Shown here: piece after piece, positions 1 through 64,000 of the stretch
How positions within the stretch are numbered: the stretch's first letter is position 1
How the letters are laid out: every line of letters begins with the position of its first letter
Source: Siphonodentalium dalli
Taxonomy: Eukaryota > Mollusca > Scaphopoda > Gadilida > Siphonodentaliidae
Length of the DNA: 64,000 bases
Reading direction: 5' to 3'
NCBI GenBank assembly: GCA_032622095.1
Contig: CP136061.1
Coordinates: forward strand, 84,728,324 to 84,792,323
Notes under the pieces: generated by a model
Database searches by the model: none
The model's input: only the letters and a program-made list of their open reading frames with translations
What the model was told of the DNA's origin: nothing
Program-made: the position numbers and the translations under genes

Positions 1-714
1 AGCATACAAATTATTTCGTCCTGTATTGTTGCTGACAACGAACCACAAATTATTCCGTCATTCACATTCGGTTGATTAACCTATTGTCTTAAGCTCACTG
101 GTCATAAGACACTGGCATCATAAATACATGGTATATAATGTTGCCATTAATGTGCATTGCTGCAATTAGTGCATGCATCCATAATCCAAACAGACGAAGG
201 GGGGATTAACTGTGTAAACAATTTAATAATTACCTTTTGTGGTACATGTATCTACATTCAGAGCATGTTATAAATTACTCCTACCAGCCTCAGTGAACAA
301 ATTTCCGACTCATATTTTAACCATGGTCGATTAGTTTTTTTTTTATAAAAGATTGATTATAACAGAAAGAAGCTGAGGGATTACCGTTTTGTGACAACTA
401 AAGAAGATTATAACTTTCGATATATCACTGCTGACCACGCTAAGTTGATAGATTTCTTGATCGGGTTTCCCTTTGTATTGTCTGTACAGGTAAGTCGGCA
501 CACATAACGAATAACCCGCTTGATGATGTTTTATGACTAGATAATTCACATCGCATAACAAATTACCTGCTTGAGAATGAAATAATTACCCGGTATGTAA
601 AGATGGATTGGCGAGAATCTTTGGAAAATTTGGAAGTTAAGTTTGAAGCATTATGAAAACATTTGAAGACCTAAGAACATACATTTGAATACAGAAGAAC
701 ATACTAATTAGGGC
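1..714. other. AT-rich non-coding stretch
   Basis: I see no recognisable gene, RNA or clear repeat here. The short open frames have no start context, domain or splice support. Confidence 0.5.
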
Positions 715-1279
715 TTGGTCATACATCCAGTGTTCGTGCTGTCTGAGGCCAAAGTGGCTAATTGCCAAAAGTGGCCACAAACAATTTCATTTGGTAAAAT
801 TTTTGGCAAACTTTTTTTCACCACAATTGGAGACAGAAATCTAATTTTTTTGGGCGTCTGGAGTTTGGGTGCCCAAACCGGTAAACGGTATGAAAAAAGG
901 CCTGGATATGTCTCTGTACTTCGGATACATCATATGATGACAACCCAAATTTATTTTGTAAGGGGAGCGTTGATTGAATGGTGAGGGTTGTACAAAGGCG
1001 ATTACTAATCATCAAAAACCTTAATCTCTGCACTGGTTATATCATAATGATTATTATTTTGTTGATTAGGTGGTAGGTAAGATGAAATGCATTGTCCTAT
1101 AATACCAGAAAGAACTGTTGTTATATGTCGGTGAAAATAGCGATGACAACTAACACACCCCATTACTTGATTAGTTGGCGAACTAACATCGTGTCGTCCG
1201 AGAGTTCTATATTTAAAAAATATAATTTAGTCTTCAATTGTGAGCCCATAAAAAAAAATTGTGAGCCCAGATAATGAGG

Positions 1280-1382
1280 ATGTAATTTGGCCAAAGTTTT
1301 GTTTAATTTGGCCAAAAAACTTTTGGCCAATTATTTTTTTATTTGGCCACTAAAAATTTCATTTGGCCACTTTTTTGGTCAG
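1280..1382. repeat. Degenerate TTTGGCCA-rich repeat
   Basis: The word 'tttggcca' and close variants recur about seven times in 100 bases, separated by A/T runs. A weaker cluster of the same words lies at 735-800. It looks like a decayed short tandem repeat. Open frames crossing it are low-complexity and not credible genes. From 1400 to 2500 I see no gene. Confidence 0.5.
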
Positions 1383-2539
1383 AAGATTTTTTGCATACAT
1401 CCCCCACACAACAAAGACCCTCTAGCCACATACATGCCTGCCACCTACATGTATACTGTGTCCACAGTGGTCGTAGCATATTCCCCGTACAGAACACAGT
1501 TATAGGGGCAGCGGGTCACTTCGACGGTCCCTTTCTCTCACCAATATTTCCCCATCCGACATGTATTCACTACCCGATCTCCTAGGGATCAGCCTAGAGG
1601 GCGACTTGGGAGACATCTTGGTGTAAAAAATATTTAATTTCGAACAGAACATGTAATACATACAAACAAATTGACATAATTAATAATAATGTTCAAAACG
1701 GGGATTAGATAACAAGCCTAAAAGGCTTTTATCAAGTCTTTTCCTCGGAGTAGGAAGTTTACCCTTGGTATCAGAATAGATACCATATAGGGTAAATTTA
1801 GCAGACGAGAATAACATGTTAGACATCTTCTCCCTAAAATGTGCCACTAATCTTTGTCCAAGGGAGAAGTGACTTCTCTCTCATATAACAATTTGCATAT
1901 TTCAAAATAGCATATATGAAGTGTATTTATTGACTATAATGGCTCACTTTCTCATTATAATGATATTATAAATGTAAATGGGCTCTCGTATTACATACCG
2001 GTAATACCTATTGGAGCACACAAAGGTGATGTTAGAGAGTAAATTGAACTTCAGCCTTTATAACTTCTCCCTCGTAACAGTCCACTAAGGGAGAGAAGTG
2101 ACTTCTCCCAATTTGAATTCTCTAAGCTGGACCATGCAATCTACTAGTTACAAGATATCTATCTTCACCATTGAATTGTTATGTGTCCATATTTGTCAAT
2201 ATTTAATTTAACTGGACCCAATAAAATAAGCTGTGCCTGACTTTTGGATCCAATTCATTTGAGTAATGAATAAATTTATTTAACTCCAATTGCCTTTTCA
2301 ATATATGTAGTCATGTACACGGTTCTTGTTTATCAGTTTGGGAAAGGTGTGCATACATGTTCATGTACAAATAGTTCACCAGGAGAGAAAAATATTCAGA
2401 TCTTTCAGTCACATCTTCTGCATATAAGCCCTCTGAGTCATGCAGAACACAGCCCTATGAACAACTATAATAGATACAAACAATACTGATCCTTTATATG
2501 GTTCTCTATTAAATACCCGGTACTGCTTCAAAAATAAAA

Positions 2540-2781
2540 ATGATTAAAAAAATGTAAGACAGGTTGTTCACCAAGATCAGTCACATCTTCTGAATATAAC
2601 AGACTGTAGCTTATCATAGCACACACCACACAGCCCAGTACACAACCATAAATGGACAAACAATAAGACAGCTCTATGGTTCTATATAAAATACTGCTCA
2701 AAAATAAAAATTGAAGAGGGGGGTGTATCATTCACTAAGAGAGAGAGAGAGAGAAGGGATAGGATAGGATAGGATAGGATA
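2540..2781. repeat. Dispersed unit with (GA)n and (GGATA)n tail
   Basis: First copy of a unit containing 'gacaaacaataagacagctct', 'aaaatactgct' and 'aaaaataaaaattgaagag', ending in a GA run (2738-2754). It is followed directly by five GGATA units (2757-2781). The same unit recurs four times between 4.35 and 5.02 kb. Confidence 0.65.
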
Positions 2782-2799
2782 ATTTATTTCCAATATACA

Positions 2800-4280
2800 C
2801 ATAAACAAACACAGGGTTTCTGCCAGGCCGGCTGCGGGTCCGTCACACAGACCCATTCCCCCCCGTTGGTCGTTGCATGAAATCCCGCTCATACACAAAT
2901 AAATGACGTTATTAAAAACTTTTTCAGTCTTGTCTGTGTCAACAGGCTATATATCTACACTTATTTTCATTAATATTGACAAAATGAAATAGACACAGTC
3001 CATCTCCCGAAAAAAACAATAAGAAAGAGCATGTCAATGTCGCGGTAACATCAAAGAATGCCGGACTGTTGAGTGCGGATATTTTTGTGCACGGGATTCC
3101 ATGGATAAAACTATTCACGCTCGAAGACCCCGTGCTATCGTACGATTACGACCCCGTGCTATCGTACGATTACATAATTGGATCAAAGAACACCCAATTG
3201 ATGAGTCGGGGATATGTTTATGCACGGGATTTTCGTGGATGAAACTACTCAATGTTGATCATTTATCTTATTGCTGTATTACCATTTGTTTTCGAGTTTG
3301 ATGTACCGGTAAGTGAAGTTCCTGAAAAATACATGTGATTCTCTACGTGTGTTGATTATTATGTGTATATTGCCATGCATACTTAACAAAATCCCAAAGT
3401 GATTTATTTCACAATAATACGGAACCTGTCCCAAATCAGTCTTTATAGCGGGAATTCATAGTGAGAACACCATTCATTTGAGCCATATTACATGCATGGA
3501 GGATAAACACGAACACATACCCCCCCCAATATGGAGATAAAGTCAAAGTAAGGTCAATAATAGTTGTGTTGTCCCGCCTGGGTACCCAAGCACAATAATC
3601 AAAGACGCCCATGTTCACATTTCCCGCCAAAAACTCAATTATATTTTATAACACGTTGGCTAAAACTATGTTCAAAAGCTGCGGTATTCAGTTGTTGGAC
3701 TAATACAGACTATTGAACAAATGGTGGGGAGTTTTCAATAATTGAAGCTACACGTTCCGGGTGAAAGATTTCGCTACAATTCGTATTTCGCCGCTATAAA
3801 TATCTCCTGCAGACAAACCCTGCAGTATGACATCACCGTGCACAAATAGTTTTACGATTGACAGAATATATAATCCTGTCAGTTTCATTTTCACTGACGC
3901 TACTTGAAATTCTAAGAATTACTTTATTCAATTCTCCTTGCTATGTATTATTGGTCAATGCGTAGATGCTTTTTAGTGTTTAGATTCATTATATATGCCT
4001 GTTGGAATCTTATTATAAGTTATAAATTTGTAAACACTGCACATGTATTAAACTCGTAGCTTGTTCATTTATATAGTCTTCAATCAGATGGCAGTCTTAA
4101 GTACGTAATTATAAAATGACTAACTATTTGGATACCATCAACATAATTAATGCACCCACGGAAATCATCGACTTGCATATATATACGTAGCTTTGGATTG
4201 CTTTGTGGGACACTCAGGTGCAAGGAAATGGCTTCTTTTCAGTGTCAAATAACAAAATTTTGTGTTATATTGAGAGGGGA
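2800..4280. other. No gene recognised
   Basis: Mostly unremarkable AT-rich sequence. A 23-bp tandem duplication containing 'cgtgctatcgtacgatta' lies at 3126-3171. I found no exon with splice sites and protein similarity I can recognise. Confidence 0.45.
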
Positions 4281-4319
4281 TGGCTTAGTCCAATATAGAC
4301 TGTCTTCCTGTCACCCCCT

Positions 4320-5020
4320 GAGAGAGAGAGAGAGAGGGGGAGAGGAGAGCAGAGGAGAACAACCATAAAAGGGTTAAGGGACAAACAATAAGACAGCTCT
4401 GGATGGTTTTATATAAAATACTGCTCAAAAATAAAAAATGAAGAGGTGGGGGGGGGGGGGGGGGTGTCATTCACTAAGAGAGAGAGTGAGAGAGAAATCA
4501 ATCACATGCATATAAACCTACATTGTACACGAAGCTTATCCCACAGATCAGTGAACAACCATAAAAAGGACAAACAATAAGACAGCTCTGTATGGTTCTA
4601 TAATAAAATACTGCTGCAAAAATAAAAAATGAAGAGGGGGTGTGTATCGTTCACTAAGAGAGAGAGAGAGAGAGAGAGGAGAGGTGAGGAGAGAAGAGGA
4701 AAGAAAACGTACATGAAGCTTATCATAGCATACTAGTACGTCTCACAGATCAGTGAACAACCATGAAAAGGACAAACAATAAGACAGCTCTGTATGTTCT
4801 ATAATAAAATACTGCTGCAAAAATAAAAAATGAAGAGGGGGTATGTATCGTTCACTAAGAGAGAGAGAGAGAGAGGGTAGCTGAGGAGAGAAGAGGACAG
4901 AAAACGTACATGAAGCTTATCATAGCATACTAGTACGTCCCACAGATCAGTGAACAACCATGAAAAGGACAAACAATAAGACAGCTCCATATAGTTCTAT
5001 ATAAAATACTGCTACAATGA
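4320..5020. repeat. Tandem ~190-bp units with GA microsatellites
   Basis: Four imperfect copies start near 4355, 4549, 4751 and 4950. Each runs from 'gtgaacaaccat(g/a)aaaaggacaa' through 'aataaaatactgct' and 'tgaagagg(g)n', and the first three end in (GA)n. One copy holds an uninterrupted 17-G run (4448-4464). Arginine/serine-rich or leucine-rich frames here are products of the GA/TC repeat. Confidence 0.75.
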
Positions 5021-5429
5021 TATTAAACGTATATAAAAATGTAAACCTCACATGAATAGACCTATACATATATGTTCGGCCTAATTATTTTAGGGTATGG
5101 AAGACATGAGATAATAATTTATTTTATACTATTAAATATAGTGTCAATACCATTATCATTAACATTTTTAAGTTCTGGGAACATCTTGGAAATGTGATTT
5201 GCCTTTTCCACCTTTTGTTATCAACCTTATTTCCATTTTGGGAGGGGGTTCGTCATTCACTAATTATTTTTGGGTATGGAAGACATTCTAGTACTTAGTA
5301 GAAGAAATATATATCAAACGAAATTGTAATTTTATATTTTTAGTTTTGGGAGGGGGTTCATCATTCTTTAACAGAAAGGAAAGTATTCATACATACATGG
5401 CTTGCTGCTTCACCATTAAATATCCTGTG

Positions 5430-5497
5430 CCAGTGCATTCTCTTATATATGTGAGTCTCCCATAGGGAGCGTTGCATATATAAGAGAATGCACTGGC
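5430..5497. repeat. Hairpin core of TTAA MITE family
   Basis: Inverted repeat with arms 'ccagtgcattctcttatata' and its complement around a short loop, 'gtgagtctcccatagggagcg'. The same core recurs at 6.8, 7.36-7.72 and 43.3-43.4 kb. The flank at 5410-5430 matches the inner end of the family in reverse orientation, so this is probably a partial copy. Confidence 0.75.
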
Positions 5498-6119
5498 TTA
5501 CAAGATCAAGGTAAATATTATTAGGCTACTAATGAATCCTCTTATATAGCGTATGTGAGGCTCCCTGAGTGAACAAGCATAAATTTAGTAACCGGACTAT
5601 ACATGTACCTTTAATAACCGGACTATGCCTTTAGTAACTGGACTACATGTATGCCTTTAATAAACGGACAATGCACACATACTGCATTATTCTGCACATA
5701 AACTCAACAGTCCTGTAGTGTACCTTATCATAGTGTACCACATACCTGAGTGAACAAACATAATAAAAAGGACAAACAATACAGATTCTCTAGATGCTTT
5801 GATATAAAGCTCGTTGTTTGAGAGTCAATATCTAACCATCAAACCTCCCATGAATCCATCCGATATCAGTTCGGCCTAATTATTTTCAGGTACAGAAAAC
5901 AGTAATACATGGAAACAGTGGGGTGTGTCGAAAAAATATGTTTAGATTCTTATGATACTTTTTTACATTTGGCCATTTTTGGGACCAATCCAGCCCTTTT
6001 TCGACATCCAACCCCACCCCTAGAAACACAAAATCTAAATTTTTCGGAAGAATATTAGAATTTTCACCTCTTACTGTCTGTTTCCTATTAACTACCTATT
6101 ACAGGTTGTGTATCCGTAT

Positions 6120-6720
6120 GTGATTAGCTTAGTTTGACATGGCACTGATTGCTTATGCAACTTGTCCATTTTTCACCAGAGTTATGGCCCTTTATAGAAA
6201 TTACCATAGGAATATTTTGCCACACCCTAGCAATGCTCTTTTTCAGGTATGGGAAGGGGGTGCAACAAAAACTAAATTTTACATCTACTCGATTAAACTT
6301 GCAGATCTTGCAGTCTACAATGTAGCTTATCATAACACAATTACTATCATTTGTTTTTAATGTTTGGGAAGGGGGTGTAAATAAAACTATTCACATCTAC
6401 TGGATTAAACTACAGATGCTAGTCTAGCGTATCATAGCAAAATTACCCTTACATCAGAGTTATGGCTCTTTGTTGGAATTAACACGGGATATTTTGCCAC
6501 ACCCTAGTGATGCCCTTTTTCAGGTTTTGAAAGGGGGTGCAGAAAAAAAGCTAGTCACATCTACTGCATTAAACTGCAGTCTAGCTTATAGCACTATTAC
6601 AATATCTTATTTTTTTTCAGGTTTTGAAAGGGGGTGCAAAATAAAAATATTCACACCCACTGTGTATACCAGTAAACAACAGATCCTACGCCCAGCTGCA
6701 CAGTTCAGTGGACAACAATA
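6120..6720. repeat. Degenerate tandem ~110-150-bp unit
   Basis: Repeated segments carry 'tttcaggtttgggaagggggtgc', then 'ttcacatctactg(g/c)attaaact', 'cagcctagcttatcatagca' and 'acccttacaatatctta'. Copies are visible near 6240, 6360, 6520 and 6620. The same family continues at 7.75 kb and 8.37-8.89 kb. No protein is supported. Confidence 0.65.
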
Positions 6721-6749
6721 AAAGAGTCCAAACAATACTGCTGCTCTAT

Positions 6750-6922
6750 TCATCCTTTCATGACTTGAGATTCCTGAAATTTTTTGAAAATCCTTTTCCA
6801 ATACATGCCTTATATATGCGAGGCTCCCTATGGTAAACTCACATATATAAGAGAAACTCAGAATGCAGTGGCACAGGATCTTTAATGCCGCACCAATGCA
6901 GCTCCAGTCATGAAAGGGTTAA
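6750..6922. mobile_element. TTAA-flanked hairpin MITE (piggyBac-like ends)
   Basis: The left end 'cctttcatgactt' and right end 'agtcatgaaaggg' are inverted repeats. The right end is followed by TTAA (6919-6922); the left flank is degenerate. Inside is the 'cttatatatgcgaggctccc' hairpin, then 'gcacaggatctttaatgc'. TTAA targets and CCCTTT-type termini are typical of piggyBac-derived MITEs, so assignment to that superfamily is an inference. No transposase is encoded. Confidence 0.65.
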
Positions 6923-7181
6923 CATAAAATACTTCTGTAACAATATAAATGAAATGTAAAACTGTCTCTTACATGTCTGAAAGTCATTATAATTTGCAGC
7001 CTAGTTTATCATACATGTATTACCCTTACAATATATTATATTATATATGCAGGGGAGGCACATCTACTGATTAAAACTACAGATTCTACAGCCTACATGT
7101 AGATTATTACAGCATACAGCTGCATACATGTAGTTCAGTGGACAACAATAAAATAGTCCAAACAATACTGCTCTCTGTTAT

Positions 7182-7340
7182 CCTTCCATGACTGGAATTA
7201 CCTCCCTTATTAACCCTTCCATGACTGGAGTTACCTCCCTTAAAAACCCTTCCATGACTGGAGTTACCTGCCTTAATAACCCTTCCATGACTGGAGTTAC
7301 CTCCCTTAATAACCCTTCCATGACTGGAGTTACCTGAAAT
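7182..7340. repeat. 33-bp tandem repeat, five copies
   Basis: Copies of 'ccttccatgactggagttac' plus 13 bp start at 7182, 7215, 7248, 7281 and 7314. Because 33 is a multiple of three, the minus strand carries an 11-residue repeat frame, which is an artefact. The unit contains TTAACCCTTCCATGACTGGAG, which matches the terminus of the MITE family at 6.75 kb. The terminus itself therefore appears to be amplified. Confidence 0.85.
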
Positions 7341-7349
7341 TTTCCTAAA

Positions 7350-7716
7350 ACCCTGTGCCAGGGCATTCTCTTATATATGTGAGTTTCTCATAGGGAGCCT
7401 CGCATATATAAGAGAATACATTGGCCTAACAATATTTACCTTGATCTTTGTAAGCCAGTGTAATCTCTTATACCGGTATATGTGAGTTTCCCATAGGGAG
7501 CCTCGCATATATAAGAGAATGCATTGGTCTAACAATATTTACCTTGATATTTGTAAGCCAGTGCATTCTCTTATATATTTGAGTTTCCTATAGGGAGCCT
7601 CGCATATATAAGAGAATGCATTGGCCTAACACTATTTACCTTGATCTTTGTAAGCCCGTGCATACTCTTATATATGCGAGGCTCCAAATTGGGGACTCGC
7701 ATATATTAGAGAATCT
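7350..7716. repeat. ~100-bp tandem hairpin array, four copies
   Basis: Four successive copies of the MITE hairpin core ('ctcttatatatgtgag' / 'catatataagagaatg') are separated by 'ctaacaatatttaccttgat' and 'tttgtaagcc'. Spacing is 97-103 bp. The array follows the amplified 33-bp terminus directly, and no matching right end is seen. Confidence 0.85.
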
Positions 7717-7857
7717 AGCTTATCACATCTTATATAATATAGGGGGCGCAGAAAACAAACCATTAACATCTACTGCATTAAATTACAGTCCTGCAGCATA
7801 ACTTATCACAGCACTATTACCCTTACAATATATTATATTATATATAGAGTGGGGGGG

Positions 7858-8353
7858 AAATGAGAATTTGTTCACGCAAATATGAAGCAATGAACACTCA
7901 TGCTGAGTCCGTGCCTCCATAACTCTGACATATATATATACGCCAGTACCAGTAATCGTATGGTCACAGATGCAATTTCGGAGGAAGTGCATTGCCATGT
8001 TTCCAGAATGGCAGATCAAGAATTTCGAAGGCAGTGGGTTCGAACCCATGTTCAGACTGATACGCTTCCTAACTCTCGGTGAAAGGGCTTCCTTTTTAAG
8101 GATGTCCCCATAGCCGAGGTGGTTAGGTCGTGGATACGATCATCACAGTCTGGGCTAGACGAGGTTGGCGCGGGTTCGAACTCCGGCATGGATGAAAATC
8201 GGGACCGGTTTTCAAGCTTGATTTGGTTTGAGGAACATCTCAATGTACCATTCCGATCGACACATGGCCATTTCGATAAGAAATGAGAATTTGTTCACGC
8301 AAATATGAAGCAATGAACACTCATACTGAGTCCGTGCCTCCATAACTCTGACA
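7858..8353 (+). mobile_element. 496-bp element with 73-bp terminal direct repeats
   Basis: Two 73-bp copies, each starting 'aaatgagaatttgttcacgc' and ending 'ataactctgaca', lie at 7858-7930 and 8281-8353 with one mismatch. Outside them is a 19-bp direct repeat, 'tatatatagagtggggggg' (7839-7857 and 8354-8372), read as the target-site duplication. The interior contains a tRNA-like region. The long duplication suggests target-primed insertion (SINE-like); the terminal repeats recall a miniature LTR element. The class is unresolved. Confidence 0.75.
8104..8188 (+). ncRNA. tRNA-like Pol III promoter region of a SINE-like element
   Basis: An A-box-like 'tagccgaggtggtt' (8111-8124) and a B-box-like 'gggttcgaactcc' (8172-8184) lie about 60 bp apart, as in a type II tRNA. 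A second B-box-like 'gggttcgaaccc' lies at 8037-8048. The region sits inside the 73-bp-repeat element. No CCA-terminated acceptor stem can be closed, so a tRNA-derived relic is more likely than a working tRNA gene. Confidence 0.55.
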
Positions 8354-8369
8354 TATATATAGAGTGGGG

Positions 8370-8890
8370 GGGGGTGTAAAAAAAACCTATTCACATATAC
8401 TGGGTTAAACTACAATACTGCAGCATGGCCTATCATACATGTAGAACTATTACCCTTACAATATCTTATATTTTATAGGGGGTACAGAAAAACAAACTAT
8501 TAACATCCACTGCAATAAACTAGTCATGCAGCCTGGCCAACATGTAGCACTATTACCCTTACAATATCCTATATTAGTTATGGGTGCTATTCACATCTAC
8601 TGCATTAAACTACATATCTCACATTCTAGCTTAGCATGGCACACTTACCCTTATAATATCTTATTTTTGTTCAGGTTTGGGAAGGGGTGCAGAAGAAAAA
8701 AGCTATTCACATCTACTGCATTAAACTACATATTTCACATTCTAGCTTAGCATGGCACACTTACCCTTACAATATCTTATTTTTTTCAGGTTTGGGAAGG
8801 GGGTGCAGAACAAGAAACTATTGACATCTACTGCATTAAACTACAGATCTTGCAGCCTAGCTTCTTACAGCATACAGCTGTATAGTTCAG
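8370..8890. repeat. ~105-bp tandem units, continuation of the 6.1-kb family
   Basis: Five or so copies of 'tattcacatctactgcatta', 'aactacatat(c/t)tcacattctag', 'acccttacaatatctta' and 'caggtttgggaagggg' follow one another with 95-110 bp spacing. The last copy merges with the 'gtggacaaccataaagaatacaa' unit before the leader exon. Confidence 0.7.
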
Positions 8891-8941
8891 TGGACAACCA
8901 TAAAGAATACAAACAATAATAGCTGCTGGCTCTACATGGTT

Positions 8942-8950
8942 TAATATAAG
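8942..8950 (+). promoter_or_regulatory. Possible TATA-like element upstream of leader exon
   Basis: 'taatataag' lies 150 bp before the leader ATG at 9102. It occupies the position of 'ctataataaa' in the dispersed 190-bp repeat, so it may simply be repeat sequence. No initiator or other promoter element is clear. Confidence 0.15.
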
Positions 8951-9101
8951 CGACTTCACTTCCTGGTTGATACCGGAGCCAGGACACCAGTCCAATACAC
9001 AGATCACAAGCAGGAAGATATCTATGTTTTTATTGATGGCATTTCGAGCGTGAATTATACAAATTTCCAGATGAGAGAGTAACTAATTATATGAAGTCAT
9101 A

Positions 9102-9134
9102 ATGAAATCCATTCTGCTAATTGCTATTATATCT
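9102..9134 (+). CDS. Candidate signal-peptide leader exon
   Basis: An ATG opens an 11-codon frame (MKSILLIAIIS) followed exactly by a consensus donor, GTAAGT, at 9135 (phase 0). Lys followed by a hydrophobic run is typical of the start of a secretory signal peptide, which fits downstream exons that encode Cys-rich extracellular modules. The exon is too short for homology and rests on splice and composition evidence only. It joins plausibly to the 38-nt exon at 10763, which continues the hydrophobic run but meets a stop. No other good leader was seen upstream of module 1. Confidence 0.4.
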
Positions 9135-9959
9135 GTAAGTATAAATTATATTACCCAAGATGTGACCTAAATACCAAATATTTAACCGTTTCTGTACTAA
9201 ATACTAAAGGGTTTGAAAACTTTGCTCACTCAAATCCACACAAATTTTAACAAAATAGCAATTTTAAAATCAAAACAATAATATATGTGTACATATAAAT
9301 GTATATATAGAAGCTCAACTTATAAAGCTCTTATGTGTTACTATACACAAACGAATGATTTATTAATCCACTACCTCCACAGTTTTATCCACTATTCTAT
9401 CATTACAATAGTTTTATAAAAATGTTTTTTACTATTGTTTTATATATCCAATATACTGGGGTTCTCCTCACCTAAAGGAGGGATTTCCACAACAGGCAAG
9501 CAAGATACCAAACTTCATATGGGCCCCTCTAGTATTATTTACACATTTAGACTTTTCACATTCCCTAGTGCTCCATTCACTGCCCTCCCCAAGCGGAGCA
9601 GACAGAGCTATACAGATACACTTTTATTTGTCATAATATGGGCAAATAGTTGTAAGATGGGTTCAGAAACCAATCTATTTGATTTTGTTGGCCTACACAC
9701 TGGTATGGTGTTATATGTATTGTTCGTATCTAATATAATTACATGTAAGCAGACTTGTAACCATAGCATCAACAAATAATTTGGGTTTGGGAATGTCGTT
9801 TATGCTATGGCCATTGTTTCCAATGAGAGATGTTGAGCAATCTGGAACTGCTCACCAAGTTTGTACATGTATTTGATATTTGATCCTTACTGGCACCACC
9901 GTGGCAATATTAATTAAAGTAACCTGACATGATCCATCTTGTCTATGACGTACTAGTAT

Positions 9960-10690
9960 CAGGCATTTGCGGCTCGATCTCGAATCGAATCAGGTCAAGG
10001 ACTTCACATCGTATCGAATCGTCACTTATTATAATCCTAACTATAAGTTTTTAGCAAATGGTTATTACAGACACCGGGAGAAGTTTTCCGACAACGAATG
10101 CTATATATACATGTACACGCATGTTTTTTATCCCAGCGGCATGGGATGCTCAATACTCGATAAACTTGACACCCTCTTTAATTGGTTGTTACCACCAGAT
10201 CGTGTTCACACTACACACATATAAATATAAAACTATAATACAATACAGCGTATACTGAAAGAGTGTATTTTCAAAACTTTGATGCCAGCTAGTGGTGTAA
10301 GCTTTGCATTTTATTTTAGATTTCCACTTTTCCGACATTGAACGGGCACTCAAAATAATTTCTAATTTCCACCATCTTAACTTTAAACTACAAAATGTTG
10401 GGAATGGGAAATGGAGCATGCAGTGTGGGTTCTGTGACATTTTCTGCAAGAGTGATGGAAGTGTTAACTCTCGAAGTTTGCCACTTGTTTGGGTATTGAC
10501 CGGAGTCTTACACAGCAATATGCATGTGTTTGCTTAATTTTGTTAAATTTTCATGAATGAAATGAAGAAATAGACGGTGTAACCAATATTCAAAATATAA
10601 ACAAATCTCCCGATGGATTTTGAATCGAATCAATCAGTTGGACGATTTTTAATCTAATCTCAAACATTCATCAGAGTCCAGATCCGTCCC
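9960..10690. mobile_element. Diverged hAT-type relic with TCGAATC subterminal repeats
   Basis: The left end has 'ctcgaatcgaatcagg' and 'cacatcgtatcgaatcg'; the right end has 'ttgaatcgaatcaatcag' followed by 'gacgatttttaatct'. This matches the subterminal layout of the intact-ended element at 23.8-24.7 kb. Minus-strand translation around 10.3-10.4 kb (FPFPTF, then a W/E-K-W region) resembles the same part of the BED-like frame in that element. The terminal repeats are too eroded to define a target-site duplication. Confidence 0.55.
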
Positions 10691-10762
10691 ATCGCACTGA
10701 CTGCCTATTGAACATTTTACATCGCAATTAATCTGCATTAATGTACATCTTTTTTTTTACAG

Positions 10763-10800
10763 TTTTTCTTGATTCTTACTGGATCAAACTGATGCTGCTG
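10763..10800 (+). pseudogene. Candidate second leader exon with in-frame TGA
   Basis: A strong polypyrimidine tract and acceptor (T10-A-CAG ending 10762) precede 38 nt followed by a consensus donor, GTGAGT, at 10801. Read on from the 9102 leader in phase 0 it gives FFLILTGSN and then TGA at 10790-10792, so a classical signal peptide is cut short. The length of 38 nt is one more than the phase-1 exit that every downstream module exon needs. That points to a single-base insertion, an assembly error, or a decayed or misassigned exon. Translation in the one open frame lacks a matching partner phase. Confidence 0.35.
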
Positions 10801-11254
10801 GTGAGTTTTTCTTAGCTGACATCTTGTTGCATTGATCTAAAAATACGAACCAGGAACGTGCCAACAGAGGGGGGGGGGTCAAATATATTGTCAAATGATA
10901 TAAATTTACCTTCCAGAAAAGGATGGTTACAACAAGTTTTACCAAAGGTAGAGGTACCGGGTATGTTAATTATCTATAAAAAAAAAACTGGGGCCATATT
11001 TGCATTTGGACACTCCACTACTATTATTCATTTGGAGGGTTGGGTCAGGAAAAGAAAACAGTCGACAGACAGAAGAAAAGATATTACAAGTGTAGAAGGA
11101 TCTTCTTCCTTCTTCCTAAGGCTGTTGTAACAATTGAACTTATTGGAACATTTCCCAAGGCTGCACTCAAAATTAACCATGGCAATAAGCATACTAACAA
11201 AGGGAAAGATGTCGATAATGGATCGGACAAAAAGTGTTCTCTACTCGTTGTTTT

Positions 11255-11478
11255 AAAGTGATGTGAAATACTCCGGTAGGGTGATCAATTAGAAATGGAG
11301 AATAATCTTGTTAAAAATTTTTAATTTTTACAAATATTATATCCAAATTGACAACACACACCGTCATTCTTATATATGAATTAAATGCAGTGACACTTGA
11401 TGGTGAAATCGTTTTCACTGGTTTGTCGCGGATAGATGCGTCCCGAATCGAGTAGTAAATATTTACAATTGAGCGTAG
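11255..11478 (-). repeat. Dispersed repeat, inverted partner of 16700-16927
   Basis: Shared landmarks, complementary between the two sites, include 'aaagtgatgtgaaa', 'aaatggagaataatcttg', 'caacacacaccgtcattctt', 'gatggtgaaatc' and 'gtaaatatttacaattga'. The partner ends about 25 bp before module exon 3. It is a probable MITE-like element; no terminal repeats were established. Confidence 0.7.
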
Positions 11479-12049
11479 TTCTGATTATGTTTTCTCTGGA
11501 GTGCTACAGTCAATTTGCTTCAAATTTTCGGCAATGTTACTGGTATGTTACATTCCTCCATAGCCCCTGAATACTAAGTTATCTGTTTCACACATCCGAA
11601 CAAGTACATATGTACATAATATGTCTTTAAACTCTGATTGTGATTATCTCTGAACAATATTAAAATTCATATGATATTCCCACCAAAAAACTGCTGTGCA
11701 GTGTGCTGTGGCAAAGTTTTCATAATTTCAAGGGCTGCCTGCCTATATAAGAAAAGTAAGGGTTAATCTATGTAGTATGACATCCTCTCTTATTGTATTC
11801 TTCGAAATAATTTTAGGTGCAAAAACAAGCCAACTTATATGGATTTTCAACTTAGCTCTTATTATTGAGAAATTCAGTGGTCTCTGTGACAAATACTTGT
11901 CACGAAATTAAATTGGATGGCGAATGTTTAGATTTATCACACCTTTCAAACAAATATGATAATATGCAATATAACTTTTATATGCCTTAATTTAAAATAC
12001 CGCATACGATAACTGATAACTTGCTCGTATTTAAATAATGCAATACTAT

Positions 12050-12470
12050 TTTTTGCTCAGTTTTGAATTTGCGCACTTTAAATTCATGCACCTAGCTGCG
12101 CGAATTCAAAACTGACACAAATATTTTCATAACAGTCTTGGATCTGATGAGAGTTTCAGTGCTTAATTATTCCCGAAGGTACATGTGTATCATAAACACC
12201 ATCAAGATAGATTTACATAGTGTAAAACATAACTGCATCATCAATTTACTGTGTACCGGTATGTAAATATTGGCATACAAGCAGGCCTATATTTGTCTAT
12301 TGAGTCTAACATTGAGTAATACTTGTAATACCTCAATATAGCCCTCTTGTCTGCCATGTGGTTTGGTGTAACCTCAGGAGTTGTACTATTTTTTTTGCTC
12401 AGTTTTAAATTTGCACATCAATCGGTGCACGAAAATTAGCACTGTGTGAATTTAAATATGAGTAAGGTAT
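12050..12470. repeat. Two related imperfect hairpins
   Basis: 'tttttgctcagttttgaatt' (12052-12072) pairs with 'gaattcaaaactgac' at 12102-12116. A second, diverged copy starts at 12390 ('ttttttgctcagttttaaat') and closes near 12460. Elsewhere between 11480 and 12789 I see no gene. Confidence 0.5.
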
Positions 12471-12789
12471 ACATGTATATGACTGAACCCACATGTATTG
12501 GATCTTACAAACTCCACATAGTTATCGACCTGGTAATGTGACAAAAGTTAGCGTTACTATGTATAATTTAAGACTTCAAAACATTTTCGATTAGTAGTCT
12601 GTTTTGAAGAGACACCCCTTTCTGGTGTAGCTATTATGAAACAAGCCTCCATGTCCATCTGCCTGACAATAAATCTTCAGTCATCGTCACAAATAATGCA
12701 AAACACAATTTGGTTATATTTCCTTTGTATGTTCCTTATTGTTCCAGGAGACTCAAACGATTCATTTATGTTCTTGTGGTTGATTTCAG

Positions 12790-12909
12790 GGTTTGGTGAT
12801 AATTGTGATTCAGGCAGCAATATATGTGTTACACACTTAACATGTGATTCAACATGTAAATGTCCAGTTGCTAGCACATATTGGAATGGGTCTGATTGTA
12901 GTAACCCAA
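12790..12909 (+). CDS. Module exon 1: six-Cys EB/EGF-like repeat
   Basis: A 120-nt exon follows the acceptor 'gttgatttcag' and ends at the donor GTGAGT (12910), phase 1 at both ends. It encodes about 40 residues with spacing C-x6-C-x5-C-x3-C-x-C-x11-C. The last loop contains TYWNGSDC, including the Tyr-Trp conserved in all nine modules and an N-G-S glycosylation sequon. An open frame reaches back to 12636 through a hydrophobic stretch, but this is most likely 3' intron sequence, because the other module exons start at the equivalent point. The protein is probably extracellular; the exact family is not certain (EB module or an unnamed molluscan six-Cys repeat). Confidence 0.8.
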
Positions 12910-13047
12910 GTGAGTATATACATCACAAACTTATCACTGGGGAACAGACCTTATACCTTGGTTTTATTAGGTGTGGCTCCATAAAAATTAGTTGCAGACC
13001 TGTGCTGTTGTTTTACACCGTGCAAACAGAGCCCAATCTTTAAGGTA

Positions 13048-13049
<2 letters not shown>

Positions 13050-13094
<45 letters not shown>
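13050..13094. repeat. Uninterrupted poly-C, 45 nt
   Basis: Forty-five consecutive C follow 'taaggtaaa'. The tract lies in the intron after module exon 1. G-quadruplex (minus strand) or i-motif folding is possible. Its length is likely to be polymorphic or error-prone in assembly. Confidence 0.95.
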
Positions 13095-13098
<4 letters not shown>

Positions 13099-14121
13099 TA
13101 TGACCATGATATCCTCATTCACAGAAACCCTCTTGTTTTGCAGACAAACATTAAGAATGTTTTATAACTCCTGTTAGATTTGACAAGGATAATGAGGATT
13201 CCGTAGTTGGGAATAGAAAATTAAATATCTGAATGGAATTGACTTATTGGTTTTGGTCGATCCTGCGTACATGTAGCAGGGTAGAGACCTCTATGACTTT
13301 GATTGTCGTTTATAATCAAAATGGGTTTCCATGGCTTGGTTCTTAGTGTGTCAGACTAGCTGCGCCAGTGCGTTTGTTTGGACCCGGATCGATCCACCTT
13401 GATCTTCAACATTTAAAAAGTTGAATAAATTACTGTGTATGCCATGCTGAGGTATCAAAAGCAGTCATCATTGTGATTGTACGTATTGGGTTGGGGTGTA
13501 AGTGGCTGTCCCATGTACAACAATGTATGCATGTGATATGTATAAAGTGTATATAATAGATGTGGTGATGGTGTTATTCAAAATTTCAGATCTTTGCGTT
13601 TTATATTTATGTAAATAAAGTTTATTTGTGCATGAAGTGTTAAAATAACAGAACAACAGGTCATGTCAACCAGAAAACCTACTGGTATATGGACTTAAAA
13701 ACTAAGTATATATACAAGAACCATCACTGGTCAATTATTTTGTATTAGGTGTATCATTTCATAAACTTGTAACATGATCATCACAGTTTCATTTCATCAC
13801 AACTACATGTATGTTTTGGTGTCAGGCTTTTCCGGGGAAATTCCCAAACAACCAAATGAATACTTAGGGGGTCAGGATTAAATGTACCATGTGATATTTG
13901 TCAATTTTATCACATATATAGTGCCCATGTAATCACTGTCATTTTGTTGCAGAAGATATATTTTCAGCAAAACTTATCCTTAAAATGATCAGTACATGAT
14001 TCACCCACTGAAGGAAAGGTCACAAAATTGGATACTCAAAGATATTGAGGTTATGGTTTCAAAGGGTTCTGAAAGTGAATTTTTGTAAAGTGAAAGTGAC
14101 CGTTGCTTCCACATTTTTCAG

Positions 14122-14262
14122 GGCAAACTTTTGATGATGGTTGTTCCCAAGGCCCAGAGGACTCGTGTGGCACTGACCTGACCTGTACAACTGTCACTGG
14201 AGGAGATAAATGTAGATGTACAGACAACAATAAGTACTGGAATTCAAACATCTGTGATATCC
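14122..14262 (+). CDS. Module exon 2: six-Cys EB/EGF-like repeat
   Basis: A 141-nt exon sits between acceptor 'cacatttttcag' and donor GTAAGT (14263), phase 1-1. It encodes about 47 residues: GQTFDDGC then C-x7-C-x5-C-x8-C-x-C-x11-C, with KYWNSNIC in the last loop. It has the longest third loop of the set (TTVTGGDK). The G-x-x-F/V-x-x-x-C entry is shared with modules 5, 6 and 9. An open minus-strand frame across it is a shadow. Confidence 0.85.
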
Positions 14263-14510
14263 GTAAGTAAACCATACAAATGATTTAATACTAGTCACAT
14301 TTAATTCTCCATTCTAAATGATTCCATTAAATAATATCAAAACTTTGTGTCAGTAGATATCCAGATATTTATGCCATTAATTTACTACAAATGTAATAAA
14401 CCTTAAAACAATCTTCTCAAATTTTAATACATGTTACTCTTCCGTGTACATAAAAACTTAAGTCTCTTAATTTTGACACAATACACCGCTTCAAGCCTGG
14501 CATTAATACT

Positions 14511-14730
14511 GATACAGTAATGCCCTAATTAATCGACTCCTTTAACCACAGCAGAATTATGGGTAACTGTTCAGGATTTAGTCGGAAATATGGCTTGTTG
14601 CCATTCATCGGAAAGCTCTCAAGAGCTTTCCGATGAATGGCAACAAGCCATATTTCCGACTAAATACTGAAAAGTTACCCATAATTCTGCTGTGGTTAAA
14701 GGAGTCGATTAATTAGGGCATTGTTGTATC
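14511..14730. repeat. 220-bp near-perfect palindrome
   Basis: Two ~109-nt arms surround a 2-nt loop (14620-14621) and are about 96% complementary; mismatches lie mainly at the outer tips and near 14569 and 14576. Arm landmarks are 'gccctaattaatcgactcc', 'gcagaattatgggtaac' and 'gccattcatcggaaagctct'. It is a hairpin (foldback) MITE by appearance. No clear target-site duplication was found. Confidence 0.95.
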
Positions 14731-15075
14731 TTCAGTTTATTTACATTACTCTAACAAAATAAAAAATGCCTGATAGTTCAGATGTCTATCTTCATGTTTT
14801 AAACGATTGTGGCAGGATAGTGATTCTGAAAAACAGTATTTTCTTTCCATATGCCGATAATGTATACTTAAAATGTCCTTTTTGCTCAAATAATCTAATA
14901 TTTTATTGCTAGTGTTATTTATGTAATGATTTAAAATAATCTGTGTTGTAGACAAAGTCACGTGATTGGCACAATCACATGATTGTCGCATGTAAATAGA
15001 ATCACATGTATATTTTGACTAATTAATTTCAGTGTTGTGCATTGCATTGATACTTTTGCTCTGCATCACTGCACA

Positions 15076-16233
15076 CAGGCCTCAGCTCACAAGGCGACTC
15101 GGGCGAGATTGTCGCCTTACTGTCGCTGACTTCGCCCTATTGTCGCTCAAAGGCGAAATCGAAGTCGCCTTCAATTTTAGGGGGAAATTTTTTATTTTTT
15201 TTCTTAATTTTTTTTCTAGTTTTTTTTCGGACATGTCTGGACATGTCCGTATATAGATGAATTGTGGCGGCCATCCCAAAAAGAAACAGACGATGCAGAG
15301 CCAAAGACCCAAGTGTTTAAAATAAAAAACTAAATATGACCTATTGTTTTGTGTTGTTATTCCGTCGCCTTTGTTCCCTTTGCGGTAATGAATGTTAATC
15401 ACGAATGTTTTGACACGCTGAAAACACGATGAGATGTTCGCATCTGTGTTGTTACTGACCATCGTGAGTGTCACAAATAAATGTTTTAATTAACTTAAAA
15501 GACCGCCGTCCCCGCTTTTCAGATATAAAACAATTACGACATTATCAGAGTATGTACCAGGCGCTTCGGAAGTTCGTTTCGGTAACGCGTCGGACTTTTT
15601 GAAGAGACCGCGTCGGACTTTTTGAAGAGACCGAGCTTCCGTAAATAAAATAATGTCAAGTTTATTGCTTTAATCGGATTATACCAGTGATGTTGGCATT
15701 AATTAAGGGAGGCCATTAATTAATAAAAGCTTTTGCAACTCCTTTGTTAGTTAGTCCTTATTGTTTATTTTAGCGGACACCCACATTACAGCCGTGACCA
15801 AATTAAACTTAAAAAGTTACATGCATCATGAATCACGATTCAGACTGTACAAACGTATCTTCCAAACTGCAGTCTAGGAAATAATACTACTTTCATTTAG
15901 TTAAAAAAGTAACTATTACTGTAACTTGATAATTGTCTTGCTTAAATGATAGCTACACAAAACATTTCCAAAATTTTTAAATGCATAATTAAATAATAAC
16001 AATTAAAAAAATTAAGTAATTTCAGATAAAGTCAAATTTTTTTAGTTTTATTTGTTATTTTATCTTTTGAAATTTTTTTTTGTCAGATGTTATAAAATAA
16101 AGCGATATTTGAAAATTGTCAATTTTTGGTAGTCTCCCCACCCTGAAGTCTCCCTAAATTTCCTGAAGTCTCCCTAAATTTCCTGGAGGGAGACTTCAAG
16201 TCTCCCTGTTCTGGACCCCTAGGCTGAGGCCTG
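15076..16233. mobile_element. 1,158-bp non-autonomous hAT-type element
   Basis: Terminal inverted repeats CAGGCCTCAGC (15076-15086) and GCTGAGGCCTG (16223-16233) are flanked by the 8-bp direct repeat ACTGCACA (15068-15075 and 16234-16241). An 8-bp duplication with CAGG-type ends is the signature of the hAT superfamily. Inside are GTCGCC-rich sequence near the left end, a 27-bp tandem duplication (15590-15640) and a 20-bp tandem, 'cctgaagtctccctaaattt', near 16142-16182. A minus-strand frame (15082-15474) has no recognisable transposase motif. Confidence 0.85.
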
Positions 16234-16699
16234 ACTGCACACTGGTATATGCTAAATGGTTATTTATCAGTCTTATATTGTGCAGTATTTTACTGGACAT
16301 TTATGCGTCCTTGTCCAGTTGACTAGGATAAATTATGCATGCTAAAAACGATTACGAATTCGATCGCGGTTCTTGAAGTTTCGTGCATAAGTGAAAATTC
16401 CATAAATTCCACAACTTTACTGTGAGTCTCCAATTCTATTCAGTGATGTCACCTACTGCATTCATACTGTTAGTAGATAGGTTCAGACAGCAAACTTCAA
16501 ACTTGAGTTACTGTTGAATCAATCTTGGAATGAAAGCAACTCATGGGAACGTTTGCCAATGAGCTGAAGGCCTGGGTGGCTTTGGAAAATAAACTACTAA
16601 CCACTGTCACTGAGACTCCCTCACGAGCGGGCACATTGCCCAAAATCTCAAGCACTTCGACGGTACCACTCAATAGAAAACATCGTCTAAATCAATCTG

Positions 16700-16927
16700 T
16701 GATCAATTGTAAATATTTACTTCTCGATTCAGGACGCAACTATAGGGCGATAAACTAGCAAAAATGATTTCACCATCCAGATTCATTGCATTTTATTAAT
16801 ATATAAGAATGACGGTGTGTGCTGGTGTGTGTTGTCATTTTGGATATAATATTTATAAAAATAACTACTTTGAGCAAGATTATTCTCCATTTCTTTCCAT
16901 CGAAAGAACTTTTTCACATCACTTTAC
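16700..16927 (+). repeat. Dispersed repeat, inverted partner of 11255-11478
   Basis: Landmarks 'caattgtaaatatttac', 'gatttcaccatc', 'aagaatgacggtgtgtg' and 'caagattattctccatttc' are the complements of those at 11.3-11.5 kb. The element ends just upstream of the acceptor of module exon 3, so it forms most of that intron's 3' end. Confidence 0.7.
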
Positions 16928-16952
16928 AATCTAATGATTTCCCTTTGAACAG

Positions 16953-17083
16953 GACTGTCATTTAATGAGACATGTGGAGCTGATGATATGTGTTCCACTG
17001 AGTTCAGTTGTCAGAATGGAACATGCATGTGTTCCAATGCATCAGATTATTGGGATGGAACAAACTGTACCACTCTTATGTAA
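16953..17083 (+). CDS. Module exon 3: six-Cys repeat with lost donor
   Basis: Acceptor 'ccctttgaacag' leads into about 41 codons: C-x5-C-x5-C-x4-C-x-C-x11-C with DYWDGTNC. It is closest to module 5; both have EFSCQNGTC, CSN-x-SDYW and several N-x-S/T sequons. Module 5 ends with 'c|gtatgt', whereas here the same site reads 'c|ttatgt' (17075/17076), so the donor G is gone. Reading on gives Leu-Met and then TAA at 17081-17083. It is therefore either a terminal exon producing a short protein or a dead cassette. A GTAATG at 17080 would be out of phase. An AATAAA lies at 17759-17764, rather distant. Confidence 0.75.
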
Positions 17084-18354
17084 TGCATGCTGCTAGAGAA
17101 ACCCTCTTGAATCTAGAATTATCCTGAATCTTACCTCATTAGAGCAAATTGCACTGTAGCTGTGTAGCACTTCATCTCTAATGATCTCTTGTTCCAATAT
17201 TTCCTCTCTTCTGTCAAAGAACTGAATGATTTTGTTTTTATATCTTCTTGGGTTATGTTTTATTATTCATATTATTGTATACTGTGAGCCAATGTGTATA
17301 TCTATACTATACCACTCATGTTTTATTATAATTTTCGAGTATAATTAAATATTGCCATTTGGATAATAAGTACATATATTGGCTGCAAATATATTTTCAA
17401 TGGGTGATGTTTTTCATTATAAATTTTTTTTGTAAAAATGATTGAAGTGATTGATCAGAACAATTCCATGAAATTCAACTATTCAGTACGATCCTATCCT
17501 ATCCATGCACTCATACGCTATATTCTGAGTCATAGAAAATGTTTGTAATTTGCTGTCTTTTTGTGAAAGGAATATATATATAAATAAGTCTAAAAGGTAT
17601 ATCTTCTTAATCCCTACAATGTCACATGTTATTCTAGTTGAATCAGTCATTACAAGAATGAGTACTTTCAAGATGGTCAACCTTTTCAGGGCCGTAATTA
17701 AAACAACAACATAGTTTTTATTAATATCGATTTCAAGACCCCAAATAGCTATTTTGTGAATAAAATACAGATCAAATTGAAGGAGGGATATATTATTTGC
17801 CTACAACGGCATAATTAATTGGTTAATTTCGATCATATTTTGCGGTGAATCTCTTAGCTGATCTGCTATGTTCTGTTTTTAAGGCTGCTAACAAGATATA
17901 GAGTTCTCTTTCTTGGTTTGCTCTTGATACACTCCAAAAAATTTTGCTCTGATTTCTGTTCTAAGAATAGCCCCTAAATCTGTGTCACAAATGTCGCACT
18001 AGTAAGAAATTATAAATAACATTTATATTAATTGATAGAAACTTTTCCGGACAGGTGTCCTTGTTTATAATTTATCATTTTATACTGCGGAAAGTATATA
18101 AAACTTTCTAGGGAAGAGATAGACCATCTTTGTTTTATGGTGTTCACATCAGAATAAGCAATGGGGGAAGCCACATTGTCCTAGGCCCACTAAGAGGGTA
18201 CCTTCCTTTGCACACCAAAAAGCAATACATACTGCTAATGATGCACAGACAATCTGCTATCAGAGTGGTGTAAGAACAGTCAAATAGTCTTTAATGAAAG
18301 ATCTGCCAAAACTCAGTTTTCAAAATTATTAATACCTATAAAAAGAAATTCATA

Positions 18355-19300
18355 TCTAAATCCTGTGTTTATACTAAGTAGCGGAAACCATCGGATAATG
18401 TATAACTCTATAAATGGTTAATGGACTGAGATATTCCTCCTGTGTTTATACTAAGTAGCGGAAACCATCTGATAATGTATAACTCTATAAAGGATTAATG
18501 GACTGAGATATTCCTCCTGTGTTTATACTAAGTAGCGGAAACGATCTGATAATGTATAACTCTATAAAGGATTAATGGACTGAGGTATTCCTCCTGTGTT
18601 TATACTAAGTAGCGGAAACCATCTGATAATGTACAACTCTATAAAGGGTTAATGGACTGAGATATTCCTCCTGTGTTTATACTAAGTAGCGGAAACCATC
18701 TGATAATGTATAACTCTATAAAGGGTTAATGGGCTGAGATATTCCTCCTGTGTTTATACTAAGTAGCGGAAACCATCTGATAATGTATAACTCTATAAAG
18801 TGTTAATCGACTGAGATATTCCTCCTGTGTTTATACTAAGTAGCGGAAACTATCTGATAATGTATAACTATAAATGGTTAATGGACTGAGATATTCCTCC
18901 TGTGTTTATACTTAGTAGCGGAAACTATCTATAATGTATAACTCTATAAAGGGTTATTGGACTGAGATATTCCTCCTGTGTTTATACTAAGTAACGGATA
19001 TCATCTGATAATGTATAGTTCTATAAAGGGTTAATGGACTGAGATATTCCTCCTGTGTTTATACTAAGTAACAGATATCATCTGATAATGTATAACTCTA
19101 TAAAGTGTTAATCGACTGAGATATTCCTCCTGTGTTTATAATAAGTAGCGGAAACCATCTTATAATGTATAACTCTATAAAGGGTTAATGGACTGAGATA
19201 TTCCTCCTGTGTTTAAACTAAGCATCGGAAACAATCTGATGTCTCACTCTATAAAGGGTAAATGGACTGAGATATTTCCCCAGTGTTGATACTAGCTGTG
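18355..19300. repeat. 77-bp tandem array, about 12-13 copies
   Basis: The unit begins 'cctgtgtttatactaagtag', continues 'cggaaaccatctgataatgt' and 'ataactctataaagg', and closes 'ttaatggactgagatattcc'. Starts at 18362, 18439, 18515, 18593, 18670, 18747, 18824, 18899, 18974, 19052, 19129 and 19206, plus a degenerate last copy near 19280. It lies in the intron before module exon 4. Confidence 0.95.
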
Positions 19301-19466
19301 TATTCCACCAACACCTAGCGGAAACCTTCTGATAATGTATAAATCTATGCATATCTATTATTCATTGCATTCTTTTATCTTTTGTGCTGAATATTCTTTG
19401 ATAGTTTAGATGTAGAGAAATATAGAGGGAATTTTAGTCACTGGAGATTCTATTATTTCCTTCCAG

Positions 19467-19610
19467 TGAAAGCTTTGGGAGATTCCTGTACTACAGCTCC
19501 ATCATCCTCGGAGGATCCTTGTACAGGAGATATGACTTGTCCCAACGTCGCCAACAGCGTATGCTCATGTGCCAGCGATAGATACTGGAGTGGTAGCTCT
19601 TGTCTGCCGA
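19467..19610 (+). CDS. Module exon 4: six-Cys EB/EGF-like repeat
   Basis: A 144-nt exon, the longest of the set, sits between acceptor 'tatttccttccag' and donor GTAAGT (19611), phase 1-1. It encodes about 48 residues: C-x10-C-x5-C-x7-C-x-C-x10-C with RYWSGSSC. The first loop (TTAPSSSEDP) is extended relative to the others; APxxxxDPC is similar to the APENPC of module 8. No frame disruption is seen. Confidence 0.85.
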
Positions 19611-20723
19611 GTAAGTGTATTGATAATGTAGGGCAGTAATAGCTTGTGTTTCTATTATATTGGTCATGTGGTAAGGAAACTAGTAGTAGTGACATCTTAA
19701 TCAGAATCTGAAACTATTTCAAGGATAACATTGGGCAATCTTGCTACATTGAAACTTAGAAATCAGACTAATATAATTATGTTTTTGATTTAAATTACTA
19801 TGCAGAATTGTTGAGAATAGTGACTTAAGTGAATTTTTTAGATGATTATGCATGTAACTGACATATATAAATTACACCCACATCACCTCAGAACGAGAAG
19901 TCAAACAATCTGACGCAGGTGAATCTAACACAGATACAGAGTTTAGGAACATCAAAAAATGCCGACTAACCATTCCTGCCCAGACATGAAAAATCTCCAC
20001 ACGTGAAGGTCAATATCTCCTAAGACTAATTACCGTTATATAAGGCCATGAAAAATGAAGGAGACCACAACATCAGTGACCTCTCATATCATGTCATACA
20101 AGTCTTACATATGACCCAGACATTGAGACCAACACTGGGCATCGGTGAAACATAGAATTTAACTGGATGTTCCTATTAAGGAAAATATATCCAGAGGGTA
20201 TGAACAGGTCAGACACCATATGGTGAATAATATTAATCTCATATCTGACATATAGATTTCTTTCTTGTTAATGTCTCAATGTGTCTCTTGTTATTGGTCT
20301 GTCAGTCCATTCTCTTTTGATTTCCGGATGATAACTTCAGATAGTCTCAACTGAATGGAATGAAATTTGGTATGTGGGTTTACTAGCACAAAATACAGGG
20401 CGAGTTTAAATTTGGATTGTGATCTTGTTTTACTTACTTCTGATTTGTTGTTTGAGCTTGTAGAGTCGGGGCAGGGATTCACAATAATCAATACATTTTT
20501 GGATTGTAAATTATTTAATCAGTGTTTTCTGAGATTCTGTTTAACTCCAGATTAAGTGAGTACCATGGAGCCTCTTTGGCACAGTGAGTTCGGTGGTTGC
20601 GTGTCTATATATTTGTTTAGCCTGCACCATGTTACGGCTGATTGTTGATTTATTCTCATTATTTCAAATGAATATTGAGAAATACAGAAAGATATTTACA
20701 AAGGATATGAAGATATATAGAGG

Positions 20724-20877
20724 ATATCCACACTTTTTCAGTGTATATGGGTTATATCTCATGAGTGATGACAAAACATTGAATTGCCATGAGTGGCTTT
20801 AGCCGCAAGTGGAAATTCAAATGTTTTGTCATCACGAATGAGATTTAACCCATATCCTCTGAAAAAGTGTGGATATT
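20724..20877. repeat. 154-bp inverted repeat (foldback)
   Basis: Left arm 'atatccacactttttcag' through 'gtgatgacaaaacattgaat' pairs with right arm 'attcaaatgttttgtcatca' through 'ctgaaaaagtgtggatat', around a roughly 38-nt loop. A few mismatches are present. It is a probable hairpin MITE; no duplication of the target is obvious. Confidence 0.85.
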
Positions 20878-20878
20878 C

Positions 20879-21075
20879 TGTTTATTATATACTTTAGTTA
20901 CTTGTCTATGGCCCTTAGTGAATGTCAATACATCAGAAATTTCAAGCTGACACATTACGCCCAAAAAAATAGTCCCATATTTAAAACACTCAAAAGTATA
21001 GATTTTGTATTTATTATATACTTTCGTTACTTGCCGATGGCCCCCAATGAATGTCAGTACATGATGGGTGCAGGA
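20879..21075. repeat. ~128-bp two-copy tandem duplication
   Basis: 'tttattatatacttt(a/c)gttac', 'ttg(t/c)c(t/g)atggccc' and 'gaatgtca(a/g)tacat' occur at 20880-20935 and again at 21009-21064. From 21080 to 22780 the intron shows no further gene; short palindromes such as the 'gatatctcactagtgggata' region (near 21150) are present. Confidence 0.65.
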
Positions 21076-22784
21076 AATCATTCACTATGAAGTATAACCT
21101 GACTACACACATGAGGATCCATATGGCGCAATAATACCAGTGAAATATCGATATCTCACTAGTGGGATATCACTTATATCTCACTGCTAAAACCTTATAA
21201 TTCATGGGCAAGTATATAATAAATACACATATTATATACTGTATCTGGTGAAATGGGGATATCTTACACTAAATAAATTCCTCATTTTTGTTTGGTTCCA
21301 TCCGGTGGTACAAAGTTGTATGGGGTATGTTATTTTTCTGTACGAATTTATAAATGGATTGTGGAAATGCATGAGTCATGTTGGACTTTGAAATATGATG
21401 GTTTTATTACATTTATCTTTACTTAATGTTTATAAACATATCTGAATGATATGCTAGTCTGTTGTAGTTATCAATCGCCTGGGTGATTAATCAAACAATT
21501 GGGCATAATGATTCTATTCACCCAGTGAGTGTAATTTCACAGTGGAAAACGAAAGTTCAACAAACCGGCAAGGAGAAATTGAACATAACATTTTAAAAAC
21601 AATAAAAATGCTCAACAGAGTTTCTAATTTTTATGAATCCAAGTTTAAGCAAACAGTAGTGTGTTTCTGATATGAAATGAAAAGTCATGCTTCTCAGAAG
21701 TTGAACTTGATTATTCTTTGACAAGATTATCTAATTCCTCAAATCAAAGATTGGGCGCTGGAAGTTTGATAGATAAGGTACCTTTGATTTTGTTTAGCTT
21801 ATTCAGCTGGCTTATTGATAATAAGTTTCTCTCATTCCAATATTGAAATTTTGGTACTGGTGTGCTGTCAGTTACTTACATGGTCCAAATGTGTCCCAAA
21901 TGAAAATTCTTTGTACCAAATTCTTTTAAATTTGCCAAATGATATCTGAACAAACTGACGGAATTTCTGGAATATTGATTGTCACGTTTTGAAAATGGCT
22001 TTATCAAAGACCTCCATTGATGTTTTGACTTGCTTCTGAAAAATTCTTTTCTTTATATCATTGATATCTAAATCTGCAATGCAACTTTGACATCGAGAAA
22101 ACAACAAATAATTCATGAATGGAACAAAGTGTATTGCTTTATTCGATTCTGTGAAATTTAGATGCTACCTGTAAATGCATTTCAACCACACACACTTGTC
22201 TAAATAGTCAAGTACCATCAAACTGGTTGACATGACAATATAGCACATACATAGCAAATCTCTTAGCAATATTCTTAAACATAATAATAATGCATCACAA
22301 ATCCACTACATGCGCTCCTCTTGGAGTATTTAATAAATTTAGATGTGGTTGTTCCATCAACATGTTAAGTGTACATCATTGGGACTTTTTGTCTCATAAG
22401 GTGAGAAGGCATTTATGATAAAATGAGTCTTAAGATATGGTTTAAATTCAGACATAGTAATTGTAGATTTGAGAGAAATAGGTAGCAGATTAAAGAGATA
22501 CAGATAATGCATGATCGCTGCACATATTAAGGTCACTCATAGCTTGATGTGTGTCAGTCAAAACCTGGTATTGTTATCTGCATGCATATTTTATTTCACT
22601 TTTTGTGTGAATGGTTTTCAGCTAGAGAGCTCTTACAAAAATACATTTTGGTCATTCATATAGAAAGCCTACCCCCATGAAGAAGTTAGCATAATAATTA
22701 GTGCACATTTCTCCATATTTCTCTAAACATTTTCATCAGATGCCAGATTTTTGTCTTATTATGTTTACACATCACTCTGAACAG

Positions 22785-22913
22785 GATTAACATTCAATGA
22801 TACATGTGAGGCTGATACAGAAGGCATGTGCGGAACTGAGTTTAGTTGCCAGAATGGAACATGCAGATGTTCCAATGAATCTGATTACTGGAACGGAACT
22901 AATTGTAGAATGC
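22785..22913 (+). CDS. Module exon 5: six-Cys EB/EGF-like repeat
   Basis: A 129-nt exon lies between acceptor 'cactctgaacag' and donor GTATGT (22914), phase 1-1. It encodes about 43 residues: GLTFNDTC then C-x7-C-x5-C-x4-C-x-C-x11-C with DYWNGTNC. It has four N-x-S/T sequons (NDT, NGT, NES, NGT), so the module may be heavily N-glycosylated if secreted. It is the intact sister of module 3 and shows what that exon's donor should look like. Confidence 0.85.
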
Positions 22914-23168
22914 GTATGTAAATGTTTTCCTGACACAGTCTGTTATTCCTCCTCTCTGCACTCCTCTCCTCTCTGAACACACTAGCCACATGTTAGTGAC
23001 TTTGTCTCTCTATCCTTCTAGTGCGCTCACACGTATATGTGTATATTATATGTCAACTTTTTTACGTCAAAATATAAATTGTATCCCCAGGAGACCGAAC
23101 ATGTTCTCCTACTCTCAGCACTACGTCTTACATGTATATTTGCGTAATTCGGTGTCCTTGCAAACTAT

Positions 23169-23262
23169 TTAGCCCTTTCAGTGATCATTTTTCAAATTTG
23201 TTATTATAATAATGTGATACATTGATGGAAAGAGCTCTTAGACTTGGTGCTGAAAGGGTTAA
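23169..23262. mobile_element. Small TTAA MITE (piggyBac-like ends)
   Basis: CCCTTTCAG (23173-23181) and CTGAAAGGG (23250-23258) form short inverted ends. TTAA follows on the right; the left flank is TTAG, one mismatch away. The body is only 86 bp, with no coding capacity. Confidence 0.55.
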
Positions 23263-23787
23263 ACAAAAAAGCTGGTGGTGTTGTAGCTTTAAGAACATGT
23301 TGGGTGTTACCATGTTTTTAACTCTTTCAACACCGAATATATCAGGGTAAAATGCCCCAGACCCCAGATTTACAAGACTTAATTAGGATTTGTTTTGTCT
23401 TTAGCGCTAAGCCTAAAAACTAATGTTTAGAGGGATCGTGGGTATGGCAAACCATATATTGCAGTGATCAGCAGTGAATTTATATTCACATGAGGGTCAT
23501 TGAAAAACACTAGATTTTGATAAATTTTCTACTGAATGGCACTCATACAATGCTGGCTATTTTTTTTTCTTGTGCACACACTGGTGATCACCCTATGGTC
23601 ACATTTGAAGAAGTGATTTCACCTTGAAAATATCAGGCAAATGTTGGCTTGAGGAGGGGAAAGTTCTGTCAATCACAGTCCAAAATCGATCCAAAAACGA
23701 AAATAGGCAATGCAAAAATAAATCACCCAGTGATCACATTCAGTGACTGATAAATAATTGACTATATTGACCAAAATCACTCTAATC

Positions 23788-24671
23788 TAGGGTCCGGCGA
23801 ATCAGCGATTTTGTTCGAATCGAATCTCGAATCGAATCAGACACACGGATTTCACATCGAATCGAATCTCGAATCGAATCTTACTCCCCGTGGTAAATCG
23901 ACAAGAACTAGATTTATGTCGGCGATCCCGCTGCAGCGCGAGTGTCTCCCCATACCATCACCTGTGCGTGTTTAGCAGCTTGCCGTGTGGACCTGCGTCA
24001 CAATAAAAAATGTTGAGAACGGCACATGAAAATATGAGATAAATCGTACTCTGTCGTACTTTTTTTTTCACCGGGGCCCAATTCTTTCTTCATCGTAAAG
24101 GTGGCTAGTGACAACTGTTTCTTTTTAGGGGCTCGCCCGCATCGCCGCTACTACTAGACGTGTTGCCGGTTAATTTTCGTGTTGAGTCTTTCTTTTCTTT
24201 TGCCCTTATGGTGGATTTCAGGATGACTGCGGCTAAGGTGTGCCCATAAGTGGGAGGTAGTGCCCGTTTTTGAACTGATAGTACAGTCGTGCACGATTTG
24301 CACCTGAATTTGTCAACGCTGCATTCAAAATAACTTTTAATTTCCGCCATTATAATTTTGGATAAATAAAAAGTAGGGAAGGGCACAAGAGATGGATCGA
24401 TGATATGGATATTTCGCCGCCGCGACGACCCAAGAGCAATAATTTACTGAACGAAACAGGACCGCACCTCGTGCACCGACGGCGTTCTCAACGACATCTG
24501 CGTGCGTTTGTTTTAGAGCTTTTGTAGGACACGCTGTTCAACAAGTTCGTACAGAATGAGGTTAATATGGTGATTCGAACTACATTCGAATCACACGATC
24601 GATTTCGAATCGAATCGAATCAGTAAGACGATTTCGAATCGAATCGAATCTCGAAGCTTCGCCGGACCCTA
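23788..24671. mobile_element. 884-bp hAT-type element with BED-like remnant
   Basis: Termini TAGGGTCCGGCGAA and TTCGCCGGACCCTA are perfect inverted repeats flanked by the 8-bp duplication CTCTAATC (23780-23787 and 24672-24679). Subterminal arrays of TCGAATCGAATC occur at both ends. An 8-bp duplication with (T/C)AGGG-type ends is diagnostic of hAT elements. Diverged relatives lie at 9.96-10.69 and 42.75-43.28 kb, and a fragment at about 30.49-30.54 kb. Confidence 0.9.
24105..24386 (-). pseudogene. BED-zinc-finger-like fragment of hAT transposase
   Basis: A 93-residue frame inside the hAT element contains KSYFE...DKFRCKSC, then a TVLSVQKR segment and an H about 20 residues on. This matches the start of a BED finger (aromatic-rich N part, C-x2-C, later His) that precedes the RNase-H-like core of hAT transposases. 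The distal His pair and the whole catalytic domain are missing, so it cannot act as a transposase. The BED reading is by eye and moderate in confidence. Confidence 0.45.
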
Positions 24672-25490
24672 CTCTAATCGATCTAATTATATCTCACAAT
24701 CAAAACAAATGAACTTCACACACTAGAAGTCATTCTATTGACGAACTTAGAACACAAACTTCCTCAAAACAAAATCAATTCGAAACTGAATGCACTCCCT
24801 TTGTGCTATCTATTTATAACTTTGGGAATTCCAGTACAATGAGTCTTTCTGATTCAATATTGCGTTCGTTTTCAGGTGTATTAGGCCTAATTGTCCACGT
24901 AAAAGGTGTATGATACGCACAACTATAACACTTTAGACAACATTCTTGCCATATATATGAGATTTCATTTAAAAATATACTGCCGGACATAATGTCAGGC
25001 TAAAAATGAAAATGGTCGGACATTTGGCGATATGTATCGGGGAAATGTCCGTGTCCGACTGACCGCTTAAATTCACGCATACTTCCAATGGAATTCAGAT
25101 ATAATATTTTAGTTTTCTATGGCAGGGACACATAGCAGGGACACATAGAGGGATCCCCAGAGGGATCTATATGAATTGTGGGAGCTATTACATTATGTAG
25201 CCGTGACACAGTTCGTTTAAAAAACAGATATATAGCGGGCAGCGGTGTGGAACGTAAATGACGTCGTGCCCGCTATAGCGGGCAGCGGGGGTGAAAGAGT
25301 TAATTGTGCTCTGGGTCATAACAAACTGGTGTTGAAAATATAATAACAGAACATGTAACAGCATTCATTTAAAAATGTCAAAATCCAGAACATGTTTTCG
25401 TGGAATCAGTCTCCAACAGAATGATTTCAATGTTTTCTCATAAATCCAGTGGAGACCAGTTAGTCCAGGAGATATTGGTCAACCTCTGGA

Positions 25491-25510
25491 CCCCCCCCCC
25501 CCCCCCCCCC
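25491..25510. repeat. Poly-C, 20 nt
   Basis: Twenty consecutive C between 'aacctctgga' and 'aggactcaac'. Confidence 0.95.
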
Positions 25511-25749
25511 AGGACTCAACTTCACCCCACTTATTTTCTTTCTTAATGTCTTCTCTAATTTTTTTCACTTGTTAACAAGAAAAAAAAGTGGCCGCCGAGA
25601 CTCCAGACATGATGGCGTCCATCATGGTGGCCATTTTTTGTATATGCACCAGGTCTCTTTGATCGCCGTTATAGTAAAGATGATATCACATGCAGTCTTG
25701 CTTTCCGCTCAATTCGTTATGCTAATATACAACCCTTACAAATTAGCCA

Positions 25750-26690
25750 AAAATCCGACACCAGAATCCAATATGGCGGCCAAGATGGCCACCGAAATGT
25801 GAAAATATGCTATTTTTCTGACATTTCACCACCTTTTGTTTGTCTCTGTGGGAAAATATTGGCATCTTGGCGTGATGTTATACATTTATCGTATAGAAGA
25901 TTCATTGGCGAACACATGGGGACCATAATATACATTCATTGTGGGATATTTTTGTCCGATATAACGTTTTACCAAATACCGGTATAATAGGTCAAAGCCG
26001 AATCGACGTTAATAAAGCGATGTAATGTTTCGAATCAATGAATGTTACTGCTATCATAACAACACCCATACATATATATGTGCAGGAGATACTCGAGCTA
26101 GGATTCCTCTTATACCTGAGTTGAGGAATATTCACCCAAATCCAAGATGGCGTCCAAAATGGCCACCAGAAATAGAAAAATGCCGAAAATCACTGATTTT
26201 AACATCAGTGAGCATTATTGTCATGACAACTCCACACCTGCTTACTATTATGAGTTGGGAACATTTAGGCGAAGAACTTTCCTTGTACCATATCCAAATA
26301 AAAGTCCCCCAAATTCAAACTGGCGCCCACAATGGCGGACAGATTTTGAAAAATCACCGAAATTCCCTCATAGTCACATTATTGAGCATTATTGTCGAGA
26401 CAACTCCACCCATGCTTACAGTTGAATTGGAATACTGAAATGAAGTAATTACCTTACATCTCATGCAAGAAATGGTCTTCCAAATCGAAGATGTCGGCCA
26501 AAATGGCGACCGAAATTTGAAAACACGTCTACATTTCTTTTTACTTTCTTACGATGGGCGTTATTGTTTCGCGATTTCTACCCACCATTACATGTTGATA
26601 TGGAATATTGATATTAAGTATTCATTAGGGTTTGGCAATTGATACTCACAGTCAAGATGGTGGCCAGAAATTGAAAAGAAGTCGATATTA
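25750..26690. repeat. Diverged ~170-bp tandem repeat with 'aagatggcggcc' core
   Basis: Cores resembling 'ccaagatggcggccaaaatg' followed by 'gcgaccgaaattgaaaa' recur near 25770, 26140, 26325, 26490 and 26655. Spacer words such as 'agcattattgtc' and 'caactccac' are also shared. Frames of 92-137 residues across 26.0-26.4 kb are by-products of the repeat. Confidence 0.65.
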
Positions 26691-27189
26691 TCACATACTA
26701 ATTTCAACTTTTTGTCTTAATAATGATCTGTATAGACGAAACGGTACAAAATATAAGCCATCTATTAGTTCCAATATAAGTCGTAGCCTTTTGGAAGGAT
26801 GAAAACCCACAATCGCGATGTGACATTTCAAAATCCATTCTTGACTATAAACGGCCCATACTGGTCGTAACCGTATATAGGTGCGCCGAATAGTCAAATT
26901 ATGACTTCCAAGAATCAAAACAACAGTACCTGAGCTTATTCTGATTTGCCACATTCAGCATTATCTGGACCAGTTTCCGTCTCTTCGTCAGATTAATCTA
27001 TCTCGCTCACAACATCACAGTTTTCTACAATTCTTTGTAGAAGGGTCCCACTAATCGGAATGTTTCAAACAATATATATGCCGGTGTCCAGCTCACGTGT
27101 TTGTTTCGAAAGCTTGGAATTCTTATCCTTATTCTTGGCGAGCTTCATACGTGGTATAGCTTATGGTATAATTCAGATGCTACATATGG

Positions 27190-29545
27190 GGTATGGGCGT
27201 CATATTGTGCGATAAACTAGACAGGTATTCGGTCGTATACTAGCTTTCAGAAGGATCTATCTGCGTATTTTCAGCTTTGGTGAGCTAATGGGGATAACAA
27301 CATGTACACCTGGTGATCTTCGCAAACAACCACTTCTCAATATATGGTTCATCAATTCACATACTCATCTAATGCACTGACGTACCCGGACAACTTCTGT
27401 ATATGGCTTTGAATGTTGAAAGCCTGAGATTTAACGGATGCCTTTCTGCTAAGGCGCAGGAGACCATAATACATAATATGCCCACACTTCTTGAACATGA
27501 TCATAAGAACAATCTTGTTGGCGTCAAGCAATCGTCTCACCGAACAGATCCAAGCAGATGATAACAATACACACGGTGCTAGTTTGCGGGAATGTGTCAT
27601 GATAGTGGAAATGAAATTGGACCATGACTGCACTGCCCCTTATTTTGGTATGTTTTAGATTCAGACAGGATCTCATGTGTGGCTTGGCTTTGCTTGTATG
27701 CTAAGATTGTATGTTCCCATCCGTTTGGAAGCCGTTCTTAATCAACTAGACCAGGCGTGTACCATTGGCTACTACTGTATAAGCCCCACTCAGACTGGGG
27801 TGTAGTCTTAAAGGTGATGCCTTTGATAGTTGGCTGATATGTCATATTCTCGCTGGGTGGTGGTCGGTATGTTTCAAGAAAGTACAAATGCCATCAACAC
27901 AAGGGTGAAATGTTCAACGTGAAGAACATCCAGAGGAATGTTACGTTGATGAGCTCTGGCATTCAGTTCAACATACGTTGGGCACACCGAGTGATTTCTT
28001 AGTAACATCACCATTGCGACCATTGTCCTACATGAGACATTAACTACTATATTCTAAAGTTATATATATATAAAGCTATATGATCATAAAGATCGCGTTC
28101 CCCAACGTCCACAGCCATTGCCATCGAGACTATAAATTGTGCTTTAAATACATAGTGAAATAAATGCACCACAGTTCCTGACATTTTCTTGAATAATACA
28201 GCCCACATACTGACACTAACCCTGCGAGAGGATAACAAAAATGCATACCTTCATGCCATAAAGACATTATCCTTTGTCCATCCGACTGTTTTGGGGGAGG
28301 CTAGCATAGTATTATCCAGACAAAATTGTTTGTCTGGTCAAGTTGAATGAGAACGGCTTCGAAACGGATGTGGAAATACAATCTTACCACACCAAAAAAA
28401 AAAGGCACTCATTACATTCTATATCTTAACCATGCACCAGTTATAGGGGTGGTGTATACCTTTGCCCATTTTATTATGCCCCCGACTTGAAGTCAGATTT
28501 AGCTGATATTTGGTATGGTGATAGAGCAGCATGGGGGAACAGCTACATGCATAGCGCGGATTTCGTCCACCCACTTTCACCAGAGTTATGGCCCTTTTTT
28601 TACTTAGAAAATTCAATTTATTCCGTCTGTACAAACATTTTGCATTATTGTTCAGCAACCGCTGGGCAGATTTAGCTGATATTTGGTATGGTGATAGAGC
28701 AGCATGGGGGAACAGCTACATGCATAGCGCGGGTTTCGTCCACCCATTTTCACTAGAGTTATGGCCCTTTTTTTACTTAGAAAATTCAATTTTGTTCTAG
28801 TTTTTTGGGTTTCCAAATGATAGCGTGAGCTTTGGTTGTACGATTGCAAATCCCGTATTTTTGTGGATCAGTTATATGAAAATACATGTCAAGTACGAAT
28901 TTGGGTATGATCTGATGATTTTTGCCAGAGTTATGGCCCTTTTTTCAACTTAGAAAATTTGAATTTTTGCTTGTTTTGGGGTTTCCGGATAGCTTGTTTT
29001 TGGGTTTCCGGAATTTCTAGTACGAACTTCTTTTGGAATGGTCATATAGACCTCTTCGGATATCCGCAGTTTCGTCCATGCTTAATCCGAATTGCTACGG
29101 TCGGGGGCAAATGCCACGTGACAGAGTACCTCTTGTTCCCACTATCATGGCGCATGTCCACAAACTAGCACCGCGAGTATTGTTCTTGTCTGCTGGGAGA
29201 AATTCGACGAGACAACTGCTGGACGTCACACAGTTTGCTTCGGATCATGGTCAAGAAGTGTGGGTAGTCAGTACATTATGGTCTTCTCCTTAGCAGATAG
29301 ACATCTGTCCAAGGGAATTCGACAGCTAGCAACCTTCGAAACACTGTCTAAGTTGTCCACTGAGTTTGAGTTCGCTGAGTTTGTGAGTTGACGAACCATC
29401 TATTGAGAAGTGACTAGTCACCTGGTTCGCCAGTTGTACATGGCGTTATCCCCATGGGGTATGAGACACATACATAGAGATGACCTTCTGTAAGCTTGTA
29501 TACTCATCGACCATATACCTTCCTAGTTCAAGATGTACTGTATCC
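27190..29545. mobile_element. Large imperfect inverted repeat, interrupted
   Basis: The left arm, read on the minus strand (27.19-27.75 kb), matches the right arm on the plus strand (28.33-28.39 and 29.13-29.55 kb). Shared words include 'ccactatcatg', 'caaactagcaccg', 'caagaagtgtggg', 'ttgagaagtg' and 'gaacggcttc(g/c)aaacggatg'. In translation both arms give KLAP...LLD...EVW-like pieces in places, so this may once have been coding, but both copies are broken. The right arm is split by a second element (28475-29110). Confidence 0.55.
28475..29110. mobile_element. 'tatgcccccga' repeat element with 179-bp tandem core
   Basis: Left end 'tatgcccccgac' and right end 'gtcgggggcaaa' are short inverted repeats. 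The interior has two near-identical 179-bp copies ('agatttagctgatatttggt', 'gagcagcatgggggaacagc', 'agagttatggcccttttttt') starting at about 28493 and 28672, then a diverged third part to 29.0 kb. Frames repeated on both strands are artefacts of the tandem copies. Confidence 0.65.
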
Positions 29546-30603
29546 ACCCAAGATGTACTGTATCACCAAGTGGAATTTAGCATCATAATTGACCCAGTAA
29601 CTAAGGTCATAATGAGTTTATAACTGCGGCTAAACCAAAACTGTTCTGTAGTTAACGGTGCCATGACTGCTGTGGCACCACGATTAAAGAAACCCTTGTT
29701 ATATTCCTCGACTACCGATACACTGTAGCTACATGTAACTGTTGACTGTTGGCAAATTCCTTTCTATTTATTTTGTCTATGACAAATAAACTTTCGGAAG
29801 TTACCATTTCATACCAGTTGATGATTACATGTATTTTAACGACACAATCCACTGATTGTATTGTGGTTTAAATTCTAAACTGGGAGGGGGCACAGCGCTT
29901 CAATGAATAATTTACTTAGGGCAGTACAGTATATGCAGATATGTTGCATTTTATTTCAGATCAATATTTTCAATTTCTATAACATTTTACGATTTGTTTC
30001 AAAAAACATAATGCATTTACCGGTAAATAGGATAATTGTTGGAATGAACATTGAATGCGAGAATTTTATTGTCACTATCAAGTTCCTAATAGTTAATGAT
30101 AGATGTATTTCCAACTGAAAGTTCATGTCTGTGATTCATCCAAAATATTGCTATCCACCTCCCACCTCTACTGGCAATCTTGAAAATAGTGTGTCTGTGC
30201 AGATAGTGTGTCTGTGTCATTTGTAGATTGAGGTCCCCAGAGGGTGAATTTAGTGACCCAATCCCGCATGATTGGCTATCATACCAATTCACCCTCTGGT
30301 ATCCTCATTCTGCTGATAACTCAACTGCTATGGGAGCTCCCTAGTTGAAATCTGTGATGTTAACTTTAGTCTCCTTGGTTATGCATTTTATCTTCTGCAA
30401 ATTAGGGGATGTAGAAACCTCCCAGTAGGGAAAAGTAATTAAAAAGCAATGTTAATTTGAGACTATAGATACTTCCCAGAAGATGGGTGTTTTTATTTCG
30501 AATCAAGTCTCGAATTGAATCAGCCAAACGATTTTTTGTCAGTAAAAACATTCTACAATACGTTTTACGCCATCATTTTAACGAGAACAGCGCTCCTACA
30601 TTA

Positions 30604-33600
30604 GCCGCTGGTGTGTTCTGTCGACATGTATAGGTCCTGGGGTACATCACTGTGACAACGGCATTCGATATGGCGTCATTTTGGGCTTCACGTCAACTGA
30701 AAAAACTCAGCAAATCATCCTAGGTGCGATTTAAAACCTCCGGATTCATCGACAGACGGACTTTCGGCCTGAATCAGTGTTCTGTGTTTTACACTAAGAA
30801 TTCATCACATCTGATCGAATTGAGTGTGCTCACGTATGGAATGTCGACACTGTTATGACCAGGTGATATTATTGAACAAATATTTAAAGGATATCTCGTT
30901 TTTTTAATTTTAAATTAATTCAAATTTAATTTAAAATTAAACATAAAATCGAAAAGATGGATGTACAAGGAGCATGGTTACCTTCGCTCGTATATACAGG
31001 GTGGGATAACACGATTGCCGTTTATATATGGCCAAGGACGTGAATTTGGAGATATTCAGTCCAATATAGTTTGCAACAGAATCGCGACTATATTCTGAGT
31101 TTTACGTCTTATTTTCGGACAAGTGTCACGTTTGTCCAAAACGAACAAACTGCGGGTTGTCGACATATATATGTCGTGGGGTGTATCACCATTACATAGC
31201 GATTCGAACCGGCGTCATGTGCGCTTTTATTCTACCGATAAACACAGCAAAACTTAGGTGCGGTTTGAAACCCCCGGGTAGACTTGATGTGAATATTCTG
31301 AGTTTTACGTCTTATTTTCGGACAAGTGTCACGTTTGTCCAAAACGAACAAACTGCGGGTTGTCGACATATATATGTCGTGGGGTGTATCACCATTACAT
31401 AGCGATTCGAACCGGCGTCATATGCGCTTTTATTCTACCGATAAACACAGCAAATCTTAGGTGCGGTTTGAAACCCCCGGGTAGTAGACTTGATGTGAAT
31501 GTTCGGTGTTTTACACTAAGAATTCATCAATCTGATCGAATTGAGTGTGCTCACGTATGGAATGTCGACACTGTTATGACCAGGTGATATTATTGAACAA
31601 ATATTTAAAGGATATCTCGTTTTTTTTATTTTAAATTTATTCAAATTTAATTTAAAATTAAACATAAAATCGAAAAGATGGATGTACAAGGAGCATGGTT
31701 ACCTTCGCTCGTATATACAGGGTGGGATAACACGATTGCCGTTTATATATGGCCAAAGACGTGAATTTGGAGATATTCAGCCCAATATAGTTTGCAACAG
31801 AATCGCGACTATATTCTGAGTTTTACGTCTTATTTTCGGACAAGTGTCACGTTTGTCCAAAACGAACAAACTGCAGGTTGTCGACATATATATGTCGTGG
31901 GGTGTATCACCATTACATAGCGATTCGAACCGGCGTCATGTGCGCTTTTATTCTACCGATAAACACAGCAAAACGTAGGTGCGGTTTGAAACCCCCGGGT
32001 AGACTTGATGTGAATGTTCGGTGTTTTACACTAAGAATTCATCAATCTGATCGAATTGAGTGTGCTCACGTATGGAATGTCGACACTGTTATGAACAGGT
32101 GATATTATTGAACAAATATTTAAAGGATATCTCGTTTTTTTTATTTTAAATTTATTCAAATTTAATTTAAAATTAAACATAAAATCGAAAAGATGGATGT
32201 ACAAGGAGCATGGTTACCTTCACTCGTATATACAGGGTGGGATAACACGATTGCCGTTTATATATGGCCAAGGACGTGAATTTGGAGATATTCAGCCCAA
32301 TATTGTTTGCAACAGAATCGCGACTATATTCTGAGTTTTACGTCTTATTTTCGGACAAGTGTCACGTTTGTCCAAAACGAACAAACTGCGGGTTGTCGAC
32401 ATATATATGTCGTGGGGTGTATCACCATTACATAGCGATTCGAACCGGCGTCATGTGCGCTTTTATTCTACCGATAAACACAGCAAAACGTAGGTGCGGT
32501 TTGAAACCCCCGGGTAGACTTGATGTGAATGTTCGGTGTTTTACACTAAGAATTCATCAATCTGATCGAATTGAGTGTGCTCACGTATGGAATGTCGACA
32601 CTGTTATGACCAGGTGATATTATTGAACAAATATTTAAAGGATATCTCGTTTTTTTAATTTTAAATTTATTCAAATTTAATTTAAAATTAAACATAAAAT
32701 AGAAAAGATGGATGTACAAGGAGCATGGTTACCTTCGCTCGTATATACAGGGTGGGATAACATGATTGCCGTTTATATATGGCCAAGGACGTGAATTTGG
32801 AGATATTCAGTCCAATATAGTTTGCAACAGAATCGCGACTATATTCTGAGTTTTACGTCTTATTTTCGGACAAGTGTCACGTTTGTCCAAAACGAACAAA
32901 CTGCGGGTTGTCGACATATATATGTCGTGGGGTGTATCACCATTACATAGCGATTCGAACCGGTGTCATGTGCGCTTTTATTCTACCGATAAACACAGCA
33001 AAACTTAGGTGCGGTTTGAAACCCCCGGGTAGACTTGATGTGAATATTCTGAGTTTTACGTCTTATTTTCGGACAAGTGTCACGTTTGTCCAAAACGAAC
33101 AAACTGCGGGTTGTCGACATATATATGTCGTGGGGTGTATCACCATTACATAGCGATTCGAACCGGCGTCATATGCGCTTTTATTCTACCGATAAACACA
33201 AAGCAAATCTTAGGTGCGGTTTGAAACCCCCGGGTAGTAGACTTGATGTGAATGTTCGGTGTTTTACACTAAGAATTCATCAATCTGATCGAATTGAGTG
33301 TGCTCACGTATGGAATGTCGACACTGTTATGACCAGGTGATATTATTGAACAAATATTTAAAGGATATCTCGTTTTTTTAATTTTAAATTTATTCAAATT
33401 TAATTTAAAATTAAACATAAAATCGAAAAGATGGATGTACAAGGAGCATGGTTACATTCGCTCGTATATACAGGGTGGGATAACACGATTGCCGTTTATA
33501 TATGGCCAAGGACGTGAATTTGGAGATATTCAGTCCAATATAGTTTGCAACAGAATCGCGACTATATTCTGAGTTTTACGTCTTATTTTCGGACAAGTGT

Positions 33601-34236
33601 CACGTTTGTCCAAAACGAACAAACTGCGGGTTGTCGACATATATATGTCGTGGGGTGTATCACCATTACATAGCGATTCGAACCGGCGTCATGTGCGCTT
33701 TTATTCTACCGATAAACACAGCAAAACTTAGGTGCGGTTTGAAACCCCCGGGTAGACTTGATGTGAATGTTCGGTGTTTTACACTAAGAATTCATCAATC
33801 TGATCGAATTGAGTGTGCTCACGTATGGAATGTCGACACTGTTATGACCAGGTGATATTGAACAAATATTTAAAGGATATCTCGTTTTTTTTATTTTAAA
33901 TTTATTCAAATTTAATTTTAAAATTAAACATAAAATCGAAAAGATGGATGTACAAGGAGCATGGTTACCTTCGCTCGTATATACAGGGTGGGATAACACG
34001 ATTGCCGTTTATATATGGCCAAGGACGTGAATTTGGAGATATTCAGCCCAATATTGTTTGCAACAGAATCGCGACTATATTCTGAGTTTTACGTCTTATT
34101 TTCGGACAAGTGTCACGTTTGTCCAAAACGAACAAACTGCGGGTTGTCGACAAATATATGTCGTGGGGTGTATCACCATTACATAGCGATTCGAACCGGC
34201 GTCATGTGCGCTTTTATTCTACCGATAAACATAGCC
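30604..34236 (+). repeat. Satellite array with 515- and 721-bp units
   Basis: The landmark 'gtacaaggagcatggttac' occurs at 30963, 31684, 32199, 32714, 33437 and 33950, giving steps of 721, 515, 515, 723 and 513 bp. The long units contain an internal ~207-bp duplication starting at 'attctgagttttacg'. The first part (30.60-30.85 kb) is a diverged edge copy. The array breaks off at 34236, inside a unit. Near-identical 74-117-residue frames recur in every unit (STYICRGVYHHYIAIRTG...), but nothing separates them from the homogenised DNA. Confidence 0.95.
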
Positions 34237-37200
34237 TTCTTATGACACGAGTTACGCCCAGGATCTGTGGTGGGAATCTGTGGTGTATTTTACTCGATTT
34301 ACCTAACAAAGCAGTACATGATGCTATATACGTCGGAAAGAGTGACATCTTATGGTCAGAATGGTGTATAATAATCTAACTTTAATGTTAAATTACACAT
34401 AGAATATTCCGGTTGATTGCCACAAACATCGTTGTTTTTTCTGTTTGTTTACTTAACTGAAAGCCGAACTCAGGTTCCGAAGAACTTCGGCATTGTCCGG
34501 TGTTTGTTCTGAGTATTCTAGTTTCCGTTTCTATATATAGCGCGGGGTTTTCCGAACAAAATGGTGAAAACCGATCGCCGCAAAGTCCAGTTTCCAATGT
34601 GCTTTGAGAACAATTCCCGCACTAAAAACTTAATGACATAATGGAGGATCAGAAAGGTAGTTTTGTTGACAATTTTCGCAAGCAACTTGTCAAAATTGGA
34701 GCAAATTAGAACTCTTGTGTCTGACTTGCCATGCGTGTGATTTTCATCCATGTGCATTTTGACTTTTGTGTTGATAAAATAATCGGAGAACCGAATCACA
34801 CTGTTTCGAAATATAGTTCTTCCGTTTTAGTGGGACTTTTCAAACTTAAGGTTAAAAATTTATACAAATTTTGTTTGATTTTTTGTCTGATTAACAAGAG
34901 CAGTATATTGCTCTGTTCGCTTAGTATATATCTTAATTTCGCTGAAGTCCACCAAATGTGGGAAATGTAGCACCATATTATTTATTCTAATGCTCGTTGT
35001 GTTTACACTGTTTTAAACTTTGAGAGGGTTGTAATTCCCCGTAATTTATTTAATGTATTACATTTATATCTCCAATGTTTAATTAATCTATTTATTTTTT
35101 ATTTATTGACACACATAATTACGATTACAATGGAGAATTCATCGTAATTTGCGTTGTCAGTCGAAAATCTACGGAATATTTTCAACGGAAAATGCCGAAC
35201 ACAGTTCGCGAGGTCAACTGAGTTCGCATACTTTAAAAAATTTGTAAACATTGCGGTAAATGTCTCTTTTCGCATTAAATTACCACTTTCAATTCACAAC
35301 TGATGTTGGTTTCAGATCAAATAGCATGTCTTCTGCGGAAAATATCCGTTTATTGTCGCAATTGTGATATTTTATTTCATATAATTGTGGTTTTATTTGA
35401 GCGGGTCACTAACGCTTAAGTCGTGTCATAGGAATGCATGTGCCTGGAACTCGGACTCCATCCCAATATCTTAGCCGGCTTTAGTACGAGAAGACTTGGA
35501 CTAGGTTAGGGAGGAATAAATAATCTCTCTCTCTACTCAGGTGATGTCAACTCCGTAGATATCAAGTTATGTTTTGACAAACACGAGAGCGCGTTTCGAC
35601 AAACATGAAAGCCTGTTTGGACGATCCCTTGTGACATCAACACAGTTGAAAAAACAATGTCATTGTTGTGACTATTGTTATCAAAGTATGAATTATAGAC
35701 ATGTTAATGCTATAAAGAGCGTTTGATTTTTTATTTATAATTTTGCAAAGAAAACAATTTACCTTGATATAAGATTTGTCTTATATGTAGTTAATAGTCA
35801 ATAATATGGTAATAAGTAAATAAATAATATATAACAGTATTTTACGTTATGAAAAGTGTAATGTGATCGTGTTTAAACGGGTACTGTCCGTCAATTTCTA
35901 TAAATCTAATATCGATAATATATAGAAAAATAAGTAATTTGAGTCGCGGATGTACATGTTCAGGTTAACAGGCTCTCTTAAAATCAAAGATAATAACAGG
36001 GTCGAGATCTCTTAAAAATCAATGTTAATATATAAAGAGCGTTTAATTTGATATTTAAAATTTTGCAAAGAACATTTTAGAATATTAATTCTTACATGCC
36101 GTATAATTGATATGGTAACTTAGTCCGCAGGACTGATCGATATCGAGCGACTAAGACTAGGTGAACCACCACATGATCAACTTGAAAGCCGTGAGAGCGC
36201 TCAAAAACAAGCTACACAAGCTGTGTTGACTTCGACAGCGGGAAGGAGAGCATGGTGGATTTCCTGGACATCGTTGGCCATTCCATTAGATTCAAGTGAT
36301 TTGTTATGTACTATTTTTATTATTTATTGTTGTTCCATGTATAATATTCGTTGAAACAAATCTGATTTTACCAAACTAGTACTTAGTTAAAATTAGTTTA
36401 CACTAAACACAAGCTTACAGTTTCGTTGATTCTACCACCTCCCCCACCCCCGCCCGCCACGAATTTTACGAATGTGGGTACTCCAACATCTGGAAGATGT
36501 ACTCCAACAAAACTGGAAGATGATAAAACATTGGTCATAGTCACGCTTTTAACGAAGCAACGAGCGAACGAGTTAAACAGTCCTGCAATGTTTGTCCGAC
36601 TTAAGTTATATACTGATGTCGGAATGGCATATTTCTTAATGTTATTGATATACAATCACCCCGACCCCACTCCCGCGTTTTAGCTCCATCATAATCAACT
36701 ATTCGTTCAACAAACTGAGAGTTTCAGTGGCACCATAGTAGCAAAGCCTATGCTGCAGACTAGAATTATCGATTGACTATCATAATATTTTTAATATTAT
36801 ATCATAACTTCAGTGTTTACTATCCTATTTCTCCGGCTGATGGGTCAAACCGTAAAGAAATTGTAATATAAATCACAATTTGCTATTAATATGAAAGTAT
36901 TGAGTCCAAATTTGTAAGATAAAAGTTTAACTACAGATTACATAGTCTATCACGCAATCTTACATAACGCGATTGACAGCAGCCACGCTGAGAACAATGG
37001 TATATACTGCATCGCGCAACGTAATTACCAGTAATTCTGCTATACTAGCTGCTGTAGGATAATTGGTACCCGGGGGTATGAATGAGTCCAGATTGTAGAG
37101 GCACTGTCCACGTCATGTCCCTCATATAATCACCACCAAACTTAATATTTAAAAATCATTTCAATTATTTAAAAACTAAAAAAAATAAAAACATGGCTGC

Positions 37201-37405
37201 TGGCAGCCATCTTGGATTTATCAAAGAAATGTTTTGAAAATTTACAGGCATGATAAGATCACTTCCATAGGGTAGCTATCGAATTTGAACATTCCTTCTT
37301 TTTTATCATTCTATTGACTGCTCAGCATAAAACTATTATCATGCACCTCCCAAAGTTGAGCTACAGTGTCATTGACACTTTCATCAACAAAAGCTTCGGT
37401 GATAT
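34237..37405. other. Non-coding stretch, no gene recognised
   Basis: Mainly AT-rich unique sequence. A C-rich patch at 36432-36455 yields poly-Pro/poly-Gly frames on opposite strands. A short frame at 36171-36227 (MINLKAVRALKNK, then stop) lacks support. No module-type Cys exon was found here despite a search for CxC...YW. Confidence 0.45.
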
Positions 37406-37718
37406 TTTGCACATTTCCTTCCAAGAGTTATTCATCCTTGTTCAAGTAAAAGTTGCAGTATATATAGGGATATTTATGCAACCAGTAAATCAGTTATTTT
37501 AACCATCAATCAATGATTTCAACCATCAGTCAATGAGTTTAACCATCAGTCTATGAGTTTAACCATCAGTCAATGATTTTAACAACCAGTCAATGAGTTT
37601 AACCATTAGTCAATGATTTTAACAATTAGTCAATTATTTCAACCATCAGTCAATGATTTTAACAATCAGTCAATAATTTTAACAATCAGTCAATGAGTTT
37701 AACCATCAGTTAATGATT

Positions 37719-38242
37719 TTAGCTCTTTCAACACCACAGCCCGCTTTAGCGGGCATGATGTAATTTACGTTCACCACCGCTGCCCGCTTTAGCAGGCAGA
37801 GAATAATTTTTCGGGAATAACAGGCAATAATGCCATGTCTACGGGGATATGCTAATGATTGTATTGGTTGGCGACTTAGATTTCATTTGGGTCATATTCT
37901 GTATCAATACTAAATCATTGTTGAACACGCAGACCTGACAAATCCGGCCACAATGAGATGTTCCCGGCCTAAATATAGACGTGTATGACGTCACAATTAC
38001 TATTTGGGGTTTCAATGGGTTTTCCCAAAAAGGTGTGGTGTTTTTAATCAAATGCACATGAAAGGTGACCAGGGCGGGGGGGGGGGGGAAGATAAACTAG
38101 GGGAAGATAAACTAGGTAAAACCAGTTTATCTCCCCCCCCCTCCCCCCAGGGGGGGGGGGAAGATCCGCAGGGGGGGAGATGTCGTAGCACACCGGTGTC
38201 CTGGATAATTTACCTCTGTAAATTCGGTTGCGAAAGAGTTAA
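37719..38242. mobile_element. TTAA-targeted element inside the minisatellite
   Basis: Left CTCTTTCAACACCAC (37723) and right GCGAAAGAG followed by TTAA (38239-38242) are imperfect inverted ends; the left flank is TTAG. The minisatellite unit itself contains TTAA. Sequence at 37723-37800 is the reverse complement relative of the right end of the 23.3-25.3 kb element, including 'agcccgctttagcgggca'. Copy 2 of the duplication retains only the right part (about 48630-48685). Confidence 0.6.
38072..38180. repeat. G/C-run inverted repeat
   Basis: A 13-G run followed by 'aagataaactag' pairs with 'ccagtttatctccccccccc'. Further G10 and G7 runs follow. The segment can form either a hairpin or G-quadruplexes. 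Copy 2 lacks it. Confidence 0.8.
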
Positions 38243-38882
38243 CCGTTGAATAATCAATGGTTGTAACAATCAGTCAATAATTTTATCCTTTGAATAATCA
38301 ATGATTTTAACAATCAGTAAATGATTTTAAACGTTGAATAATCAATGATTTTAACCATCAATCAAATGATTTTAACCGTTGAATAATCAGTGATTTTAAC
38401 CATCAATCAATGATTTTAACCATAAGTCAATGATTTTATCTGTTGAATAATCAATTATTTTAACCATTGAATAATCAATTATTTTAACCATTGAATAATC
38501 ATTGATTTCATCCATCAGTCAAAGATTTTAACCTTCAATCAATGATTTTAACCAACAGTCATTGATTTTATCTATCAATCAGTGATTTTAACCGTTGAAT
38601 AAGCAATGATTTTAACCATCAGTCAATTATTTCAACCATCAGTCAATGATTTTAACCGTTGAATAATCAATGATTTTAACCATCAGTCAATGTAAATAGA
38701 ACAAATATAAATGTGTGATATCAGGATTGGCTAATACAAGACAAGCTTATAATAGGCCAAAGAATTTGAAGATATCTCAAAGGTAATGATTAACAACACT
38801 TGTTAGAAAGACATTAGATGTGAACAGCAGCCACACTGGTGACTCTAGTTTATGTATGTCACTAGATTGTTATTTATTACAG

Positions 38883-39017
38883 GGCATCCTTTTGGTCCGG
38901 GCTGTACAACATCAACTGGTGAAGACTCTTGTGTCTCTGGGCTGCAATGTCTGGGTGGATCTTGCAAATGTTCAAATTATCAGAACAACTACTGGACGAA
39001 TGCTGCCTGTGTAACTC
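38883..39017 (+). CDS. Module exon 6: six-Cys repeat, twin of exon 9
   Basis: A 135-nt exon sits between acceptor 'ttatttattacag' and donor GTGAGT (39018), phase 1-1. It encodes about 45 residues: GHPFGPGC then C-x8-C-x5-C-x4-C-x-C-x12-C with NYWTNAAC. It is a recent duplicate of exon 9: 122 of 135 bases agree by my count, and most differences change the protein (see findings). The x12 last loop is unique to this pair. The intron on its 3' side carries the Penelope-like insertion. Confidence 0.9.
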
Positions 39018-39484
39018 GTGAGTAATCTTGTCCCTTGTATTTATTGATGGTGTGTGGATGCCATGAGGTTAGCTATCTGTAATAAATCAACTTGCACTAC
39101 TCCATTACCCTGCATGACGAGATCAGCTCAAGGTAAGAATGTCATGGATTCTAGTTAGCTTAATGACTCTCGCATTTGACTTACAACAGGTCGATTTCTA
39201 ATGAGTCTGCCTAAAAAAACCTATATTAAATAGTGAATTAATTTACATAAGTGAAACAACTAGATATGATTCTGGTCAATTGCTCACTAGCTGGCGTTCG
39301 TACTTTCTGTGTTGAGTGATTTAGTTGCATTGTGTAATTAACCTTCTATACTGTAGACAAATACAACTGATGCTAACACTTATCCAACCAACCATCATTT
39401 GTTTTGATGACAGAATAATTAACAAGTGCAAATGCACAAAGAAGGGTTACAACTCCAAAGATTGATATATCTTAGGCAAGAGCC

Positions 39485-39516
39485 TGACGCGTTTCTTCGC
39501 TAGAGTGAGTCATCGG
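39485..39516 (-). ncRNA. Degenerate hammerhead-like core
   Basis: On the minus strand CCGATGA is followed 15 nt later by GAAACGCGTC, resembling the hammerhead CUGAUGA...GAAAC core and an adjacent GUC. Hammerhead ribozymes are known in Penelope-like element termini. The first core base differs (C for U) and stem II is nearly unpaired, so activity is doubtful. Confidence 0.25.
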
Positions 39517-39624
39517 AGGCAATGAATGGCCGTGTGGCTTATATACCCTACCCCAGGAGTGACGTCATCTCCTGCTCCGTGATTGGTCAGATATATCGAT
39601 TGTTTCCAATTGGTTGAAAGGTAG

Positions 39625-39885
39625 ACCGCCGTCAAGTGTAGACCGCCAGGGTTGAACTCGGGGGTCAAAGTAGACCGCAGAGTAGACCGCCAATTGTGTA
39701 GATCGCCAGGTCGACGGCGGCGGTTGGTGGTCTACCCCAATGGTAGACCGCCAGCGATTTTTGTAGACCGCCAGGTCGGCGGTCTACCTCGGTAGGTAGA
39801 CTGCCAATGTTGTTGGTAGACCGCCAGGGTGGCGGTCTACATCAAAAGTAGACCGCCAGCGATTTGTGTAGACAGCCAGGTCTGA
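39625..39885. repeat. GTAGACCGCC-rich cluster in both orientations
   Basis: 'gtagaccgccag' or a close variant appears about eleven times in 260 bp, and 'ggcggtctac' three times in opposite orientation, so several hairpins can form. Spacing is irregular. It lies inside the Penelope-like insertion. Confidence 0.8.
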
Positions 39886-40545
39886 TGGGTCATTTTAGAT
39901 AATATGGTGACCAGTACGGAGCTTGTGCTGGAGATGCATGTAGTTTGGGTATGTTGAACGAGCAAATAAACCAGTGAAATATGATTAATGAATTTAATCA
40001 CTTTCTGAAAAATCACTATCGAAATGGCGTGAGAGCCGACTGGCTTTGTTGACGACCCAGTCGCTTGCATGTCCGAAGCATTTGTCACATCTTGGGCAAA
40101 AGACGGCCATATTTCTAAGTGAAATTATGTGCTAATTCCCTTCTCAATAATTGTTGCTATATGGGTCCCTTTATGACGTTTGAAGTTGACGTCTAAGGGG
40201 TGGTTTATCGCCTGTGGGACTGTTGGCTTAACATTAATAAGAAAGACAAAATATTTTAACTAATACACAATAAACAATCTATTTCTAGAAATCTTTCTTA
40301 TTCATCCCGAATGGTTGAAGCGTTAATTATTCTGTTACTCACCTCTCCAAAGATTGTGATGGCTAACAACCTTATATCCACAGAATCGAGCGTCAGCATG
40401 CCTAGTGAATCCAGTTCACTATTCAGCTTGACCGATAAAGACTCCGCCACAACAGTTGTGCGTCAGACAGATTCACGAAAAATGAACATTAGTGGGGTGT
40501 TTCCACGACAGAAGATAACGGACCAAAACGTCCCAGAAAATATGA

Positions 40546-40731
40546 TCTCAAAATCAGAGACATCGTTGTCCGCTACTTAAAGTGTCCCACAGGTGCAGAA
40601 AACTTTTTTCTGATCCACCCTTACTGGCCCATAGAACAAATCCCAACTTGAAGGATATTCTGGTCAGAGCAAGGATCCCTAACCAATCACAGGTTTGTGG
40701 GACCTTCATAAAAGGACACCATAGTAGCTGA
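40546..40731 (+). pseudogene. Reverse-transcriptase C-terminal remnant (Penelope-like)
   Basis: This frame, open between stops, contains the stretch NPNLKDILVRARIP followed by C and GTFIKGHH. The N-L-K/R-D-I/L-L-V-R-A-K/R motif is the conserved tail after the polymerase domain of Penelope-like proteins, just before the linker to the endonuclease. Catalytic polymerase motifs are absent upstream. The frame stops at 40729-40731 and overlaps the endonuclease remnant in another frame. Hence an internal deletion plus a frameshift is likely, and the element is dead. Confidence 0.65.
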
Positions 40732-40903
40732 CCACTTCCGTATAACAAAACACCCAGTCAACTTAAAATACCAAGTTATATATGTCCTGAAAACTGACCC
40801 AGAGACATATTCCTCATATATGAAGAGGAAATCAGTGGAGATCAACTGGATGTACCGACTGAGAACGCTTCAACCATTCGGGATGAATAAGAAAGAATTC
40901 TAG
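40712..40903 (+). pseudogene. GIY-YIG endonuclease C-terminal remnant
   Basis: A 63-codon frame reads VADHFRITKH-x-V-N-L then, after about 30 residues, EINWMYRLRTLQPFGMN before TAG. H-F-x4-H and E-x2-W-x2-x-L-x-T-L-x-P-x-G-x-N are hallmarks of the distal half of Penelope-type GIY-YIG nucleases (the E is the metal ligand region). The GIY and YIG strands and the catalytic Arg should precede it but are missing; the junction with the RT remnant is out of frame. The frame ends about 20 bp before the element's terminus. Confidence 0.7.
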
Positions 40904-40974
40904 AAATAGATTGTTTATTATGTATTTGTTTTGATGACGTTACCATAAAACATAAAGCTATATTTATAATGGAG

Positions 40975-42310
40975 ACAATATATGTTTCATTGTGTAGACC
41001 TCATGAATGGTGCTGAATGGGTGTGATGTTCAGTTCATTATGTAGACCTCATGAATGGTGCTGAATGGGTGTGATGTTCAGTTCATTTTGTAGACCTCAT
41101 GAATGGTGCTGAATGGGTGTGATGTTCAGTTCATTTTGTAGACCTCGTGAATGGTGCTGAATGGGTGTGATGTTCAGTTCATTGTGTAGACCTCGTGAAT
41201 GGTAATGAATGGGTGTGATGTTCAGTTCATTGTGTAGACCTCATGAATGGTGCTGAATGGGTGTGATGTTCAGTTCATTGTGTAGACCTCATGAATGGTG
41301 CTGAATGGGTGTGATGTTCAGTTCATTGTGTAGACCTCATGAATGGTGCTGAATGGGTGTGATGTTCAGTTCATTGTGTAGACCTCATGAATGGTGCTGA
41401 ATGGGTGTGATGTTCAGTTCATTGTGTAGACCTCATGAATGGTGCTGAATGGGTGTGATGTTCAGTTCATTGTGTAGACCTCATGAATGGTGCTGAATGG
41501 GTGTGATGTTCAGTTCATTATGTAGACCTCGTGAATGGTGCTGAATGGGTGTGATGTTCAGTTCATTATGTAGACCTCGTGAATGGTGCTGAATGGGTGT
41601 GATGTTCAGTTCATTATGTAGGCCTCATGAATGGTGCTGAATGGGTGTGATGTTCAGTTCATTTTGTAGACCTCGTGAATGGTGCTGAATGGGTGTGATG
41701 TTCAGTTCATTATGTAGACCTCATGAATGGTGCTGAATGGGTGTGATGTTCAGTTCATTATGTAGACCTCGTGAATGGTGCTGAATGGGTGTGATGTTCA
41801 GTTCATTTTGTAGACCTCGTGAATGGTGCTGAATGGGTGTGATGTTCAGTTCATCGTGTAGACCTCGTGAATGGTGCTGAATGGGTGTGATGTTCAGTTC
41901 ATTATGTAGGCCTGTCGTGAATGGTGCTGAATGGATGTGATGTTCAGTTCATTATGTAGACCTCGTGAATGGTGCTGAATGGGTGTGATGTTCAGTTCAT
42001 TATGTAGACCTCGTGAATGGTGCTGAATGGATGAGATGTTCAGTTCATTATGTAGGCCTGTCGTGAATGGTGCTGAATGGATGTGATGTTCAGTTCATCA
42101 TGTAGACTTGTCATGAATGGTTCTGAATGGATGTGATGTTCAGTTCATGATTGGTATAATTATAATGGAGACAATATATGTTTCATTATGTAGACCTGTC
42201 ATGAATGGTGCTGAATGGACGTGATTTCAGTTCATGATTGCTATAATTATAATGGAGACAATATATGTTTTAATATGTAGACCTGTCATGAATGGTGCTG
42301 AATGGATGTG
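40975..42310. repeat. 48-bp minisatellite, about 27 copies
   Basis: The unit has 'gtagacctcatgaatggtgc' then 'tgaatgggtgtgatgttcag' and 'ttcatt(a/g)t'. Most copies are 48 bp with 'ggtgtg'; the last few are 50 bp with 'ctgtc' and 'ggatgtg'. The edge sequence 'ataatggagacaatatatgt' appears before the array and twice inside its end (42158, 42250). The homologous array after exon 9 is mainly 50-bp units. Confidence 0.95.
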
Positions 42311-42526
42311 ATTCATGATTACTGAGATATAATGAAAAGTTATTTTAGCACAATTAAATATCATCTGGTATGCCGAAGATAAAAGATGGTCTTTAAGCTG
42401 TGTCTGTGATATGCATATCATTATCACCATCGATCAACACACACAATAGTTACTTTATGCAGTAGTTCAATTGTCACAAACCTGGAATTGCTCATTGTAG
42501 TCTTTATTATCCATAATGCTTTCCAG

Positions 42527-42661
42527 GAAAAAATGTGAATGCTGGTTGTCAAAGAGCCCCCGAGAACTCATGTATGGTTGGACTTACTTGCGTCACTGGA
42601 AGTAATACCTGTACCTGTAATGACGGTAACCTATACTGGACTGGATCAGCTTGTGAAGATA
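42527..42661 (+). CDS. Module exon 7: six-Cys EB/EGF-like repeat
   Basis: A 135-nt exon lies between acceptor 'aatgctttccag' and donor GTGAGT (42662), phase 1-1. It encodes about 45 residues: GKNVNAGC then C-x7-C-x5-C-x6-C-x-C-x11-C with LYWTGSAC. RAPENSC is similar to the APENPC of module 8. It is single-copy within the window, lying between the two halves of the segmental duplication. Confidence 0.85.
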
Positions 42662-42749
42662 GTGAGTTCCTAATTAACAGATACATTGTGACACGATAGA
42701 GGCTACATTTTTTGTTGAAACTTTCATATCAATCACAACTAACATTAGA

Positions 42750-43285
42750 GATCCTGGGAATCACAATCTTTTCGTCTAATCTAACCTCGAATCAGGGGAA
42801 GGATTTCACATCGAATCGAACCTCAACTCGAACCACCTTAATCAAAAGTTCAGTGACTATAACAATATGATTTTGTCGCCGGCGATTATAGAAGACATAA
42901 CAAGTAATTTAATCTTTTATCGTGGCTTTTCACTGTAATATTTTGGCTGAATGTACTGGAATATTTTACTGTTAAATGGAATCAGAAGGAGGTATTGTCA
43001 GTACATTAAATGAAAAGATTTTCAGGGATTAACGCAGAGAATTGGATGTTTAACTTTAGCACTTGGCATATCATGCATTGGTGCAGAGGGAGACGCCGTA
43101 AAGTATGCCTAGAGGTCAAGGGTTGAGGAGTCTAGAATGGTGTATACCCTCATGTTTGGTACAATATACATACTGGGGAAGGTTTGATAATTGATCAGAT
43201 CTTAGCGATAATTTCAAATCGAATCAAATCTTTTTTTGTAATTACACATTGAATCGAATCTCGAGCGTTTGCAGGAGCCTGAAAT
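42750..43285. mobile_element. Eroded hAT-type relic with TCGAATC repeats
   Basis: Left 'cctcgaatcaggggaaggat' and 'cacatcgaatcgaacctc', right 'caaatcgaatcaaatct' and 'attgaatcgaatctcgagcg', repeat the subterminal design of the 23.8-kb element. Ends are weak ('agatcctggg' / 'caggagcct') and no duplication is certain. Confidence 0.5.
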
Positions 43286-43289
43286 ATTG

Positions 43290-43466
43290 CAAAAACCATA
43301 TGCCAATGCATTCTCTTTTATATCAGAGTCTCCCATAGGACCTTGTAAGCCAGTGCATTCTCTTATATATGCAAGGCTCCCTATAGGAGACTATCATATA
43401 TAAGAGGATGCACCGGCACAGGATCTTTAATGCTGCACCAGAGCGGCTCCTGTCATGAAAGGGTTA
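43290..43466. mobile_element. Hairpin MITE copy, right end intact
   Basis: It contains 'ccaatgcattctctt' and the 'ctcttatatatgcaaggctc' hairpin, then 'gcacaggatctttaatgctg' and the terminus 'gtcatgaaagggtta'. It is the same family as 6750-6922; the left terminus is missing or diverged. Confidence 0.65.
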
Positions 43467-43467
43467 G

Positions 43468-43735
43468 ATAACACTCCTGTATGGAGCCTCACATGGACCC
43501 AAGCAGACGACAGTTAACAGTGCATTGGTCTCTCTGTCTGGGGCTCCATAAAGGGTTATATAACACTTCCATATGGAGCCTCACATGGACCCAAGCAGAC
43601 GACAGTTATCAGTGCATTAGTCTCTCTGTCTGGGGCTCCATAAAGGGTTATATAACACTTCCATATGGAGCCTCACATGGACCCAAGCAGACGACAGTTA
43701 TCAGTGCATTAGTCTCTCTGTCTTGGGCTCCGACT
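43468..43735. repeat. 92-bp tandem repeat, three copies
   Basis: 'ggagcctcacatggacccaa' begins at 43483, 43575 and 43667, followed by 'gcagacgacagtta' and 'gtctctctgtctggggctcc'. A plus-strand repeating frame here is an artefact. Confidence 0.85.
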
Positions 43736-44360
43736 TAGAGTGATATCAACACACTGGCATGAATTCACCACCCAACTGGACTATTGAGTCTCCCCAAGAA
43801 CAAGTGGCTTGGTCAGATAAAGTGGTGTGTGAATAGCAGTCATACACTATTCAAATCTCATGCGAAGTTGTGACCCTTGCGCAAGATCACTCGTACTATG
43901 ACACCCTAGTTGTACATAGATGGGTAATAGGCATGTTTGGCAAGCTTAACTTAGTGCGGAGGTATGAGTATGAATGTGTACATGTCTCACCGCTCTAGTG
44001 AAGCACCTGTAAAATGGCGCGGCTCAACAACTGATGTAATGACATAATAATTCAAGCACTTATCAGCTTGTGTGATCATCTATATAAAAACTATCAATTA
44101 TTGTCCCCCCAAATTGTTTTCTGTCAAAATGAAATGCTCTCTAAATTAGGCTGACCTCGATTTAGGTCGACATTCCAAAATTTAAGAATGGAAACAAGTC
44201 AATCCTGAAAATAGACCTACTAGGCATATCTGTTTTTAGATCGCTTTTAATGAGCAAAACTATGATATGACATAAGGAATCCGAATATTTGTTGAACATG
44301 CCACTAAATATCGCTTTTGGTGGGGGTTAAGTTTTTGCCCCATATTTGCGCTACTATACC

Positions 44361-44672
44361 ATATTTCTATCAGACTGACTCTGTTCAGTTGAACATTCTA
44401 AGCCGGCCTGGCAAACCTGGGGTCTCTAGTTGTATCTTTATCCAGAGTTAGACGAATGGACCAGTATATATCACCATTACATTTTTAAACATAATTAAGA
44501 TAATAGACATTATTTTGACCTAGACATTTACATGATGAATAGCGAAGACAAAAATCACAGTTACTGTCTGCAGTGGTGTTTGTTTTTATCCTTATTGCTG
44601 TGACTTTTGTCTTCGCTACTCATCATATAAATGTTTATGTCAAAATAACAGAGTCAGTCTGATAGAAATATC
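44361..44672. repeat. Nested imperfect inverted repeat, ~310 bp
   Basis: Outer arms 'atatttctatcagactgact' and 'agtcagtctgatagaaatat'; inner arms 'gatgaatagcgaagacaaaa' and 'ttttgtcttcgctactcatc'. The left arms are separated by about 125 bp that the right side lacks, so one side has an insertion or deletion. Elsewhere in 43.74-45.16 kb I see no gene. Confidence 0.75.
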
Positions 44673-45162
44673 CAAAATACCAAACTGGTACCTCATGCTT
44701 TCAATTTTCTATTGGAAATTTACAGCTTAAGAATATATCCCCGATATGGTTGTAAATTTTGCCACTGATGCTGAGTGTTGGCTATATATATATAGATCAA
44801 AATCTTAACAATTTTACCAAAAATATATAAATATTTAACTTTTAATCAAAACAGGCTAATTTCAGATTATTGCACACGAAATACTGTTTTGAAAATAAAA
44901 CTACCAGAACAGTTTCAGCCTATTTTCACTCTGAAACTTGCAACTGATTTGCCAATCATGCAAATTGTTGTGATGACGCCCGCCTTGTCAGCACATCCCT
45001 GATCAAGATAGTGATTAAAATCAGCTCTAGATAAAGCGATATAGACAGGTGAAAATCAGCTGAAAGGAAGACCGCCACAGTCTGGAGGCTGAGTGTTAGC
45101 TAGGGATATTGAAGTTTTCACATTTCTTTTTAGCACCTCTCTTTACTTTTATTTATCTCCAG

Positions 45163-45291
45163 AGAAGAGTGTGACAGAGACATGTAGTACATCAGCACCA
45201 GAGAACCCGTGCCAGGGAGCCATGACTTGTGTTGGTGGTCGATGTTTTTGTACGAGTGACAAATACTGGGATGGAACTAACTGCTTGCCTC
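45163..45291 (+). CDS. Module exon 8: six-Cys EB/EGF-like repeat
   Basis: A 129-nt exon sits between acceptor 'atttatctccag' and donor GTGAGT (45292), phase 1-1. It encodes about 43 residues: KSVTETC then C-x8-C-x5-C-x4-C-x-C-x10-C with KYWDGTNC. The open frame begins at 45093, but upstream residues (FLFSTSLYFY) are translated intron. The downstream frame past 45292 also continues open for 70 bp, yet the donor matches the position used by the other modules. Confidence 0.85.
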
Positions 45292-46100
45292 GTGAGTTTA
45301 AATCCAGTCAACTCAGATATTTTTTTAATTCTGGACGAAATTCATTTCAGCACTGGGATTGAGTTTGTTCATTGTTAGGACTTGCACCATTTAAACTTTT
45401 GATCATTGTAACTAATTATATACATATATAACTAGCTGATGGACCCGACCTCATCTGGGCTATAGGGATTTCTTTGCCAGAAACATGACAATATGAGCAA
45501 GGACACGGTTGTATGCGAAATTGGACCCGATTTGACCTTGAATTGACCATTTTGAAGGTCAAGGTCAGGTATGGGTGAACCACATTTCCATCTTTATTAG
45601 AACAATCTGTTTTAAATAGGCCGATCAGTCTTCCTGGCACAGTGCTCATTGGTGAAAGGGAAGAAAGTCTAAATTTCTTGAATTTTAAAATTTTATTTGT
45701 TTGAAGATTTGTACATGTTTATACTGAATATTCTCAGTAAATAATTATTTTGTGTCTAGATCTTTCAAAAGAGATCATAATTTTTTTTTTTTTTAAAGTA
45801 TTTATCAATATATATAGGCACTACTTAGTTCCAATATCATATTGGTGATGCCCATACAGGAAGCTATCGAAATACATATATATGATATCATTATTATTAT
45901 TGGACCAAGTGCATGATACAGTATTTCCTGTATATATATTATTTATTATCTTCCGTTAAACTAAGAGCTTCAGAACAAACATTATTATACATAATAATTC
46001 AAATATGTACACAAATGGGGTGAACAATTGAAAAAGTAGACATATTAATACATAGCCACAGACAAGATATACCTGTGACATGAATCAAAGGTATGCATAT
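45292..46100. other. Intron, no gene; AGGTCA-type half-sites
   Basis: Non-coding. At 45532-45567 'ttgaccttgaattgacc' faces 'aaggtcaaggtca', giving four AGGTCA-like half-sites in inverted arrangement. Such sites are bound by nuclear receptors, but may be chance within a repeat. Confidence 0.3.
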
Positions 46101-46107
46101 AATATAC

Positions 46108-46943
46108 CAGGGTTTCCGATAGGGATAAAATATTGGGGCCCCTTTTCTTGTGGCTAGGGGAAAAACACAATTGCCATCGCTGCCGATGTTGATGAGGAAT
46201 TAAGATACACCTACACATACAGTATACATGTATAAACTTGCTTCTGGTAAGTTCTACTCTGGTTATATCATAGGTCAAATGGTATGCCCAAAGGACGAGC
46301 CCATTTTTGTACAGACAGATAAATGATGGCAATCAGCGGCGGCTGCCAATGATTTCACATGCTTTGTGAATTCCTCGACCCTTGATCTCCAAGTATGGAA
46401 TGGAGTTTACCGAGTGGTAAACACTACAAACTACAGGATAGATTTATCTCCCTTACTATGATCACGTCAGGCAGAGTTATCTCCAATCGCTCCTCATGGA
46501 GTTTGAGTCAATTCATCTACGGATGGGGCGCTGCTTGCAGTTTGCATGCAAATGTCAATGGTTGAGGAATCCAGAATGTCTGTGGCATAATTAAACATGA
46601 CTGGTTATAAACTATAGTGGGTGGGGGGGGGGGGGCTATGTGCAAACAAACTTGAGCTGCCCATATTTAACTATAGTTTTAAAATTAGGAATATGGTGCA
46701 TACTGTCGATAATCACACCAATCATGATTAAAGAGAATCTAGTGAAGTCGAAGGAAAAAAATCCTTGTCTTTGACTGAACACAATGTTGACAACATAATC
46801 AGGATTAGATTACACTTCTGTCGTGCTTTGGTACTTTTATTTAACTCTACCGGTAGTTCACATTATATACGAAAGTGATGTATCATGCATGGATGGAGGA
46901 AAACTTGGCTAGGGGATCCCATGCCGGTATAGCGGAAACCCTG
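46108..46943. mobile_element. 836-bp hAT-like element
   Basis: Inverted termini CAGGGTTTCCG (46108-46118) and CGGAAACCCTG (46933-46943) are flanked by 'aatatac' on both sides (46101-46107, 46944-46950). hAT elements normally give 8 bp; an eighth matching base is absent. It carries a poly-G tract near 46622-46637. No transposase was recognised; the minus frame at 46045-46332 extends past the element edge and is unlikely to be real. Confidence 0.75.
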
Positions 46944-46954
46944 AATATACATAT

Positions 46955-47115
46955 GCAGACAGATATATGACAGTCATGCACACAGACGTACAGACATGCA
47001 GATAGTCATGCATGCATACAGACAGACAGTTGTTCATAAACATACATACATATGGACAGACAGGTACACAGGTAGATCAACAGACAGGTAGACAGTCAAG
47101 CAGACATAAACAAGC
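46955..47115. repeat. Degenerate CAGA/ACAT microsatellite
   Basis: Repeated 'cagacag', 'catacat' and 'acaggtaga' words across 160 bp. Confidence 0.7.
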
Positions 47116-47200
47116 ACGTATATGATATATTAATTCACTGGATAGAGACTTACGTGAGATAACCAGCCTCACATGCAAACTATTTTCTACATAACTCGAC

Positions 47201-49610
47201 TTTGCACATTTCCTTCCTAGAGTTATTCATCCTTGTTCAAGTAAAAGGTGTGGTATTTATAAAGGGTTATTTATGCAGCCATTAATTCAGTCAATGATTT
47301 CAACCATCAGTCAATGATTTCAACCATCAGTCAATGAGTTTAGTCATCAGTCAATGAGTTTAACCATCAGTCAATGAGTTTAACAATTAGTCAATGATGT
47401 TAACAATCAGTCAATGAGTTTAACCATCAGTCAATGAGTTTAACAATCAGTCAATGATTTTAACAATCAGTCAATGAGTTTAACCATCAGATAATGAGTT
47501 TAACCATCAGTCAATGAGTTTAACCATCAGATAATGATTTCAACCATCAGTCAATGAGTTTAACCATCAGTCAATGAGTTTAACCATCAGTCAATGATTT
47601 CCACCATCAGTCAATGAGTTTAACCATCAGTCAACGAGTTTAACCATCATTCAATGAGTTTAACCATCAGTCAACGAGTTTAACCATCATTCAATGAGTT
47701 TAACAATCAGTCAATGAGTTTAACCATCATTCAATGAGTTTAACCATCAGTCAATGAGTTTAACCATCATTCAATGAGTTTAACCATCAGTCAATGAGTT
47801 TAACCATCAGATAATGAGTTTCCCAAAAAATGTTGAGGAAACAATGCCGACAGGTGTGGTGTTTTTAATCAAATGCACATGTAACGATTGATTTAGTTTG
47901 TTATTGTTCATCACAAACACATGTTGATAACACATGTTTATGAAATAAAGAAGATTGTTGCCCTTTCTAACGACGTCTTCTTTATGGTATCCGACTAGTG
48001 TCTCCTATTTTTGACGCAAGTTACGAAATTCACCGTGGCGCTCAATAGTGCAAATTCAATAATAACAGCTGCGAGTACATGTTGTAAGCATGAGATTGAC
48101 ATGCATAAACATTTTGGGAATGCAGAGATCATTAACAGTTGTTTTTGGAAAGTTACTCATAATTCATTAGCATAATCACAGTTGAATAATCGTGGGCATA
48201 AATGCGGGATAATGGATCTATTTCAGTTAAATAATGCCTTCTCAGCATACTATTGGTCTGTTCTCATCATTATTCTCATTGTACACCTTCTAATTAACTT
48301 CTTATCACCGCATAGGCTAAAATTACGACATGTGATTGATATGATGCTAACTATTTGAATGTGAGTTTGATCAATATACTTATGTGGTGAAATATTGCAA
48401 ATATAACAGTATATATTGATTTAAAATGTAACTGAGGACCTGTTTACACATGGCATGCATTACCATGGTGATTACCATCACAATTATATGACGTCATCCA
48501 TTGGCAGGTAGCACAAATTGGACAGTTGTCACTGGTCACAACAATATATGGGTGTCCATACCTACCACATCTATAAATACTAGTATGAATGTCCCACATG
48601 TGAGACAAAGAATTTCCATGTAAACTGCTGTAAACCCGGTGTCCTGGATAATTTACCTCTGTAAATTCGGTTGCGAAAGAGTTAACTGTTGAATAATCAA
48701 TGGTAATTAACCGTTGAATAATCAGTGGTTGTAACAATCAGTCAATAATTTTATCCATTGAATAATCAATGATTTTAACTGATTAATATTATTCACCATA
48801 AGGTGGCTTATATGCTCATGCCCTCTGGATATTTGGTTCTTAGTTGGAAAATCCAGTTTTGTATTGTTTCGCCGACATCGAGTATTGTGCTCGATGTCTG
48901 AGTCAGTGTTTGAGACATGTGACATGATATGAGTGGTAGTTATGTTTACTGACTAGCTTTAGGGGGCATTTGATATATCCCTAATGTGTTGTTGTATTCT
49001 TGTTGTTAGAGTTTGAAAAGATAGGTGATGGTTCCTGGCCTTGTATGAAGGACTTTTGTATAAGTGGATATTGGTTTCCATGTGTGGAGGTTTATCATGT
49101 TTTATTGTGGGATATGATTTTAACTGTTGAATATTCAATGATTTTAACCATAAGTCAATGATTTTAACCATAAGTCAATGATTTTAATTGTTAAATATTC
49201 AATGATTTTAACCATCAATCAAATGATTTTAACCATAAGTCAATGATTTTAACCATAAGTCAATGATTTTAATTGTTGAATATTCAATGATTTTAACCAT
49301 CAATCAAATGATTTTAACCATAAGTCAATGATTTTATCAGTTGAATAATCAATTATTCAAACCGTGGAATAATCAATGATTTTAACCATCAGTCAATGAT
49401 TTTAACCATCAGTCAAAGATTTTAACCTCCAAAAAATGAATTTAACTGTTGAATAGTCAATGATTTTAACCATCCGTCAATGATTTCAAACATCAGTCAA
49501 TGATTTTAACCATCAATCAATTAGTTTAACCATCAGTCAATGATTTCAACCATCAGTCAATGATTTTAACCAAGAGATTCAATGATTTTAACCATCAGTC
49601 AATGTAAATA
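47201..49610. repeat. 19-bp minisatellite, copy 2 of segmental duplication
   Basis: Starts at 'tttgcacatttccttc', as does copy 1. Near-perfect 'tttaaccatcagtcaatgag' units fill 47280-47825 (about 28 copies). Then comes about 850 bp partly not shared with copy 1, then 'ggtgtcctggataatttacc' (right end of the TTAA element), then a looser array to 49600. The block ends in the same 'tgtaaatagaacaaatataa' stretch that precedes both module exons. Confidence 0.9.
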
Positions 49611-49820
49611 GAACAAATATAAATGTATGACATCAGGATTGGCTAATACAAGACAAGCTTATAATAGGCCAAAGAGTTCAAAGATATCTCAAAGGTAAAG
49701 ATTAACAACACTTGTTAGAAAGACAAGTACAGAATTTAATTGTGTTTTCCATGAGATGTGTAGAGCAGCCACACTGGTAATGCTGATATATGAATGTCAC
49801 TAGATTGTTATTTATTACAG

Positions 49821-49955
49821 GGCATCCCTTTGGTCAGGGCTGTACAACATCAACTGGTGAAGACTCTTGTGTCTCTGGGCTACAATGTATGAGTGGATCT
49901 TGCAAATGTTCAAATTATGCGACTGAGTACTGGACGAATGCTGCCTGTGAATCTC
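49821..49955 (+). CDS. Module exon 9: six-Cys repeat, twin of exon 6
   Basis: A 135-nt exon lies between acceptor 'ttatttattacag' and donor GTGAGT (49956), phase 1-1. About 45 residues: GHPFGQGC then C-x8-C-x5-C-x4-C-x-C-x12-C with EYWTNAAC. Compared with exon 6, two synonymous changes accompany changes at eight residues, three of them consecutive (QNN versus ATE) just before Tyr-Trp. Acceptor, donor and about 60 bp on each side are nearly unchanged. It is the last module in the window; the gene presumably continues past the long minisatellite. Confidence 0.9.
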
Positions 49956-50129
49956 GTGAGTAATCTTGTCCCTTGTACTTATTGATGGTGTACTTTTGTA
50001 ATTTCTGTGTGAGTGATTTAGTTCCATTAACCTTCTATATTGTAGACAAAATCAACCGATGCTAAGACTTATCCAACCAACCATTGTTTGTTTTTATGAC
50101 ATACGTTACCATAAAACATAGAGCTATAA

Positions 50130-53100
50130 TTATAATGGAGATTATATATGTTTCATTATGTAGACCTGTCATGAATGGTGCTGAATGGATGTGATGTTCT
50201 GTTCATTATGTAGACCTGTCATGAATGGTGCTGAATGGATGTGATGTTCAGTTCATTATGTAGACCTGTCATGAATGGTGCTGAATGGATGTGATGTTCT
50301 GTTCATTATGTAGACCTGTCATGAATGGTGCTGAATGGATGTGATGTTCAGTTCATTATGTAGACCTCTCATGGATGGTGCTGAATGGATGTGATGTGAT
50401 GTTCATTATGTAGACCTATCATGAATGGTGCTGAATGGATGTGATGTTCAGTTCATTATGTAGACCTGTCATGAATGGTGCTGAATGGGTGTGATGTTCA
50501 GTTCATTATGTAGATGAATGGATGTGATGTTCATTTCATTATGTAGACCTGTCATGAATGGCGCTGAATGGATGTGATGTTCAGTTCATTATGTAGACAT
50601 GTCATGGATGGTGCTGAATGGATGTGATGTTCAGTTCATTATGTAAGTCTGCCATGAATGGTGCTGAATGGATGTGATATTCAGTTCATTATGTAGACCT
50701 GTCATGAATGGTGCTGAATGGATGTGATGTTCAGTTCATTATGTAGACCTGTCATGAATGGTCCTGAATGGATGTGATGTTCAATTCATTATGTAGACCT
50801 GTCATGAATGGTGCTGAATGGATGTGATGTTCAATTCATTATGTAGATGAATGGATGTGATGTTCAGATCATTATGTAGACCTCATGAATGGTGCTGAAT
50901 GGATGTGATGTTCAGTTCATTATGTAGATGAATGGATGTGATGTTCAGTTCATTATGTAGACCTGTCATTAATGGTGCTGAATGGATGTGATGGTTCAGA
51001 TCATTATGTATACCTGTCATGAATGGGGTGCTGAATGGATGTTCAGTTCAGTTCATTATGTATACCTGTCATTAATGGTGCTGAATGGATGTGATGTTCA
51101 GTTCATTATGTATACCTGTCATTAATGGTGCTCAATGAATGTGATGTTCAGTTCATTATGTAGATGAATGGATGTGATGTTCAGTTCATTATGTAGACCT
51201 ATCATGAATGGTGCTGAATGGATGTGATGTTCAGATCATTGTGTAGACATGTCATGAATGGTGCTGAATGGATGTGATGTTCAGTTCATTATGTATACCT
51301 GTCATGAATGTTGCTGAACAGATGTGATGTTCAGTTCATTATGTATACCTGTCATGAATGGTGCTGAATGGATGTGATGTTCAGTTCATTATGTAAGTCT
51401 GCCATGAATGGTGCTGAATGGATGTGATATTCAGTTCATTATGTAGACCTGTCATGAATGGTGCTGAATGGATGTGATGTTCAGTTCATTATGTAGACCT
51501 GTCATGAATGGTGCTGAATGGATGTGATGTTCAATTCATTATATAGACCTGTCATGAATGGTGCTGAATGGATGTGATGTTCAATTCATTATGTAGATGA
51601 ATGGATGTGATGTTCAGTTCATTACGTAGACCTGTCATGAATGGTGCTGAATGGATGTGATGTTCAGTTCATTATGTAGATGAATGGATGTGATGTTCAG
51701 TTCATTATGTAGATGAATGGATGTGATGTTCAGTTCATTATGTAGACCTGTCATTAATGGTGCTGAATGGATGTGATGTTCAGTTCATTATGTAGATGAA
51801 TGGATGTGATGTTCAGTTCATTATGTATACCTGTCATTAATGGTGCTGAATGGATGTGATGTTCAGTTCATTATGTATACCTGTCATTAATGGTGCTGAA
51901 TGAATGTGATGTTCAGTTCATTATGTAGATGAATGGATGTGATGTTCAGTTCATTATGTAGACCTATCATGAATGGTGCTGAGTGATGTTCAGATCATTG
52001 TGTAGACATGTCATGAATGGTGCTGAGTGATGTTCAGATCATTGTGTAGACATGCCATGAATGGTGCTGAATGTATGTGATGTTCAGTTCATTATGTATA
52101 CATGTCATTAATGGTGCTGAATGGATGTGATGTTCAGTTCATTATGTATACCTGTCACGAATGGTGCTGAATGGTTGTGATGTTCAGTTCATTATGTATA
52201 CCTATCATGAATGGTGCTGAATGGTTGTGATGTTCAGTTCATTATGTATACCTGTCATTAATGGTGCTGAATGGATGTGATGTTCAGTTCATTATGTATA
52301 CCTGTCATGAATGGTGCTGAATGGATGTTCAGTTCAGTTCATTATGTAGACCTGTCATGAATGGTATACCTGTCATGAATGGTGCTGAACGGATGTGATG
52401 TTCAGTTCATTATGTAAACCTGCCATGAATGGTGCTGAATGGATGTTCAGTTCATTATGTAGACCTGTCATGAATGGTGCTTAATGGATGTGATGTCCAG
52501 TTCATTATGTATACCTGTCATGAATGGTGCTTAATGGATGTGATGTTCAGTTCATTATGTAGACCTGTCATGAATGGTGCTGAATGAATGTGATGTTCAG
52601 TTCATTATGTAGACCTGTCATGAATGGTGCTGAATGGATGTGATGTCCAGTTCATTATGTATACCTGTCATGAATGGTGCTTAATGGATGTGATGTTCAG
52701 TTCATTATGTAGACCTGTCATGAATGGTGCTGAATGGATGTGATGTTCAGTTCATTATGTATACCTGCCATGAATGGTGCTGAATGGATGTTCAGTTCAT
52801 TATGTATACCTGTCATGAATGGTGCTTAATGGATGTGATGTTCAGTTCATTATGTAGACCTGTCATGAATGGTGCTGAATGGATGTGATGTTCAGTTCAT
52901 TATGTATACCTGCCATGAATGGTGCTGAATGGATGTGATGTTCAGTTCATTATGTAGACCTGTCATGAATGGTGCTGAATGGATGTTCAGTTCATTATGT
53001 ATACCTGTCATGAATGGTGCTGAATGGATGTGATGTTCAGTTCATTATGTAGACCTGTCATGAATGGTGCTGAATGGATGTGATGTTCAGTTCATTATGT

Positions 53101-56100
53101 ATACCTGTCATGAATGGTGCTGAATGGATGTGATGTTCAGTTCATTATGTATACATGTCATGAATGGTGCTGAGTGGATGTGATGTTCAGTTTATTATAT
53201 AGACCTGTCATGAATGGTGCTGAATGGATGTGATGGTCAGTTCATTATGTAGACCTGTCATGAATGGTGCTGAATGGATGTGATGTTCAGTTCATTATGT
53301 AGACCTGTCATGAATGGTGCTGAATGGATGTGATGTTCAGTTCATTATGTAGACATGTCATGAATGGTGCTGAATGGATGTGATGTTCAGTTCATTATGT
53401 ATACCTGTCATGAATGGTGCTGAATGGATGTGATGTTCAGTTCATTATGTATACCTGTCATGAATGGTGCTGAATGGATGTGATGTTCAGTTCATTATGT
53501 ATACATGTCATGAATGGTGCTGAGTGGATGTGATGTTCAGTTCATTATGTAGACCTGTCATGAATGGTGCTGAATGGATGTGATGTTCAGTTCATTATGT
53601 AGACATGTCATGAATGGTGCTGAATGGATGTGATGTTCAGTTCATTATGTAGACCGGTCATTAATGGTGCTGAATGGATGTTCAGTTCATTATGTATACC
53701 TGTCATGAATGGTGCTGAATGGATGTGATGTTCAGTTCATTATGTAGACCTGTCATGAATGGTGCTGAATGGATGTGATGTTCAGTTCATTATGTAGACA
53801 TGTCATGAATGGTGCTGAATGGATGTGATGTTCAGTTCATTATGTAGACCGGTCATTAATGGTGCTGAATGGATGTTCAGTTCATTGTGTAGACCTGTCA
53901 TGAATGGTGCTGAATGGATGTGATGTTCAGTTCATTATGTATACCTGTCATGAATGGTGCTGAATGGATGTGATGTTCAGTTCATTATGTAAACCTGCCA
54001 TGAATGGTGCTGAATGGATGTTCAGTTCATTATGTAGACCTGTCAAGAATGGTGCTGAATGGATGTGATGTTCAGTTCATTATATATACCTGTCATGAAT
54101 GGTGCTAAATGGATGTGATGTTCAGTTCATTATGTATACCTGTCATGAAAGGTGCTGAATGGATGTGATGTTCAGTTCATTATGTATACCTGTCATGAAT
54201 GGTGCTGAATGGATGTGATGTTCAGTTCATTATGTATACCTGTCATGAATGGTGCTGAATGGATGTGATGTTCAGTTCATTATGTATACCTGTCATGAAT
54301 GGTGCTAAATGGATGTGATGTTCAGTTCATTATGTATACATGTCATGAATGGTGCTGAGTGGATGTGATGTTCAGTTCATTATGTAGACCTGTCATGAAT
54401 GGTGCTGAATGGATGTGATGTTCAGTTCATTATGTAGACCGGTCATTAATGGTGCTGAATGGATGTTCAGTTCATTATGTATACCTGTCATGAATGGTGC
54501 TGAATGGATGTGATGTTCAGTTCATTATGTAGACCGGTCATTAATGGTGCTGAATGGATGTTCAGTTCATTATGTATACCTGTCATGAATGGTGCTGAAT
54601 GGATGTGATGTTCAGTTCATTATGTAGACCGGTCATTAATGGTGCTGAATGGATGTTCAGTTCATTATGTAGACATGTCATGAATGGTGCTGAATGGATG
54701 TGATGTTCAGTTCATTATGTATACCTGTCATGAATGGTGCTGAATGGATGTTCAGTTCATTATGTATACCTGTCATGAATGGTGCTGAATGGATGTTCAG
54801 TTCATTATGTATACCTGTCATGAATGGTGCTGAATGGATGTTCAGTTCATTATGTATACCTGTCATGAATGGTGCTGAATGGATGTGATGTTCAGTTCAT
54901 TATGTATACCTGTCATGAATGGTGCTGAATGGATGTTCAGTTCATTATGTATACCTGTCATGAATGGTGCTGAATGGATGTTCAGTTCATTATGTATACC
55001 TGTCATGAATGGTGCTGAATGGATGTTCAGTTCATTATGTATACCTGTCATGAATGGTGCTGAATGGATGTTCAGTTCATTATGTATACCTGTCATGAAT
55101 GGTGCTGAATGGATGTTCAGTTCATTATGTATACCTGTCATGAATGGTGCTGAATGGATGTGATGTTCAGTTCATTATGTATACCTGTCATGCATGGTGC
55201 TGAATGGATGTTCAGTTCATTATGTATACCTGTCATGAATGGTGCTGAATGGATGTTCAGTTCATTATGTATACCTGTCATGAATGGTGCTGAATGGATG
55301 TTCAGTTCATTATGTATACCTGTCATGAATGGTGCTGAATGGATGTGATGTTCAGTTCATTATGTAGACCGGTCATTAATGGTGCTGAATGGATGTTCAG
55401 TTCATTATGTATACCTGTCATGAATGGTGCTGAATGGATGTGATGTTCAGTTCATTATGTAGACCGGTCATTAATGGTGCTGAATGGATGTTCAGTTCGT
55501 TATGTAGACCTGTCATGAATGGTGCTGAATGGATGTGATGTTCAGTTCATTATGTATACCTGTCATGAATGGTGCTGAATGGATGTGATGTTCAGTTCAT
55601 TATGTATACCTGTCATGAATGGTGCTGAATGGATGTGATGTTCAGTTCATTATGTATACCTGTCATGAATGGTGCTGAATGGATGTGATGTTCAGTTCAT
55701 TATGTAGACCTGTCATGAATGGTGCTGAATGGATGTGATGTTCAGTTCATTATGTAGACCTGTCATGAATGGTGCTGAATGGATGTGATGTTCAGTTCAT
55801 TATGTAGACCGGTCATTAATGGTGCTGAATGGATGTTCAGTTCGTTATGTAGACCTGTCATGAATGGTGCTGAATGGATGTGATGTTCAGTTCATTATGT
55901 ATACCTGTCATGAATGGTGCTGAATGGATGTGATGTTCAGTTCATTATGTATACCTGTCATGAATGGTGCTGAATGGATGTGATGTTCAGTTCATTATGT
56001 ATACCTGTCATGAATGGTGCTGAATGGATGTGATGTTCAGTTCATTATGTAGACCTGTCATGAATGGTGCTGAATGGATGTGATGTTCAGTTCATTATGT

Positions 56101-59100
56101 AGACCTGTCATGAATGGTGCTGAATGGATGTGATGTTCAGTTCATTATGTATACCTGTCATGAATGGTGCTGAATGGATGTGATGTTCAGTTCATTATGT
56201 AGACCTGTCATGAATGGTGCTGAATGGATGTGATGTTCAGTTCATTATGTAGACCTGTCATGAATGGTGCTGAATGGATGTGATGTTCAGTTCATTATGT
56301 AGACCTGTCATGAATGGTGCTGAATGGATGTGATGTTCAGTTCATTATGTAGACCTGTCATGAAAGGTGCTGAATGGATGTGATGTTCAGTTCATTATGT
56401 AGACCTATCATGAATGGTGCTGAATGGATGTGATGTTCAGTTCATTATGTAGACCTTTCATTAATGGTGCTGAATGGATGTGATGTTCAGTTCATTATAT
56501 AGACATGTCATGAATGGTGCTGAATGGATGTGATATTCAGTTCATTATGTATACTTGTCATGAATGGTGCTGAATGGATGTGATATTCAGTTCATTGTGT
56601 AGACCTGTCATGAATGGTGCTGAATGGATGTGATGTTCAGTTCATTATGTAGACCTGTCGTGAATGGTGCTGAATGGATGTGATGTTCAGTTCATTATGT
56701 AAACCTGCCATGAATGGTGCTGAATGGATGTGATGTTCAGTTCATTATGTATACCTGTCATGAATGGTGCTAAATGGATGTGATGTTCAGTTCATTATGT
56801 ATACCTGTCATGAAAGGTGCTGAATGGATGTGATGTTCAGTTCATTATGTATACCTGTCATGAATGGTGCTGAATGGATGTGATGTTCAGTTCATTATGT
56901 ATACCTGTCATGAATGGTGCTGAATGGATGTGATGTTCAGTTCATTATGTATACCTGTCATTAATGGTGCTGAATGGATGTGATGTTCAGTTCATTATGT
57001 AGACCTGTCATTAATGGTGCTGAATGGATGTGATGTTCAGTTCATTATGTAGACCTGTCATTAATGGTGCTGAATGGATGTGATGTTCAGTTCATTATGT
57101 ATACCTGTCATGAATGGTGCTGAATGGATGTGATGTTCAGTTCATTATGTAGACCTGTCATGAATGGTGCTGAATGGATGTGATGTTCAGTTCATTATGT
57201 ATACCTGTCATGAATGGTGCTGAATGGATGTGATGTTCAGTTCATTATGTAGACCTGTCATTAATGGTGCTGAATGGATGTGATGTTCAGTTCATTATGT
57301 ATACCTGTCATGAATGGTGCTGAATGGATGTGATGTTCAGTTCATTATGTAGACCTGTCATTAATGGTGCTGAATGGATGTGATGTTCAGTTCATTATGT
57401 ATACCTGTCATGAATGGTGCTGAATGGATGTGATGTTCAGTTCATTATGTAGACCTGTCATGAATGGTGCTGAATGGATGTGAAGTTCAGTTCATTATGT
57501 AGACCTGTCATGAATGGTGCTGAATGGATGTGAAGTTCAGTTAATTATGTAGACCTGTCATGAATGGTGCTGAATGGATGTGGTGTTCAGTTCATTAAGT
57601 AGACCTGCCATGAATGGTGCTGAATGGATGTGAAGTTCAGTCCATTAAGTAGACCTGTCATGAATGGTGCTGAATGGATGTGAAGTTCAGTTAATTATGT
57701 AGACATGTCATGAATGGTGCTGAATGGATGTGGTGTTCAGTTCATTATGTAGATCTCTCATGAATGGTGCTGAATGGATGTGATGTTCAGTTCATTATGT
57801 AGACCTGCCATGAATGGTGCTGAATGGATGTGGTGTTCAGTTCATTATGTAGACCTGTCATGAATGGTGCTGAATGGATGTGAAGTTCAGTTAATTATGT
57901 AGACCTGTCATGAATGGTGCTGAATGGATGTGGTGTTCAGTTCATTAAGTAGACCTGTCATGAATGGTGCTGAATGGATGTGAAGTTCAGTTCATTATGT
58001 TGACATGTCATGAATGGTGCTGAATGGATGTGAAGTTCAGTTCATTATGTAGACCTGTCATGAATGGTGCTGAATGGATGTGATGTTCAGTTCATTATGA
58101 AGACATGTCATGAATGGATGTGGTGTTCAGTTCATTATGTAGACCTGTCATGAATGGTGCTGAATGGATGTGAAGTTCAGTTCATTATGTAGACCTGTCA
58201 CGAATGGTGCTGAATGGATGTGATGTTCAGTTCATTATGTAGACCTGTCATGAATGGTGCTGAATGGATGTGATGTTCAGTTCATTATGTATACCTGTCA
58301 TGAATGGTGCTGAATGGATGTGATGTTCAGTTCATTATGTATACCTGTCATGAATGGTGCTGAATGGATGTGATGTTCAGTTCATTATGTATACCTGTCA
58401 TGAATGGTGCTGAATGGATGTGATGTTCAGTTCATTATGAAGACATGTCATGAATGGATGTGGTGTTCAGTTCATTGTGTAGACCTGTCATGAATGGTGC
58501 TGAATGGATGTGAAGTTCAGTTCATTATGTAGACCTGTCACGAATGGTGCTGAATGGATGTGATGTTCAGTTCATTATGTAGACCTGTCATGAATGGTGC
58601 TGAATGGATGTGATGTTCAGTTCATTATGTATACCTGTCATGAATGGTGCTGAATGGATGTGATGTTCAGTTCATTATGTAGACCTGTCATGAATGGTGC
58701 TGAATGGATGTGATGTTCAGTTCATTATGAAGACATGTCATGAATGGATGTGGTGTTCAGTTCATTGTGTAGACCTGTCATGAATGGTGCTGAATGGATG
58801 TGAAGTTCAGTTCATTATGTAGACCTGTCACGAATGGTGCTGAATGGATGTGATGTTCAGTTCATTATGTAGACCTGTCATGAATGGTGCTGAATGGATG
58901 TGATGTTCAGTTCATTATGTATACCTGTCATGAATGGTGCTGAATGGATGTGATGTTCAGTTCATTATGTATACCTGTCATGAATGGTGCTGAATGGATG
59001 TGATGTTCAGTTCATTATGTAGACCTGTCATGAATGGTGCTGAATGGATGTGATATTCAGTTCATTAAGTAGACCTGCCATGAATGTCCCTGAATGGATG

Positions 59101-62100
59101 TGATGTTCAGTTCATTATGTATACCTGTCATGAATGGTGCTGAATGGATGTGAAGTTCAGTTCATTATGTAGACCTGCCATGAATGGTGCTGAATGGATG
59201 TGGTGTTCAGTTCATTAAGTAGACCTGCCATGAATGGTGCTGAATGGATGTGATGTTCAGTTCATTATGTAGACCTGTCATGAATGGTGCTGAATGGATG
59301 TGATGTTCAGTTCATTACGTAGACCTGCCATGAATGGTGCTGAATGGATGTGGTGTTCAGTTCATTAAGTAGACCTGCCACGAATGGTGCTGAATGGATG
59401 TGATGTTCAGTTCATTATGTAGACCTGTCATGAATGGTGCTGAATGGATGTGATGTTCAGTTCATTATGTAGACCTGTCATGAATGGTGCTGAATGGATG
59501 TGATGTTCAGTTCATTATGTATACCTGTCATGAATGTCCCTGAATGGATGTGATGTTCAGTTCATTATGTAGACCTGTCATGAATGGTGCTGAATGGATG
59601 TGATATTCAGTTCATTATGTAGACCTGTCATGAATGGTGCTGAATGGATGTGATGTTCAGTTCATTATGTAGACCTGTCATGAATGGTTCTGAATGGATG
59701 TGATGTTCAGTTCATTATGTATACCTGTCATGAATGTCCCTGAATGGATGTGATGTTCAGTTCATTATGTATACCTGTCATGAATGTCCCTGAATGGATG
59801 TGATGTTCAGTTCATTATGTAGACCTGTCATGAATGGTGCTGAATGGATGTGATATTCAGTTCATTATGTAGACCTGTAATGAATGGTGCTGAATGGATG
59901 TGAAGTTCAGTTCATTATGTAGACTTTTCATGAATGGTGCTGAATGGATGTGATATTCAGTTCATTATGTAGACCTGTCATGAATGGTGCTGAATGGATG
60001 TGATATTCAGTTCATTATGTAGACCTGTCATGAATGGTGCTGAATGGATGTGATATTCAGTTCATTATGTAGACCTGTCATGGATGGTGCTGAATGGATG
60101 TGATGTCCAGTTCATTATGTAGACCTTTCATGAATGGTGCTGAATGGATGTGATGTTCAGTTCATTATGTGGACCTGTCATGAATGTCCCTGAATGGATG
60201 TGATGTTCAGTTCATTATGTAGACCTCATGAATGGTGCTGAATGGATGTGATGTTCAGTTCATTATGTAGACCTGTCATGAATGTCCCTGAATGGATGTG
60301 ATGTTCAGTTCATTATGTAGACCTGTCATGAATGGTGCTGGATGGATGTGATGTTCAGTACATTATGTAGACCTGTCATGAATGGTGCTGAATGGATGTG
60401 ATGTTCAGTTCATTATGTATACCTGTCATGAATGGTGCTGAATGGATGTGATATTTAGTTCATTATGTAGACCTCATGAATGGTGCTGAATGGATGTGAT
60501 ATTCAGTTCATTATGTAGACCTGTCATGAATGGTGCTGACTGGATGTGATATTCAGTTCATTATGTAGACCTGTCATTAATGGTGCTGAATGGATGTTCA
60601 GTTCAGTTCATTATGTAGACCTGTCATGAATGTCCCTGAATGGATGTGTTATTCAGTTCATTATGTAGACCTCATGAATGGTGCTGAATGGATGTGATAT
60701 TCAGTTCATTATGTAGACCTGTCATGAAGTCCCTGAATGGATGTGATGTTCTGTTTATTATGTAGACCTGTCATGAATGGTGCTGAATGGATGTGATGTT
60801 CAGTTCATTATGTAGACCTGCCATGAATGGTGCTGAATGGATGTGATGTTCAGTTCATTATGTAGACCTTTCATGAATGGTGCTGAATGGATGTGATGTT
60901 CAGTTCATTGTGTAGACCTGTCATGAATGGTGCTGAATGGATGTGATGTTCAGTTTATTATGTAGACCTTTCATGAATGGTGCTGAATGGATGTGATGTT
61001 CAGTTCATTATGTAGACCTGTCATGAATGGTGCTGAATGGATGTGATGTTCAGTTCATTGTGTAGACCTGTCATGAATGGTGCTGAATGGATGTGATGTT
61101 CAGTTCATTATGTAGACTTGTCATGAATGGTGCTGAATGGATGTGATGTTCAGTTCATTATGTAGACCTGTCATGAATGATGCTTAATGGATGTGATGTT
61201 CAGTTCATTATGTAGACTTGTCATGAATGGTGCTGAATGGATGTGATGTTCAGTTCATTATGTAGACCTTTCATGAATGGTGCTGAATGGATGTGAAGTT
61301 CAGTTTATTATGTAGACCTGTCATGAATGGTGCTGAATGGTTGTGATGTTCAGTTCATTATGTAGACCTGTCATGAATGGTGCTGAATGGATGTGATGTT
61401 CAGTTCATTATGTAGACCTTTCATGAATGGTGCTGAATGGATGTGATGTTCAGTTCATTATATAGACATGTCATGAATGGTGCTGAATGGATGTGATATT
61501 CAGTTCATTATGTAGACCTGTCATGAATGGTGCTGAATGGATGTGGTGTTCAGTTCATTGTGTAGACCTGTCATGAATGGTGCTGAATGGATGTGATGTT
61601 CAGTTCATTATGTAGACCTGTCATGAATGGTGCTGAATGGATGTGATGTTCGGTTCATTATGTAGACCTGCCATGAATGGTGCTGAATGGATGTGATGTT
61701 CAGTTCATTATGTAGACCTGTCATGAATGATGCTGAATGGATGTGATGTTCAGTTCATTATGTAGACATGTCATGAATGGTGCTGAATGGGTGTGATGTT
61801 CAGTTCATTATGTAGACCTGTCATGAATGGTGCTGAATGGATGTGATGTTCAGTTCATTATGTAGACCTGCCATGAATGGTGCTGAATGGATGTGATGTT
61901 CAGTTCATTATGTAGACCTGTCATGAATGATGCTGAATGGATGTGATGTTCAGTTCATTATGTAGACATGTCATGAATGGTGCTGAATGGGTGTGATGTT
62001 CAGTTCATTATGTAGACCTGTCATGAATGGTGCTGAATGGATGTGGTGTTCAGTTCATTGTGTAGACCTGTCATGAATGGTGCTGAATGGATGTGATGTT

Positions 62101-64000
62101 CAGTTCATTATGTAGACCTGTCATGAATGGTGCTGAATGGATGTGATGTTCAGTTCATTATGTAGACCTGCCATGAATGGTGCTGAATGGATGTGATGTT
62201 CAGTTCATTATGTAGACCTGTCATGAATGATGCTGAATGGATGTGATGTTCAGTTCATTATGTAGACATGTCATGAATGGTGCTGAATGGGTGTGATGTT
62301 CAGTTCATTATGTAGACCTGTCATGAATGGTGCTGAATGGATGTGATGTTCAGTTCATTATGTAGACCTGCCATGAATGGTGCTGAATGGATGTGATGTT
62401 CAGTTCATTATGTAGACCTGTCATGAATGATGCTGAATGGATGTGATGTTCAGTTCATTATGTAGACATGTCATGAATGGTGCTGAATGGGTGTGATGTT
62501 CAGTTCATTATGTAGACCTGTCATGAATGGTGCTGAATGGATGTGATGTTCAGTTCATTATGTAGACCTGTCATGAATGATGCTTAATGGATGTGATGTA
62601 CAGTTCATTATGTAGACCTGCCATGAATAGTGCTGAATGGATGTGATGTTCAGTTCATTATGTAGACCTGCCATGAATGGTGCTGAATGGATGTGATGTT
62701 CAGTTCATTATGTAACCTGTCACGAATGGTGCTGAATGGATGTGATGTTCAGTTAATTATGTAGACCTGTCATGAATGGTGCTGAATGGATGTGATGTTC
62801 AGTTAATTATGTAGACCTGTCATGAATGGTGCTGAATGGATGTGATGTTCAGTTAATTATGTAGACCTGTCATGAATGGTGCTGAATGGATGTGATATTC
62901 AGTTCATTACGTAGACCTGTCATGAATGGTGCTGAATGGATGTGAGGTTCAGTTCATTATGTAGACATGTCATGAATGTTGATGAATGGATGTGATGTTC
63001 AGTTCATTATGTAGACCTGTCACGAATGGTGCTGAATGGATGTGATGTTCAGTGCATTATGTAGACCTTTCATGAATGGTGCTGAATGGATGTGATGTTC
63101 AGTTCATTAAGTAGACCTGCCATGAATGGTGCTGAATGGATGTGGTGTTCAGTTCATTATGTAGACCTGTCATGAATGGTGCTGAATGGATGTGATATTC
63201 AGTTCATTATGTAGACCTGTCATGAATGGTGCTGAATGGATGTGGTGTTCAGTTCATTATGTAGACCTGTCATGAATGGTGCTTAATGGATGTGATGTTC
63301 AGTTTATTATATAGACCTTTCATGAATGGTGCTGAATGGATGTGATGTTCAGTTCATTAAGTAGACCTGCCATGAATGGTGCTGAATGGATGTGGTGTTC
63401 AGTTCATTAAGTAGACCTGCCATGAATGGTGCTGAATGGATGTGGTGTTCAGTTCATTATGTAGACCTGTCATGAATGGTGCTGAATGGATGTTATATTC
63501 AGTTCATTATGTAGACCTGTCATGAATGGTGCTGAATGGATGTGGTGTTCAGTTCATTATGTAGACCTGTCATGAATGGTGCTGAATGGATGTGATATTC
63601 AGTTCATTATGTAGACCTGTCATGAATGGTGCTGAATGGATGTGATGTTCAGTTCATTATGTAGATGAATGGATGTGATGTTCAGTTCATTATGTAGATG
63701 AATGGATGTGATGTTCAGTTCATTATGTAGACCTGTCATTAATGGTGCTGAATGGATGTGATGTTCAGATCATTATGTATACCTGTCATGAATGGTGCTG
63801 AATGGTTGTGATGTTCAGTTCATTATGTAGATGAATGGATGTGATGTTCAGTTCATTATGTATACCTGTCATTAATGGTGCTGAATGGATGTGATGTTCA
63901 GTTCATTATGTAGATGAATGGATGTGATGTTCAGTTCATTATGTATACCTGTCATTAATGGTGCTGAATGGATGTGATGTTCAGTTCATTATGTATACCT
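50130..64000. repeat. Long 50-bp minisatellite, >13.8 kb, runs off window
   Basis: The unit is 'gtagacctgtcatgaatggt', 'gctgaatggatgtgatgttc', 'agttcattat'. Variants: GTATACC for GTAGACC; a 45-bp form missing 'tgatg' (54.72-55.36 kb); a 33-bp form missing 'cctgtcatgaatggtgc' (for example 50.51, 51.59, 63.66 kb); 'gaagttc' and 'ggtgttc' forms (57.5-59.4 kb); and 'tgtccctgaatgg' forms (59.1-60.7 kb). I estimate about 280 units. Higher-order blocks are visible. Repeating frames on both strands in the 45-bp zone are artefacts of the 15-codon period. Confidence 0.97.

Follow-up and report, generated by a model that had tools for sequence, protein, structure and literature searches.

Six-cysteine module exons in a scaphopod genome and their probable place in a receptor-type protein tyrosine phosphatase gene

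A stretch of 64,000 nucleotides from the scaphopod Siphonodentalium dalli (hereafter the window) contains a row of short exons, each encoding one small cysteine-rich module, and raises the question of which protein these modules belong to. The original prediction, made from the letters alone, proposed a combinatorial secreted or surface protein of nine divergent EB/EGF-like cassettes.

As shown in Table 1, nine exons were found on the + strand where they had been placed, each encoding a single six-Cys module. The proposed cysteine loops of 5-10, 5, 3-8, 1 and 10-12 residues held in all nine modules, and the YW was invariant throughout. The claimed phases were likewise borne out, with a phase-1 AG acceptor for all nine exons and a phase-1 GT donor for every exon except E3. 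Leave-one-out profiles recovered 9/9 modules at 24.3-54.0 bits; each module was absent from its own profile, E6 and E9 were also separated from each other, and E3 and E5 were not. The window has 1,511 open frames of at least 25 aa; outside the modules, the highest score of any of them with these profiles was 6.7 bits. No Rfam match was obtained at gathering scores. Neither the mollusc-type haemocyanin family (PF14830) nor the annelid linker family (PF16915) gave a match; both were equally silent in every control genome, so that this outcome excludes no phylum. The nine cassettes were, however, not all independent, as E6/E9 (82% DNA identity including the intron) and E3/E5 (75%) are duplicate pairs, and the array does not stop with the ninth module at 49955 but continues beyond it.

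Table 1. Positions of the module exons and minisatellite arrays in the window, and of paralogue B on the chromosome
Feature	Position	Strand	Remarks
E1 module exon	12790..12909	+	phase 1-1, 120 nt; earliest module exon found
E2 module exon	14122..14262	+	phase 1-1, 141 nt; one copy in window gene
E3 module exon	16953..17079	+	in-phase donor lost (GT to TT); next GT gives phase 2
E4 module exon	19467..19610	+	phase 1-1, 144 nt
E5 module exon	22785..22913	+	phase 1-1, 129 nt; near-identical exon in paralogue B
E6 module exon	38883..39017	+	phase 1-1, 135 nt; opens repeated block E6-E7-E8
Short array, 48-50-bp minisatellite	40986..42313		E6-E7 intron
E7 module exon	42527..42661	+	phase 1-1, 135 nt
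E8 module exon	45163..45291	+	phase 1-1, 129 nt
E9 module exon	49821..49955	+	phase 1-1, 135 nt; second E6 copy; opens second block, running past window
Giant array, 48-50-bp minisatellite as in E6-E7 intron	50152..64000		matching intron after E9
Paralogue B	modules 85123897-85212768; FN3 85214381-85218174; TM 85278263-85278377; phosphatase exons 85291176-85303605		

The EB/EGF-like label was supported. The EB family is an eight-cysteine family. The window modules resemble EB modules (PF01683) in the x5 second loop, the CxC and the similar spacing, whereas all nine differ from them in having the invariant YW and six cysteines. With EGF-like domains they share six cysteines, the CxC between Cys 4 and 5 and, in 6/9 modules, a W-x-G-x-x-C end, but their match to EGF models is weak or absent. 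In the Pfam check, weak EB and EGF-model matches were obtained, all below the curated cut-off. An EB match of any kind (up to E 1) was seen in five of the nine window modules and none passed (best 16.7 vs 24.3 bits), and the EGF-model matches were EGF_integrin (0.0024, E8), EGF_2 (0.3, E1) and EGF_Teneurin (0.32, E7). PF01683 was the top Pfam family for a 69-module, apparently one-exon relative at C1:53.06 Mb of this genome (359 bits in total across its repeats, with one stretch passing alone).

The structure of one module (E8) was predicted by AlphaFold2 with a mean pLDDT of 82.5 and two short strands. Foldseek with this model returned 20 matches up to E 10 and none at E <= 0.001. VIA-align gave a maximum Z of 2.8 among 21 chains aligned; the five weak matches (Z 2.3-2.8) were small cystine-rich peptides, and the likeness of the predicted model to them is taken as a common arrangement. 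A PDB sequence search with the modules gave two matches up to E 1 (0.023 and 0.26) and nothing useful; E8 alone had no match up to E 5, and the 69-module frame had no match up to 0.001.

When the genome was searched with its own modules, six further exons of this type were found, all on the same strand and downstream of the first nine, with the final one at C1:84863191. At least 15 EB/EGF-like module exons, three FN3 exons, a transmembrane (TM) exon and a phosphatase exon follow one another in this order on a single strand over ~276 kb, have splice phases that can be matched and would together form the window gene (hereafter A). The FN3 exons at 84877902, 84887348 and 84898195 scored 39.8, 36.4 and 32.2 bits (Pfam cut-off 25), and the Y_phosphatase exon at ~85017196-85017331 scored 34.3 bits (cut-off 20.9). 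The TM exon (IAAIVAPIVVIVILVIIAIGAIIFIRRRK) at 84941566-84941680 has an acceptor and a donor and shares 54% identity with its counterpart in paralogue B; judged by sequence, both TM exons carry a hydrophobic segment and a basic run, and both have a phase-1 acceptor and a phase-2 donor. With downstream splice sites chosen from the two best-ranked per side, phase-1 acceptor and donor sites were available for all six further module exons, FN3-1 and FN3-2, although the phase-1 acceptor ties with another candidate site in E6'' and M14 and both phase-1 sites of FN3-2 rank second. For FN3-3, the nearest GT lies more than 60 nt from the typed core. The FN3-to-TM and TM-to-phosphatase gaps in A span ~43 and ~75 kb, of which the smaller part was read. 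The chance that a listed phosphatase match lies within 130 kb downstream of a random C1 position and strand was 0.0055, and A and B both have one. At the other end of the gene, a signal-peptide exon was not recognised by paralogue comparison: between the DNA upstream of A (22.8 kb) and that of B or C (~9.7 kb each), E1 was the only common coding exon among the best 14 matches per pair.

Paralogue B is the next gene on the chromosome, arranged in tandem with A and in the same order. Its phosphatase exons (64.9 and 36.9 bits, plus the DYINASYI exon) carry DYINASYI, YIAAQGPLP..DFWRM and SAGVGRTGTFI. Since FN3, TM and phosphatase exons follow the modules in order and the tandem paralogue has the same order, the nine exons most probably encode the membrane-distal ectodomain of a receptor-type protein tyrosine phosphatase (RPTP). 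The suggestion of a modular surface protein is supported, but it was incomplete, having missed that the modules appear to form the outside of a receptor with FN3, TM and phosphatase parts. All these parts would be joined in a single transcript, and the product would be a plasma-membrane protein whose cysteine-rich array may form a long disulphide-stapled stalk or a ligand-binding rod. Ligand binding or clustering could then control the intracellular phosphatase, opposing tyrosine kinases.

The phosphatase part differs between the two genes. In A, the loop reads SDGIGATG, with alanine replacing the loop arginine (D2 type), whereas the loop of B reads SAGVGRTG, an active-type signature in which the arginine is kept. 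In both genes, an intron falls within the serine codon of the loop (phase 2 acceptor), so the loop cysteine would lie in a preceding exon. The D1 type is present in B; for A, B's D1 pieces matched nothing from 84.94 to 85.12 Mb, nor was a D1 exon present among the listed matches of the phosphatase family search (150 of 344 candidates scored). The one phosphatase exon found for A is of the inactive D2 type, so catalysis in A would need a D1 domain.

The array ends keep their positions across paralogues, with an E1-like module first (it is the first match in B and C too) and M13-M14-M15 last, which fits a fixed, ordered ectodomain; the alternative module content suggested in the original prediction was not supported. 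Within the array, frame-neutral module duplication was observed, as the E6-E7-E8 block recurs with its introns and paralogue C has 12 intact E2-type exons (mean 88%, range 73-100% DNA identity with flanks). As read from these copies, array length changes as phase-1 exons are duplicated, either one at a time or as blocks together with their introns, and the reading frame stays intact because the duplicated exons are phase-1. E3 is the exception in this array. Where its sister E5 has the donor G, E3 has T (C followed by GTATGTAA in E5 vs C followed by TTATGTAA in E3), and inclusion of E3 would shift the frame because the next GT, 4 nt downstream, gives phase 2. E3 is probably skipped in splicing; probably a dying cassette, it would be left out harmlessly, because its neighbours join in phase.

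Could A be a decaying copy, a pseudogene of the tandem family? The lost E3 donor and the D1 not found for A would agree with this, as would the changes in E6/E9 and E7/E7' (dN/dS 0.98 and 1.82), which are no different from neutral when the pairs are pooled (23/206 nonsynonymous and 5/58 synonymous sites differ; Fisher p 0.81); positive selection, considered for the high ratios of these pairs, was rejected on the same comparison. However, 14/15 module exons have an open frame and phase-1 sites that can be used, FN3 and TM exons are likewise open, and dN/dS was low for E3/E5 (0.09), E5 vs B's E5 (0.10) and E8/E8' (0.24), with few changes each, so that we regard decay as very unlikely. A secreted protein of modules only, or of modules and FN3, separate from the TM and phosphatase exons, is in our judgement just as improbable. 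The TM and phosphatase exons do lie far away in A. Furthermore, paralogue C has modules and FN3 and, among the matches listed, no TM or phosphatase within 200 kb downstream; paralogue D has modules, FN3 and a TM match at C3:211248626, with no phosphatase nearby among the matches listed; and the 69-module relative has none of FN3, TM or phosphatase nearby among the matches listed. The low end of its cluster (20 kb) held five more modules in one frame and one other module-like frame, with no terminal domain recognised by eye. Against secretion, modules, FN3, TM and phosphatase share order and strand in A and B, and the TM exon of each gene is entered in the phase in which the modules leave. As the main explanation, a secreted cassette protein lost ground once the ordered FN3, TM and phosphatase exons had been found.

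The receptor may also be combinatorial, with symmetric exons alternatively included to give many ectodomain versions per gene. With a single exception the exons are phase 1-1, so the frame survives whichever subset is included, and paralogue C has many copies of one exon type. Nevertheless, the array-end order is constant between paralogues, and the copies in C are so much alike that they would give little ligand diversity. Moreover, extracellular modules are usually encoded by symmetric phase-1 exons, which require no alternative splicing. Nothing in the present sequence data demands combinatorial splicing, and we consider it quite unlikely. A broader scheme would be a fast-changing recognition system, in which tandem and segmental RPTP copies, their EB-like ectodomain reshaped through duplication, loss and perhaps alternative use of frame-neutral cassettes, differ in module number and order among individuals or cells, signal through the phosphatase and serve as receptors in invertebrate immunity or self-recognition; we hold this to be unlikely.

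The RPTP reading leaves a locus that is real and well organised, yet a version of an already known kind of receptor. Vertebrate RPTP classes have Ig, MAM, carbonic-anhydrase or FN3-only ectodomains. A and B resemble RPTPs (PF00102 behind TM and FN3) in their FN3, a single TM exon with a basic stop-transfer run, and phosphatase exons whose motif is of the D1 type in B and of the D2 type in A, but differ from the vertebrate ones in carrying a row of six-Cys EB/EGF-like modules as their distal ectodomain. The literature searched yielded no account of an RPTP with an EB array, and one may still be published. Oyster haemocyte RPTP-like transcripts share a phosphatase GO group with EGF-like domain proteins (PMC13070813), and PTPRK is named in the abbreviations of a heat map of expanded families (PMC7895826); the passages of these two sources bearing on oyster and snail RPTP and EGF-like genes are without module arrays, exon phases or copy-number growth.

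With the RPTP reading, the exon array gains a named role, and a receptor ectodomain is seen to lengthen via phase-1 exon copying, alongside the apparent one-exon 69-module form in the same genome. If module number varies between individuals, the locus would lend itself well to testing how modular receptors evolve and whether phosphatases, not kinases, serve immune or self-recognition. The minisatellite array after E9 runs on through the next 20 kb past the window.

The six-frame scan of the window (C1:84728324-84792323, in an assembly of 2.23 Gb and nine contigs) found the cysteine pattern in nine frames, all on the + strand. As originally predicted, these frames were exons of symmetric phase that each carry one six-Cys YW module (E1 to E9): an AG acceptor giving phase 1 was available in 9/9 and a phase-1 GT donor in 8/9. 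The cysteine loops measured 5-10, 5, 3-8, 1, and 10-12 residues in every module, confirming the fixed x5 loop and CxC among otherwise variable loops, and the only invariant columns were the six cysteines and the YW. With leave-one-out profiles, in which E6 and E9 were mutually excluded and E3 and E5 were not, the modules scored 24.3-54.0 bits, and among the 1,511 frames of at least 25 aa in the window, none outside the modules scored above 6.7 bits. A run of 45 cytosines lies in the E1-E2 intron (window 13050-13094).

When seven joined modules were searched against the whole genome, at least 138 matches with E <= 1 were obtained. The nine exons between 12790 and 49955 stood, but the array does not end at 49955, because six more modules follow on the same strand (see the table). 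A phase-1 acceptor and donor were available in all six, although the acceptors of E6'' and M14 tie with a rival site. The 30 kb preceding the window and the first 12.7 kb inside it yielded no extra module.

Coordinates of module, FN3, transmembrane (TM), and phosphatase exons of gene A (the gene of the window) and its paralogs B and D, and of the 69-module frame (contig C1 unless stated)
Feature	Position	Strand	Remark
E7'	84831595	+	downstream of window; genome search with modules
E8'	84834911	+	downstream of window; genome search with modules
E6''	84836576	+	downstream of window; genome search with modules
M13	84849040	+	downstream of window; genome search with modules
M14	84853742	+	downstream of window; genome search with modules
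M15	84863191	+	downstream of window; genome search with modules
FN3 exons of A	84877902, 84887348, 84898195	same as modules	Pfam fn3
TM exon of A	84941566-84941680	same as modules	54% identity; search with B's TM exon
Phosphatase exon of A	85017196	same as modules	D2-like, DGIGATG
TM exon of B	85278263-85278377	same as modules	after FN3
Phosphatase exon of B	85291176	same as modules	DYINASYI
Phosphatase exon of B	85291708	same as modules	YIAAQGPLPGTVDDFWRM
Phosphatase exon of B	85303461	same as modules	SAGVGRTGTFI
TM exon of D	C3:211248626		match; search with B's TM exon
69-module open frame	53064315-53073314	-	exactly 3,000 aa; module family of window

Window 42495-46380 aligned with 84831563-84836099, and window 38400-39247 with 84836136-84836937, introns included, the pieces being 84-93% identical except for one at 76%. 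With E9 taken as a second E6, the module order is E6-E7-E8, E9-E7'-E8', E6''. These alignments demonstrate, at the sequence level, that the unit E6-E7-E8 was duplicated together with its introns, and the predicted duplication of phase-1 modules without frame shift was thus borne out. The changes between E6 and E9 and between E7 and E7' (23/206 nonsynonymous, 5/58 synonymous) did not differ from neutral (p 0.81). A 48-50-bp minisatellite occupies 1.3 kb of the E6-E7 intron (window 40986-42313), whereas in the duplicated counterpart after E9 it covers everything from 50152 onward to the end of the window and across the adjoining 20 kb, for a total of at least 33 kb. The long E5-E6 intron holds complex direct repeats (window 30724-34095) in six copies, five at 98% or more, whose step lengths are about 515 and 721 bp.

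E3 was the one exon predicted not to leave in phase 1, and its donor is indeed changed. E3 is the sister exon of E5, with 75% identity at the DNA level; the E5 donor reads C|GTATGTAA and the corresponding E3 site C|TTATGTAA. If the following GT served as donor, the exon would be 127 nt long and exit in phase 2, so inclusion of E3 would shift the frame, and skipping it joins E2 to E4 in phase. The changed base could be an assembly error. The simplest reading is that E3 is a cassette with a donor loss, probably recent because the E3/E5 differences (15/22.3 synonymous, 14/97.7 nonsynonymous) still give a dN/dS of 0.09.

To compare loci, A was set beside B (tandem; C1:85.12-85.30 Mb), C (C1:0.557-0.70 Mb), and D (C3:211.09-211.25 Mb), and shared exons were found past the last module. 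Three of them are FN3 domains, with 6/6 tested pieces from A, B, and D scoring 26.5-44.9 bits (Pfam fn3 cut-off, 25). In both A and B, a same-strand phosphatase match lies no more than 130 kb from the last FN3; among the matches listed, a random C1 position and strand has a chance of 0.0055 of such a match. The A phosphatase exon has no arginine where the active loop has one, as in inactive D2 phosphatase domains. In A and B, an intron interrupts the serine codon preceding the loop stretch, and the catalytic cysteine would therefore sit in an earlier exon. Neither a D1 (catalytic) domain nor a signal-peptide exon of A was found.

The domains, their order, strand, and available splice phases, like the block duplication, can be read directly from the DNA. 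The order of module array, FN3, TM, and phosphatase is most likely that of a receptor-type protein tyrosine phosphatase (RPTP). Of the secreted or surface protein originally proposed, the surface option is favored, with a TM exon between the FN3 and phosphatase exons in A and B. We infer one transcript, a membrane location, and signaling; the array would extend outward from the cell as a long rod stapled by cysteines, and the intracellular phosphatase would oppose tyrosine kinases. RPTPs are a well-known class. The literature search found no account of an EB-array RPTP, though a published one may exist. RPTP genes are named among haemocyte-expressed families in oyster (PMC13070813) and among expanded families in a snail (PMC7895826). 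Two phylum markers, mollusc haemocyanin (PF14830) and annelid linker (PF16915), matched neither this genome nor any control genome and so gave no information on the phylum.

The module itself reads as EB/EGF-like, in keeping with the original family guess. Profile searches gave weak matches, EB being the commonest (5/9) and EGF_integrin the strongest (E 0.0024), but 0/9 window modules reached a Pfam cut-off, and EB membership was not assigned. E8 could be modeled by AlphaFold2 (pLDDT 82.5, nine input sequences, two short strands), and a fold search of the model gave no clear relative. The related 3,000-aa frame of 69 modules summed to 359 bits for EB. Its module steps are 43 aa in 65/68 cases, with an alternating two-module unit (modules 13-60: adjacent 39% alike, every second 92%), and the whole frame can be read as one exon that is entered and left in phase 1. 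It lies inside a 210-kb cluster of module matches, near which the matches listed included no FN3, TM, or phosphatase.

B, C, and D appear to have arisen by recent segmental duplication, since frames in their 3' flanks, non-exon ones included, are 83-100% identical (mostly >94%) in the best 12 rows per pair. Upstream, B and C were 78-98% identical among the matches listed. The C matches examined comprised 14 E2-like exons, 12 intact with phase-1 sites and two cut off past the CxC, and one intact E5-like exon. In a comparison covering 12 of the 16 B matches, B's first module was nearest E1 and its last three nearest M13, M14, and M15; between A and B, the array middle is thus variable and the end positions conserved. 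A B module at 85183367, which A lacks, lies just before a stretch homologous to window 34238-35503. Upstream of C, a D2 exon (C1:369777-369908, +) is 98% identical to that of A, which suggests that the entire A-B tandem pair was copied, with one pair near the chromosome start.

Tandem arrays of 167-bp period were seen at C3:298705178-298708971 and C3:300417754-300421029 (- strand). Among the matches listed, their units match A's D2 phosphatase exon, and the satellite seems to have derived from a coding exon and then expanded. The phosphatase family itself is greatly expanded in this genome; numerous further phosphatase exons lie in groups at C5:43.8-45.3 Mb, C5:80-83 Mb, C3:131 and 224 Mb, and C1:2-5 and 63 Mb.
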